From Trebouxia sp. TZW2008 (lineage: Eukaryota; Chlorophyta; Trebouxiophyceae; Trebouxiales; Trebouxiaceae): a stretch of 64,000 nt of DNA. Both the position numbers and the translations under genes were made by a program. Below, one piece after another: positions 1 to 64,000 of the stretch (the first letter of the stretch is position 1; each line of letters opens with the position of its first letter). The notes beneath the pieces are model-generated. The model was not told the DNA's origin, did no database searches, and worked only from the letters and a program-made list of their open reading frames with translations. The stretch covers positions 124,001 through 188,000 of the forward strand of contig BDIU01000076.1 of NCBI GenBank assembly GCA_002118135.1, read 5' to 3'.

Positions 1-1025
1 TGAGCGAGGCAGCTGGCAACAGTCTTTGAGTGGTCGTGCCCAAAATGCATGGAGGTGCGCTACAACATGCAACCAATTGTGCTGTTTGGTCTAATGAGTA
101 TCATTGGTTGACATAAAGATACAACTAGAATCAGGCAAGCTTTTGTGACTGCAATCAATGTGTTCAGCGTCAATTTCAAAAATTCGACAACCTGATTTGA
201 AGGGTTGTGTAATTAGTTGTGTCTATTGCATGCTGCTCTCTATGAACATGCATGAAGCAGACAAGATGTACAACTAGACTAAGTCAGCAAGAAGGCAAAA
301 CGGTGCTGACTTTGAGGTTCAACATGACATTTCAATAACAAGTGTTTCTTTGTTGCTGCAAATTTGCGGATTTGCAAGCACCTCAAAAAACGTTGTGCTG
401 CATCGTGACAGTTTTTGTTGTGACAGTTTTCACTCAAATTGCGCTTGACCGACTATGCTTCAACACTGCACGAGATCATAGAAGCATCATCCAAATTATT
501 TGCAAGCATGATTTACTAGATGCAACTTTTGCTGAGACTTGTACGAGGATGCATATGGCCATGGTATGCCTCTTGAGCAGAAAGTCAAACGGCAACAAAT
601 ACGCGCAACGCTAACGGTCCTGCCTGACATGTATTACGCAGTAAATTTTGTGAATGAACCTGAGTGAGACCTGCAGACTTGACTATATGAGGTGTATGAG
701 ACTCGATGATTGCAATTGCAGCCGCTTTAACAGTGGCCACAGAGCATTGTGACAAGAAGTTACAGCCTGACAAGATGGTGTCATTATCGCGGTGACACTG
801 AACACAAAAGCTCACATCCATGTGACAGTGTACGTGTGCACACGTACACGTGTCTTGAGCAGTAACGGTTGGGCTGACACACACGTGAAGACAATCACAA
901 CAAAGCAGGGCACACACAGCATGTATACAGGTATTCATCACAGTTCCATAGTAGTGTCTTCTCCTTTAAAAGGGCTCAAAGCTACTTCAAGAGTTACAGT
1001 CTATACATCTTAATTCTTGCCAGCT
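1..1025. other. Gene-free left edge
   Basis: No convincing coding exon, RNA gene or repeat was found here. Short open frames exist on both strands but show no recognisable protein pattern and no splice-consistent partners. The right part is presumably the 3' untranslated region and downstream flank of the minus-strand MscS-like gene that stops at 1026. Confidence 0.5.
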
Positions 1026-4000
1026 CTACTTTGTCTGCAAGGCAGGGATGGGGCTTGAACCATTGCTACCATTGGATCTTGGACTGCCATCACCAATTTT
1101 GCCCAGCTGCGGCACCATGTTCACCTGCAAATAGCAATTGACAGGACGTCAGACCATGATGCTGCACAACATACACCTGCAGACAGTAGCCAACAACATG
1201 TGAGGCTTTCACGTCTCAATGTTGAACCTGGGATCCAACACCCCCAGGCAGAACAGCAGATGCCATCATGAATGTCTGCAGCAGGGACTGCAGGGTTTCA
1301 GGCTTGCATGGCTCAAATGGAATTCTGCTTTGAAGTCATTCTGCCCAAGCAGAACAGCAGATGGCATGATTGAAGTGTGCAGCAAATCCTGCAGGATGTC
1401 AGGCTTTCATGGCTCAAGATGGACGCTTGCTCGAAAGTTGTTTTGCCCAAGCGAAACAGCAGATGGCATCATCGACGTCTGCAGCGAGCAATGCAGAATC
1501 TCAGTCTTTGCAGCTACCAGTCAGCAATCAACATTATGACAAGCTTTCGCTCTTGTTTCTGCCATATGTGACAAGATGGATTAACTGTGAGAAACAACAG
1601 CTCAGAAGTTGACAGAATGCAGATGCTGCAACCTTACTGTGCTGGCTTAAGCAGCTGTCATTTGGGGGTGTTTCACTGTGTCATAGACTGCCTGAATTTC
1701 ATGGACATATAGTCATTGCCACAGTGTGGCACGTGTGATCAGCCTTGTTGGCTGGCTAAAGCATGTGAAATTATTCTCTCTCTCTTTGTGCTAAGATCAG
1801 AGGGAGGTGTCATGCTGACGCACCAGTTCAGGTGTTTACCTGTGTCGGGTAGGCCAGCTTGGCAGTATGAGCAATGATGATCTGCTGCATCTTGAGAGAT
1901 CAACTGATGAAATGTTTGCTTGTATTGGCAATACAGATCAATCTATTGCTTGAACGCGAGAGTCAATGTATTTTCCTGTATTGGGCAGGGAAGAGTGGCA
2001 CCATGGGATTGACTGGCTGGTTGTATGTCAGATCACATGCGAGATTCATTGCATGTACTTGTTTGTTGGGTAGGCAAGCTTGGCACTGTGTGCAGTCTGA
2101 ACCAGCTTGAGAATCAACTGATGAAAGGTTTACTTGTATGGACAGTAAAGATCAATCTTCTGCTTGAATGTGGCACCCAAGACATTTACCTGTGTTGCGT
2201 AGGACAAATGGCACCATGGGATTGACTGGCCGTTTGTATGTCATATCAAATGCAAGCTTTAGTGCATTCAACCGTGTTGGATAGGCCAGCTTGGCTCCGT
2301 GTGCGGCAATGGTCTGTTCCAATTTGGAGAATCAAGCCATGACATGTCTGCTGAAACACAAGACAAAAGGCGTGTTAGAACAGGTTGCAGCTGCATAGCA
2401 GCAGCATGTACCTGTGTTGGGTAGGCAAGCTTGGCACCATGTGCGGCAATGATCTGCTCCATCTTGAAGAAGAGGCCCTGGCGGAAGCCGCCAAAGTCCC
2501 GGGACATGGCTGGCGTTGTGTGCAGCTGCAGGCAACATGCATGAACCTGTTGGTTGCTTGTTTTGCTTGTTGCAGTTCAGCAAAAGGCAGCCAGTGCGAG
2601 CTCAGTGCTTTGCTGCAGTGCATTTGCAGTGAGTCTAACGCTGTCAAATGCAGTGCGTCTGCAGTGAGCCTAACCCTGTCAAATGCAGTGCGTCTGCAGT
2701 GACTCTAACCCTGTCAAAGTCAAGAAACCAGCATAGTTGAGGGCCAACAATGGTGTGAATGTTGCCGGCAACATGCTTCACTCCCACAAACCCAACCCAC
2801 ACAAGCAGCTGCCAAATGTATGCCCTCGTTGTTCAGCAAGTACTGTTCCCCTTGTCAATGAAGATGGCATGCATCTGAGCATAGTCGCAATAACACCACA
2901 CTCAGAGGACATACACTGGTGTAGATGTTACGGGCATCATGCTCCATGCCAACATAGCCAACCCGCATAGGCAGCTGCTTGTGGACGCCCTCAATGTTCA
3001 GCAAGTACTGTCCCCCTGTTAATGTAGAAGGCATGCTTCGGAGCACAGTTGAGACAACAGGACAGGCAGAGGGCGTACAATGTTATAGATGTCGCAGGCG
3101 TCATGCTCCACACCCACAAAGCCGACCCAGATGGGCAGCGGCTGTGAATGCCCTCAGTGTTCACCGCAGAATATCCCTCCATGAATGCACTAGAGAAAGT
3201 CAAAAGCACGGCATAGTCAGAGGGCTTACAATGGTGTAGATGTTGCAGGCGTCATGCTCCACACCCACAAAGCCAACCCACATAGGCAGCTGCCGGTGGA
3301 TGCCCTCAGTGTTCAGCAGATGGTCCTTCATGTCGGTGCAGATGCCCTCCACCTTGGAGAAGTCCTCAAAGCGCACGTTGAAAGTGAATTGCATCTGGCG
3401 AGGCTTGTTGAAGTTCACGATCACCTTGGTCTTGGCAATGCGGGACTCATTGCTGATGATCTGCTCTGACAACACCTGTAGAGCAAGTTCTTTTGCTCAG
3501 TCAGCCAATTGAGATAGAGCCTATGGAGCTTAACATGTAGACATCATCTCACAATTTAGACAGCAGCGATGTGAGACTCATTGCTGAAGACCTGCTCTGA
3601 AGGCATCCAGACAGGCAGTTGCTCACGTCCTTTGCTTTTGTAGCGCATGACTCATTGCTGATGATCTGCTCTGACAACACCTGCATGGGTACTGGTCCAT
3701 TCAGATGTTCAGTTGGTGCCATGCAATTTGGAGGCAGTCAGCCCTGGCGATGTGAGATTTGTTGCTCATGATCTGCTCTGACAGATCCTGCACAAGATGG
3801 TTGATAAGTCCTTCGGCCGCTTTCTGTGTGGCTTGAAGTTCACAATCACCTTGGTCATGGTAATGCTGGAGTCATTGCTGGTGATCTGCTCTGACAGCAC
3901 CTGCACATCACTATGTGAGCCTGTCAGGGATTTGCAGCTGCAGCTTAAGTCATGCTTGACTCAGGTATAGTAAGTTAGCATGAGATTCTGAGGCCACGAA

Positions 4001-7000
4001 AAATTGCAAACACAAGGCTTCATGTGAAAAGACAGTAGCACTTGAGATGGGCAGGCATGGGCAAAACGCCTGGGCAGTCAGTTGAGAACATGACATCCCT
4101 AGCTCCAAATCTCTGTAGTGCTTGGTGAAGATCAACAGATTGCACTTTGAGTGCACCAAGAGATGAGCAGCATGCCAGCATTGCTTTGAGATAGCTGTCA
4201 GAGAAAACAGGATGTCTCTTCAGTCAAGACACAGATGGCAAAAACACCACAGCTAAGACACAAATGGCAAAAACACACTACAGCACTCAAGGCTCCCGGG
4301 CGATCACTCAGCTGAGTACTAGGTGAGCCCAATCCAGTTTGACTTCCCTGATCAAACGAGAAGGGGTCTAGTCTGAATGGTATGGCCGTAGCATGGCTCA
4401 TCAGCCATATCTGAGCTCCATATGCCTGATGCATAGCTCACCCACCAGTGCACCACACAGGGATGCTATGCGTTTGCCCGGCCGGGCAGTTGTATTTTCT
4501 TTAACTAATTTTGGCTACAAAGCTCTTGCAGTTAGGCTGGTTTTGACTAAACTTCTGTCATGACGCCTCATAGCCCAGAACCTTGTCTGCTGTGCTGTTG
4601 CATCACAGACTTGGCAGCAGATGGGCGTCATGTTGCTGCACAAGTAGCCACTTGACACTGTATGCCAGTCGACAGGTTGTATCCATGGCACTATTCTTTT
4701 GTGATGGACAGCTGATGCGGCTTGACAGGCATGCATTGCAGAGGCGGAGACCCAATTCTTCTTTCATTCATTCATTTGTTTTTTCGTTCGTTCATTCATT
4801 CATTCTGAATGAGCGCGTGCTAGGCAGGCTCAGCAAGCTCAGCCAGGTATGTATTAGAGCAATCAATTGTGTCCAGCCAGTTTTGGTCCTGTGCTGTTCC
4901 ACATCATTTGTACTGAGCATCTAGGGAGAGGAGGTCCTTGTAAAATCAATACTTGCCGCTGTGGCAAGGCTGTGATGACAATGCTCAGGTGTGTCAAACC
5001 TGTCAAAGTGCCTAAGAAGTTGCTGGTGATGGTCATGCTTCAATTGGAGCATAGTCAGAATCAGAACAAATGAGTCTCACTGAAAGCAGGCAGTACAGCA
5101 GGCAGGCAGGCAGCAGGCAGGCATTACAAATGTGCCTTCCTTTACTGATATTTCTTACATTTTTGTCTTCCAAACAACTCAAGATAAACGATGAGACTCA
5201 CCTTTGCAACAGGTGCAGTGAGCACAAGCACACACGTGCACAGAAAGTAGTTTGTGCAGTTGCCCAGCCAAATCAAGTGGCTCTTTTGAGAGCTTGACAG
5301 GGGCTCGCCTCCCGTGAGTGCATTATCTGCAAGTGCTGCAGCCCAATTGATGGCTTTGAACCTATGCTTGCTTGAAAAAGTGACAAAATTGCATGGCGCA
5401 TTGTGATTCCCGGACAATGACTTGATAGTGGTTTCTGAGCATGGGCTATATCGTGTTAGATATGCAAAAGGTTATCCAGTCCGTCTGGATGATAGTGTAT
5501 AGCATTGTGTGTACCTTGGTATGGATGTAGATGGGCATGCCAAAGTCTGTCCAGATGATGGTGCATGATGTTGAGTGTACCTTGTTAGGAATGGTAATGG
5601 GCATGCAGGAGTCTGTCCGGATGATGGTGCGCATGGGGTCCACCCGCTCAACAGTGCCCACCACAAACTTGCTGCCCCCCACAGAGCTGATCTCAATGCG
5701 GTCTCCCACCACAAAGGGGCGAGAGATGAACTGCAAGGCAGCATATAAAGTAACAACCACAATGTAAACAATTGCAATGCAGTAAACTCTGTCCTGAGAG
5801 AGCAGCATGATAGGCTTGGTTTTGCTCCTCACAAACATGCTGCTGCTCACTTGGCTGACATCAACGCACTTTCAACAAAAGCAATTTGACATGATGAAAA
5901 CAAGGAATGACAAAATCTCTCATGAGAGCATGATGATGCCAGATATTAGTGCATGCCAAGTTAACGCCAAGTTGATGCCAAGATCACTTAGGACATGACG
6001 CTCTGCGCTGAAAATTCATGGCGATTGTAATGTCTATTGGCAAGCAAGACAGGCAGATGTCATATGTCAAGTCGACGACCAAGTTGTTGGGCATGTCATC
6101 CTTGATCACTGGCTCACAATACCAGCAGCGCAAAATGCGTACCAAGTTGATGCCAGAAATCATGTTGGACATGACGCTCTGCGCCGACAAACCCACGACG
6201 ATACCGCTGACCCCACCCACAGTCAGCAGGGGCTGGATGTTGATGCCCAACACCTGAAGGGTGGCTAGGATGCCCCCAAGGATCAACACCCAAGATGCAA
6301 GGCCTGAGAAGGGCAGCACCACCCGCTCCATAGTGTTGTCCTGCAGCAGCGCTAGTGGGTATTGCTTGCAAAGTGGCAGACATGACAGTGACTCTAGCAT
6401 GGGTAGCTAAGATGGCATCTAGCCTCCAGGATGCAAGGACTGAGAAGGGCAGTGTCACACGCTTCATAGCGTTGTCCTGCACATACGATTTTTTGACGAT
6501 CACCATGTGCATGGTCGTGGCAACATCAGCACCAAATTTCATGTTGGCTGGTGGGTATGACTCCCAATTAGCAATATGCAAGCCAATGCAGAGAACCAGA
6601 TGCATCTCAACTGTTGTCATTGCTCAGCCTGACGATACGAGCCTCGTTTCCCTACACAGGCTCAACACTTGGCTACTGTTCACTGGTCTCCAAGGCATGT
6701 CATCAAATGCATGAGCTGCGGGACAGCAAGGGTTACTTACTGTACTCTGTAAGACAATGCCCTTCTTCTGGTCCTTGAGGGCAGAGACATCCATGATGAC
6801 CTTCACCATGCGGTCCTTGAACCTCAAAGCTGTCCACACCCTGCAAACATCCATCAAAAGCTCAACAATAGAACCACAACAGTCATGCCAGCTATCACAT
6901 AACAAACAAGAACAGGAGAGCTTGGCATAGGTGTGCAGCGTCAGGGAATGACCATGCGCCTTGGCACCAAGCGCGCATTTGCAACAAAACCTGTCAAGGT

Positions 7001-9069
7001 CTGGCTGTTTGTATGCTGCAATAGGACAAGGATACAGCCCGCTCCATGGCTTATAAAGTGTTTGCACCGCGAAGAGGTGAAGTGACACGGCTAAATATGC
7101 ACCAAAATGTCACCTATTGCAGCGCTTGCCAGAAGAGTCTGCTGGCTTCCCAGAGTTGCAAAGCTGCGAGCATGCAGTGGTTGGCTGAGTAAGAGAGATG
7201 CCTTATCAATGTCAAGCTGCGAGCATGCAGTTGTGGGTTGAGCATGTGACATTTGACATGATCACTTGGCATCAGCACAATCAACCAAGTCAAATCAATC
7301 AAAGTTAGGTGCTCAGTACGCAGAGCAATGGAGCTTACCCAAAAGCTACAAGGGCCACTTGTGAGACCTCATATACCACAAACTGGGCGGCTGTGAGCGC
7401 TGACAGTGTCTTGACAGTGAGAGTCACTGCAGGGCAAACAAGCATGCATCAGCCTGGCTTTGATCCCTTTCAAAGTTAGGATTCAACCTAAGACATCTGA
7501 TTGCACTCAGAACATGGAGTCTTGCATGTTGCATGTGCTGGGTGGTGCAAGCCTGCATTCATGATGGCAACAAAGCCTTCAAGCAGGGTCACAGTGATAC
7601 TGCTTATGCAGACACGCCATTGCTTGATGCTCAAGAGGGCAGCCCTGCTCTGATGTGCATCAAGCTAAACCTCTGCTATTGTGCTTACTGCTGCATGCGT
7701 GACTTTGTGCCTGACCATGCTTCACATTGCGCAACACTCGAGCTTAGAATCTCTTACTTGCCTGATCCCAAGAAAGCTGTTCTCAGCCTGATGCACCAAG
7801 AGAGCATACAGAAAGGCAGACATCGCTATGGTGCTTTGGAATATACACAATGCACAGCAAGTGAGCGCAATCAAGGTCAAAGGATCATACTCGCCCAGTC
7901 TCCAAGGAAGGCATTCTCAGCCTGGTACACCAAGAGAGCGTCCAGAAAGGCAGACACCGCTCTGATGCACACCACTGCAGCACCAACAGGCACCAGGAAG
8001 CCTGCTGGCCGGTCCAAAGCAATCAGGGCTGACTCAACGCCATGCCGCAGCCAAGACTTGCTAGATTGCTTCTCTTGGTCATCTACAGAAGCCATCCATG
8101 TCAACTCCTGCAAAAGTCAACTTTGGTGAGGATCACTGGCAACTCATCAATGGCAGACATGATTGGTCATGCTGTCGCAGCCAAAATTTGCTGGACTGCT
8201 TTTCTTGGTCATCTATTGAGACCATCCATGTGAGTTCCTGCATCATCACAGTCAGATCTAAGGTTGTGGTCAGCAGACTTTATATAGGACTGCAGCCAGG
8301 ACTTGCTGGACTGCTTCTCCTGGTCACTCACTGGGGCCCCCTGTGTGAGGTCTTGCGCAGCGACAGGAAATCAATATGGCAGCCTCCTCTTTGCAAGCGA
8401 TCAGATATGCAGGTAGCACATGCAGATGCCTTTACTTGCTGACATGCTCGCAATAGCTTGGTGCTAGCGTAGCACTTTGAACAAGGAGTCCAAAATCTCT
8501 GCTCATGCTGAAAATGATGTATGCGAGTATCCTGAGATTGCACAGCCTGAGCCAAAAGTACAGATGCAAAAGCATGCTGCAGGTGACATACAGGCTGCAC
8601 AGTCGGCTAAATATGCGCAGTAAGGAGATGGCATCACCTCGCCAGCCTCAAGCTTTCCTGACTGAGTGATGAGAAATCTTGATACGATGGTGGCCAAAGC
8701 CAGAGAAGCTATCACAAGACCAGCGCTCTGTGCAGCATGCTGCCAAAGCGGGACGCTGAGAATGGCTGCAGTACGAGCAGCAGCAGCTGATTCTGCCGCA
8801 GCAGTTGCAGGGTTGACAACGGGGTGAGGCCTGAACCAGTTTCCAGCGACTGCCTGTAGCCGACTGCTCCGCCTTCTTGGCCTGCTTGTGTGCTTCAAAT
8901 CCTCCCGCAATCCACAGCTGTGCCTACTGTTGAAGATGCTGCAGCGAGAGCTGATGGCAGGGCGGGAGGTGACTGAACGAAGGGAAATGGTACACGCAGC
9001 ATGAAGCTTCGAAGAATGCTGCATTGCTGGTGCTACGGCAATAGGACGTGCAAGCTGACCGACGACCAT
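1026..9069 (-). CDS. MscS-like (MSL) mechanosensitive channel, organelle-type
   Basis: Nine exons give 547 residues: 9069-8638, 8107-7891, 7426-7339, 6840-6741, 6340-6143, 5730-5581, 3475-3230, 2525-2412 and 1124-1026. All GT-AG borders and phases agree. Residues 1 to about 75 are rich in Arg, Ser and Ala and resemble a transit peptide. Hydrophobic helices follow. The Gly/Ala-rich pore helix and start of the MscS beta domain lie at 310-395 (GGVSGIVVGLSAQS, then RPFVVGDRIE and PNK), and the MscS C-terminal alpha/beta part runs to about 515 (HGAKLAYPT). Known role of the family: a tension-gated ion channel that relieves osmotic stress, in plastid or mitochondrial membranes for this class; the compartment is inferred. 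The ATG at 9069 was chosen because the longer frame starts only with TTG. Introns are packed with exon-edge copies, and one intron holds a 5S rRNA gene. Divergent from the dolichol kinase gene. Confidence 0.9.
1219..1530 (-). repeat. Three tandem copies (~105 bp), likely acceptor-edge relics of the last MSL exon
   Basis: Three degenerate copies centre near 1265, 1365 and 1465. Each contains, on the minus strand, a CTGCAG followed by GATGCCATCTGCTGTT and a GGGCA-A run. The order resembles the acceptor and start of the final MSL exon at 1124 (TTTGCAG, then AACATGGTGCCGCAG and CTGGGCAAAA). The match to the exon is weak and the copies have stop codons, so they are read as decayed duplicates. Confidence 0.5.
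1679..1790 (-). repeat. Dispersed (GA)n-anchored repeat, copy 1
   Basis: On the minus strand a GAGAGAGAG run is followed by TAATTTCACATGCTTTAG, CCAGCCAACAAGGCTGATCA, GCCACACTGTGGCA and GGCAGTCTATGACA. The same order recurs at 13804-13918 and, partly, at 21704-21819. No coding potential. It could be a SINE or a MITE. Confidence 0.75.
1831..2338 (-). repeat. Five donor-edge relics of MSL exon 8
   Basis: Degenerate copies of the end of exon 8 (AAGCTTGCCTACCCAACACAG then GT, at 2412) lie at about 2262-2338, 2181-2237, 2050-2130, 1963-2020 and 1831-1918. Spacings alternate near 130 and 85 bp, so a two-part unit of about 215 bp seems to have been duplicated again. The 1831-1918 copy keeps an open LAYPTQ-type end and a GTAAAC donor. 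Confidence 0.85.
2745..3229 (-). repeat. Three donor-edge relics of MSL exon 7
   Basis: Copies of the end of exon 7 (HRQLPMWVGFVGVEHDACNI in the true exon) start near 2750, 2920 and 3083, about 150-167 bp apart. The 2920-3036 copy stays open (HKQLPMRVGYVGMEHDARNI). The 3083-3185 copy has a one-base deletion after the GIH codons and shifts frame. The 2750-2865 copy is also out of frame. Confidence 0.85.
3555..3905 (-). repeat. Four acceptor-edge relics of MSL exon 7
   Basis: The acceptor and first codons of exon 7 (CAG, GTGTTGTCAGAGCAGATCAT, at 3475) are repeated upstream at about 3562-3612, 3640-3690, 3750-3795 and 3833-3905. The motif TCAGAGCAGATCATCA is kept in most copies with changes. 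The 3833-3905 copy extends further into the exon (the CAAGGTGATTGTGAAC part). Confidence 0.85.
4269..4273 (-). terminator. Pol III T-run terminator of the 5S gene
   Basis: On the minus strand TTTTT follows the 5S 3' end by one or two bases. The 5S end plus this T-run is duplicated once about 30 bp further down (a second TTTTT near 4231-4240), showing the same local tandem duplication seen at exon edges. Confidence 0.75.
4275..4394 (-). rRNA. 5S ribosomal RNA gene inside an MSL intron
   Basis: The minus strand reads ATGCTACGGCCATACC at its 5' end, has CTAGTACT and GAGTGATCGCC in the loop E/helix IV part, and ends with GAGTGCTGTAGTGT. Length is 120 nt. Ends pair over about 10 bp (helix I, with G-U pairs). 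Helix II can form as ATTCAG with CTGGAT, and CCC with GGG in helix III. The internal control region (AAGTCAAACTGGATTGGG) differs somewhat from the usual AAGTTAAGC form, but helix II pairing is kept, which argues for a structured RNA. A T5 run follows directly. The gene lies in the intron between exons 5730-5581 and 3475-3230 of the MSL gene, on the same strand. Expected product: the 5S RNA of the large ribosomal subunit, made by RNA polymerase III. Confidence 0.88.
4762..4864 (+). repeat. Dispersed (ATTC)n-anchored repeat, copy 1
   Basis: A degenerate TTCATTCATTC run is followed by GGCAGGCTCAGCAAGC, TCAGCCAGGTA and GAGCAAT. The same order recurs at 47969-48080. The function is unknown; it may be a short retroelement with a simple-repeat end. 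Confidence 0.65.
5450..5580 (-). repeat. Two donor-edge relics of MSL exon 6
   Basis: The exon end (ATCATCCGGACAGACTCC through ATTCCTAACAAG and GTACAC, at 5581) is followed by two ~75-bp copies. The first keeps ATGCCCATCTACATCCATAC, then AAG and GTACAC, a complete donor. The second (ATCATCCAGACGGACTGG) has lost the donor. Confidence 0.88.
5945..6486 (-). repeat. Relics flanking MSL exon 5 on both sides
   Basis: A donor-side copy lies at about 5945-6012 (GCGCAGAGCGTCATGTCC and GGCATCAACTTGG repeated). An acceptor-side copy lies at 6386-6486, beginning GACAACGCTATGAAGCG and reading like exon 5 until it breaks where the true exon has the ILGGILAT codons. The true exon is 6340-6143. Confidence 0.82.
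7765..8345 (-). repeat. Relics flanking MSL exon 2 on both sides
   Basis: A donor-side copy at 7765-7840 matches 7897-7974 (the VYQAENAFLGD-coding part). Two acceptor-side copies at about 8165-8240 and 8283-8345 match the exon start at 8040-8107 (GACCAAGAGAAGCAGTCC on the minus strand). The true exon is 8107-7891. Confidence 0.83.
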
Positions 9070-9513
9070 CAAGTCAACGTAGTGGATTTCGTTTGTTCTG
9101 ATGATACGTCAATCAGCAGCCAGTCAAAAGCCTCAGCGCCAATTCAGCAGGGCTAACTCAGCACACAAAAAAATCAAAGCGCATCGGGCAAGAGCAGGCG
9201 CTGGATGCGCAACACGGTCTGTTCCAAAATCGAATACGAAATAAACTAGGCAAGTCTTGCGAACTGTGCGAAGCTGATGCGTATTGCATTGGCCAGAAGA
9301 AGAAGATCGACAACAGAACCGTTTCGTATTCCTGCTTCGAAGCATCTGCTCACGTTCAACCGAACGCGACCGCGACAGGTCATGCTGCAAGCGATCCGCC
9401 ATCGTTGTTGGGAGAGGCCTCGCTCGGTGCAGACTCGCCAGTCTGAACTTTGCCTGAACTTCGCTGCGCTTGTCGCCGGACTTTGATTTTGCAAAAAGCG
9501 GACCGATCAGCTG
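9070..9513. promoter_or_regulatory. Shared divergent promoter region (MSL / dolichol kinase)
   Basis: The MSL ATG (9069, minus) and the dolichol kinase ATG (9514, plus) are 444 bp apart and diverge, so both promoters must lie here unless there are upstream untranslated exons. The stretch is richer in CG dinucleotides than the introns around it. No clear TATA box was seen. Confidence 0.5.
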
Positions 9514-10385
9514 ATGCTTGGTCTGAGGCGTGAGGTGCTCGAATACATCGTCATCGGAGTGACCAGCTTCCGAATTGCTAACGCTCTTTGGACGGCATCA
9601 CGCATCGGTATGTCAAGTCATCTGACGCCTGTACTACGTAAGGCACAAAGACGCTCCAGTCACTTGAGCGTTTGTCCAGGCTGGGAATTGCTTGGATTCG
9701 GTGCTGTCACTATAGTGGCAATCGCACAGGAGCTGTTGAGCGCGCAGCATCGAGCAGGTATCACGGCCATCTTCTGCATATCGACCCCAGTAGAAGAATC
9801 GAAGGAAGCTGACACCTGTTCTGTGGAAAACTGCAGCTTATGGATATGATACCAAGCCTGCTGGCTCTGAGGGCTTGGCGCTGGGCGCTGTGACACTGCC
9901 ATGGGTGTTCACGGCATTGCTGATCACTGACCTGCTCAAAAAGAACTCCTCAGGTAAGCCTTGAAATGCCAAACACATGACATATTAAGCCGCAAACATC
10001 CACCTCACATTCAGCAGGCAATTTATCTGCATGTGCCATCATTTATTATGGCAACCAAAGGACTTGTGTTGTGGCATTGCCTTGCTGCGGGTGTGCGCTC
10101 CTGGTGACCTTGAATGTCAAATAGCTGTACTCGGTGCTGATCGCAACATAGTTACAGTCACGATCAGCCAGCTTGCCTATCATTGCAGCATGCAAGAGCA
10201 ACTCAGCGTCATTCAGACTGAGCATGGCATTTCTATGAACATTGGATGTGAGCAGTCTCAGAACATCTGAGAGCTTGTAAGAATGCTCACTATGCTACAG
10301 AACTATCAAAATTGTTGACGTGACTGCACTGACATCATCAGTCTGGTTGGACCTCATTCCTGTCAGCAGCATCAGCAGTCAGCAG

Positions 10386-10417
<32 letters not shown>

Positions 10418-13400
10418 GCAGTGTCAACAAAATTGCTGTTTTCTTCAATTTCTAGCTACACAACTCAGCAAGCCTGCCGTACACTGCAGGTTACAGCCTT
10501 CTAGCATGCAGAAAGCGCTCTGGCATCATCCACTGTCATGCTGCTATGCCTAAGCGGCTGGGCATACTATATGCCAAATCTCAAGAAGACCACTTTGGCA
10601 TGCTAGAAGGCTGCATCCTGCAGCGCAAGGAAAGTATTCTTCATGAGTTGATGAGCAGGGACAGCAGCGAGATCATTTCTGTCACCGCTGATCATATCAT
10701 AAAGCATAGTTGCCTTGCGCTGCAGGATACAGCCTTCTAGTATGCAGAAAGCGCTCTGGCATCATTCACAGTCATGCTGCTATGGCTAAGCGGCCGAGCG
10801 TACCATATGCCAAACCTCAAGAAGACCACTTTGGCATGCTAGAAGGCTGTATCCTGCAGCGCAAGGCAAGTATGCTTCATGAGATGATCAGCAGTGATAG
10901 AATTGATCTCCCTTCTATGCCCGTTGATCATCTCATGAAGGATACTTGCCTTGCGCTGCAGGATACAGCCTTCTAGCATGCGAAAGTGCCTTAGCGTTGT
11001 CCAATGTCATGCTGCCATGACCCAGCGGTTGGGCATGTCATGCACAAAAGATTTTGTTGAGCAACGTTCATCAATAGGTTTGCCTTGCGCTGCAGAATAC
11101 AGCTTTCTAGCATGCAGAAGCGCCCTGGCATTGTCTAATTCCATGCTGCTACAGCTCAGCAGCAGGGCATTTTACGTGCGCAACCTCCAGTCCAGCAACA
11201 TTCATCGATAGTCTTGCCTTGCGCTGCAGGATACAGCTTGCTAGCATGCCGAAGTGCCTTGGCATCGTCCACTCTCATGCTGCTATGGCTTAGCGGCCGG
11301 GCATACTATGTGCGCAACCTGAAGAAGACCAGCAGCGCATCTCCTCCATCCGCTTCTCAAGCCAGCAGCAAGCCCTCCACACCTGCTGCAGCACACACAC
11401 CCACTTCTCCCCCTGCCCAGGCCACAGCTCCGGCCCCGGTGGCTCTTGACGTCGAGGCGGGCTCCAATGCAAGCAGGCTCAACAGGTGATACATTCTGAA
11501 TACCCGTCAGCATTGCGTTAGTCACCGATGTCACAAATTTTCCAGCAGCAAGCCGTCCACACCTGCTGCGGCACATATCCCTACCTCTTCCCCTGCCCAG
11601 GCCACAGCTGCGGTCCCAATGGCTCTTGATGTCGAGGTGGGCTCCAATGCAAGCAGGCTCAACAGGTAATACACCATGAATACCCAGCAGTTTGCATCAG
11701 TCATTGGTGTCACAAAATTTCCAGCAGCAAGCCGTCCACACCTGCTGCTGCACATGCTCCTACCTCTCCCCCTGCCCAGGCCACAGCTGCGCTGCTGGTT
11801 GCCCTTGATGTTGAGGCAGGCTTCAATGCAAGCAGGCTAAACAGGTGATGCACTGTGCGTACTCAGCACTCTTGATGTTGAAGCAGGCTTTAATGCAAAG
11901 TGGCTGAACAGGTGGTGCACAGTGTATACAGTGAATGTATGTCCCTGCTGTCTCAAGCCTTAGGTCACAGGGGTAATTCACAGGCTTCCTGGCTTTTGTT
12001 TTTTATGTACTGGAATTTTGTGTGCTGCTGCCTGCATGCAGACGCTTGCAGAATCAGCAGGGCAGAAACGCCACACGCTTCAGAATCATCCAAAATGCCA
12101 GGCGAGCTATCCCAGGCTTTAGGCTACAGGAGTATAAAGGCGAGGGTCTGATGATTGGGACCATGGCCGCAATGCTCTTCCTGCTGCTGTGCATGCCTCT
12201 TCTTCCTGGGGGTTTGACCCCTGGGGTCAGGGAATGGCTAGGGCACTTCAGCAGCACTGCTGGAATGGCCCTCAATGCAGCGGTGGCCACCGCTGTGCTG
12301 CACCTTATGCTGCTCCATTTCCCACGCTGCTTCACACTTGGTAGGTAAGACTGCTGCTTACAGTTCTGACATTTTTACCCAATGTTGAAAAGAGCACCGT
12401 ATCTGGTGTCATGGTGTGTGACACCACGTCATATCATGCAATCATCATATCATGCATCTGATGCTGATTTTGCAATGTTGCTCTGTGATGGATAGCTTTG
12501 AAGCATCTTGCGTAGCTGGGTGCGGTGTCTACTGTTGCATTGCAGCTGGTACCCCAACACCTAATAAGGCTTTCTTAAATGTGAGCATTCAGTGCCGTTA
12601 AACTTGCAAACCTGGCCAATGTGCACCTGCTTAGTGAACAGTGGGTTCATGTGATATTCTCATCCAATGAAGGCACTGAAATCTCTACATCTGATTGTAG
12701 CGTTCAGCGACATGTCATCCATCCCTACAGTAAGTGGACACTTGTACAGGGGAGGCAATTGTGGTAGCACAGAGTCTTGCCTTTCTGGCAACGGATACAG
12801 CGCTGCTGCTGTTGGCCCTCAGCGCATCCCAGATGCAGAGCGCCCCAACCTTGTTCAACCCCCCCTCCACCCCTGAGCGCACCCCCCACCCCCTGCTCAG
12901 GGCTCAGCTGGAAGTGGACTCTGCTTCTTCGCCTAGTGGCATGGGTGAGTCGCAACCGTGCGCATTGATTTGTAGTGTACTTTTGTGTGACATTGATGGC
13001 AGTGTACGTCAGTTGGATGATGAAGACTTGCTTTGGTATGACAAAGTCATCTGGCTGCAGCATTGTTGCATGTAAAACCATTGCAGACAACCCCTCATGT
13101 CATCCAAATATGCAGTTGCAAAGCCAGCAGTGATCCTGCTTGCCCCAGTAGAACTCTGCCATGCTGCCTCACCCTTGTAGTGTCATTTCTGCCCTCAACA
13201 TGCAGCTTATGCTCATGCAGGCGTGGTTAACAGCAGCCGCAGCATGCGAGACATTATTCTGGACAGCATCTATGACAAGCAGAAATTCAGCAAGGATTTT
13301 GATTCCCAATCCTCTAGACACTCTGTTGTACCGCTGTTTTGCATGATGTTATGCAGGCGTGGGTCGCAGCAGCCGCAGCATGCAAGACTTGATCTTGGAC

Positions 13401-16400
13401 AGCAATCACGACAGCCAAAAGTTTGGCACAGGCCGGCTGAGCTACAATGTCATGTTCACATTTCAGCCACATGCTGAAAATGAGGACACTGAAAATCTCA
13501 GTGTCACTGTGCTGAATTACAAAATGCTTGCGCTGATGCAGGTGTTGGGAACAGCAGCCGCAGCATGCGGGACATGATCTTGGACAGCATCTATGACAAG
13601 CAAAACTTTGGCAAGGGCTGGCTAGGGTACAATGTCATGGCCAGAGCCCCAGCAGCAATCTTTGTGCAGCTTCTCATAGCTATCAGTCTAGCGCTGGCAT
13701 TAGTTCTGACTCCCCTGACCAAGAAGATGGTGCAGAAGCTGTGGCAGCAGCGGCAGCTAACTTGGCATGCACCTATGTTTCTTGGTAGGTCCTGATCATG
13801 TCCAGAGAGAGAGAGAGAGAGAGTAATTTTACATGCTTTAGCCAGCCAACAAGGCTGATCACATGCGCCACACCGTGGCAATGATCATGTGCCCATGAAA
13901 TATAGGCAGTCTATGACATTGGAAACCCCCCCGAATAATCATGTTGCGCAAAAAAAATGTGCATGTTGTACAGGGGTCATATCGTATGTGATGCGTACTT
14001 GTCAGTCAGTCTGATGCTGGTATTCGCACTGACTAAGAAAGGGAATGCCACAGCAGAAGCTGTGGCAGCAGCATCAGCTCGCATGGCATGCGCCCATATA
14101 TCTTGGTGAGTCCTGATCATGTCTGGATCAAATAACTTAGCCAGGCTGGAACTTGCGGAAATTCTGACTCCCGTGATCAACAGGCTGTGCACAAGGTGAT
14201 GCAGCGGCAGAACATGGCATGCACTCATGACTCTTGGTGAGTCCTGATCATGTCAACTATGCACGAGGTCAAATCCCTTGTTTGTGGTGCGTGTTTGGTA
14301 AAGTCTGGCGCTGGCACTAGTACTGACTGCCCTGATCAAGTAAGTAGTGAAGGCGCTGTGGCAACAATATGAACTCACACGGCATGTGCCCATGTTTCTG
14401 TGTGTTTTCTGGACATGTCAGAAGTTGTGTGGTGATTTGCTTATGACCAATCTGGCGCTTACATTAGTAGTGTGACAGCAGATGCGCCTGTGATGTTGCC
14501 ACTGCTCAACAAGATTAGATCCTGTGCAGCGTCACACCTATCACTGCCATTTGGATTGCTGTTGTTACTGTTGCTGCTGCCATCAGACCATACCTATGGG
14601 GTGTCCAGTCTAAAGTGAAAGTCTGTGCTATCATCAGCATGCGGACAACACCTGTGACTGCCATGCAGGTGTGCTGTTACTGACAACCCGAGCAGTCATC
14701 AGGCCATGATCACAACTCTGCTAAGAAATATGCATCTGCGTTCTTGCTGACATGGCAATCGTCAACACAATGGCAATGCAGTTGTGCTACTGCTGACAGC
14801 ATTTGCAGACATCAGACCAGCAACGGAAGATTGCCAACATTCACGCATTGTTGTTAAACATGGTGATGTCAATGTGATGGCACTGCAGGTCCCGTACTGT
14901 TGAACGTAGCAGCAGCCATCAAGCCAGTGTTGTGCGTGTTCCAGGTTGAAGTCAAAGTGTTCGATTGATCATCAGCGTGCTTGTAACTGGGACAATGTTG
15001 TTTGCAGCTTGTCCAGCACTCACGACAGGTGTGTGGTTGTGCAGGTCTGGTGTTCTTGACAGTAGCAGCAGCCATTAGCCAGCGCTACGGGTGCTAGCCT
15101 TTGCAGTTAAAAACCCCAAACTGTGAATGTGCCTATTTGCAGTCAGCAGCTATGCTACAATCGATGCACATGCAGGTGTGGTGCTGTTGATCAAAGCAGC
15201 AGCCAGAAAACCAGCCTTCAAAGCTCAGGAAGCAGTTGAGCATGTCCTCGAGTGTCTGCGTTTCCATTGGTATACTACTGACAGGTGTGGCAATGTTGAT
15301 GCAGGTGTGGTGCTGTTGACAGCAGCAGCAGCCATCAAGCCAGCGCTATGGGTGCTCGCTTTTGCAGTGGAAACCTCACGCCGCCAAATGCTCATGGCAT
15401 ACTGGGTCTTGAGCCTAGCTTTAGTCATACCACTAATCCACTGGGTGTCAGCTGCCCATGCCATGCCCACAATATTAGTCAGGAAGGGGTACCACCTGCT
15501 GGCCCTTGGGCTGTTCCTACCAGCCCTGCTGTGGGAGCCTCAGCTGCTGGCAGTTTCTTTGGCCATTGCACTGGCTCTGCTTGTTGTGCTGGAGGTTGTA
15601 CGTCTGGGAGAAATACCATACTTAGGTACGCATATGAAAGCAACTTTGGGTGGTGTCGATTTCTGATTTTGCTGCACACTGATTAAGGCGTCAAGTCAAG
15701 CTCCTCAGCGTACATATGCATGTTTGGCTTTGCAACAGCAACTGCTGACATGGCAACATTTCATGTACACTTTGATCGTCAAGCTGTTGACAGTGCTTTA
15801 CTAGACTTGCCAACTTGCAGCAAGCAGGCTATGCCAAGAGTGTTGTTGCTGATTCATCTTCCAGATGGTGTCTTGAGCTGCCACATCTCTGACTGCGTAT
15901 GTTCACATGTCAGAGATGTGCAATGCAGGTGAACATCGTTGTATGTTGACAATATATTTCACTGATGGGCTAAGGTTGTACAATGCAGGTGACCAAATCC
16001 ATAAATTTATGATGTCTTTCACTGATGGGCGTGACGCTGGGATGCTGCTAGTCAGCCATTTCTCCCTGTTGACCGGCATGGCAGTCCCAATCTGGTTGTC
16101 TCCTGTCACCACAAGCGCGGCCAGCGCACGTCGTGACATATCTTCTCGTTCAGAGCTTCAGCACCTGACGCAGAGTAGCATAGGACGCGTTGGCGGCGCA
16201 AGCAATCCTCTGCCCTTGACAGCATTTGCTGGGATTATGATTCTGGGTATAGCGGACTCGGCTGCTTCAGCTGTTGGGCGCAGATATGGCAGGCACAGGA
16301 TTTGCATTGGGACTAATAAGACTGTCGAGGGCACTCTGGGAGCGGCCCTGCTGACCCTGCTCGGTTGGGCCCTGCTGGCTATTGTTTTCCAGAGTCATTT

Positions 16401-16548
16401 GTCCCACAGTGCTAGTGCTTCATGGGATGGTCTGGCAGGAGCTAAGCTGTTGATAAGTACGCTGCTGTCTTGCCTGCTGGAAGCGTCGACGACTCAGTTA
16501 GACAATATCTTTATGCCTCTACATTACCTTGCAATGCTGTCATTGTGA
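9514..16548 (+). CDS. DOLK: Dolichol kinase (CTP-dependent)
   Basis: Nine exons give 693 residues: 9514-9607, 9680-9757, 9837-9953, 11230-11485, 12123-12340, 12750-12944, 13542-13784, 15305-15625 and 15989-16548; all phases join. Role in the family: phosphorylates dolichol with CTP at the ER membrane to make dolichyl phosphate for N-glycosylation, GPI anchors and O-mannosylation. Evidence: many hydrophobic helices, an RKGYHLLA segment, then in the last exon GIADSAASAVGRRYGRHR (about 594-611) and NKTVEGT (617-623), the CTP-binding signature, ending with EASTTQLDN and LPLHYL-like residues as in known dolichol kinases. The usual GD of the signature is AD here; the Asp remains. A Ser/Pro/Ala-rich linker (exon 4) lies between membrane segments and is duplicated as possible cassettes. 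Introns hold many exon-edge copies. Phytol kinase is a weaker alternative. Confidence 0.92.
10394..10421 (+). repeat. (CAG)n microsatellite
   Basis: About nine CAG triplets in intron 3 of the dolichol kinase gene, next to CAT/CAG-like variants. Confidence 0.8.
10478..11190 (+). repeat. Four acceptor-edge relics of DOLK exon 4, in a ~240-bp higher-order array
   Basis: The exon 4 start (GCGCTGCAG, then GATACAGCTTGCTAGCATG, at 11230) recurs at about 10478-10595, 10708-10830, 10950-11040 and 11076-11185. The first two belong to a unit of about 240 bp that also carries an inverted copy of the same junction, so the array contains hairpins. The copies carry stops or lack a usable exon body. Confidence 0.87.
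10834..10981. repeat. Near-perfect inverted repeat (58-nt arms)
   Basis: Arms 10834-10891 and 10924-10981 are reverse complements apart from about three or four positions, with a 32-nt loop. The arm begins GCATGCTAGAAGGC and contains the exon 4 junction sequence. A weaker sister hairpin has arms 10598-10655 and 10688-10745. Confidence 0.88.
11546..11912 (+). repeat. Two in-frame 120-nt cassette copies of DOLK exon 4, plus one fragment
   Basis: Copies 11546-11665 and 11725-11844 each start after TTCCAG, end in AACAG before GTAATAC or GTGATGC, are exactly 120 nt, and stay open in the frame set by exon 4 (SKPSTPAAAH then AQATAA and NASRLN patterns). Splicing either one in would add 40 residues without changing frame. 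A truncated third copy ends at 11912 with a GT donor. Confidence 0.87.
13214..13460 (+). repeat. Two acceptor-edge relics of DOLK exon 7
   Basis: The exon 7 start (TGCAG, then AACAGCAGCCGCAGCATGCG, at 13542) appears first at 13214-13310 and again at 13346-13460. Both keep a GCAG acceptor. The first breaks after about 80 bp, the second runs further (GGCTGAGCTACAATGTCATG) but has no matching donor. Confidence 0.87.
13804..13918 (+). repeat. Dispersed (GA)n-anchored repeat, copy 2
   Basis: Begins with about ten GA units, then TAATTTTACATGCTTTAG, CCAGCCAACAAGGCTGATCA, CACACCGTGGCAATGATCA and GGCAGTCTATGACA. Closely similar to the minus-strand copy at 1679-1790, including the segment beyond the palindrome-like GCCACA-TGTGGCA core. 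It lies in a DOLK intron. Confidence 0.8.
14027..14410 (+). repeat. Three donor-edge relics of DOLK exon 7
   Basis: Copies of the exon 7 end (CTGACCAAGAAG, GAAGCTGTGGCAGCAGC, TTTCTTG then GTAGGTCCTGATCATGTC, at 13784) lie at about 14027-14125, 14160-14255 and 14300-14410. The first two keep CTTG followed by GTGAGTCCTGATCATGTC, so exon end, donor and early intron were copied together. Confidence 0.88.
14660..15240 (+). repeat. Five or six acceptor-edge relics of DOLK exon 8
   Basis: The exon 8 start (GCAG, GTGTGGTGCTGTTGACAGC, GCAGCAGCCATCAAGCCAG, at 15305) is repeated with growing decay at about 15172-15240, 15042-15115, 14884-14960, 14779-14820 and 14666-14706, with a trace near 14480-14520. 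Most copies keep the GCAG acceptor. The 15042-15115 copy matches over about 70 bp. Confidence 0.87.
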
Positions 16549-17339
16549 TCTCATGCTGAATCAGAGCTGGTGCAGATGGCATTGTGGTATTTATGCCCAG
16601 CACACGCATAGCATGACTTTTGCTATCATTATGATAGTCATTATGCTTGAAGCTACAACAATAAGCTTTCTGACGGCAACATGTACATGTACACCTTTTT
16701 CAAGGGTCAGCAATTGGTGGCGCACAAACAGTGCTATGGATCCAATCTGCTTGTACAACATGTCTCTGGTGGTGGTCTGCAGAGGAGCGTCTTGCAAGCA
16801 AAGTGAACCTGTATAACATTTACCTGGGTTCCAGCACCAGTGACCGTGGCGCAAAGGTTAAGATGAATCAAATATTGCTTTAAATGCTTCAATGTGATGG
16901 GTACCACAGTGGCAGTCAGAAAACATTTTACATTCACGAAAGTGCCCCAAATTTGCAAAACCGACGGTTGTATATCACAGACAAACAAAATCAATAGCAT
17001 ACTATTTGCAATTAGCCTAGAAACGCCGAATGCGAAATTATCGTCTGCAACCCCATCATGCACCTCAGCCTTGAGCGACAACAGCTATCACCCACAAACA
17101 CGCAAAGGAAACACACCAGAAATGTCAAATTCGAACTTGCAAATTGATATGCTAGCATAAAACAGCAAGCAGTCATAACTATCATTGAACAACAGCTACA
17201 AATGAACTGGACTCTAGGAAGATTGACTAGCTGCCTTCAAACATGGAGCACTCATGAGATATCAACAAGCACAGCTTGCATGCTACACAAGGCATGCTTC
17301 AAGACGCCGCCAGGCTGCATTGTTAGACACAGAATCCCA
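16549..17339. other. Convergent intergenic region
   Basis: Lies between the dolichol kinase stop (16546-16548) and the CobW-A stop (17340). No coding exon or RNA gene was seen. It presumably holds both 3' untranslated regions. Confidence 0.6.
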
Positions 17340-20300
17340 TCATGACGCTGACGGCAGAGACTTTTCCTTCTTCCGCCGTCCTGTTTTCTCCTTCACAACG
17401 CATGCCTCAAGTCCTTTGCGGAGTTTGTCCTCCGGTAGGTCTTTGCCAATGAAGACAATTGTGCTTCGTCGCTTCTCATCTGGTCTCCACTTGCGATCAT
17501 TGTCGGCGGAAAAGTCCAGATTGACACCCTGCTCACAGCCATCAATGTCACTGAGCATTGGCGCACTTGGGAGCTTTTGTGAAGCGACATGCAACGGCAA
17601 CAGTTTCTGGAGTGAGCATGTCGTTTCACGACAATGAACCTTGTGCAGGTTGCATGCATACTGACAATTGAAATAGGGGTTGTTTGGGGCCATCTGGACT
17701 GATGCAAAGCTCACATTGCTGCATGGGATATGACAGATGCATGAGCACCTCAATGCAGAGCACACAATGACAACCCCTATAAACCCCAATATAGGAGAAG
17801 CCAAAGCCAAACTCTGACCACTAGCTGTTGCACTTCTAGATGCATCAGGGGTAGTTGTAGTTACCATTTGGCTGACTGGCAAAAGGTGTGCAGGCAAGCA
17901 CACTGCAGCATGCAACATCGAGCCATGGTCAACTTCACACCTGGAAAATTGAGCGGGTATCGTGACCTCCATCAGACATGATTAGTTGTAGAATATAACA
18001 TCAAGCCAATGTAAATTACACACCTGAATAATTGACCGGGTATCGTGGCCGTCAATAGACATGATTCCCTTGTAGCGATAGATGTTCTCTTCGCTCTCCA
18101 GTAATGTCTCCTCCAGGAATGTATTCACCTTTTCTGGATCAACACTACCATCCAGGACAATGCTGACAGAAGACACCTCATCGTTGTACGAGTGGCTGTC
18201 TGAAGCTCCATTTGCACTAAGCTCATGCTCATCTCGATCCAGCTGCAGGCACAGGCAGCAGATCAACCACAAAAGCTCAGGTTGTCGAAATCACAATCTG
18301 GATTTACAGAAACACAGAGTCATTATGCAAGTGGCTGTCTAAAGCTCCATTTGCGCTGTGCTCGTCTTAATCTCAATCCAGCTGCAGGCACAGGCAGCAG
18401 ATCAACCACAAAACCTCAGATTGTCGAAAACGCAATCTGGATTTACAGAAACACAGAGTCATTGTGCAAGTGGCTGTCTGAAGCTCCATTTGCGCTGTGC
18501 TCGTGTTGATCTCAATCCAGCTGCAGGTACAGGCAGCATGTCAATCATTTCAGGGCAGGCTGTCAAAAGTACAATCTGATCCATAGAAAACCAACTTAAG
18601 CTGCTGTTGTGCTTGCAGGGCAGGTGGGTGTCAAATCATGCGCGTCGCACCAGATATGATAGAGAAGCAATCATGCAAGCACTTTGTTGCATGTAAACTC
18701 ATGCTCGCCAAAGACAGCACTTGCAGGTAAGTTGGTGAGGTGCTGTGAAAGGTCAACTTTACTCACAATATGCACATGAGAGCAGAGTGTTGTGCTTGGC
18801 ACAGCACATATGGTACAACATGAAATGCAGTATACATGCATGCAAACTGCATCTCAGAAAGGCCTTGTTGGCGTATGCATTCATTCAAACCACACAAAAA
18901 GCATTCTGCTCTGCAGAGCGTCCAGGCTACTGTGAATGCAAGCAAACGCTTGAGCAGCAAATGACAGCTCCATCACACAGACACCTTCAGGGCAACATGC
19001 CCCATGGAAGTTACTGTTCCTAAGCAAAGGTACAGATCCTATGCACAGCAACAGCAGCTTGCCTAGACAGCACGAAAAGGTTTTGCAGCAGCATACCTCT
19101 TTGCCTACAAGCACTGACTCAAATAAGCAAAAGCATGAGTCTCATGCACAGCTTGCCTAGACTGTACAATCAGGTGTTGCAGCAGCATGCCTCTTTGGGT
19201 AAACACTGCTGCAAATAAGTCAAATCACGGGTCTCATGCACAGTGACGGCAGCTTGCCTAGACTGTACAATGAGGTGTTGCAACAGCATACCTCTTTGCC
19301 TGCGAGCACTGCGTCAAGTCAGCAGAACCACGGGTCTCACGCACAGCGACGGCAGCTTGTTTCGACAAAAAGGTGTTGCAGCAGCATGCCTCTTTGCCTG
19401 CAAGCACTGCTTCAAAGAAAGCAGAACCACAGGTCTCATGCACAACGGCCGCAGCTTGCGTAGACTGCACAATAAGGGGTTGCAGCAGCATACCTCTTTG
19501 CCTGGCGAGACAGGACTTGGAACCACGCATGCGCTGCAATGTGTAACGATTACGAATGCTACTTATTGTTTCTTATGGTTGTTATCATTACCTGTTTGCC
19601 TACAAGCGCAGCTTCAAAGCCTCCAATGTCAAGCGCATAGTCTGCAGGAATATTTGCATTCTGGACGCGCCTGATCTGAGCTAAGCTGTTGATTGCTCTG
19701 ATGCGCTTCTCCACCCGGTCCAGCTGCTCTTCTGATACCTGCATGGAGTTGCCCAATATTTTGCAAACTTCAGCTCATTGCTTGTCAATGATGCTGTTCA
19801 CAGCAAAGGGGCCAATACAGCCGTTGATTGCTCTGAAACGCAGTCAGCAAATCTCACCAGATCGGATTTGTTCAGTAGTATGCGGTCAGCGTATGCAATC
19901 TGGTCTACAGCTTGTGGCTTCTCATCCAGATGCTGCTCAACATGGGCACAAGGTCAAAAGCAATCTCACTCAATTTGAGACAGGCATGGGGACTGTGCAT
20001 GTACACCCGCACTTTTACCCACAGGCAACTGCCCAGATGCTGACAAGGGAGAAGAACGCATCTCACCAAGTCTGTTTTGTTCAGCAGTATGCGGTCAGCG
20101 TATGCAATCTGGTCCACAGCTTGTGGCTTCTTCTCATTGAGATGCTGCTCAATATGCTGAGCATCAACCAGGGTGATCACGCCATCCAGAACCAGATCCT
20201 CTTCCAAAGATTCGCTCACGCGGCAGGTTACTACTATGGACTTGAGGTCTGCGGTAGCAGTTGTCTTGATGACCACATGGTCTGGCTCATCATCACTGAG

Positions 20301-21700
20301 AAGCTGCAAGCAGTAAGAACTGTTTTTCCTCCATGCTACTGTTAGTCACAACCGCGTCTAGGGCCAAGACTGATCAAGTGTTGTTATGCAGTCTATTGTG
20401 CACAAAAGACAGGCTATTGTTGACTTCAGGTTTGCTGTAGCTGTTGTCTTGTTGACCACATGGTCTGACTCTTCGTCACTGAGAAGCTGCAAGCAGGAGG
20501 GACTTTTCAGACTGCCGTTTTAGTGTATCTTTTGGCGATTGCACAGGATACAAAGGCAGTTACAAAGTATACAAGGACAGTTACAAAGGGTACAAAGGCC
20601 AGCGTTTGATTCAGAGACACTTGGCAGACAACTGTGTACAAAGGTCTCTCTTGTCTGCTACTGTTGACTACAGGCACATTTCTGTGCAGAGCTGATTGAC
20701 ATCTTGTTATGCAGTCTTCTAAAAGCACAAAAGACAGGTTCAACTCAGTCAGCTTGACAGCTGGCATGTTTTGTAACAGCAGATCTAGAACAGTAAGGAT
20801 GCATGATGAAAAGGCGCATTGCAAACCATGCACTATGCACTGTGCAGATCATGCACTATGCAAACTATGCACTGTGCCAATCATGAACCATGTAATGTGC
20901 AAAATCATAAACTGCAAGCCCATATGCTGTGATGCCTTTATCAGTGTACTGGCCCTTGCCCCTACGCAGCCTCGTGTACAGCGTACTGACGGCAAGATGC
21001 ATCTCTTTCCATCCAAGCATAAAGGCGGATTCAAGGCATCCAAAGCCTCATACTGTCTCACAGATGTACACAACGCATACTTGTGGAATAGCTAGCAACA
21101 TTGTTCCAGAAATACAAAACACAACACCCCCCAGAAAGGGACGCGTTTACAAGGTCTGGCTTGTTGCAACAGTTTGGGGCCAAAAGTACTTACTAGGGCC
21201 TCCAGCTTCCCTATAAGGCCCTCAGGTGGACGTTGGTCATCTTCATCGCTGTCAGGATCCGACTCACTGTTGTCATCGTCAATATCGCCAGCCTGTACCA
21301 CAATGGCTGTGTCAGGTGGTCAGTGAATCACCGTGCAAAACATTCAATATAAAATACGCAATTCACAACTGTTTAAGGGTAAAAAGCACAGTGCAACTTG
21401 TAAGGTCAGCAACACATAGGCATTGAGAAGTGTATGCAATAAGCACATTGAAGTAGCTATCATTGAAATTGGGAGCCCATGCAGATCCTAGCAGAAGATC
21501 CTAGCCCTACTACAGAGTTTGCAACAGTAGATTCTTGCCCCTTCTGTTATGCAGACTCTACAGCAGTGGAAACACTGCAGTGGTCCCTATTCTGAGTGAT
21601 ACCTTCTGCACAGCGCACGCATGGCAGAATATCTTTGAAGATGGACATGACAAGAGGAGTACACTTTGATGGCCTGAGAGCGCATACATGGCAGAGTAGT

Positions 21701-21763
<63 letters not shown>

Positions 21764-22756
21764 ATTTGACATGCTTCAGCTAGACATCAAGTTTAATCGC
21801 ATGTGCCACAAGTGGCAGACTCTAATTCAAGCATCTAAATTGTGTGATTGTAGGATGACATAATGAACACATTTTTGTGGCCTTCAATGGACATTGCTTG
21901 ACACCCCTGATTGCAGCAGTAAACCAGGCAGATGCTGCTGCACTATGCTTGAAATTTGCAAGGCACATTTGAGCGCAAGGCAGAACCCGCTTGGGAAAAC
22001 AGTCCTTGCAATATGTCAATATCACGTTGAGGACATGAGTCGCAAGAATTTGTGACTATGATTGATGCAGCAGTAGTGAGAACTTGCCTCAATGTTGTCA
22101 ACCACAGCAACTTGTTCGTCACGTTTGCGGGTCTTCTTCAGCAAGTTTTTCAGTAGAGTTGTCTTGCCAGATCCAGAGTAACCTGTGATGATCTGCAAGT
22201 GAGTCAAGGTGCAGTACACTTCACTGAGGTCGCCAACAGCAGCGCAACAGCATATGAGATATGTTTGCCAAGCGTGAGCAGTAAGAAATATAAAATCATG
22301 CTTTGATAAGATGCCAACCGTGACTGGTATGCGGTCTTCTCCCTCCAGCCATTCTTCAAAGGCCATAGCACGCCCCTCAGCCTCCTCAGAGTCAGAGTCA
22401 AAATCATTATCGATGAGATCTTTGAGTAATTCCTCAAACAATAGCTCTTCTTCGGGGCCAAGATCTTCGTCGGCGTCAGTATCCTCTTCGGCGCCAAGTA
22501 TCTCCGGAGTGACTGCTGCGCGCTTGTTGCCAAGCTCTGGTTCCTGTTTTTTCTTCTGTTTGCTCTTCTTTGGCTGAGAGCTCGGGTCTTGAGCTCTTCT
22601 TGCGTTGGTGACGTGAAGTGCACGCTGTGGCAACCTGGCGTCAGCTTTGTGGCGGTGGACGTGCTGCAGACGATATGGTTGAGCCCTGGGCCTGACACCC
22701 GATGCAAGGCCGCAAGCGCGCACAGGTAGTGGGTTGAGCAACAAATGGCCTGACAT
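17340..22756 (-). CDS. CobW/COG0523 P-loop metallochaperone paralogue A, divergent
   Basis: Seven exons, all phase 0, give 477 residues: 22756-22319, 22192-22088, 21292-21194, 20303-20067, 19738-19592, 18242-18024 and 17528-17340. It matches copy B exon by exon. Walker A is intact (GYSGSGKTT, 150-158) and the NKTDL guanine-specificity motif is kept (289-293). Family role: GTP-dependent delivery of zinc or another metal to client proteins. Three hallmark features are lost: the GCxCC metal motif, whose exon is now acidic (GDIDDDNSESDPDSDEDD); the ETTG Walker-B-like motif, now KTTA; and the His-rich stretch in exon 6. The acidic N-terminal region after a putative transit peptide is longer than in B. 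Open throughout, so it is not a simple pseudogene, but GTP hydrolysis and metal binding are doubtful. Intron 2 starts with GC, not GT. The ATG at 22756 matches the start of copy B. Confidence 0.88.
17938..18545 (-). repeat. Relics flanking CobW-A exon 6
   Basis: Acceptor-side copies at about 18310-18410 and 18440-18545 repeat the exon start at 18242 (CTGCAG, CTGGAT or CTGGATTGAGAT, then AAATGGAGCTTCAGACAGCC on the minus strand) together with about 60 bp of intron. A donor-side fragment at 17938-17990 repeats the end of the exon (ATACCCGCTCAATTTTCCAG, then GTGTG). Confidence 0.85.
19040..19520 (-). repeat. Five donor-edge relics of CobW-A exon 5
   Basis: A ~98-bp unit, on the minus strand GGCAAAGAG then GTATGCTGCTGCAAC, repeats at about 19045-19115, 19143-19200, 19237-19310, 19340-19410 and 19440-19520. 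It copies the exon end at 19592 (GTAGGCAAACAG, then GT). Copy B has GGACAAGAG and GTATGCTGC at the same place, so the relics keep a donor closer to copy B than the present copy A donor. Confidence 0.83.
19500..19575 (+). repeat. Dispersed repeat family 3, copy 1
   Basis: Contains GCCTGGCGAGACAGGACTTG, CCACGCAT, TGTGTAACGATTACGAATG. Similar order at 30731-30824 (plus) and 47170-47262 (minus). Function unknown. Confidence 0.65.
19850..20495 (-). repeat. Relics flanking CobW-A exon 4
   Basis: A donor-side copy at 19850-19945 repeats the last ~90 bp of exon 4 (CAGATTGCATACGCTGACCG, CTGAACAAATCCGATCTGG, then GTGAGATTTGC). An acceptor-side copy at 20436-20495 repeats the exon start (TGCTTGCAG, CTTCTCAGTGACGAAGAG). 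The true exon is 20303-20067. Confidence 0.87.
21704..21819 (+). repeat. Dispersed (GA)n-anchored repeat, copy 3, with long GA tract
   Basis: A perfect (GA)n tract of about 58 bp (21704-21761) is followed by TAATTTGACATGCTTCAGC and CGCATGTGCCACAAGTGGCA. Shorter match to copies 1 and 2. It lies in a CobW-A intron. Confidence 0.8.
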
Positions 22757-23326
22757 GTCGCAAGTGTACAAGGCAGCGCCGGCAGCTGCTTCAAGCAATG
22801 ATGTTGAAACAGGCTGTGTGGTAAGTCAGCAACACTCGGAAATTCCTCTCAGGGTGACCGCACGCAGTGTCCGACATGTGTGAAATAGCACCGCAAAGTG
22901 CACAGAAGTCGAGACCCTAACAAACTAAATAACCTATTGCTGCCGCTGGCACTGGCTAAGCCTGCTGCAGAAGGAAATTTAGAGTAAACTTCCATGCACA
23001 GTAGCTGTTACACAGACACAGAAGCAGAAAACCTGTCTTGATCTTGATGGTCACAACATCCAGCGTCTCATGTGCAGGCAAGCTTGGCAAGCAAGTCAAT
23101 GCATGTGGCAGTAATGCAGATGTAGATCTAGAACGAGTTGCCAGATCTAAATCTTGCATTTCAAGACAACATGCAGTGAGAGAAGAAGAGCCCAAGAATC
23201 TGCAGTGGCCTACGACCAGCATGACGGTAGAGGTTGGGTATCACACAATGCATTTGCAAAGCACCACAGGGAAAGAGCAGAAGCGCCAGCTTGTGTTGGA
23301 CAGAGGCACACACTGATTATAATGTA
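22757..23326. other. Region upstream of CobW-A, up to the transposon
   Basis: Must hold the CobW-A promoter and 5' leader. No motif was recognised. It ends where the left terminal repeat of the CACTA element begins. Confidence 0.5.
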
Positions 23327-23355
23327 TACTACAAATACTACCCCCCTGTTTCGCC
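23327..23355 (+). repeat. Left terminal inverted repeat of the CACTA element
   Basis: Reads TACTACAAATACTACC, then CCCCTGTTTCGCC. Subterminal GCCGGCAAA-type motifs follow to about 23605. Confidence 0.88.
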
Positions 23356-23972
23356 GATACTTTGCCAATATTTCCTAGTGCAAATTCACTTTGCCGGACA
23401 CTTTGCCGGGGCTTTTGCCACTGGAGAAACGCCGGCAAACGCGATCGCCGGTACACTTTGCCGGCGAACACACTATGGGAGAACGGCAAACTTTGGCAAA
23501 AAATGCGAAGCAAAATTTTGCCGGCAAAGTGCTATCGCCGAGCGGCAAAGCTGCTGGCGACCATTTGCCGGCAAGCTACGGAGAATTGCTGCCCAATATT
23601 TAGCCAGTGATGGATAAAAGCTGGCGATAAAATCAGCTGCTGTGGGTGTTCAATTACCTGACAATTGTCTACAGTTCAGCTAGACAGATGCCAGAGTTCA
23701 TGTATCAACACACGCATGTGTAAAACTGGCAACAACATCATATCATGCTGTTTCAGCATGCAATCACTAGCTAGTACAGGCCACACGGCTGTACAACACT
23801 AGCTATAGCTATAGCTAGCTAGCTACATATATAGGAGAAAGTGTCAACCTCACTGGTGATAGTGTCAATCATGAAGCTAGCTAGCGCTGCAGCTGCAGCC
23901 TATATAGCCGTGCCTCATAATGCATCAAATCTGCTGCCACAGCTGCCCAGAACAGCTCATTTCTGCTGCAAA

Positions 23973-24966
23973 TCAGTTGTCACTATAGCTGCCATCAGTA
24001 GTGTCACTGCCACTGGAGGTGCTGCTGTCATTGTCCTGCCCAGCTGTGGTGTCTTTAGCAACTGACCTTGCGTTGTCAGGCTCTTGTGCTGCTCCACTGC
24101 CAGCGTCTGCTCCTGCATTATGAGCATCTTGAGGCCCGGGCCCTGCAAACCAATATACTAGTGGCGTAGAATAGTAGTGAATGCAATTAGTGCATGTAGG
24201 TTGAGTAGTTCAAGTGCAACTTGCTGTTTGCTCATTTACAAGCTTGAAGCAATAGTCAAGCTGATAGCTCATGATCAAGTCAAGTCAAGTATAAATCATA
24301 GCAGCGCTTACCAAAATGTTTTTCCTGATAGTACGTAAATTTCTTGCGAATCTTGTTTTGCAGGATTGAATCCGGTAAGAGCTCCAAATTCTCCTGTAGC
24401 AGCTTCCTCTTTGTCTTGTTGATCAGATCTAACACTGCCTGCAAGCATAGAATGTCATTGGAACACTGCAACAAGGCTGTTTAAGGCATGCCACTGTTTG
24501 CATAAGAAGTTTGCATAGAGCAAGTTGACAAGCACATGTTTGCAGAGTTGGATCCACAAGCAAGCTTGTTAAGATAGGGCTTGAAAGCAGCCCCATCACA
24601 GCAATGCACCAGCACAAATATTGTTTGAATGGTTGTTCAATCAATGCTCCTACAGCAAGTCTAACAACAAAGTGGACAGTGTTATCTTTTTGTCCTTATC
24701 AGATTGCAAATCAGCATGCAACTTGTGCAATGTGGAATGCATCACTTGTTGAATTGCCTGCATGTGCATCTTTGCACCTTCATGAAGGCTGGATCCTTCT
24801 TCTTTTGGTCCTGCCACTGAGCAGACTTCCTAGTAAAGATGTCCATCTTTTTGGGGAACTTCTTCTGCAGAAATTGATCAGACACCTTTTGCTGCTGGTT
24901 CCAAGCTCTGGGACGCTTTCTCTTGCTCCCCTTGGTGGAATGGCCAGTGCTGCTGCCTGCTGCCAC
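23973..24966 (-). CDS. Second transposon-borne gene (basic protein with acidic tail), 5' end uncertain
   Basis: Three exons join in phase: about 24966-24778, 24438-24312 and 24142-23973, ending with TGA at 23973. The product is Lys/Arg-rich (GSKRKRPRAW near the start, then QFLQKKFPKKMDIFTRK), then predicted helical (LINKTKRKLLQENLELL), and ends with a Ser/Asp/Gly-rich tail (QDNDSSTSSGSDTTDGSYSD). No family was recognised. CACTA elements usually encode a second DNA-binding protein next to Tnp2, and basic charge plus position fit that role, but this is inference. No in-frame ATG was found at the 5' end of the first exon, so another exon may precede it. It lies head-to-head with, and may overlap, the start of the transposase gene. 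Confidence 0.6.
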
Positions 24967-24986
24967 ATTGGGGGTCCTACATCCTA

Positions 24987-27900
24987 GGTTACTTGCACCT
25001 CTGCCCTGATGGCTTACACCTTGGGCGCAACCTGGTCTTCATGCTTTCTGGTGATGGGGTGTCGCCATTCAAACGTAGCAGCTACTCAATGTGGCCGCTG
25101 GCCTTGGCGTGTGCCAATCTACCAGGGCATCTGCGCATGACATTGCCTGCCACATGGATATTTTGCATTGTTCCAGCCAAGGGCAAGGACAAGGGCGAAC
25201 CCAAGGACTTCCAGCCCTTCTTGGAAATAGTTGTTGATGAGCTGAATGCCTACTACCAGTGTGGCCTCAAGGATGTTCAAGACTCTTCACACAGGTGCCA
25301 TAATTTTGCTTCAAGCATCCATTTGATCCAGAGCTTCTGTCTCATGTTTGCAATTTTCTTGCCAGTAATTCAGCATGCATTCTGCAGAGGCGCAACTGCC
25401 GGCACAGCATCACTGTCTGTTGTTTGACAACTTTGCACTTCCCATTTTGTATATCAACAATGTTGTGAACAGGTCATTGCCATCAGTGCTGCAAAACTGC
25501 CATGACTCTGCTGATCATTCTGCACCTGACCTTTTGCTGGTTCACCTGTACAGGTATAAGCCCCCGGCCCTTCAGGCATCACAACCTGAGCGGTTTGACT
25601 GCAAGGTCAAGCTGCTCATGGGGGTCATGGACTATCCTGGATGGGGTCATCTGACGCGGCTATCCTGGATGGGGTCATCTGACGCGGCACAGGAACGCGC
25701 CTGCAATTGTCGGCGCTTGCTACAAGTGTCATGTCAGGGGGCAAAGGCTTGGGAAGAAGAGTGTCTATCCAGGTGAGATGGATGCACTTACTGGCAGTGC
25801 TTACTTGCAGTGCCTGGGTTCAGCAAGTATGAGTCACTCACACTTTGGGTGCCTTTGTTGTGCTGCATATGCATATGGGATTTGCTTTGTTTGTTCTTGG
25901 AAAATACGCCAACATGATTGTAATGATTAGCCTTTGCGCCCTCTTCTTCCCTCTATATCTTCTATTGGATACTGGGCTTGTTTTGAATTGGATTAAAGAT
26001 CACATTCTTTTCATTTGTTTTTATTACGGTACGCGTGGCTCTCCCAAGATAAGAGGGCTTGGTAACTGCTTCCTACTTTATCACCCTCTTCCCCCATACT
26101 GGTAACACCTTGTTGACAAATACTGATTCTTCTTTTTCTAAACTTATCTCAGACAGGAAATATTCATAAAACCCTAGGTGGAAAAAAGACAACCAGAAGA
26201 ATTGTGAAAGAGGTGATTTCGTCTTTGAGGCACATGTGTGTTTGTTTATTATTTTATGCTGGATATACAAATTGTTCGCCACTATTCTTGCTCACCAAAC
26301 GCAAAGTGAACCTTTCTTTGTATCCTGTCACGAGAGCTCTTAGACCAATAAGGGTGATAAAGAAAAGCTACAAGGGCACTCTTGAGAAAAGCTACAAAGT
26401 AGGTCTTGAAAAGGAGAGAGTTGTGTAGGCCTGTGCTGGGCAAATAAGTGCTGTACCACCTTTGTTGTGTAGACTTGCAGCATGCCAGCAAGACAACTGT
26501 TCATGCAGTGATTGCCATGTTGCAGGGGAATACGCTCATCTCCCTGCAAATATGGTGCAAGAGAGACAGGAGGGTGCAGCTCTCAACCCTGAACTCCAGC
26601 CTGACAAACAGGATGGCAAACAAGTGTATCAGCGCAAAGATCCAGCTGCACGTCCAGCTACCAAAACAGATGCTCAGAACAGAGCTGATGCCTTGCAAGG
26701 CGATCAGTGCTTCTTGGACGGTGTCCCTCACACCAGCGCAGCGCATTCTTGCCAGCGTACTGGTGTGTACTGCAGCCATTGTTTCATGAAGCTGTTGTAC
26801 TGGGATGATGAGGCATGCAGGAACCCAGACTGCATGCATTGTGCCTACAATGAGGTGCACAGCTTGTGCGACATGGTCTGTGGAGGCACCGGCACACCAC
26901 CCATTTACACTCTCAAGCGGCTGCCACAGATAGCAGACTATGAAGTCCATGTCAATGGCCGCTTCCCAGAGCTGCAGCGCTTTGTGTCAGGTATTCACAA
27001 GTCTTTTTATCTGTCCTGTCAGATGCTGAAATTGGCTGAAGGCATGTAAGGCCTTTTGCCTGCTTGTATGCAATGGCATGCATTGCAATTGCACCTTTGT
27101 GTGTGTTTGTTTTAAAGATGTCGCTATCAGATGCTATCAAAGCATACTGTCTGTATATGCCATGACTGCTGTTTGAAGTCTGAAGCACTTTGTCTGTATC
27201 AGATGCTATCAGTTGCTGTTCAAGCACTTTGTCCTGTCCTGTCATGGCAGATGCATCATGCAAGCCTAAGTGCACCCAATTCAATGCCAGAGGTTGTTGC
27301 TGCAGGAGCTGACCAGTCGGATATCCAGCCCTGCACTAGATATGCAAGCACCTTCTGCTTGTCAGTAACTTTTGCCTTGGGTGTGCAGGTCCTCCTTCCT
27401 GCAAAGTCCTGGAGTTCCAGCCAGCCTCAGCCCAGCCATCAGATCAGATAGACACTGGCCCCACGTACAGCACAGACGAATGCGACGACATGGACGCAGA
27501 AGGCCCCGAGGACTCCTCTCCCAGCTACAATAGCCATCTTGATTCAGAGTCAGAGTCAGGAGTCAGTTCGCCTGACAGCGACGCAGAGGGTAGCACAGGT
27601 CGCGCCGAAGTCGACTGCAGCAGAATTGCAGGCAGCAGGCAAAGACAGCAAGGCAGAGGTGGTGGCAGAGCTGGTGCCAGAGGTAGAGCAGCACCCACAG
27701 CAGCAGGCAGGGGCCAACCTCAGCAGGACGCAGGCAGCAGTGGCAGCACAGGTCGTGGCAGAGGTAGAGCAACAGCCAGGGGCAGGGGCCAGCAGCAGGC
27801 TGAGACAGGCCGCAGGAGAGGCAGAGGCAGAGGCAGGAACAGTCGCAGGGGTAAGGCTTAGCATGTCCTGTCTTTGCAGGCAGCAGTCCCTCTATCCCTG

Positions 27901-29603
27901 CGTGTATTGCAAAAGTGTTGAGAGCACAGCAGCTTAGGATGTGCTTGTGAGCTTCAGTGGTCAAGATGTATTGCAGCAGATTAGAGCTGATGCACTGCAG
28001 GCAACATAATCAAAAGCCTTCTCATCAGACGAAGCATGCACGCAGCACCGTCTACAGCTAGCTAGCTGCAGACGCATCTATCACTAAGTTTAGTGCATCT
28101 GTACACAGGAGGGCGGCACATTGCTGATGATGCACCAGACTTGCCTTGGTGTGGCACAAAGCAGCAAGTGGAGACAACCAAGCAGCGCTGTGCGGTCTTC
28201 ACAGACAAGGATCTGAATGATGCCACCATCTGTGTGCCAGCTGAGCTTGCTGGTCACCGCTTTGAGAAGGCCTTTGGTATGCCCGGCTCTCTCAAGTCCT
28301 CAGAGTACCTCCTCATGGCAGGCCCTGTCGGGAAATATCTGCTTGAGGGCTGCATGCACCCACAGCAACAGGCTGCTGTGTTTGAGTACTTGGATTTGCT
28401 GGGCATCTTCTGGGAGAAGACCATCACAGAGGAGCGCTTGCAGCACTTGGAGCAGCAAATGCCAAAAGTACTGACACGTCTAGCTGCCTTGTTGCCTGCA
28501 TGGGAGCTGAACATCAACAGACACATGATGCTGCATCTGGCAGAGGCAGTCCGCCAGCATGGGCCTTGCTGGGCTTGGTCAATGTTTGGCTTTGAGCGCC
28601 TGTGGGGTCGTCTCAAAAAATGGATGACTCAAACGTCCCATCCCGAGGCAACCATGATCAAGTCTTGGAAGGCATTCATCACATGCTGCATTGCTGACCC
28701 AGACAGAGTCACAGAGCTGCATGACCTCAGCGACAACCCCAGACATGCATCAGCAGCAGCAGGTGCAGTCCCCTTCCAATACCTTCCCGAGACATTTGAC
28801 AGGCAGACATATCAGCTCAAGCTGCCCAAGTACATGCAGAATAACGTAAGTGTGGCCATTGAGCTCACTGATCATGTTGGAGAAATTCCCTTTAGCACTG
28901 GACGCCACCGAGACCCCAATCTCAGGAGGGCTGAGCTGCATTTGCTGTACTACAAGTATCCTGGGCTTTGCCGACGCTGTTCCTGTCCAGATCAGAGCAT
29001 ATGCAACTGCCTTCGTTATGATCAGCTGTGGGACAAATTCTTGCAAGACACAGGCAAAGCCAGGCCTACAAAAAAGCAGCTGGCAGATGCTCTAGGTGAA
29101 TGGATAGACTGGGCGTATGAACAAGATCTGTCTGCTGCTGCCATCTGCCTTTGCTACGGCCCAGAATTGGCTGTGGATCAGTTTGACCGGGCATGCATCG
29201 ACAACATCACCTTGGCTTGCATGCGTGTGGAGAAGAAAAGTTTGCTCGAGACAGCATTGTCCTCACTCAGCAAGGCGGCAGTTACAAGGCTGGTCGTGTA
29301 CGTGCATTCTTGTCTCATGCACCTCCTGGATATGAGGACAGCTGCAGAGATGATTTGCCAAACATTGCTGAGGTTGCTTGGTTTGCAAAAGCCGTTTCAA
29401 CATCAGGCATCACCGATGGAATGGCAGACGACCTGGGTTGCCCGGTGTTCAAAAGGGCTTGGGAAGATGACCCCACAGGCAATATGTGCCTAGTTGAAAG
29501 CTTGGTGCCTTGCAAATTAGCTTCGCTGCCCCTCCATTCTCACGCTCAGAACTTAGTTGTAGTCAGTAGGTTTGCTTCATTCCTACAGCAAGTCCCAGCT
29601 TGA
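24987..29603 (+). pseudogene. Tnp2-type CACTA transposase, disrupted
   Basis: Probable exons 24987-25294, 25554-25772, 26526-26990, 27389-27850 and 28109-29603, with phases that agree. The first has the Tnp2 pattern LCPDGL, SYSMWPLAL, NLPGHLR and IVDELNAYY (as VVDELNAYY). The second has a Cys pair (CYKCHV). Exon 4 codes an acidic stretch and an Arg/Gly-rich tail. Exon 5 opens the DUF4218-like part (ELNINRHMMLHLAEAVRQHG, FERLWGRLKKW) and ends in a DUF4216-like part (GGSYKAGRVRAFLSH). Two lesions break the frame: a 28-bp direct duplication at 25632-25659/25660-25687, and an apparent one-base gain in an A4 run at 29236-29239. The N-terminal part usual for Tnp2 was not found. Family role: cut-and-paste transposition by binding terminal and subterminal repeats. 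Confidence 0.82.
25845..26430. other. AT-rich island of foreign composition inside a transposase intron
   Basis: This ~590-bp stretch is clearly richer in A and T than its surroundings, with T- and A-runs and few CAG/CTG triplets, which are otherwise everywhere in this window. It contains an open frame of 86 codons (25845-26105) for a very hydrophobic peptide (VMISLCALFFPLYLLLDTGL). It lies between transposase exons 2 and 3. Origin unknown; a captured organellar or viral-like fragment is possible, but I do not recognise a gene. Confidence 0.6.
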
Positions 29604-30056
29604 GTAGTCTTTTGGTGTATTGACATTACTAGTGAGGTGGCCAGCGCTTATAGTTGTGAATGCAAGGATCGTTGCAATTGCTGCGCAGCATGCTTGATTT
29701 AGGCAGCAGGTTTCAAGAAATTTACATATATAATTATATAAGCTTATATGCTTAAGCAAGCTTGCTTGTTTTCAGTATGAACTGAATTCCTTGCATGCTG
29801 ATGTATGACACCCAGCACTGCTGTGTATTCAAGCCTATTGCCAGTTGCACAATGCCATACTGTGACATGATACATGCTCATGGTCAGTAATGCTGCACTG
29901 TGTCACCAGAGCTAAGCCCAATCTGTAACCGGCAGGCACTTTGCCGGCAAAGTTTGCATGGCAACTAGTAGTCACAGCTTTTTGCCGGCAAACCATTTCA
30001 CTTTGCCATTTTTGGCAACTTACTGGCTAAGTTTGGCAAACTGCTGGCAGCATACT

Positions 30057-30085
30057 GGCGAAACAGGGGGGTAGTATTTGTAGTG
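30057..30085 (-). repeat. Right terminal inverted repeat of the CACTA element
   Basis: Plus strand GGCGAAACAGGGGGGTAG then TATTTGTAGTG, the reverse complement of the left end at 28 of 29 positions. Preceded by subterminal TTTGCCGGCAAA motifs at about 29935-30005. Confidence 0.88.
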
Positions 30086-30473
30086 AACGTAGTGAACAGG
30101 CCAGAGGTTGTTGCAAACAGTGGGGCACTGAGTGACTTTTGATAACCCATAACAAAAACTGCAGAATGACAAGCAAACAAGCAATAGAACCCAGCACCAC
30201 CAGACACCTCAAGCCAATTATGTTTCAAACACCATCAGCAAACACATTACACAGCTTTGATCAATTGACTCAATGACATGGACATGCAACTGAGCTGCCA
30301 AATTTGACAGTGCAAAACGTTGCATAAGCCACTGATCAACCTTGAACACAATCATGATTCTACATCAGCATCAAATGTACTAACTCACTCTAAGCATGTT
30401 GGCTAGCTATCTACAACTGCAAGCAACAAAAGGCTGCCCTGCTCCATGACACGAGACAGGCACAGCTTGTGTG

Positions 30474-33400
30474 CTACACCAGGCATGCCTCAAATCCCTT
30501 GCGAATCTCATCCTTGTCTAGGTCTTTGCCAATGAACACCATCCTGCTCTGTCGTTTCTCATCTGGTCTCCACTCCCGATCAAAATTGGCAGAAAAGTCC
30601 AGATGGACACCCTGCAACACATATCGGAATTTCTTGTGACATAGTGTTGAGATTGTGCCCAGCAATGTCCAACTTTCACTTAACGGGTGCACAGCAATGG
30701 GGCTTGTGCACTTTGTAAGCAAGTGGGCTCAGAACAAGCCTGCCTGGCGAGACATGACTTGGGCCACACGCACCTGGCACATGTGCTGGAAGGTGTAGCG
30801 ATGATGATTACTATCATTACTGCCAATGCCATGCAGGGATGACCTGCAAACCATCTGCACCAACCTGCTATGCATAGTGTTGCATGGAACGCAGCGAAGT
30901 CACAAGAATTCAAGAACAGCATACACAGTGACCTTTGGCTGAGTGGCAAAGAGCGTCCAAGAACAGCACACACAGTGATCTTTGTTAAGTGGCAAACAGA
31001 GTGCATTTGTGCAAGCACTTTGGACACCATACAACATCAAGCCATGATAAATATAACAACTCTCTTGACATTGAGAAAAGAGGAAAATTCGATAAAGAAG
31101 AAAAGTGTATGCCGTTAGACGTCATAATGGGAGCCTGTGACCAAAGACGCAGCCCGGGACATTAACATTGACTTTATGACCCTTTATGGTCTCTATGACA
31201 GTGCAAACAGAGTGATTGATTGAGTTTCATACCTGGAAAACTGAGCGAGCATTATTGCCTTCAACAGACATTATGCCCTTGTAGCGATAGAGGGTCTCTG
31301 CATTCTGAATTAGAAGCTCCTCCAACCAGCCATCAAGCTTATCTGGGTCGATGTTTCCATCCAAAACAATGCTGACAGAAGACACAGAATCATCGTGCGT
31401 GTGGCTGTGACCATGTTCATGGTCATGATGATTGTGATCAGGGTGTTCATGACTGTATTCATGGCTGTGATCTGAGCTGGTGCTGTGGTCGGCATGGGCG
31501 TGGTCATGTGCATGCTCCTCATGGGAATGGCTGTGTGATGCTCCATTGGCGTGTGCTTCTCGTTCAAGCTGCAGGCACCAGCAACAGATCATTGTAAGGA
31601 GCATTTAAAAGAGGGCAGTACATTTGGAAGAGACAGCTTCAGCCATGATCATGATCACAGTGTTTGTGACCGCATTCATAGCTGTGCCAGCAGCCATGGG
31701 CATGCTCATGTGTATGCTCTACGGGAATGGCTGTGTGAAGCTCCAGTTGCATGTTCTTCCTGCTCAAGCTGCAGGCAACATAAGATTGCAAGGTACAGCT
31801 CAAAGAAAAGCAGTGCAGTTGGGAAGGATAGCTTCAGCCATGATCACGGTCTTTAGCTTTGTATTTGTGGCTGTGTGAAGCTCCATTGGCGTGCTCTTCC
31901 CGTTCAAGCTGCAGGCACAGGCACTAGATTATTGCAAGGTACAGCTCAAGAAGGGCGGGAGTATCCCTTCTGGACACAGCACTTCCAGGCAGCTTATGAT
32001 GAGCTCATGAGATGAAATGCACATAATAAAGTCTATGCAAGAGTTTTGTTTTGACACACTGTTGCATCACAATGCATGCAAACAGCATCATCAATTGGCA
32101 GCATGTAGGATGTAGGGTTTAGACCCTAAACCCAAATGAAGATCTCATTCTGCCCTGCAGTAAAGAGGCACTGCAACAGCAATATACAGATGCATTCAAC
32201 AAATATTTTTGTTGTGACATTGCTCTGAGGGAAGGTTTGTTTGTATGCATGGCTGGAGTTGTCAATCACATCAATGGCTGGCATGCCTGGACAGTAAAGA
32301 GCAGTATTGCAAGCATCAGCAGCATACCTCTTGTCCCACAAGCATGGGTTCGAATCCTGCAATGTCAAGCACATAGTCCACAGGGACGTCTGCGTTCTGG
32401 ACACGCTTGATCTGAGCCAAGCTGTTGATTGCCTTGATGCGCTTCTCAACACGATCCAGCTGCTCCTCTGATACCTGCATGCATATGGTCAAACTTCTGC
32501 ACACTCCCACTGGCAGCTTGGCTAGGTAACGGTCATAGCAAACATGCCAAGGCAGCCTCTCTATTACTAATCAGCTTAGCATGTGTATGTATTTAGCTTG
32601 AGCTTGCATTAGCTTCATTAGCTAATTAGCTAAAGGTGAGCTTGAGTGCTCACTAGCTTGACAATCTGCTCCAAGTCAGCTTTTGCAAAGCTTTCAATCA
32701 TGTTTGCTGCAAATGTTCTGCTGCAAGTGTTTTGTGAGTTTGTGCAAATACGTGAAGGGGCCAAGAACGCAGGAATTTGCATGAATGCCGTGCAATGTCA
32801 AATGCAACTCCGCTCAACTGGGGCTTAAGGCAGCCTCTCCATTGCTAACTAGCTTGATAATCTGCCCAGGAACAGCTTTTGGGGAGCTTTCAATCATGTC
32901 TACTGCAAGTATTTTGCTGCAAGTGGTTTGTGAGTTTGTGCAAATGTGTGCAAGGGCCAAGAACGCAGGAATATGCATGAATGCCATGCAATGTAAAATG
33001 TAAGTCCACTTTGATAGAGGTAAGCAAGTGTTTTGCATGCACAAGCTGATCGACCTCCAGGTGCAGACTGGGACTCGGAAAAGAAGTCTCACCAAGTCTG
33101 ACGTGTGCAACAAAACGCAGTCAACAAAATCCATCAAGTCTGTTTTGATGAGCAGTGAGCAATCAGCAACTCTCACCAAGTCTGTTTTGTTCAGCAGAAT
33201 GCGGTCAGCATATGCAATCTGGTCCTCAGCTTCATTCAGAGCTCCTTCTGGCTTCTTCTCGTCTAGATGCTGCTCGATGTGCTTTGCATCAACCAGTGTG
33301 ATCACGCCGTCCAGAACCAGATCCTCTTGCAAGTCTGGGCTCATGCGTAGGGTTGCTATGATTGGCTGAGGATCTGCCAGACCTGTTGTCTCTATGACCA

Positions 33401-36048
33401 CTTGATCAAACGAGTCTCGCCTGTCAATCTGCAAGCAAAAAGGTACAGACACATTTCTGTGTGCTCATCAAGATGCTGCTCAATATGCTTGCATCAAGCA
33501 GGGTGATTTTGCCGGCAAGTTGGGGCTCATGCGTAGGGTTGCTATGATTGGCTAAGGATCTGCCAATCCTGTTGTCTCGACGACAAATCGATCAAATGAG
33601 TCTCGCCTATCAATCTGCATGAGGACAATAAAGACACATGCAACTGAATGTAACAAGACACCACAAGCATGCAAGACTGGTGGTCAGGGCGGCCAAACAG
33701 GGCAACACAGCACTGTCAGCACCCAACAGAAGCAACAAAATGCAGCTGAATACAGGACAGCACAAGCCGCATACAAGACCGCTGAGCACAGGCAAGGGCA
33801 ATTCTGCATTGCAAATCAGGCATTGCAAAGCATGCACAATGATTATCAGCTCAAATGCTGTGCTGCCTGTTCCAACACCTCCTCAGCAGTCTCAGCCCAA
33901 GCCAACATGCAGTCTGCTAACAGCAGCATGGACCTTTTTGCATGGAAAGAAGTTCATTTTGCTGTCAGCAGGCTGTATGCAAAGAAGTGATGGTGCTGAG
34001 GCGACCAAAGCCGCACCACATGTTGCAGGATGATGAACATGACACACCATTTTGCTAGTTTCATGCAGCCGTTTTTAGAGATCTGAGACCAGGCTTACTT
34101 GCCAGCTTTGTTACCATGCAGTAAAGTGTTGATGCTGTGTTGATCAAAACCGCACTGCATCTTACAGAACAATCAGCACAAAATACAATGTGTGCCAATT
34201 GCATGCGGGATTTTGAAGAACTGTGGGGCCAAATTTGGTTGCCAAATTTGTAGGCACGCAGGAAAGCGTCAATACTGAAGCAAGCAAAGCCGCACAGCAT
34301 CTCACACAGCAATGAACATGAAACACAGAAATGCCATGTGCCGTGTGTGACATGCAACATTGCTGATAAGCTTGGGGCCAAAAGTACTTGCCAAGTTTCG
34401 TGGCATGCAACAAGGATTGATGCTGAGGCAGTCAAAACTGCACTGCAATTCATGCTGGCAACAAACACGAAATACATCTGTGCCATGTGCCATGTGTGCA
34501 TGCAGAGAAGCTAAGAACTTGAGGGCCAAAGGTACTTGCCAGATCTGTGAGCATGTTCACAAGGTCATCCTTCACTGTGCAGCACATGCAGCCGTTGTTC
34601 AGCATCATGATCTGACCGCTGTCAGGGACAAACTCCTTGGATGACACCAGGCTACTATCGATGTCAATCTCTCCAAACTGCAGCACCATTGAGGGCGGAC
34701 GTTTGATTAAGAGCAATGAAGTTGATGATGACAGATGGCATGTTCCAGCGTGTGTGCTGGGTGTGTGAAGCTAATGCTGTACTGCCTGTCCCTGACAACA
34801 CGCTGGCACAATGCAGATGTGCCACTGCTTGCATGCAGATTGGCTTGTCTGCATGTGCAAACAATGTTGGCGGTAAGAACACATTGGCGCCTGGAAAGGC
34901 ATTCATTTTACCACCAGCAACAAGCTTATTGCAGACCACACAAGGCATGCTTCTGATGAGTCTCCAGTTCAACACAGATGTCACACTAACCAGCATCAAT
35001 GAAATGGCACAGGATTAATGTTCAACAAGACAGAACTGAGAAATGCAGACTTGATGGCAACGGCAGACAAACATGCCAACACTGGTGCAAGTGCCAACAA
35101 ACAGCAACGTTGGCTTGAATGCCAGGTACAGCTGGTGAGTGCTTTTGGTTTTCCAGCATCTGCCGTGTTTTAAAGACTATATAGTGCCTGCCAACAATGC
35201 AGAATGTAGTGATGCATCAGGCACTGGGGTGAAACTTTACCTCATTTTCAATCACAGCAATACGCTTGCCATGAGCTTTTGTCAGCAGATTGTTCAACAG
35301 AGTCGTTTTGCCAGATCCCAAAAAGCCTGTCAGGACCTGCATACAACAAGATGTTCAGCACTTCCAAAAGCCAACCATCATGAGGGCAGCAGCAGGCGTG
35401 ACAGGCCCAACAGCAGCACATATCTCTTTTAGCCCAACAGCAGCACAGCAGCAGACGTGCCTCTTTTGCCCAACAGCAGCACAGCAACAGGTGTGATATT
35501 TGTGTTTTCAAAGAATAGCACAGCAGCAGGCACTAAACATTTGTCGTGAGCTGCAACGAGCAGCGTCAGTGTCCTGGAGGCAAGCCGAACAGCAGCACAG
35601 CAGCAGGTGTAACAGGATTGTCAGAGGGAGCGACAAATCATGTCAATGTGACACCTACCGTGATTGGTATGCGGTCTTCCAGCATTGACTGCTCAAAGCC
35701 CTCAACACCCTCCTCACCGTCCAACTCAGACTCTCCGTCGTGATCAGTGTAGACTTCCTCAAAGTCTAACTCCTCTTCAGCGTCAAGGATCTCTGGATCA
35801 GTTGCTGGCCTTGAGTTAGGGGCAACCCCCGGCCTCGCTGGTTGCTGCTGTTTGCGGTTCCCTGACTGAGAGCTTGAAGAATCCTGAGCAGTTGTTGCTT
35901 TGGTAATGTGCTGTACACGCTGCGGCAACCTGGCCTGAGCTGTTTGGCGATGGATGTGCTGCAGGCGGAGTGGCTGGACTCTAGGTCTTGCTCCAGATGT
36001 AAGCCCGCAAGTGCGTACGGAGGGCTGACTGAGCAGGTGGCTTGACAT
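30474..36048 (-). CDS. CobW/COG0523 GTP-dependent metallochaperone, paralogue B (intact motifs)
   Basis: Seven exons, all phase 0, give 498 residues: 36048-35659, 35336-35241, 34677-34540, 33428-33177, 32474-32328, 31568-31233 and 30611-30474. Motifs: Walker [10 protein letters not shown] (134-142), the metal site GCMCC (191-195), ETTGLADP (221-228), NKTDL (288-292), a long His/Asp-rich stretch in exon 6 (about 353-401, e.g. [16 protein letters not shown]), and the C-terminal CobW domain ([20 protein letters not shown]). This is the full set expected of a zinc-transferring G3E GTPase (ZNG1/ZagA-like). The first ~60 residues look like a transit peptide, so plastid or mitochondrial action is likely but unproven. 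Intron 3 begins with GC. Tandem paralogue of copy A, separated by the CACTA element. Confidence 0.92.
30731..30824 (+). repeat. Dispersed repeat family 3, copy 2
   Basis: Contains AACAAGCCTGCCTGGCGAG, ACTTGGGCCACACGCACC and GGTGTAGCGATGATGATTAC. Related to 19500-19575 and, inverted, 47170-47262. It lies in the last CobW-B intron. Confidence 0.65.
31715..31922 (-). repeat. Two acceptor-edge relics of CobW-B exon 6
   Basis: The exon 6 start at 31568 (CTGCAG, CTTGAACGAGAAGCACACG) recurs at about 31715-31775 and 31864-31922, each as CTGCAG, CTTGAACGGGAAGAGC or a close variant, followed by the codons for the AHSHS-like start and then a break. Confidence 0.85.
32636..33000. repeat. Tandem intronic duplication (~180-bp unit)
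   Basis: Two copies, about 32636-32815 and 32826-33000, share CTAGCTTGA-AATCTG, AGCTTTCAATCATGT, TGTGAGTTTGTGCAAAT and GCCAAGAACGCAGGAAT. They lie between CobW-B exons 4 and 5. Confidence 0.85.
33085..33625 (-). repeat. Relics flanking CobW-B exon 4
   Basis: Two donor-side fragments at about 33085-33110 and 33130-33160 repeat AACAAAACAGACTTG-like sequence near the donor at 33177. On the acceptor side, 33470-33625 is a copy of the exon start and a later segment with an internal deletion (GATAGGCGAGACTCATTTGA, AACCCTACGCATGAGCCC). Confidence 0.8.
34085..34510 (-). repeat. Three donor-edge relics of CobW-B exon 3
   Basis: Copies of the exon 3 end and donor (CTCACAGATCTG, then GCAAGTACCTTTGGCCC, at 34540) lie at about 34085-34200, 34213-34345 and 34365-34500. 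Each repeats CAAGTA or CAAATT near the junction and a downstream block with CTGTGCAGTTTTGAC-like sequence. Unit length about 140 bp. Confidence 0.82.
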
Positions 36049-37157
36049 AGCGTGCGCCTACAAATCTGCGTACGCAGCTATCTCAGCAAGAAAGCTGAAA
36101 CGGCACAAGTTGGCAAGTCGTGATGACTCCAAAAGATCTATCAGGCGAGCGCAATTGCAATGTTCGACACCTGGGAAGTGTCACCGCAAAGTCAAAGCCC
36201 TAATTTGACAAAACCTATTGCCACCGCTGACAATTGCGGTCCCTTTCATATGCCTGCTCAGATGCCTGCTACAGAAACAGCAATGCCATTGTCCACCGCT
36301 GGCCACCTGTGCATTGCAGCTGCACAAAATACAGCTTGAGTTGCGTAAAGCGTCAGCTGCAGCAGCATTCATGCTACTGCTCTAAACCAGGCCTGCACAA
36401 CCGTTTTCATCAATGTGATGCATTTATGACAGTCCTGAGTTGGTTGCAAGTAATGTACAGATGGCGATGCATACTGGTCTTATGATAGCCTAGCCAATGG
36501 ACATTATGCTGTTAGTGACATGTCGCACCAGGAACACCCTGGCAGGACTATGAGCTGCAAAGAGCTGACTGCTGCAGATAGTGTGTGTGTGCAGCTTGGG
36601 TGCTACATCACAGAGCATCTCATTTTATGGCACCCAATGCGATCCATGTCTCACATAACAGCATCTGTAGCTCTGCAACTTCATCTTTACGGTCTGATTT
36701 GCGCCTGACATGTTTACAAGTCAGACACGCCTTGGCATTGTGACCTGTGGCATCTGAGCATTCAAGCAAACTTCAGTGTCATTGTCAAGCAGACAGATAC
36801 TTTGTCAAAGCAGCAAGTCTTGATGGTCACAAGCAAACACCATTGTTTTTGCACACAAGCTTGTCAAGGAAGAACTGGACATGGCTGTACCTCAGAACAG
36901 TTTGTAAATTAGTAAACATATGTATACCATATGTGCAGCAGCCTGCATATAGGTAGTAGATGAGCCGCAAAGTGGCTGAATCACTCTGGAAATGATACGT
37001 CATCTGTGAGCATTGTCTTTGTACACATCAAACACTGTAATTGGGAAATACAGCGTCACTGCAAACTGCCCAAGTATCGCTTGGTACCCATACTTCCTCC
37101 TCAGGCACATTCCCAAAATTGCAGTGACATGGGTTTCTTAGTTTTTGAAGGCATCAC
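36049..37157. other. Intergenic region, CobW-B promoter side and haemoglobin 3' side
   Basis: No supported gene. Short open frames are present on both strands without family patterns or consistent splice partners. The left end must hold the CobW-B promoter and the right end the haemoglobin 3' untranslated region. Confidence 0.5.
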
Positions 37158-39384
37158 TCAGCCCAAGTACTCCTTTGTCTTTGGGTCCCTGAACATGGGG
37201 TCTCGCACTGTCTCTACCACCTTCCCAGCAGCTGCAATGTCCCCCTGCAGTTCACAACAAGCCCATCATTGTTGCAATTTATGATTAGATCAGCACTGAG
37301 TGTGAGATTTGCTCAAAATCGTCCCACAGTGTACAGCAAAGCCATCATTCAGACAAACAACCACTACAATATCTCACACTGTTTCTGCTACCTTTGCTGC
37401 AGCTGCAGTGTCCTCCTGCAATGTAAAGCAAGACCATGGTTGTCACCCAGATTTACATCTGTAACATGTACCGTCACAAGTGCAAAGTTTGCAAAGCGTG
37501 CATGTCAGCACTTTCCCTGCAGCTGCAATGTCCTACTGCAATGCAAAACAAGCCCATCACTGTTACAAACAATCACAAAAATGAAGCCATTGTACGATGT
37601 GCCGTGTCCTGCTGCAGTGTACAGCAAAGCCATCATTGATGCAAACACAGGCAACAATCTTGAATTGCTCATGCCCCCAGAGACTCCTCTTAAAACCGTT
37701 GACCTGGTATTGACTTGTCAGTTGCAGTGATTTCTGTTTCTTTAATGGCTGCTGCCCCCAGAGACTCCTGTTGACACCGTCGACCTGGTGTTGACTTGTC
37801 CTTTGAAGTGCTTTCTGTTGCATGTGCCGTTGCAAGTGTCAAGTGTGCAAAATATGCATGTCAGATACCAAACTGGAAATGGCAGCATGGGGGCTCAAGA
37901 AGGACACAATGCTCAAAAGTGTTCCTGCCAGACATTGCACTCAATGCTTGGTGACAATTCGAATATAGCAAAACCCATGGGCCAAACTAGCATGCATTTT
38001 ATAAACTGAATGCACTTGTTGCACCCACCTCAGGCACATTGAACTTCTGTAGAGCCCCAACAAGGTGTTTCACAATCACGTCAAAGTGATGGTCGTTCAG
38101 CCCTTTGTTCCTGACAAGCTTCTCGTGTGCTCGCCACATATCCCTGCCATGGTACTCCTCTGGACCGCCAAAAGCATATGTCATGAAACCTACCTGTGCC
38201 CCACCAGTTATGAACATTGTTAAGGGCAGGGTAAGCGTGAGAATTTGAAGTAGTTTGTGCCTTAGTCACATCATAAGTTGTGAATTGTATTTATGTGCTG
38301 TATCTGATTCACAACAGGAGTTGTGGGTTGCGTAAATGTGCTGACCCACAAAACCATGGGTGCTCCTTGCCAGATCAATGACACAGCTGACTCTGCAATG
38401 CTGACCTTCACTGTCAGTGTGTGTTCATGCTGTGTGTATTGCAGTTTGCCTTTTGCAGTGTGCGAGACTCTGTAGTACAACCTTATGCAGTGCTGGCAGC
38501 AAAGCAGATTGTTCACACAATTGTGAATTTGCTTTTGAGATGCACATGTATGCAGAGAGTCCCTTCATGTCTCAAAGGCTAAAGCATGTGGCGCCATGCA
38601 AACAGAATCCTGCTTGCAGCTCAACAATGCAACATACAGCCCCAAACATTGAGCGTCCAGTACACCTGAAAGAGAGTGATCGGCATGTTGCATGCACTCT
38701 TTATGCTTGACAGACGCAACTTGATGCCATCTGCTGCAAGTGTGTTTACCAGCAATTAGACTGCCGGTGAGACCATGCAGCCAGAATTCTGCCTTGGACA
38801 TTGAGCATGCAGAGCCACTGTGAACATGTGATGGGCATGCTTCAGGCAAATTCCATGCATGACACATGCAAACCAATGCCATCTGCAAGCTTATTTAGTG
38901 GGAACTGGGCTGACTGGCCATTTTGGCGAATTGCTTGCCACACGGCCGCTTTACCTGGTGAGCCTTCAAGCTCTGCTTGTTGATGCCCTCAAAGAAGCCT
39001 TTAACCTCGTCGTCAGCGAAAACGCGGCTGTAGAACTCGTCTACGACCGCCTCAATTGCTTCCTTGCCGCCCAACTTCTTGTACATGGTTGGGGGCGACT
39101 TCTTCTCATGCGTGTGCTCACCGGCCATGCCGACATCTGCAATGCGCAGCACAGATACGAGATTGGCATGCGCCAAGTAAAGCTGTTTGAGAACCAGCCT
39201 GCGGCAAGCTGAAATTCCGCTCTGCAACGGGTGCAATCCATTTGACTGACTCACCGGTGGTCTGCACAGCCCGGCCGTTCTCTCCTGTACCTGCGCGACG
39301 TCTGCTGGGTGTTCGAAAGCTGGTTTTGGGGCGGGACATCAGCTGTCGCGGCAGAGCATGGGCAGAGATGCCTATCGTACCCAT
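37158..39384 (-). CDS. Group I truncated (2/2) haemoglobin with N-terminal extension
   Basis: Four exons give 187 residues: 39384-39255, 39136-38955, 38193-38029 and 37244-37158. Residues 1 to about 60 are Arg/Ser/Thr-rich (PRQLMSRPKTSFRTPSRRR) and look like a transit peptide; the 2/2 globin starts near MYKKLGGKEAIEAVV. Key features: FYSRVFADDEVKGFF (Tyr B10 after Phe B9), HQVGFMTYAFGGPEEY, and the proximal His F8 in WRAHEKLV, then NDHHFDVIVKHLVGAL. These match the algal and ciliate group I proteins, whose known activities are O2 and NO binding and NO dioxygenation. Plastid or mitochondrial targeting is inferred. The last exon is short (28 codons) and its acceptor region has been duplicated several times in the intron. 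Nearest neighbours are CobW-B and the BTB protein, on the same strand. Confidence 0.92.
37300..37800 (-). repeat. Acceptor-edge relics of the last haemoglobin exon, and a 66-bp duplication
   Basis: The last-exon start at 37244 (CTGCAG, GGGGACATTGCAGCTGC) is repeated in decayed form near 37395-37425, 37505-37545 and 37600-37625, with shared flanking CAAAGCCATCATT or AAGCCCATCA blocks. A separate pair, about 37675-37735 and 37750-37815, shares CAGAGACTCCT, GTTGACACCGTCGACCTGGT-like sequence and TTGACTTGTC. Confidence 0.78.
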
Positions 39385-40251
39385 ATGTGTGTGTGGATTG
39401 CAGCTGCAGATAGTTGAACCGTGAGGTTCAAGTTCGGTGTCTTGCAGGTCAACTCCCGAGCTCCAAAAGTTGCCTTTTGCTCTCCCGACTACTTACCCTG
39501 CAGTCTTGTCGATACACAATCAGCGCTTCGCGACAGCGGCGATGGTACTGCTCGTTTTGTGCGTGCGTAACTGACTACACCGAGTCGTACGGGCCCCTTT
39601 ACGTTGAGCAGGTGAGGTCTGATGCTTTTACGTAACCTTACCTCAAGCGCAGCATGATTGCATGGCATAGCTTTCCAGCAGTATCTTCGCCTTGGTTTGA
39701 GACGCCATGAGATTTACAGCAAAGGATGAATGGATGCAGAAGCAAAGGAACGACGAGATACAGAAATACTGCCGCTGCTGTTGATCAAGAGTCAGCAGCA
39801 CGTGTGAGCTTGACAGCAGACACAACACCATGGGAAATGCTTCTATTGATATGCCACTCAAACTTTGTGCTGTTACAGCTTCTGCATCACAGAAACCATA
39901 TGTCTGTCGGCATCAAGATGCTGCAGCATGACATTGCTTCTGCACAAGGTGCAGCAGAGTACCGAGCCTCTGCAGCTACTTATCAGGCAGACAGTGCCAC
40001 TTACTGTACCTGTGATGTTGGTCTTTATTGAGCTTGACAAACGCTGACCGCAATTATGCCAAAGCCATCATCAGATCATTTGTGCATGCATTCAAACGCC
40101 TGATTGCATGTGGCAACTGCTCATGCCAGCACACCTTGACTGCAATTCTGATGCACCTAGTCATGCTGCATGCATGTGCTTGATATGTGCAGGCAGGAGA
40201 AACCTCAATAAAGATCTTTCAAGGCTGTCTTGGTGTACAAGCTGTCTCATG
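39385..40251. other. Intergenic region upstream of the haemoglobin
   Basis: No supported gene. The left part should hold the haemoglobin promoter. An open plus-strand frame at 39414-39635 has no recognisable pattern. Confidence 0.5.
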
Positions 40252-41281
40252 CTAATGGCTGTCTGCATGCTGCAGCTCATCTGCATCACTGTTAGAGCTC
40301 AGACTAGACCGTCTGAGCCTATGCCGACGCTTTGGTGATGGTGGGTGAACATCTGAAGACAGTGTCACCCAGAACACGCCAGAATTGCGTTCCTCAAAAG
40401 TCTCTGTCCCCTTCTCTACTAAAGCAACATACCCAAGCAACAACAGGTCATGCTGAATGACTTGCTGATACCGCCATACAAAGCCCGCAAAAGCATTCCC
40501 TGTGCAGTGGGCTCCATGGGCGAGGTAGTCTTCTTCTAACAAAGGGTAGTCAGCAATACTACCAGTAGGGCCCAGGGACAAAGCAATGATTCTGTAGTTT
40601 GTTTCCATGGCAACAACTTGTGTTTCTGCATTGAATGGACAGCAATTCAGCAGACCAAGCCGATGGCTCCTGTGCTTGGCAGCCAAAGCGGCTCTAGCCA
40701 TCACAGTCTCCTCATCTGTTCCGTATGCCACAGCCAGCATAGCACGTTCAGCTGCGGCGATGTTCTCAATGCCAGCTTCACTGCGTAGAGCCTCGAGCAC
40801 CATAAGCTTCTGGCTGTTGGCATCAGGCACTAGCAACGCTGCTGCCACAGAGGATGATGTGCAGCTCAAATCTGCTGTGCCTCTTCTCAGCTGCCTTGAC
40901 AAGCCAGCCAGCTGCAACGAAAAGCAAGAGGTCACGATATTGGTGCCCAGAGTTGCTGTGTCAACTCGAAGTGCAGAGAAAGGGTTTGAGGCGCACCTGA
41001 AAGTAGTCTGCTTCACGTAAAAGCTCGGCTCTTGTGTTGTGCAGCAGTGGCAAGACGCATACTCCGTCGCGCAGGTAGTTCAGTATATACTTGAAAGTGT
41101 CCCCGTCTCTGTCTACCACAAAATTCCCGTCTTTATCCTGGGGGGCAGGAGGCAGGTCGTTGCTGAACATATGCGCCAGCATTGAGTCTCGTTCACGACA
41201 GAGTGTTTCGCGGCTGGTGAAGTACACCCGTCCGCCGACATTGAGACCGATAGTACTCGACATTGTGTGCGACGTCGCCAT
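40252..41281 (-). CDS. BTB/POZ (K+ channel tetramerisation, T1-type) domain protein
   Basis: Two exons (41281-40997 and 40911-40252) give 314 residues. Residues 10-95 form a T1/BTB domain as in KCTD proteins: IGLNVGGRVYFTSRETL, DSMLAHMF, FVVDRDGDTFKYILNYLRDG and AELLREADYF. Known role: homo-oligomer formation, often as a Cullin-3 adaptor; no channel segment is present, so it is not a potassium channel. The C-terminal 220 residues were not recognised. They are predicted globular, with ALRSEAGIENIAAAERAM and GNAFAGFVWRYQQVIQHDL, and end in a basic Ser-rich tail (SPKRRHRLRRSS) that could be a nuclear signal. The start MATSHTMSS was chosen just before the domain; the frame is open further upstream. 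The single 85-bp intron has no exon-edge copies. Confidence 0.82.
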
Positions 41282-42419
41282 TGATATTATGCTTGCGCCA
41301 GCTTTGACGCAACTGCCGAAGCCGAGCACAGGTGCCACCAGGGCGTCGATAGGGCGGTTGAAAACGGCCTTTTCCAAAGTCGCCCCTGCACTGCAACTGC
41401 ACTCTGCTGAACAGGTTTGACCTGATAGTTGCCATCTTTGCGAGCGGTGGACTGAGTCAACCGCATCAGTGGCATACGAGTGCAGTGAGAAGAAGCAGCA
41501 AGCCGATCTGCGACTGTTGTCTGGCTTTCGTTTTGAGTCACGCCTGCCTCTATGATGCAGACCAACACTAGCCACTGCTGGTGCCTGTGGCTAACGCTTT
41601 GACACATGTATGCCCGATCGCGTATATTTGGCTGCAATGGTCACAAGTTTGACTCTCACAATGCCCATCCGAGCTGTTGCAACTTGTTTCGGAGCTGTTT
41701 TATCTTGGTCACATCTGCTGGTGCTGCTGTTTAGCATGGTCCTTGACAGATGTTTTCAGTCATATTTGTAAAGCATGGAGCTGTCCCTATGCAAGATCAC
41801 CTACGATCCTGTCGGAACAGTATACCTGAGATCACCGCCAACAAGCAGCTTCATGTGTTTGTGCCAAGAAGGCTATGCGTCATCAAATTGCGGCAGTTAC
41901 TACAGCACTACAATTTGCAGCAGTTACAGCCATCATTTCAATCTGCAGCAGTTGCTGCATTCAGATACCATACTGGGCGGACTGTCAAACCGTGCTGACA
42001 CAGATACTTCAGCTGACAGTTGTGCTGACATTGAGGGGGGCTTGGCCACAGAACAACCCTGGGACAGTTTGGCACACAGGCGGCTTGTGTTCAAGTCCGG
42101 CATCTCATGTACTTGTGTATGACCAGGATTGAAGCAGCAGGTGCCCAAAGGTTGCTATGTAGCAGCCATGGCTCAAAGGTCAGCTCCAATACTGCAATGG
42201 CAGCAGCATACAGCACCCACAATTGGCACATGGACAGTTTGCTCTGAACCTGAGTATACCATGTATCTTCTGCATGATCAGGACTGCAGCAACAAGCACT
42301 GCAATTACGCTGATTAGCCTGTGTAGCACAGAACTCAGCTCTGATACAGCAATGACAGCAGCAGATGCAAAGGTATTTGCTATGCAGCACATCTAGCAAA
42401 AGGGCTGATCCTACGTAGC
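41282..42419. other. Region upstream of the BTB gene with degenerate CAG-rich repeats
   Basis: The first part holds the BTB promoter. From about 41880 the sequence consists of loose repeats such as TTGCAGCAGTTACAGC and CAGCAGCATACAGCACC, grading into the minisatellite that follows. No gene was supported. Confidence 0.5.
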
Positions 42420-44030
42420 AATGACAACTTCAACACAACAATGCCAACAGCAAGAAACATCCGCATCAGCAAATGCATGCAACATGTCAGCTCCAAAGCA
42501 GCAATGCCAGCAGCAGGCGACATCTGTAGTATCCAAGGCAGGCAAAAAGTCCGCTCCGACAGAGCAATTCCAACAGCATATTCTGCAGCAAAAGCAGGCT
42601 TAGCCTAAGCTCCAACACAACAGCGCCAGCAGCAAGCAGCAGCACAGCAGCAAATGTTTGCAAAATGCCATCTTCAATACAGCAATGCCAGCAGCAAGCA
42701 GCAGCACAGCAGCAAATGTTTGCAAAACGCCATCTTCAATACAGCAATGCCAGCAGCAAGCAGCATTTGCAGCAGCAGCAAGAGCAGGCAACATGTCAGC
42801 TTCAGCATGACAGCGCCAGCTACAACACAGCAATGGCAGCAGCAGGCAGCATCTACAGCAGCAAGTTCAGGCAGAAAGTCAGCTCTGCCCAAATGCAGCA
42901 ATGCCAGCAGCAAGCAGCAAAGGCACGTAACATGTCAACTATGACAAAGCAATGCCCGCAGCAAGCCGCATCCACAGCAACAAACGCAGGCACAATCTCA
43001 GTCTCAACACAGCAAGCAGCATATACGGCAGCAAATGCAGGCAAAAAATCAACTACACAACAGCAATGCCAGCAGCGAGCAGCACTCACAGCAGCAAAAG
43101 CATGCCCAAAGTCAACTCCAGTGTAGCTTGCCAGCAGCAAGCAGCATATGCAGCAGCAAATGCTTGCAAAATGTTGCTTCCAATGCAGCAGTGCCAGCAG
43201 CAAGCAGCATTTACACAGCAAGAGCTTGCAAAATGTTGACTGCAATATAGCTATGTCAGCAGCAAGCCGCATTTACAGCAGCTAATGCTTGCAAGTTGTC
43301 AGCTCCATCAGAGCAACGCAACGCCAGCAGCAGGCAGCATCCACAGTAGCAAAAGCCTCATGTGTCCAGCTCCAACATAGCTTTGACACAGCAACGACAG
43401 CTGAAACCCAGCAATGCCAGCAGCCGACAGCATCTACAGCAGCAAAAGCAAGCAACATGTCACTTCTAGTGCAGCAATACCAGCAGCAAGCAGCACTCAC
43501 AGCAGCAACAGCCCAAAGTCAACTCCATCATAGCTTGCCAGCAGCAAGCAGCATACACTTGCAGAATGTCAGCTTCAACACAGCAGTACCAGCAACGAGC
43601 AGCATTCACAGCAGCAAATGCAGGCAAAGTTTCAGCCCCAATCCAGCAATGTCAGCAGCAAGCAGCATTTGCAGCAGCAAAGGCAGGCAAGATTTCAGCC
43701 CAAATACAACGACATCAGAGGCAGGCAGCGTTCAAATCAGCAAAGGCAGGCAGCGTTTCATCCCTGATACAGCAATATGTCAGCTTTGATGCAGCAATGC
43801 CAGCAGCAGGCAGCATATGTTGCAGCAAATGCAAGCAACATGTCATCTTCACTGCAGCAATGCTAGCAGCAACTACCACGGCAAATGCAGGCAAATTTTC
43901 AGCTCTAAAAGTGCAATGCCAGCAGCAAGCATCATCTACAGCAGCAAAGGCAGGCAAAGTTGCAGCCCAAACAGCAACGTCAGCAGCAGGCAGCATTCAC
44001 AGCAGCAAAGTCAGGCAAAGCCAGCCACCA
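42420..44030 (+). repeat. Minisatellite, unit about 63 bp, roughly 25 copies
   Basis: Units read CAGCAATGCCAGCAGCAAGC, AGCATTTACAGCAGCAAA and GCAGGCAAAATGTCAGCTCC, with variation. Best-kept pair: 42681-42744 and 42745-42808. In one plus-strand frame a unit reads QQCQQQAASTAAKAGKVSAP, 21 codons per unit, and stays open for 150-165 codons at a time (42665-43126, 43289-43789, 43566-44048) in shifting frames. No start, splice or family evidence for a gene. It may be decayed coding repeats or a non-coding minisatellite. Confidence 0.85.
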
Positions 44031-44941
44031 GGCTGGTGCACTGTATGATGTTGTGCAAAGCAAGCTCGCCTTGGCAGGACAGAACACTGCTACAGCATGT
44101 CTGGAGCTTCGCTTTGACTGACGAAGGGCAAACATGCAGAGTCGAGCAAATTGCTTTGGCATTGCTGCAAGACCCAAGAATCTTCTGCTATAGCCTTTGT
44201 CGATGCACACGCAGCAGCAGCAACATTTGTTAACTTTATAGTTGAAATAGATGAGAAAGCACGAAGATCTGGACCGCAACATCCCTCTTGAAGTTGCCCT
44301 GACCTCAGAAACAGCTGAACAAATGCTGTAATCGCTTCCACCGCATGCGTCAAAATCAGCATGAAATAACTCAAATTATTAAAATCAGCATTAAATCACC
44401 TCAAGGCAGGGCAGCAAACAACAGAAAGCAGCCTAAGTTCACAAAGTGTCTCACTTGCACTGGCCAGCAAACAACTCAAACGTATACAGATTCCATGACC
44501 TCTGCTCACATATGAATGAGTCAGGGCAAAACAGCCTCAGATAAAGGGGTGAACCGCAACAGCAAAAGCCATTATTACGCGTGATAACAGTAGACTCTGT
44601 GGCACGGCAATAGCAGCTCCGCATGGCAACACAAAAATATGCACTGATCAGCGCGCCAGTTGCAACAGCATCCAGAAAACTGCAGAAAACAAAGAAAAGT
44701 GTATGCTGCTACTAGGCTAGGCATCATAATGGGAGCCTCTGTCTGTAGAGGCAGCCAGGAAAAGCTACATCTTACCACCTGAGATTGCACTCTGCTGGGC
44801 ACAGATCATGCACTGATCACCTTGCCAGCTGAAACAGTACAGAGACAGAACTTCTGCCCTGCCTGTGTTTCACCCCAAAAAATTGACTTATGCAGCGCAA
44901 ACGGTCCACATTCTGACCATGCAATCACTGCGTTTTGCGCA
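44031..44941. other. Intergenic region left of the cupin gene
   Basis: No supported gene. A short block near 44690-44735 (AAAGAAAAGTGTATGC, then CATCATAATGGGAGCCT) also occurs at about 31095-31135 (AAGAAAAGTGTATGCC, GTCATAATGGGAGCCT), so it is part of another dispersed repeat. Confidence 0.5.
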
Positions 44942-45719
44942 TCAGTACTTTGACGCATCAACAAATGTGACTGTTTCACTGCCAATTGTCTCTGCACAAT
45001 GCTCCATGCCTCTCGGCACATATAGCACATCTCCAGGCTCTAATATCACCTGCAAGCACAGCAGTTTATTGATCATTTTTTTGGGTGGTGAATTTCAGGT
45101 AATGTGTCTATCTTTGCTCAGCACTCAATCGATCAATGAATCACTCAATCCAACAAGCTTCTGAGCGATCAATCTTGTATCTGCGTGTGCAAAAGATATG
45201 TCAGAAAAAGCTGCGTCACTACTTCATGACTCTGCTAAGCAGGCTTGTGCTTGCAGTGCTTCCTGCTGGTATGCACTTCAAGGCGGTGGCAGTGCTGTGC
45301 AACAGTGTAAATTGCACATGCTTCAAGGGGCCACTCAGTGCATGCAAACACTGACTCCTGCTGCAGAAGAGTGCGGCCTGGCGGTTTTGCTCTGAAACAG
45401 CAGAGATGGTCAGGGAGTGATCACACCTCTCCTTGATCTCGGCTTGTGAACTTGAAGCGCCCTGTGATGATGGAGTCTTTCTTATCACAGCTGTGAGTGT
45501 GATAGCCAAACTGAGTACCAGGTGGAAATTGATACGTGCTGCCTGTGTAACCTTCACTCCGCAGTCTGCACGTTGGAAAGCTCTTTGCTGAGCAGGGTAC
45601 AGGCTGCAACTGCAGTGTATACTCTCAGGTAACGAGAAGCTACCAACCTGTCTAGCATGGTCTTCTTTGACAATGTTCCGTACTTCTTTGTGTCCCACCT
45701 TCAGTGAAGCATTTTGCAT
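44942..45719 (-). CDS. Small single-domain cupin protein
   Basis: Three exons: 45719-45648, about 45582-45427, and 45049-44942. The domain has the cupin 1 motif in TQFGYHTHSCDKKDSIITGR (His-X-His, with a Lys-Asp where an acidic ligand is expected) and a second motif in EPGDVLYVPRGMEHCAE, ending in TVTFVDASKY. The protein is about 110 residues, normal for one-domain cupins of bacterial or algal type, which have diverse roles; substrate and function cannot be told. The N-terminus MQNASLKVGHKEVRNIVKED precedes it. The exon 2 start is uncertain: the best-looking acceptor (GTGCAG, exon from 45565) would put it out of phase, while an AAAG at 45582 keeps phase. Confidence 0.72.
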
Positions 45720-46738
45720 ATCAGTCCTGTTCTGCCTTGATTGACTCAACGACGAGGTCTAGCAAGTAAGGCTGCACCTTTCGACTTGTAGAGCCATGCT
45801 AGTTAGCGGTTTCAAGGCTCTGCCTCGCACACGTCTGGTAGCAAAGCTGCTTCTCACAGCGGAACCTCCAGGAGTTATCTGGCTACAAGCGAGCATGCTA
45901 GTTCGTGAGCGTCACGCTGTCGCGGTGGTGCGTTGAGCAAGTATCGATTTATGCAGCAGCTCTCGACGACTTGAAGCGGTGAATATTTGCCGCAGTCTCA
46001 TCGGCGTCTGCTATTCGCTTGACTGATCGATGTCGGTGCACTGTGCAGCAAAACAGAACTGGACATGACTCATATCGTAGTCACAGCCTGGAACTCTTTG
46101 TGTTGCACACACAGGCAGACGCACACTGAAAATGGCTCGGAGTAATCACCTTAGCAATACACGTGATTGTGGGTGATCAACATGTCTGCGTACACACACT
46201 GCACAATGCAACACCTTGGATGCACAGCTGGTCCTTTTTGTACCCAGAGACTGCACCTCCTCATAGCACTCAGCTTTCCCACATCATGCTATCATGTGAC
46301 ACAAGCTTTTGCTGCTCAAGATTCCAAATGTTAGCTTCTTCACAGCATTCACACAAAATTGCTGTACAGCACGCACAAGCACAAAACACACACATTGACG
46401 AGGTCGAGAGCTATGTGAGCAGCAACACTAATCATAGCCCTTGCTCACACCTTCAAGCTGTGCCAAACCGTTTGGGCTTGGTCAAGACTACAATACAGGG
46501 CTCACCATTCCCTCAGGGCCTACAGCATGGTCTGACAATATCTTAGTAAGACACTCTACTTTTCATGAGTTCAAATGACTTCTAAGCTAGCTTTGCATCA
46601 AAAATGTCGATTGCATCCATGATCTCCAAAACTGCTTGTACTCAAAAAGGCTTCTGATCTGACGCCTAGCAGCTTGAAACTTTCTTTTCTTGTTGTTGCT
46701 TTCTTTTCTGTTGTTTCAATTTGCTTTGTTGGAGCCAA
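45720..46738. other. Intergenic region between cupin and INSIG-like genes
   Basis: No supported gene. One plus-strand open frame of 127 codons (46163-46546) has no recognised pattern or codon bias. It includes the cupin promoter and the 3' flank of the INSIG-like gene. Confidence 0.45.
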
Positions 46739-48856
46739 TCAGGCCTTGAGCTTCTTCCAAACATAGCGACCAAAGTTGCCTGTGCCAGTAGCATATTGTG
46801 CATAGCACCAGCCAGCCCAGTGAGGCACTCCGAAGAAGTCTGGTCTATCATAGTGCCACAGATGCAACACGTTTACAATGAAGGTCTCTGTAAGGGGCGC
46901 TCCAACAGTCAACAGGGCTGCCAGGAACAGCCCTTGCTTAGTGTTGTCAAAAGCCTTCCAGTTGAGGAATGCTGTGACTGCAAGTATGCCTGAGCACTGC
47001 CAGTGGGGAAAGTCATTCAGGTAGATGTAGCCGCTGAGCAGGAATGCTGATACAATGGATCCCCACATAAGCAGATTCCATGCTAAGCTGCCTGCTTTGC
47101 CGTCTGAGTTTACGGCAATGGTGGCTGGGTCACCTGCATTGTACTCATCAGCTAACACCTGCACAAGGACAGTAACAATAATCATTTTCAATACACTTCT
47201 AGCACAAGTGCTAGGTGTGTGTGACCCAAGTCCTGTTCCGCCAGGCAGGCTTGTATAAAGCCTCTCTGCTAGGGGCAAAAGACAGTGATGGACAAATGGG
47301 AGTTTGGTCCAGCAGCCAACCCTGATACTTTCCTCACACCTTGCAAGCTGTAATAACTTGCTGCCAGCTAGAAGTTTGCAGGATGTGCGTTGTCAGACAC
47401 AATACAGCAACAGCAATGACACCTGTGAGCATTCATGTGCAGCTGGGCTAGACAAAATGATGTAGCCAAGGTGATAAGTGTACTATGTGGGCACGATTGA
47501 CCCCTTGGTCATTCAGCATCAGGATTTGGTCAGGGCTGATATGCATGTGTAGAGCAGATTACTTGTTTAGAGGATAGCTTTGAACATACAAAAGACAAAC
47601 ATGCCTTTGCAAAAGGCTGCAATAAAATATGCACAGCAAAATGCTTGGCACCCCTTAAGGCATGCATCAAGTACATTGACCAGCAGTACAGAGTACATGT
47701 ACCTAGTAACCTCACTGGCAAACATGATGATCAGTGTGGTGGCAAGCATCACAGAGTACATGCATAAATTACCTGTAGGTACGGGAACAGGAGCCAGATA
47801 GGGGCTAGCAAAAGCGGTACCAAGCCAGACTCCTTTGCAATGCCAATGTCAAAAACCTGTGGGTTGTACGCTTGTATCTGTGCCTTGGAGACGTCAATGT
47901 TGAAGGTGAAATAGTCATACACCTACAGACATGGCAAGCTGTCAGGAAACCGTCATTGAGCAGCAGGATTCATTCATTCATTCATTCATTCATTCATTCA
48001 TTCATTCATTCATTCATTCATTCAAGGGCATATTAGACAGGCTGAGCAGGCCCAGCTAGGTAAATGCATGTTGAGCAATAGGAGTGCTGGCGCCAGGCGT
48101 GCACAGATCATGGCAAGGTTGCCTTTGCACTCCCGGCAAGATTTCAGCATTGGCAAGTGTAAGGTGGCAAATTCAGTGCTTGCTCAATGACCATATATGC
48201 ATGAACATTTACCGGATTGCTGCAGCCATGTGTTGCTGTCAAGTAGCAAGAGAAGGAAGCTGACCGGCAAGTTGGGGTTGTTATGAGAAATTTGAATGAG
48301 TGAACCAAAAGTGACCCCTGCTAGGAGACCAAGGCCTAGGAAGGTAGTCCAGGACACGTTGCTGTCATTCAAGCGTCCCTGGGCAGCTGCTAAGCCTTGG
48401 AATAGCCCTGTTTGTCGAGCTGCTTGGACTGGCTTTTTTGCCGCCTGCGCTGCTTGCTCCCCTCGTCCTTGAGCTCGCGTGGCCTGAGGTCTGAGATGAG
48501 CAGATTGGCAGGGTCTGCAGTGTTGACCCTGTGCAGCAGGGCAAGCAACGCATTTAATGCGGGCCGCAAATAGGTGATCAACACAAGCATGTCTCTTGCC
48601 GCAGATCAAAACAGACATGCAGTGCTTGTAGTCGCCCTGCACTGCTGATCACAGCACATATTATGCATAGCATGCAAGTTCAGCCTCGACGCCTTTCGCC
48701 TGCGGGGGATGCAGATCAAGCAATGCATTGCAACTGTACTAACCGCTCAACACAGTGCAGCGAGATTACCTGCAAACGACTCTGCTGCACTGGGTTGACA
48801 AGTTTACTCCGAAATCTGATGCCGACTTGCCTTTGGGACAACTGCGACGTCATCAT
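46739..48856 (-). CDS. INSIG-like multi-pass membrane protein
   Basis: Four exons, all phase 0, give 306 residues: 48856-48770, 48528-48265, 47922-47773 and 47158-46739. The N-terminal ~90 residues are Gln/Ala/Arg-rich. Five or six hydrophobic helices follow, beginning with TFLGLGLLAGVTFGSLIQI. The C-terminal part has NWKAFDNTKQGLFLAALL, HLWHYDRPDFFGVPHWAGW and GTGNFGRYVWKKL. This order (W-FD, then Y--PDF, then GN-GR near the end) resembles INSIG proteins, which in animals and fungi hold SCAP or HMG-CoA reductase in the ER in response to sterols. The match is by eye and algae lack a classical SREBP system as far as is known, so the role is open. It diverges from the CBM20 gene across 411 bp. 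Confidence 0.6.
47170..47262 (-). repeat. Dispersed repeat family 3, copy 3
   Basis: On the minus strand ACAAGCCTGCCTGGCGGAAC, ACTTGGGTCACACACACC, then AATGATTATTGTTACTGTCC. Inverted relative to 19500-19575 and 30731-30824. Within the last INSIG-like intron, just beside the acceptor at 47158. Confidence 0.65.
47969..48080 (+). repeat. Dispersed (ATTC)n-anchored repeat, copy 2
   Basis: A perfect (ATTC)n tract of about 55 bp is followed by AGACAGGCTGAGCAGGCC, CAGCTAGGTA and TGAGCAAT. Same order as at 4762-4864. It lies in an intron of the INSIG-like gene, antisense to it. Confidence 0.7.
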
Positions 48857-49267
48857 GCTGGACCAGACGTTCTAGCTTTGCAGCAGCGCTCTATTTCCAG
48901 ATCACAGGATGATTGACCTGAGATTAATGACAAGGACACACTACTGAGAGCGTATTGTCGAGGTCAAAACTATGCCGAAACCTTGTTTGAAGCTCCGCCT
49001 TGTATCGGAGACTGAAGTAGAAGAGCGCATTTGAGTCAAACTCAAAAAGCTGACTCGGAGCTTTTGAGTCAGTTGACTTGCTGTGATCGTGAGCTTGTAT
49101 GAAGCCCAGCGTACCCATTCTATCGGGGTAACAAAGGATGCGCGTTTGCCGGCATAGGATAGCGCTCACTTGCACAAACGCACGCTTGCTAGCATGACTC
49201 GTTGCGCTGAGGGCTAGTTAAGCTAGCGCGGGACCAGCAGCAACTGTAAGCCTACACGAGGCCAGGT
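48857..49267. promoter_or_regulatory. Shared divergent promoter region (INSIG-like / CBM20)
   Basis: The 411 bp between the minus-strand ATG at 48856 and the plus-strand ATG at 49268 must hold both promoters. No clear TATA box or other motif was recognised. Confidence 0.5.
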
Positions 49268-52200
49268 ATGTTGGCTTGTACCGGCAAACTTGGCCTAGCT
49301 CCGATCTTCCCAGCACCAACTGGTCACAGAAGCAGTCGGATCTTTCCTCAATTTACGGACTCGCAGCGTCGTCAGATTTCTGTGAGACCGGCAGGTGGAG
49401 ACTCGTTTACGCTGAGCAGACCAGAATTTCTGTCAGCAAGCTATAGCTTGCCTCTTTGTCTTGCAGGCAGCGCAGCGTCGCCTTGCCTCCTAAACCGTCT
49501 TAGAGTCCGATGTCGCGGGGTCCACGTCGTTGCTGAGGTGAATATCTGTCAGCTTGCAGCTTGCTCATTACACCATTATTTTGGACTGCTTGTATGCACC
49601 CCATTGCATTTGCTCGAGCCATTTTGAGCCTGCACCTTTGCTGCAGGCACAGCAGGAGCAGCAGGAGCAGCACTCTCCACGTTCTGCAATCACGCAGCGG
49701 CGTGTCAGCTTCAGGACCCAGCATCAAGTGAACTTTGGAGAGGTGATCAAGATCATAGGACAGGGTCCACAGTTAGGCAAATGGGATGTACGGCATGCTC
49801 CAGGTACGTGAAGCATAGTCTGCCTGCACTCTACGCTTGCTGTATAAGACATGATCAGATCACAAAAGGGTCTCAGGTCTCAGACAAGCCTGTGTCTTGC
49901 CTTTGGGTACGCCGCATGAAGTGCCCTTGCTATGCTGCGCCCCAGCAGCCACTTGACATTATGTTGTATTGTGTCCCTGGAACAACAGCAACGCTGACCT
50001 CTGCCGCTTTGTTGTTGCTCAACTCAAGCCAATCTTGAGGCCCCAGCTTTGCATTCTCAATGCACCTCATTCAGGTCCTGTTATTGCATTTCAAACTGAC
50101 AATAAGCTTTGCATCCTCAATGCACCTCATTCAGGTCCTGTTATTGTATTTCAATCTCGCAATAATGCGCTTGCAGCCATGGAATGGTCAGCAGAAGACA
50201 ACTGGCATCTGGAGGTGGACTTGTTTCCAGGCATCACTGACTTCAAGTGCGCAGTGGTGCGCTCTGACGGCAGCGTGGTGGTGTGGGAACCTGGGGCAAA
50301 CAGGACTGTAGAGGTATAATGTTTGCTCAAGTACACCTTCTGCATGTGTGGCAGCAAGGCTTGCCATTGACTGAACATGAGAGTCAAGCATGCTTATTGC
50401 ATGGAGGTCGGCTGTGTTGAATCTGTTTGAACGCTCAGGTGAGCGCCTAGATTGGCCTTTGAGACCTGCGTGGCTTTTGGACAACCCTGATGGGTGCAAA
50501 ATCTTGTCACCTGTGTGCGCAAGTGCCTCATGAGCAGTCAATCTCTGTTTTACATGTGAAACGCAGCACTAGCAATGCAGGCCATGAAGCATGCATGGGA
50601 GCAGACTGTTTGCATACTTGGCCAACTGCAAAGTGTGTTTTGATGCGACCAGGTCTGTACTGTAGGTTGCAGGTGCCTCATGAGCAGTCCAACTGAGCCA
50701 TACATATCAAGTGCACCTGGAGCAACACTGCAATAACACTATCCATGCCCTGAAGTCTTCATGCAGCAGACTGCATGCATGCTTGACCTGCCCCAAAGTG
50801 CACTCTGATGGGGACTGGATTTGCCATGGTTGCAGGTGCCACACGAGCAGTCAGACTCAGCCATACATGTCAAGTGCACCTGGAGTAACACAGGCAACAC
50901 CATTCAGGCACTCAGCATGGACGAAGACGATACTGCTGATTTTGTTGCTGACAGCATGGATGAGGAAGACCATCCCGTGAGATCTCTTTCTCTTCAATCA
51001 AAGTTTGAAGGGCTGGAATGCAATCCTCTCATCTTTTTGCTGTGACTCGCTTTTATTTAGCTTGGCCTCAAAACATCAATTGCACCATGTTCCACCTGTT
51101 GGGTTTATGTTGCAATTCTTGCAAGTCTGTTAATGGGTGTGTGCTACCAAATGTATTGCAGACTGCCATTCATGTGCTTGTCAGCATTCTGGCACAAATG
51201 TGCTTGGCGCTTGCTGCATCCGACAGTCCCAATGTGTGCAGCCACCTTTGGCAGGTTGCAACCCATGTTCCTGTGAGCATGGCATAGCAGCCCCCAGTGC
51301 CCAGTGCTTTGTTCACTGTGTCTTTCGAACAAACCAAACATTCACCAGCATGCCAGCCATCGAGACAAGCTGAATGTGGCATTTCAGTTCAAGATACTGA
51401 TAGATGAGATATCTAGCACAAATGCTGCATACGTATGTGTGGGTCACTGCGCATGGCACCACAGGGCACATTCATGATGTATGGGCAAGCCAGGGCGTCA
51501 AGCAGCATGCCCAACAATGACACAGACTCACCTGTGGTGCCTGGCAGCACTCAGCCAGAGAGCAGCCCTGAGAAGCGGCAGGGGGAGTTCAGTGATGTTG
51601 ACGAAGGAGACCTGGAAAAGGTAAAGCACTAGACTGTAACTGAATTTTGTCTTTGCTGAAGCCATTGCTGATGGATGGTGCACCCGGCACAGGAAAAAAT
51701 CAACGCAGCAGTGCAATACAAGTGTGGCTCTGGTCATCAGCTGTGTTGCAAGACCTGTTGTTGGTCAAGTAGATCTGGACCAAGCTTCTGGCTGAGATGG
51801 GCTGCAAGACTGAGTGGGTCTGTCAAACCAGCACCACAGCATCTGCTAAAGTTATGGAGCTCCGTCAGGTTGCTTCGCAGCTTCATCAACCCTCTTTCTT
51901 CAATCAAATGAGTGCTCTGGCACAAAAGGATCAGGGGTCAGATGGGCAGCAATCATGTTGTTTGCAAGGGCAAGGAAGGAAATGCCTGCAGTAATCCCTT
52001 TGTATCAGAAGTGCAGGCAAATGAAGGCCAGGCGGGCAGCAACCGTGAGAGGGTGCGCCAGCAATCAGGCGCTGGTGGCATCACCTTCCTGCCTTGCTTT
52101 CCGCCTTGCTGACCCTGGTTTCATCATTGCCTTTTCTTCTTTTCTGTGCTCTCCCTATGCCTTGGAAGTTCAGGCAAATGAAGGTCAGATGGGCAGCAAC

Positions 52201-55200
52201 CAGGAGTGGGTGCAGGAGCAATCAGACACTGGGCAGACACGAGACAGCGCCTCCCTGCCTGTCCTTTTCTCCTTTGAATTGTCTGCCTCCTTCTTTGCTC
52301 TCTTCTTTGCTTTTCCTTCACTCTCTTTTCTTTGACTGTATGCTGGAAGTGCAGGCAAGCAAGGGCCAGATGCGCAGCAACCAGGAGAGGGTGCAGCAGC
52401 AAGGCAGTGGCCAGAAGGACGCCACCACCTCCCTTCCTTTTTCTTCGCTTCTTTTCTTTTCTTTTTTGTCCTTTCTTTTGTATTGCCTTTCTGTTGCAAG
52501 TGCAGGCAAACCAAGGCCAGATGAGCAGCAATGGAGACAGAGTGCAGCAACAGTCAAAAAGTGGGCAGAAGGGAGCCACTACCTCCCTGGCTTACTTTGT
52601 CTCCTTTTATGGTTTGTTTGTTCATCAATCTTTGTATTTGTAGGCAAATCAAGGTCAGATGGGCAGCAACAAAGAGAGGGTACAGCAGCAATCAGGCGCT
52701 GGCCAGAAAGAGGCAACCACCTCCCTGCCGGGCAAACGGGAATCAGGGCAGCGGGACCAGTCTGGTGTGCAAGATGACAATGCTCAAGGACAGGTCTGCT
52801 TTCATTCCAAGAATCATCTTCGTTTGGAGACGGTCTCTACGACATGATTTGCACTGTCCCCAAGCGCTATCATGTGCAGGATACAGTCTAAGAACTGGTG
52901 AACAGCCATCAGGACAGCGCAATCAGTATGACGTGCAAAATGATGTTACTCAAAGACAGGTCTTCCTTGATGACATCAGTCCTGAGGTTTTGAAGCAGCC
53001 TTTATGACCGTGTCTGCTTTGCGCATTGGTTGTGTGCTTGTATTGCATGTCATGCCTGCTTTCTCTTGCCTGCCTTGGAAACAGACCAAGGGCTGCAGGA
53101 CCAGTCTGGTGTGCAAGATGACAGCGCTCAAGGACAAGCCTCACTGCACGTCAGTACTGTGTCCTGAGGATGGCGCCATGCAACCTGCAAACGGATGCCT
53201 GGGCTATAATGTCTCACAGTCATTGTTTGGGAAATCTGTATTGATCAATGCCAAACTGATCTGTGACATCATATCGACATGTCATTGGCGTCTTGTCAAT
53301 GGTCATGTCGGTTGCAGGATTTGGCACCTGGGCAGGGCGTGCAGCTGGATGAGGTAGAAAGCGGCGACCAGGATCTCAAAGAGAACCCTGCCTCCTCCAG
53401 GAACCCTAAGCCAGGCCTGCCAAAGGTATTCCCTCCTTGCACCCACTTGCATCTGCCGTCATGCATGAACAACACGCAGTTACGCATGCCATCATGCACT
53501 CACATGTGTCAGATCAAAAGGCACACAGCACACCAGCCCAGGCAGTGACAGTCTCACTTTGGTAGCTCTTGTTACTGAATAAACAGCTTCAGCTCCAAGT
53601 CCTTCTGCTGCGTGATGCCATACTTCTTGAGCAAACAGCTGCAGCAAGTGATTAACTCTAAGCTTGTAGGTCACTCTGTGCTCACTGCACTGCTTTTCAT
53701 CATGTCTGACAGGACTTGCAGTTACTGGCTGATGTCAGGATGGTCATTGCATTGTCATGCAGCAGATATGTGCATCAATGTAATGGCAGCCTGCGTGAAC
53801 AGCAGCAAGTCAGCATTTCAGCTTGTGCAGCAACTCAGCATCTGGAGCCATGCAGTATAGTCCCTCACTGACAATTGCTGTGTTGCTGTGTTACAGGCCT
53901 TCAGCAATGAACAACCATCCAGCAGTGGTAGCTCAGGACAGTCACCTGCGCAGTTGGCAGCAGCCCTGGCAGGGCTGTTGGCTGTGCCAGTTGTGGCTTG
54001 GTCAGAGTACACCCTCAAAGCTACTGGTGAGCATCGCTCTTCTTGTGTTGTGCTTGATCTCGAGTTTGCTCAGGGAGGCTTGTTCAGCGTACACTCTCAA
54101 GTCTACTGGTGAGCATTGCTCTGCTTCCATTCTGCTTGATCACAGCTCACCTCTGGGTGGGTACGTCAGAGTGTGCTCTCAAGTCTAATGGTGAGTCTTA
54201 CTCTGGCTCTACCATGCTTGACTGGACAACATGTGTAAAATATACACCTCATGCTGCTGTGCAGTGTCTATGCAGTTTCAGAATGTCTTTCGTTTGCAGC
54301 ACACCTGTGAAAAGTTTTTGCAGCTGTGTAGTCTCAGAGCATGGCTAGCTACTCAAGTGCTTTGCAGCTGGTCTGCGGCATTGATGCAACTGCAGATGCT
54401 CTTGGCACCTCTGACATCCTTTAGCAAGGCGTCCCAAAACTGAAGATCCTGATGCAGGCTAGCCCAGGAGGATTGCTTGGGGCTGCAGAGGGGGTCAGCT
54501 CCCTGATGCAAAAGTCAGTTCACAATTTTGAGCAAACATATGTCATCTTGCTGCAGGGTGTGGGTTGCCACCTGGCCCAGGGGATTCACTGGGGGCTGCA
54601 GAGGGGTTGAGCTACTTGACTATCGCTGCATCGGCCATCTGGAGTGTGATCTCAAAGCTGAGGCCTGGCCGCAGGCTGACCCGTCGTCTGTGCCAACACT
54701 GACCAACATCATCCAGACTTGAGAGTCTTGCTGCAGGCTGTGGGTTGCCACCTGGCCCAGGGGGTTTACTTGGGGCTGCAGAAGGGTTGAGCTACCTGAC
54801 TGTTGCTGCACTGGCCATCTGGAGTGTGACGTCAAAGCTGAGGACTGGCCGCAGCTTGCCCAGCGGTGAGACAAGCTTGTATGCTGAGCAGTCACAACTC
54901 CAGATGCTGAGCACTGACAACTTTGCATGCTTGGCAGTCACAACTTGACCTGCTCATCACTCACAAGTTTGCATGCTATGCAGCAGTCACACCTTTGCAT
55001 GCTTAGTGGCCGCAATCAGACTTCAGCAGTCACAGCATCACATGCTCAGCAGTCGCGACTTGACATGCTCAAATACACAACAGTCACGACCTCCCAAGCT
55101 CAGCAGTCACACCTTCACACATGCAGCAGTCACAGGCAGAGCAACGGCAACACTTTACGCACTCTCCTTTCAGCATGTGCTGGACAACTGTTTTGTCAGG

Positions 55201-58200
55201 CTGCTAAAGTTGTCCTGCTTGAATTCTAGTCACCAAAAGCAGGGGTTGACACGGCACAAACTGCAAGATGTATGCGCGATAGTCAGAAAGCTTTGCCTTC
55301 ATGCTCTGCTTCAGTGCACTTGCGTTGAAGTTGATGCTCGATCATGCAGGGTCTGGGCCTTTGCTGGCAGGTGCTCAGAAGCTGGCTTTTGCCTCGATCC
55401 TTTCTGGCGTCGCTGTCTTAGGCCTGCAGGTATGTGTGATCTGTTCAGCTTCCTGTTCTTCATTCTTCACACTAGATTGTATGCCTGCACTTGAGGACAG
55501 GCGGCTTGAATGATCTCAAGAGCTTTCTTTCCTGTAATCAATACACTGTGCTGCAGGTCATTCTTCTTCAATGCTACTTGTGCTTGCTATACATTGATAA
55601 CCCTGGAAGCAATCTTGTTTTGTCAATCTGACATGCAAGATGCAAACGTGTGTGTTGCATGCGTTCTCAGTGGCTTCAGTATTTTCTGTGTTTGCAAAGA
55701 TGCTACTTTTTGGGGACCTGTTGGTACATGACTGTAGGTCTTGAGCTTCATCCATGGAATGTGTCTGTCTTGAGCTGCTTCTGCTCACAGCGGCTGTTCT
55801 TATAGTGCGCAACTGCATACACTTTGCAATTCTCTGCTCATAGGTCAAGGACTATGGCTACATACCAGCAGCCTTACCTGATGCCAACTGCTTTGGGGAT
55901 ACAGCATCAGCCCCTTCATCTTTTGCTTTGCCAGCCAGCAGCAGCATGGAGCAAGCCCCCATCACCTATGTGAACCATTTCTCAGACCAGATCTCAGACT
56001 TTGCACGCGCAGCCACCTCCGGACAGACAGATCCATTCAACCCTACTTCTAGCCTGATTCAAACCTCAGCTCCGAGACCATCCTTCAGCCGCGATTCTGA
56101 AGAGGAGGAACGGCCAGCTCCACATCAGTCCACATTCAGTGAGTCAGCAGCGCAGTCGACGGAGAAGGCGAAGAAGGGAGCTGGGGACCTTTTGACAAAT
56201 CTCAGGGCGACTTACAACTCTGTTGCGCAAGTCATCAGCGAGTTGGACTTCACTCCTTTGGGGAAGCAAGCTATCTTTGTCAAGTATGGCCTTCAGATGC
56301 TTCAAATGATAATGCTGTGATGCTGACAAGGCCATATTTCCTTTATGCTCTTCTAACGCGCCTGCGCCTGTTGTTGTGGTTCTTCCAAGCTCACATCACC
56401 CGTCATGCGCTTCTCACATCTCTGCTACTGTTGCTGTGATGCTATCAAGGCCATGTTGCTGTTGTCATGCTTGTTGCGCCTGCTTTTGTGATGCTTGCTC
56501 AGGCCATGTTACCCATCATAGTTCCTGATGCTTGTTGTGCTTACTACTATGATGCCCTCAAGGCCATGTTACCCATCATGCTTTTCTTTCACTTGTTGCG
56601 CTTATTGTCGTTAAGCTTTTCTAGGTCGTGTTGCCCATCATGCTCTTGTGATGCTGGTCGTGCCTTGATTGTGACAAAGTTTCAAGTCACGTCACCTGCT
56701 TTGGTGTCTTCCTTCTGATGTTTTGCAAGGCCATGTCACGCATTACGGACTCTAGAGCTTCAGATGCTACCCCCTATTGCAAAGCTGATCAGTTTGGCAC
56801 TTGAGCATTAGATGCGCTGAGCAGCATTTGCCTATGAAAAGAAAACAAGTTGCAGTGTGCCACTGTCAACACTAGGGGACTCAGTGAGAATTCATGCTGC
56901 AGACTCATAGACTTGGCAGGGTCCTTGCATTGCTGTTCTGCTGACTGCAAGTGCCCTTATGCTTGCAGGAGCAGCATCAGCGCTGCTGCCTGCCATTCTT
57001 GCAACTCTCAAGGCACTTGCAGTTTGTAGCATCTGTAGCAGTTCTGATTTCTGCATTCAGCACAATAGGAATGCCAGGAGACTGCCCAGTCAGAACGTCC
57101 AACTGCTGCGCATTGTTGCGTCTATGTGTAGCTGCTGCAGCTGTAGCGACTTAAGAAACAGATCGATTGGCTACAACTGCAGCAGTTGCACATAGAAGCA
57201 TCAGTGAGCAGCAGTTGAACATGGGAATGCCCCAAGACATGCTGTGTGACACTGTGCTGAGTGTGTCAACAGGCTGCTTTGTACTGTGTACAAACATGCG
57301 CTGGCTGGTGTCAAAGCAAGCTTTTTGTCTGGTTCCTATTTATTTACTTAGCCATCTGACCATTCGGAAATGTGCATTGCGGCTTGTGATCCTGGCCTAT
57401 GACAAGATGCGGACTAAAAAGCAGCATCCAACAGTTTGTCCGCCAATCAGGTTATGGTCTGTAAGGTTGCTGGTCTGGGCAAGTCAGCAGCAGTCATCTC
57501 AGGCCAGCTAGCACAGACAGTCAGTGACGTTGTGCAAAGCTGCTCAGAGCATACTACCTTGGCATGCAGATTCTGATGAGTCAGTGTTCAGAAAGGTGTG
57601 AATGCATGCAGGGTCACTAATGGTGCTGGTTCGCTGGTCTGGGCAAGCCAGCAGCAGTCATCTCAAGCCAACTATCTCAGCCAGTCAATGACACCGTGCA
57701 AAGCAACGCAGCATACTCTCATCTCTTACGCAGACTTCTCGGTCGATGGCCCTTCAATGAGCTTGCAAGTGCATGCAGGGACAACCTGAATGCTGGTTTT
57801 GCTGATCTAAACAAACCAGCAGCAACTATTTTAGGTCAGCTAGCAGACTGTGAACAACTCTGCGCAAAGCAGCACAGCACGCATAACCTCTCGCATAACC
57901 TTGTCATGTCGATGTGCTTGCAACGAAGGCTTCATGTGCATCCAGGGACACTCTTGGCGCTGGTTTTGCTGGGCTGGGCAAATCAGCAGCCGTCATCTCA
58001 AGCCAACTCGCCCAGACAGTCAATGACACTGTGCAAGGCGGCACAACAGAGGCGCAGAACCGTAATGAGGAGGTTTACAGTGGCGCTGTGGACGGTTTGT
58101 CCAGCTCAGATGTGAATGCTGTTCTGGAGGAGATTGAACATGAGGCAGATGTGCTGAAGCATGCTTTTCAGAAGGCTATGCACCGGGCAATGGGCCATGT

Positions 58201-59786
58201 TGCATTGCTAGGTAAGCTGTAGTTGTGCTTTCTATCGTGAGCAAGCAGGCTCCACTGCAGTGCATTCCTGCCGTTTGCTTTAGGGCACACAAGCACAAAT
58301 GCATGACAAGTCCTCCTCCTTTAGCCTTGAGCCAGTGCATGGCCCCAAATTGATGCACAGATCCACAATCTTGCCGACTTCTGCAGGCACGCCAGTTTTG
58401 CAAGACTCTCCTCCACTTAGCAGCTCTGTCAGCGTCAGCGGCTCTCAGATGCAGCCAGTGTCCATGACCTCACAAACACATGCACGCCACAGAAGGATCT
58501 CGCAGCCTTTGCTTGGTGGTGTCTCTGTTCAGCCACCGCTGGAGTCTCAGCAAGTCTACGGCAGCACCGCATTATACAATCCGCCTCAGTCCGGCCTGAT
58601 CATGGTCGCTGGACCGACTGAAAACGCCTCGCCGGTGTTCTTGTTGCCGGTCAGTTCCGTCAGCCAAGCTCCCATCCGGCGCTCCCAGCCCCTCTGGGAC
58701 CAGCAGGAGGTAGCTTTGCGAGTCCTGGAGCTCAGCGTGCGGTCGATGAACGTGCCGCTTGCGCAGATCAGCCTGGACTTGCCGAGCCTCGACCTGCACA
58801 GAATGCTTGTGGAGGCAAACATGATGATGATGGGGGCAGCTGCCTCGAACGCGGTTTCCGCTGCTAACAACGTCAACACCACCCTCGGCAACGCCATTCA
58901 GCAGCTGCGAACCACCGTCGACACCCTCAAGCAGACCGTCAATGACGTCTGCGTCATCGCGCACCGCGACCGCGTCGATTTGAACAAGCTGTACAAGGCC
59001 GTCGCCAACCTGGACACGGTCCTGGGCGGCGCCAAATTGACGGCGTCCAGTGTGGAGTTGACGCCTTTGGCGTTGCAACTTGATGATGCAGCAGCTGCCA
59101 TCAAAATTAGCGACTCTGGTGTGGAAGCAGAGCAGCTGGCAGGGCGCCTGGTCAAGGCTGCCATGAGTGAGTTTCACCTGTGCTTGTGTATCAAGATGAT
59201 CGGTCTATTGCTCAATAGTATTATGTCAAGGCAGATGCTGAAATAGGCATGCCTTGCTTTGATTGCCTGCTTGAGAAGTTTTGAAGCTGAGCTAAGACTG
59301 CATACAATTTTGCAGCTTGTCATTCCAGATGTGCAGCACATGTTTGTGTTAATCTGTGGAATGCTTGCAATGTTGCTGGTGAGCAGGGCCACAGTAGGGT
59401 GCTGGTTGTTGATGCGCAGCCTGTATGCTCACCATATCTGATGAGCCAGGTTGCTGTTTGGCAATCTCAGGGATCCATAGCGCATTGCCCCTTGGCTTCC
59501 CCGTTTGCCTCAAACACCCTCCCTTCCCAAGTCTGTAGACAAGGCTTGCTGTTTTGCCATTATTTCAATCTGTGCTGCAGGCTTGAGAGACACCAGCAGC
59601 AGCATTTCAGTCACAGCCACTCTAGAGAATGCTCAAAGGATTGTGAGCAAGATCCCTGAGACAGCTGCTAACGAGGAGGATATTGCTCCTCTTCTTCAGG
59701 AGTTCGAAGACCTGACTGCACAGCTGCAAGCAGAGCTGGACAAGCTCTCAGCTGTGACTAATCACCTCAGCCCTTCTAGGCTGTAG
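49268..59786 (+). CDS. Starch-binding CBM20 protein with membrane segments and C-terminal coiled coil
   Basis: Fourteen exons join without frame errors to 1049 residues: 49268-49537, 49647-49803, 50177-50313, 50836-50976, 51465-51620, 52644-52793, 53318-53425, 53897-54026, 54737-54865, 55350-55429, 55844-56283, 57946-58211, 58387-59166 and 59581-59786. Residues 1-90 are transit-peptide-like; a 72-nt in-frame intron at 49395-49466 is possible. CBM20 spans about 108-215 (VNFGEVIKIIGQGPQLGKWD, AMEWSAEDNWHLEV, VVVWEPGANR). A disordered Gln/Ser/Glu-rich linker follows, then hydrophobic stretches near 393-408, 434-446 and 470-486, an EIEHEADVLKHAFQKAM helix, a Val/Asn-rich helical region, and a terminal coiled coil (QEFEDLTAQLQAELDKL). 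CBM20 binds starch granules; the rest suggests tethering of starch to a membrane or protein partner. No catalytic domain. It could be two genes, but phases favour one. Confidence 0.78.
50043..50163 (+). repeat. 61-bp tandem duplication next to CBM20 exon 3
   Basis: Two copies contain AGCTTTGCAT-CTCAATGCAC and CTCATTCAGGTCCTGTTATT, ending in CAATA. They lie 15-130 bp upstream of the exon at 50177, in the intron. Confidence 0.9.
50515..50745 (+). repeat. Two acceptor-edge relics of CBM20 exon 4
   Basis: The exon 4 start at 50836 (GTGCCACACGAGCAGTCAG, then GTCAAGTGCACCTGGAG) occurs earlier at about 50518-50600 and 50660-50745. The first lacks the acceptor but stays open for some codons. The second keeps TTGCAG and gains a TGA after GAGCAGTCCAAC. 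Confidence 0.88.
51919..52580 (+). repeat. Five acceptor-edge relics of CBM20 exon 6
   Basis: The exon 6 start at 52644 (TAG, GCAAATCAAGGTCAGATGGG, CAGCAACAAAGAGAGGGTAC) is repeated at about 51919-51985, 52007-52085, 52165-52243, 52346-52427 and 52499-52577. Each is preceded by a T-rich tract and GCAG or TCAG, so polypyrimidine tract, acceptor and exon start were copied as one piece. None has a donor at its end. Confidence 0.9.
52885..53145 (+). repeat. Two donor-edge relics of CBM20 exon 6
   Basis: The exon 6 end at 52793 (CAGCGGGACCAGTCTGGTG, GACAATGCTCAAGGACAG, GT) recurs at about 52895-52962 (ending AAAGACAG, GTCTTCC) and 53085-53140 (ending AAGGACAA, GCC). The first keeps a GT at the junction; the second has lost it. 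Confidence 0.87.
54040..54205 (+). repeat. Two donor-edge relics of CBM20 exon 8
   Basis: The exon 8 end at 54026 (GAGTACACCCTCAAAGCTAC, TG, GTGAGCATCGCTC) recurs at about 54050-54120 (GTACACTCTCAAGTCTACTG then GTGAGCATTGC) and 54145-54205 (GTGTGCTCTCAAGTCTAATG then GTGAGTCTTAC). Both keep the donor. Confidence 0.88.
54440..54690 (+). repeat. Near-complete extra copy of CBM20 exon 9, plus a fragment
   Basis: About 54557-54686 repeats exon 9 (54737-54865) at roughly 90 percent identity by eye, keeps the GCTGCAG acceptor and stays in frame (PGDSLGAAEGLSYLTIAASA). Its donor site has changed to GTCGTC, a poor match. A shorter fragment lies at 54450-54500 (GGAGGATTGCTTGGGGCTGC). The extra copy could be a mutually exclusive exon if the weak donor works. 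Confidence 0.85.
57465..57860 (+). repeat. Three acceptor-edge relics of CBM20 exon 12
   Basis: The exon 12 start at 57946 (GGTTTTGCTGGGCTGGGCAA, TCAGCAGCCGTCATCTC, AATGACACTGTGCAAGG) recurs at about 57465-57540, 57605-57715 and 57770-57860. The two best copies keep GGTCTGGGCAAG, CAGCAGCAGTCATCTCA and a GTGCAAAGC end. Confidence 0.88.
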
Positions 59787-62236
59787 CTTCCATCCTTGTT
59801 CCACCGCAGTCACCCATGACCTTCATCCTTCACTTTTCACCCTTCACTATTCACAACGTCACAGGTGTCAGCATCCCCACAGGCGTTCGTGCCAAGACGT
59901 AGCAAGCCAATTGTCACCAATCACCTCAATCCGTCTAGACTGTAGCGCTCACCCTCTACCCAGCGCTGTGATCCATCACCAACTCTCCAAGGCTCAGAAT
60001 CGCATTTCTGACCAGGAAGGCAAGGAAAATAAAGAGAAAAGGCCACGTTGCAAGGCATTATCCCGGCAGCCCCTGCCAGTCCAAGCAGCTCAAAAGCTGA
60101 CAACCTGCTGCTGTGTCTGCTTACATAAGCTTCTGGTTCCTTTGGCAATGGGCAGATATCAGCAATGTTGCAGATGCAAAGTGCTTCTCTTCATCAGGAA
60201 GACATACCATGAGCTTCCGGCAGCGACACGCAGACTCTTCATCTGCTAGCAGCAGCATCACTACTCAGCCTGATGTGGAAGAGAGAAAGGCTGTACGCCA
60301 CAGATGCGCTGACTTCCAGCATTTGCGCTCCTGTCAAGACGTTGCTGTCCAAGTCACCTTCTTTGTTTCAAGTGCTAGCAGAACTTCTGCTATAGTCATT
60401 CTTGATTGCTTTTGTTCAGCAGGCAAAAGGTCAGCAGCCTTCTGGTTTACTTCCCAATGTCACAGGCAGACTGCAAACAATGCAGGCTGTGAATTTCATC
60501 CCCACATTTCATGCAGATCTCAGCAGCAACAGCATCTAATTCAGCAGCAGCATACCATCCAGCAGCATCACAAAATCAGCTTTCAGTATCATGGCAGAGT
60601 GCAAGCCTTCTGGAGTGACCTTCTGGAGCGCAGGCAGCATTGCAATTCGACACGACACGCTGCAAATGTGCAACCTTAGTATTTTGGCACCTTTCTCACC
60701 GCTGACTTCGTGTCTATTCACTATCTCAAGGCATTCTCATGGTTCCGTTAGGCAAAAATAACAGCCTCCAGATCCTGTATACCATCACCGTGTACTTATC
60801 TGTTTTCAAAGGTCTGTCTTGAGATAGCATACCAATCTGCTGTCACATGCTGTTTCAATAGAGTTGAAGCTGGAGGTGTCTTTGGATGAATGGTTGTAGA
60901 TTGTTTGCTTTCTGCCACTAGGTCAGCAAACATAGCAACGTTGCGCCAAGGGCGGCGTTTCTGCTGCTGCTCAACTGCAACGACCCACTTGCTGTCATGA
61001 AGGTTTTATCCGTTCTCATAGGTTTGTCTGCACTGTTGAGGTGTGCATGCAGTCGAGTGGCAGGACTTTTGCAGCAAATTCCACAAGCTTTGCAGCGTTA
61101 TTGCCAGATCCTTGTGAGCAACAACTGATATTGAGTCGAGTCACAGCTGATGAATGAGATGCGTAGGACTTGTCAATACACCATGTGTGAATGAGAAGCC
61201 TCAGGCTGTGCACAAACCAAAGATTCTGCTTGCATGCAAAAGTTGATGAAGGCAGCTTCTATGTTGCCAAAAGTAGGTCAACAAGGTTTCAAAGCGCTAA
61301 CGGCCCTTTGCAATCATCAAGCCAGCAGTCAGCGCAGGTGCAACACCCAATTGCAAATGAACGCTGCGCTATATATTACCAAAAGGATTGATACAAGCAT
61401 CGTCATGTTTCATGAAATTAACATCAACAGCAACGCTCTAAATGACTAAGCAGTAAACAGTGAAGTAATGTACACAGTCCTGGCCAACCAAAAAGTTGTG
61501 GCTTGTTCAACAACGAGCAAAAGTCTCCACACAAACAAAATACATGACCCGAATCCAGGCCTAGAAAGTGTCAACCCTTCACCAAAATCCACTATGCCAG
61601 CAATGATTATGACTCATCCACGGGATTTGCTCGCAAAACGCCCACAGCACATGTAAAACCATGCAGGGCAGTGCCTTTGGCAACCTGCCCTATCTCACCT
61701 GCATCAAATCAGCATGCCATCAATGTACTGAGAGAACAGCTGCTAATGAGGAAGCCACTGCTCCTCGTTTTCAGGAATTTGAGGAATTGACTGCACAGCT
61801 GCAAGCAGAGATGGAGAAGCACTTTAGAAGCTGCTTTCCTCGAGTTCAAGGAAAGCTCATGCTGGAAAACATGACACTATATATATGACTTCAGAGGATG
61901 CAGTGTATGCATGATCATGCTATTGAAGGTGTGCTGCTTGTTGCTTACATCATCAGGAAGGTGTCTTGCTCCTAGCACATTTGTGACATAGCAAAATGGC
62001 CTTGCTTCTCATCAGCAGAATGAAGACATGAAATGATGATGATCACAAATTCATCACCTCAAGGGGAAACATCTTTGCAACAACAAATTTTTCTTAAGCT
62101 AATGCGCTGTTGGACAGAGCAGCTGCCAGCCACCTGCTGTCAGCTGAACGCATCACACTACATGGCATGCAGAAATAACAAACATTGCAGAAATGGATGA
62201 GGAATCAGGTAGGCAGGAGAAGAAAGAAACGCTTAC
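59787..62236. other. Region between CBM20 and the FIST-like gene
   Basis: Holds a partial copy of the CBM20 stop-codon end at about 59895-59960 (CACCAATCACCTCAAT, CTAGACTGTAGC), a copy of the terminal exon at 61736-61835, and probably the unresolved last exon or exons of the FIST-like gene. A plus-strand frame at 60113-60679 (188 codons) is Ser/Gln/His-rich and not recognised. No other gene was supported. Confidence 0.45.
61736..61835 (+). repeat. Displaced copy of the CBM20 terminal exon
   Basis: Reads TAANEEATAPRFQEFEELTA then QLQAEMEKHF, against TAANEEDIAPLLQEFEDLTA and QLQAELDKL in the true exon, about 1.95 kb upstream. The frame is open but no acceptor matches the original junction. Confidence 0.88.
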
Positions 62237-63620
62237 CATTGCACAGGAAGCCAGAGGAAGGTACAGGCACAAAGTCAGATATCTGGCGACTGTCGTAGGA
62301 AAGTTCGCCAAATAGATTGCGCCCCCGGCCATTGCATGTGAAGATAAGGGCTCCAAATGCCTGGCCAAGTGAATCTCCCGTCATGCTTGCCTGCAGCGCC
62401 GCAACCAACATTCCAGCAGCAATTGCAGGACAATGTGCCTTTGTGCTCAGATAGAACAGATTAAGACAGAGTAAGGTAGACTAAGAAAGATCAAGATAGG
62501 TCAAGATAGACTCAGCATCTTATTAACATGCAGCAGCAGTTGCAGGTCTTTGTGATCTTGCGCTCGGTCAATTTTCTAAGCTGTCACGGCCGTTTGCTTT
62601 GCATGTGGACTGCACAGCGCCAAAGGCCTGGCCAAGTGAATCACCCGTCATGCTTGCCCGCAAAGTTACATTCGATATTCTCAGCAGCAGTCACAGATCC
62701 TTTGTGAGTCTTGCCATTAGTGGAGCTGCAAAGCCACAAAGATGCAGTAGCAGCTGCAGGTTATTGTCATCTTGCGCTCAGTCAATCATCAAAGTTGTGA
62801 AGTGATGCATGTGAAGGGATTCTAGAAGCCTGCCCAAGAGGAATGTCCTCCATGCTTGCCTGCAGAGCAACTCCAACACATCTAGCAGCAGTTGCAGGAG
62901 GGACATAGTCTAGCAAATTTCAGCCTTACACAGCATACAACAGATGAAACAAAAAGCCTGATTGCTGCTGAGAGAATGATGACATGTGTCCAGAGCTGGC
63001 TGGCTCACCTGAAATTCTCGTCTTTTGTAAGCCATGGCATGATTTTGCAGGTCTTGTTTGGCGCCTTCTTTATCTCTGACCATGAATCTGATGCGCTTGC
63101 CTACACCAACAGTCTCTCCCACTGCGATCGCCCCTTGCTTGGGGTCTATGCCTGAGAACACACAGCGAGGATGTTTGTCAATTGGGCCATTTTGCAGGAA
63201 AGCGCTGCACGGAGATTGGTGGCACAGGAGAGGCTGCTCAGTGTTGACATACACACAAACGCTGTGATGGATCATTTAGCGGTCCATGACCCACAACCAC
63301 AGCAGAGGCATTAACATCATGTCCTGTGCTGATGTTGTCACAATAAGCGAAATGTTCACGAGGTTCTGAAGAAGACTTAGGAAACAAAATGCAGATGATG
63401 ACGATGACGACAACAACGACGATGTTTGTGTGATTGCAAAAAAGGATTTGGAACGTTTGAGTACATACAGGTTCACATTTTTTAAAAATTTCTGTCTCTT
63501 TGCCCGACTAAGCACTTACCAATGATGCCTCTAATGAGAAAGTCACCAGCGTCCAACTCTGACTCCTCCTTGAAGTCATCAGGGGCTACTGCCAGCGTTA
63601 AATTATTACTCACGTCCTCC
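62237..63620 (-). CDS. FIST_C-domain protein, partial (both ends missing)
   Basis: Three exons join in phase: 63620-63520, 63151-63009 and 62390-62237. They read DDFKEESELDAGDFLIRGII, then IDPKQGAIAVGETVGVGKRI and FMVRDKEGAKQDL, then ASMTGDSLGQAFGALIFTCN, GRGRNLFGELSYDSR and SGFLCNG. This is the FIST_C pattern (DP--GA--VG, then GRG---FGE--YDS, then GF-CNGE). FIST domains are thought to sense small ligands and in plants are joined to F-box domains; no F-box is visible in this fragment. The gene begins beyond the right edge. The exon after GFLCNG, expected to carry the E-IGP end, was not found within 59.8-62.2 kb. Confidence 0.8.
62600..62870 (-). repeat. Two acceptor-edge relics of the FIST exon at 62390
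   Basis: The exon start (TGCAG, GCAAGCATGACGGGAGATTC, ACTTGGCCAG) recurs at about 62620-62665 (GCAAGCATGACGGGTGATTC) and 62823-62870 (GCAAGCATGGAGGACATTCC). The first lost the GCAG acceptor, the second kept it. Confidence 0.88.
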
Positions 63621-63689
63621 CTGCGCAGTCATCATGCATTTGTTCCATTGACAACTGTGCCTGCATTCACTTGTGTCAATGATACGTCA

Positions 63690-63775
63690 ATTCAGCCTTG
63701 TCTCTAATTCCTGCTTGAAGTCATCAGGTTTCAATGCCAAAGTCGAACTGTTGCTTACATCCTCCCTGTACAGTG
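63690..63775 (-). repeat. Acceptor-edge relic of the FIST exon at 63620
   Basis: Repeats the exon start (CAG, GGAGGACGTGAGTAATAA, GATGACTTCAAGGAGGA) as CAG, GGAGGATGTAAGCAACAG, GATGACTTCAAGCAGGA, about 150 bp upstream of the true exon. Confidence 0.87.
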
Positions 63776-63942
63776 ACTGCGTAGTCAGCATGCATCCATG
63801 CACGCATGCATGGATGGGTTTGGGCAAGCCAGAAAAAGCCAACATACAGCGAATAATACATCAGCATACTTCCATGTCTTACATAGCACTACTGCTCAAA
63901 TGCTGCAACACAGGTGTGTGTGCATGCTGACAAAGCGATGTT

Positions 63943-64000
63943 TTGGGGGATATGGGGGGGGGGGGCGGGGGGGGGGNNGGGGGGGGGGGGGGGCGGGGGG
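63943..64000. other. Poly-G tract with two Ns at the window edge
   Basis: About 58 bases, nearly all G, with NN at 63977-63978. This looks like an assembly or read-end artefact next to a gap, not biology. Confidence 0.7.

Follow-up and report, generated by a model that had tools for sequence, protein, structure and literature searches.

Background

Small local duplication is a known process, but its trail is soon lost as both non-coding copies decay. As excerpts of the cited papers describe them, the closest systems are of several kinds. Repair-mediated proximal duplication (Pace et al. 2009, PMC2671141) produces short local copies, donor and acceptor lying no more than 5 kb apart; a number of these carry partial exons and splice sites, and two full-exon copies tested there were without coding constraint. 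Small tandem duplications at DNA breaks are frequent in genomes and are attributed to break repair (Schimmel et al. 2021, PMC8355091), and a 2016 study (PMC4974935) describes a duplication crossing an intron-exon border as well as an 83-bp tandem duplication within an intron. Intronic exon copies already form a recognised class, with inter-boundary and degenerate members (Exonize, PMC12343006; decaying exons, PMC2718932), and introners (PMC9860276) are intron-tied repeated sequences known chiefly from fast-evolving lineages, green algae among them.

Here we analysed 64,000 nt from Trebouxia sp. TZW2008 (assembly GCA_002118135.1, contig BDIU01000076.1, positions 124,001-188,000, forward strand; hereafter the window), in which introns hold copies of the edges of their neighbouring exons. 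The density of repeats looks far above the 824 human-genome events of PMC2671141, although detection methods differ greatly; that study, as excerpted, also filtered out pairs of copies spaced within 50 bp, and an inverted example occurs among its exon copies, whereas the Trebouxia repeats are mostly direct. The likeness to PMC8355091 lies in the small duplications themselves, and a similar mechanism may act in Trebouxia. In PMC4974935 a new spliced intron arose, whereas in Trebouxia the extra copy lies inside an old intron and protein-guided gene models show no intron gain. The excerpts of PMC12343006 and PMC2718932 concern whole, partial or disabled exons, while the Trebouxia copies are mostly exon edges some tens of nucleotides long, together with the splice site. 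Introners are many near-identical dispersed introns; the Trebouxia copies, compared within local pieces only, stay close to their own exon, which they match, and only 16 of 228 direct pairs lie at least 2 kb apart within the 10-kb pieces searched. Among the matches listed, titles and abstract openings of open-licence PMC literature mention no serial exon-edge relics in Trebouxia. The phenomenon is best read as one of a known kind, present here at a high local density as gauged within this genome.

Methods

Coordinates below are positions within the window. Background repeats were sought within 10-kb pieces of a scattered sample of 194 kb from 20 contigs, at 45 or 60 bits with no low-complexity filter, and repeats in introns at 33 bits with the filter on, so that coverages from the two are only roughly comparable. 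The control set comprised 10 chaperonin genes, picked by family and not by repeats; it represents a single protein family, and two of its gene models (L037, L038) are weak. The intron-versus-exon search was confined to introns that have GT/GC-AG ends and are flanked by exons of at least 25 nt. In the exon-edge pair search each intron was compared with its own two flanking exons only, and therefore the resulting pair set gives no test of the side on which copies fall.

Results and discussion

The first-pass annotation had reported exon-boundary copies in the introns of seven host genes. The claim is firmest for MSL and CobW-B, where exon borders were placed by homologous proteins and 22 repeat pairs (18 in MSL, 4 in CobW-B) join an exon edge to an intron. 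In both genes the copies downstream of an exon hold the exon end plus donor, and those upstream hold the acceptor plus exon start.

1035..9069, minus strand: MSL (mechanosensitive channel) gene, by spliced alignment with P0123 (536 residues aligned, 431 of them identical)
8638-9069, 7891-8107, 7339-7426, 6741-6840, 6143-6340, minus strand: first five MSL exons, by spliced alignment
5581-5730, 3230-3475, 2412-2525, 1035-1124, minus strand: last four MSL exons, by spliced alignment
8173..8326 (8173-8242, 8292-8326), minus strand: two acceptor-type copies, start of exon 7891-8107
7768..7834, minus strand: donor-type copy, end of exon 7891-8107 (83.6% over 67 nt)
6426..6481, minus strand: acceptor-type copy, start of exon 6143-6340 (85.7%)
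5967..6014, minus strand: donor-type copy, end of exon 6143-6340 (85.7%)
5478..5564, minus strand: donor-type copy, end of exon 5581-5730 (tandem, period 66)
3565..3903, minus strand: four acceptor-type copies, start of exon 3230-3475 (35-nt exact copy at 3649-3683)
2716..3170, minus strand: donor-type array, end of exon 3230-3475 (period about 165)
1837..2331, minus strand: five donor-type copies, end of exon 2412-2525 (partly multiplied by later duplication, offset 211-221)
30480..35688, minus strand: CobW-B gene, by spliced alignment to P0007 and P0002
35659-35688 (part), 35241-35336, 34540-34677, 33177-33428, minus strand: first four CobW-B exons
32328-32474, 31233-31568, 30480-30611, minus strand: last three CobW-B exons
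33464..33639, minus strand: acceptor-type copy, start of exon 33177-33428 (84%)
33087..33176, minus strand: donor-type copies, end of exon 33177-33428 (period about 42)
31695..31949, minus strand: two acceptor-type copies, start of exon 31233-31568
33977..34541, minus strand: array from the donor of exon 34540-34677 (offset 139-148; counted as intron-internal)

The claim also stands in CobW-A, whose exons come from spliced alignment, and at one Pfam-supported FIST exon, both on direct alignment. It is weaker for a second FIST block and a CBM20 block, which are repeated with splice-like signals at exons placed from open frames only, and for DOLK, where repeats are present at uncertain 5' exon borders. 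In the haemoglobin region repeats occur at 37201-37864, beside an exon that was not placed.

20414..20507, minus strand: CobW-A acceptor-type copy, start of exon 20067-20303
19851..19944, minus strand: CobW-A donor-type copy, end of exon 20067-20303
18306..18578, minus strand: CobW-A acceptor-type copies, start of exon 18024-18242
62599..62899 (62599-62662, 62806-62899), minus strand: FIST acceptor-type copies, exon start near 62390 (exon by Pfam FIST_C; alignment)
63702..63774, minus strand: FIST-gene copy of block 63557-63629 (known as an exon only by its open frame)
50560..50728, plus strand: CBM20-gene copies of a block near 50836, acceptor-like TGCAG plus start (exon by open frame only)
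14053..14399, plus strand: DOLK-gene repeats related to 13685-13802 (exon border uncertain there)

The full pair set holds 43 copies, 23 donor-type and 20 acceptor-type. Identity ranges from 72 to 100% (median 81%), and almost every copy has diverged too far to be explained by misassembly; an assembly artefact is ruled out by identities mostly of 72-90% together with the codon-position pattern given below. The copies had been described as tandem, which is true of some, but many are set apart by unrelated sequence. Many pairs that are 80-95% identical are not contiguous tandems, and at 85% identity or more the repeat length reaches at least 0.9 of the offset in 4 of 18 non-redundant loci, with several others looking coding. 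Offsets are mostly 136-213 bp, with a median of 170 bp (73 of 75 loci; two offsets above 600 bp omitted). Since very short units go undetected, all that is firm about unit size is that long ones are scarce. Nucleosome-sized units were considered on account of the median offset.

Intron gain by exonic tandem duplication was rejected as an origin. It would put a copy of the exon end at the 3' end of the intron and a copy of the exon start at its 5' end, whereas the closest of the 23 donor-type copies ends 116 nt from the acceptor and the closest of the 20 acceptor-type copies starts 163 nt from the donor.

Exon-edge copies are common in the control genes, yet not dense in every gene as had been proposed: 7 of 10 chaperonin genes carry at least one copy, in 11 of 91 introns. 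The window is richer, with local repeats making up 33.5% of intron bases in MSL and CobW-B compared with 10.6% in the chaperonin genes. The side rule holds in these genes, with a strong match in the intron on the predicted side for 10 of 163 exon edges and on the other side for 0 of 139 (p = 0.002).

Such a rule might suggest that duplication is aimed at splice junctions, is centred on exon borders and so makes introns grow. A modest junction excess points the same way. In the control genes 13 of 18 sites cross a junction, against 0.549 (55%) predicted by random placement of units of the sampled sizes, and in the window genes 24 of 48 pairs lie at junctions against 32% expected; sharp splice-site ends in 20 of the 43 copies, discussed below, also fit. 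However, the control share lies within random placement (p = 0.16), exon-bearing copies stay detectable for longer, and like repeats are frequent in scattered DNA too. Intron interiors are no poorer in them: windows there match the rest of the intron in 25 of 227 cases against 10 of 163 for exon edges (p = 0.11). Junction-centring, as originally described, was thus not borne out, and we regard duplication directed at junctions as improbable. Of the proposal that introns grow by duplication, there remains that local duplication adds intron sequence. In the control genes the median length is 543 nt for introns that hold local copies and 273 nt for those that do not (16 and 75 introns, p = 3.5e-7), with the caveat that longer introns are also larger targets.

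Nearby direct repeats make up 14-15% of the scattered sample, where we found 212 direct repeats less than 2 kb apart, 16 farther apart and 7 inverted; shuffled sequence at the same threshold gave 0, and the real repeats are therefore beyond chance. They are direct, nearby and not confined to exon borders, as neutral small local or tandem duplication requires. Widespread small local duplication is thus the probable explanation, with the junction-centred look arising from geometry and from slower decay of exon sequence. In a Trebouxia-like alga, small duplications in direct orientation would be frequent inside and outside genes, originating perhaps from repair or replication slippage. A duplication within an intron or across one splice junction would be tolerated because splicing keeps the outer site and the extra copy leaves with the intron, while one inside an exon would mostly be purged. 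The extra copy would then decay neutrally. Since introns are mostly 1-3 duplication units long, about half of the events touching them would cross a junction, and since the source exon is conserved, an exon-copy pair should diverge more slowly than two intron copies.

The divergence of the 43 pairs agrees with this expectation: it is 14.3, 10.3 and 24.3% at codon positions 1, 2 and 3, and 21.4% in aligned intron, divergence at positions 1 and 2 being roughly half of that at position 3 and in intron, so that exon edges stay recognisable longest. The copies look like roughly neutral relics at various stages of decay. It is highly improbable that they are functional, kept by selection as alternative exon ends or decoy sites, even though 15 of 16 acceptors and 11 of 18 donors in copies aligned through the junction (DOLK's 2 omitted) beat the 10th percentile of real sites. 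Over the 41 pairs used for codon counts (697 codons; DOLK's 2 pairs, kept in the 43-pair set, excluded) there are 176 nonsynonymous and 116 synonymous differences, and the copies also hold 5 stops and 21 gap positions. The stops are somewhat few, 11.1 (sd 3.0) being expected if all differences were random, and this shortfall comes in part, perhaps not wholly, from synonymous change in the source exon; the nonsynonymous load leads us to reject protein-level constraint as a rule. Splice dinucleotides are lost in about 9 of 43 copies (hand count; 8-10 depending on the scoring of GC and of one shifted GT), near the neutral expectation of 22.6%. Copies aligned through the junction kept 18 of 20 donors (GC counted) and 15 of 16 acceptors, a tally that is biased upward; an excess of GT/AG retention was rejected as not significant, loss over all 43 being as expected. 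Among the MSL, CobW-B and CCT copies, all partial, we found no complete exon with both splice sites and coding constraint on both copies, the mark of tandem whole-exon duplication or of mutually exclusive exons; many changes in them are nonsynonymous. A few blocks in the scattered sample look coding in both copies, and L020, in which 5 of 5 differences are synonymous, and L027 are single possible exceptions to the lack of constraint.

Exon edges, being slow to decay, serve here as markers that record sequence gain by introns in layers. With as many as five copied exon edges, and many of the sites near real strength, such introns offer natural experiments on splice-site choice, and gene annotators should be cautious, as exon-like intronic pieces in such genomes are often relics.

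Against widespread local duplication as the explanation stand the low number of stops, the non-contiguous pairs of 80-95% identity, the single-family control set with its two weak models, and one loose end: copies end at the splice site more often than most simulations give. Twenty of the 43 copies extend 10 nt or less into the intron, and these sharp copies show on average no homology farther in (mean z -0.09; z > 2 in 2 of 20). Taking the best copy per junction, 10 of 24 are sharp by hand tally. Simulations of the donor side only, compared for extent with 40 of the 43 pairs (sources of 200 nt or more removed), gave a sharp share that varied with age and indel rate: 5-19% at t = 0.08-0.12, and 21-44% at t = 0.16, an age at which the simulated identity is lower than that observed. 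In a further simulation added turnover gave 20-32%, and the range with or without turnover was 9-32%.

Gene conversion could produce such ends if the duplications were old, with the exon part rewritten again and again from the exon and the intron part diverged past recognition. The sharp copies are in keeping with this, lacking average intron homology yet being 72-100% identical to the exon, and so are the CobW paralogues, whose exon 5 is 95% identical at its end (62 nt) and 71% at its start, and in which the copies of each gene are less like the copies of the other than like their own exon. Long and sharp copies, however, have the same substitution pattern and thus show no sign of differing ages, and we consider conversion unlikely. 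There is likewise a small chance that the splice site itself bounds the copying or refreshing of exon edges, with a splicing-linked process writing strong-site edges into introns. This reading concerns up to half of the copies, in which one end of the unit coincides with the exon border; candidate processes are RNA-templated repair, breaks at transcribed junctions and exon-to-copy conversion.

Exon-edge copies and the genes that carry them

The exon-edge copies in these introns are genuine and widespread, and for the most part neutral traces of small local duplication. The stretch was taken as bases 124001-188000 of one contig in an assembly of 68.5 Mb (527 contigs), and comparison with itself showed 105 pairs of direct repeats separated by less than 5 kb, 16 more distant pairs and 9 inverted ones. 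Exon borders were set by spliced protein-to-DNA alignment with homologous proteins. They are firm for the mechanosensitive channel gene MSL (431 of 536 residues identical to the homologous protein P0123) and for CobW-B (240/375 identical to P0007), and the 5' half of the DOLK model is weak. The MSL portion of a composite query shares 97-98% identity with proteins from Trebouxia sp. C0005 and C0009, which places the alga in or near Trebouxia; the joined CobW-B query shows 58-70% identity with Trebouxia proteins.

As controls we used ten CCT/Cpn60 chaperonin genes, found through their Pfam family without regard to repeats. Each of 112 introns (91 from the controls and 21 from MSL, CobW-B and DOLK) was searched with its own two flanking exons, up to 150 nt each. 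This returned 43 exon-edge pairs, 23 of them donor-type, with the exon end repeated in the intron that follows, and 20 acceptor-type, with the exon start repeated in the intron that precedes it, together with 34 intron-internal, 2 inverted and 1 other pair; MSL contributed 18 exon-edge pairs, CobW-B 4 and DOLK 2. The first-pass annotation had reported such copies in the introns of the window genes, and this holds for MSL and CobW-B with their homology-placed borders, and by alignment for CobW-A and one Pfam-supported FIST exon, which have similar copies; the case is weaker for DOLK. Two other blocks, one in the FIST gene and one in the CBM20 gene, are repeated as well and are candidate exons by their open frames.

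Other features of the window are:
3476-5580, 2.1-kb MSL intron
4275-4393 (-), 5S rRNA gene inside that intron, on the strand of MSL (Rfam RF00001, 85 bits)
17397-22787, CobW-A; its alignment to Trebouxia CobW has doubtful exons and one stop, and the gene may be degenerating or wrongly modelled
28066-29493 (+), open frame of 475 aa with DUF4218 (PF13960), a domain known from plant transposons
42413-44025, degenerate CAG-rich array of 1.6 kb, period about 62

Side rule and placement

In the control genes we compared 50-nt exon edges with introns, counting as strong a match at least 6 score units above all 100 unrelated intron stretches. Strong matches joined exon ends to the downstream intron in 6/81 cases and exon starts to the upstream intron in 4/82, against 0/69 and 0/70 when edges were set against the intron on the other side (p = 0.002), which bears out the proposed side rule. 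A centring of repeats on splice junctions is not supported: intron windows matched the remainder of their own intron in 25/227 cases (several windows share one array), so that exon edges do not exceed intron interiors in these ten genes and the difference runs the opposite way (p = 0.11). Exon interiors gave 1/53.

When units of sampled sizes were dropped at random over the CCT genes, 55% of intron-touching events were predicted to cross exactly one junction; we observed 13 junction and 5 intron-internal sites (p = 0.16). In the window genes, junction pairs were 24/48 against 32% predicted. Some slight surplus of junction events should appear anyway, since copies with exon sequence can be recognised for longer. 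There is no good evidence that the duplication across splice junctions proposed earlier is a directed process, and small local duplication in general is the preferred reading.

Local repeats are also frequent in scattered pieces of the genome. A scattered sample of 193,883 bases from 20 contigs held 212 direct repeats less than 2 kb apart, 16 farther apart (in pieces no longer than 10 kb) and 7 inverted, its shuffled controls held none, and repeats covered 14-15% of its bases, in 75 non-redundant loci. For the 73 loci of this sample (pieces L011-L030) with offsets below 600 bp, the median offset was 170 bp (middle half 136-213). Nucleosome spacing is close to 170 bp, and the offsets cluster near this value.

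Sharp ends at splice sites

Twenty of the 43 copies are sharp, extending no more than 10 nt past the exon border, and three of these end 11-26 nt short of the junction. Beyond the sharp ends there is no average similarity (mean z -0.09, z > 2 in 2/20), against a mean z of 5.6 in the remaining 23 copies (z > 2 in 17). An acceptor copy in MSL matches over 35 nt without a mismatch and starts 3 nt ahead of the exon. When donor-side tandem duplication was simulated with point changes and small indels, the sharp share was 5-9% at age setting t = 0.08. It was 9-19% at t = 0.12, where median identity is 78-81% as against 81% observed, and 21-44% at t = 0.16, where identity is 77%. Once large duplications and deletions were added, the share was 20-32%. 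Taking the best copy per junction in MSL, CobW-B and CCT, 10/24 are sharp by hand tally, and the excess over simulation is therefore suggestive only.

Decay of the copies

Divergence at codon positions 1, 2 and 3 is 14.3, 10.3 and 24.3%, and intron sequence within the alignments differs by 21.4% (43 pairs), the pattern that arises when a copy changes neutrally (about 12%) and its source exon is under protein constraint. With DOLK left out (41 pairs), 116 codon differences are synonymous and 176 nonsynonymous, with 5 stops and 21 gap positions, where random change would give 55, 237 and 11.1 stops (sd 3.0). Much of this gap is explained by synonymous change in the exon, and some copies may be under mild constraint. 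About 9/43 copies no longer have the splice dinucleotide (hand count; 8-10 depending on the scoring of a GC and one shifted GT), against 22.6% expected. Scored with a matrix built from 103 real sites, 15/16 acceptors and 11/18 donors in copies aligned through the junction lie above the 10th percentile of real sites. Since surviving copied sites score strongly, the introns hold good decoy sites, which splicing presumably ignores.

Relation to known duplications

We group the Trebouxia copies with systems described in several reports: repair-mediated local duplication in vertebrates, which can take in parts of exons and splice sites (PMC2671141), small tandem duplications arising at DNA breaks (PMC8355091), a new potato intron created by a border-crossing duplication (PMC4974935), and the recognised class of intronic and degenerate exon duplicates (PMC12343006, PMC2718932). 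What stands out in Trebouxia is the density, known from this one algal assembly, and the serial, multi-stage record.

CobW paralogues and probable exon duplications

In both CobW genes, A and B, copies sit at three corresponding junctions, and the A and B copies are less alike than each is to its own exon; the copies probably postdate the split of the two genes, either by origin or by conversion. Between the two genes, exon 5 is 95% identical at its end (62 nt; regions 20060-20156 and 33170-33270) and 71% at its start, and gene conversion between the paralogues is possible.

Several spaced pairs of at least 80% identity in the random sample look coding. In piece L020, a 100-bp exon-like block occurs twice (2612-2711 and 2790-2889), with 5/5 differences synonymous in the open frame; in L027, a repeated block (3492-3640 and 4054-4202) has 17/24 mismatches in one codon phase and acceptor-like left ends. 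Constraint is apparent on both copies in each piece, so that L020 looks like a true exon duplication and L027 is a probable functional one.
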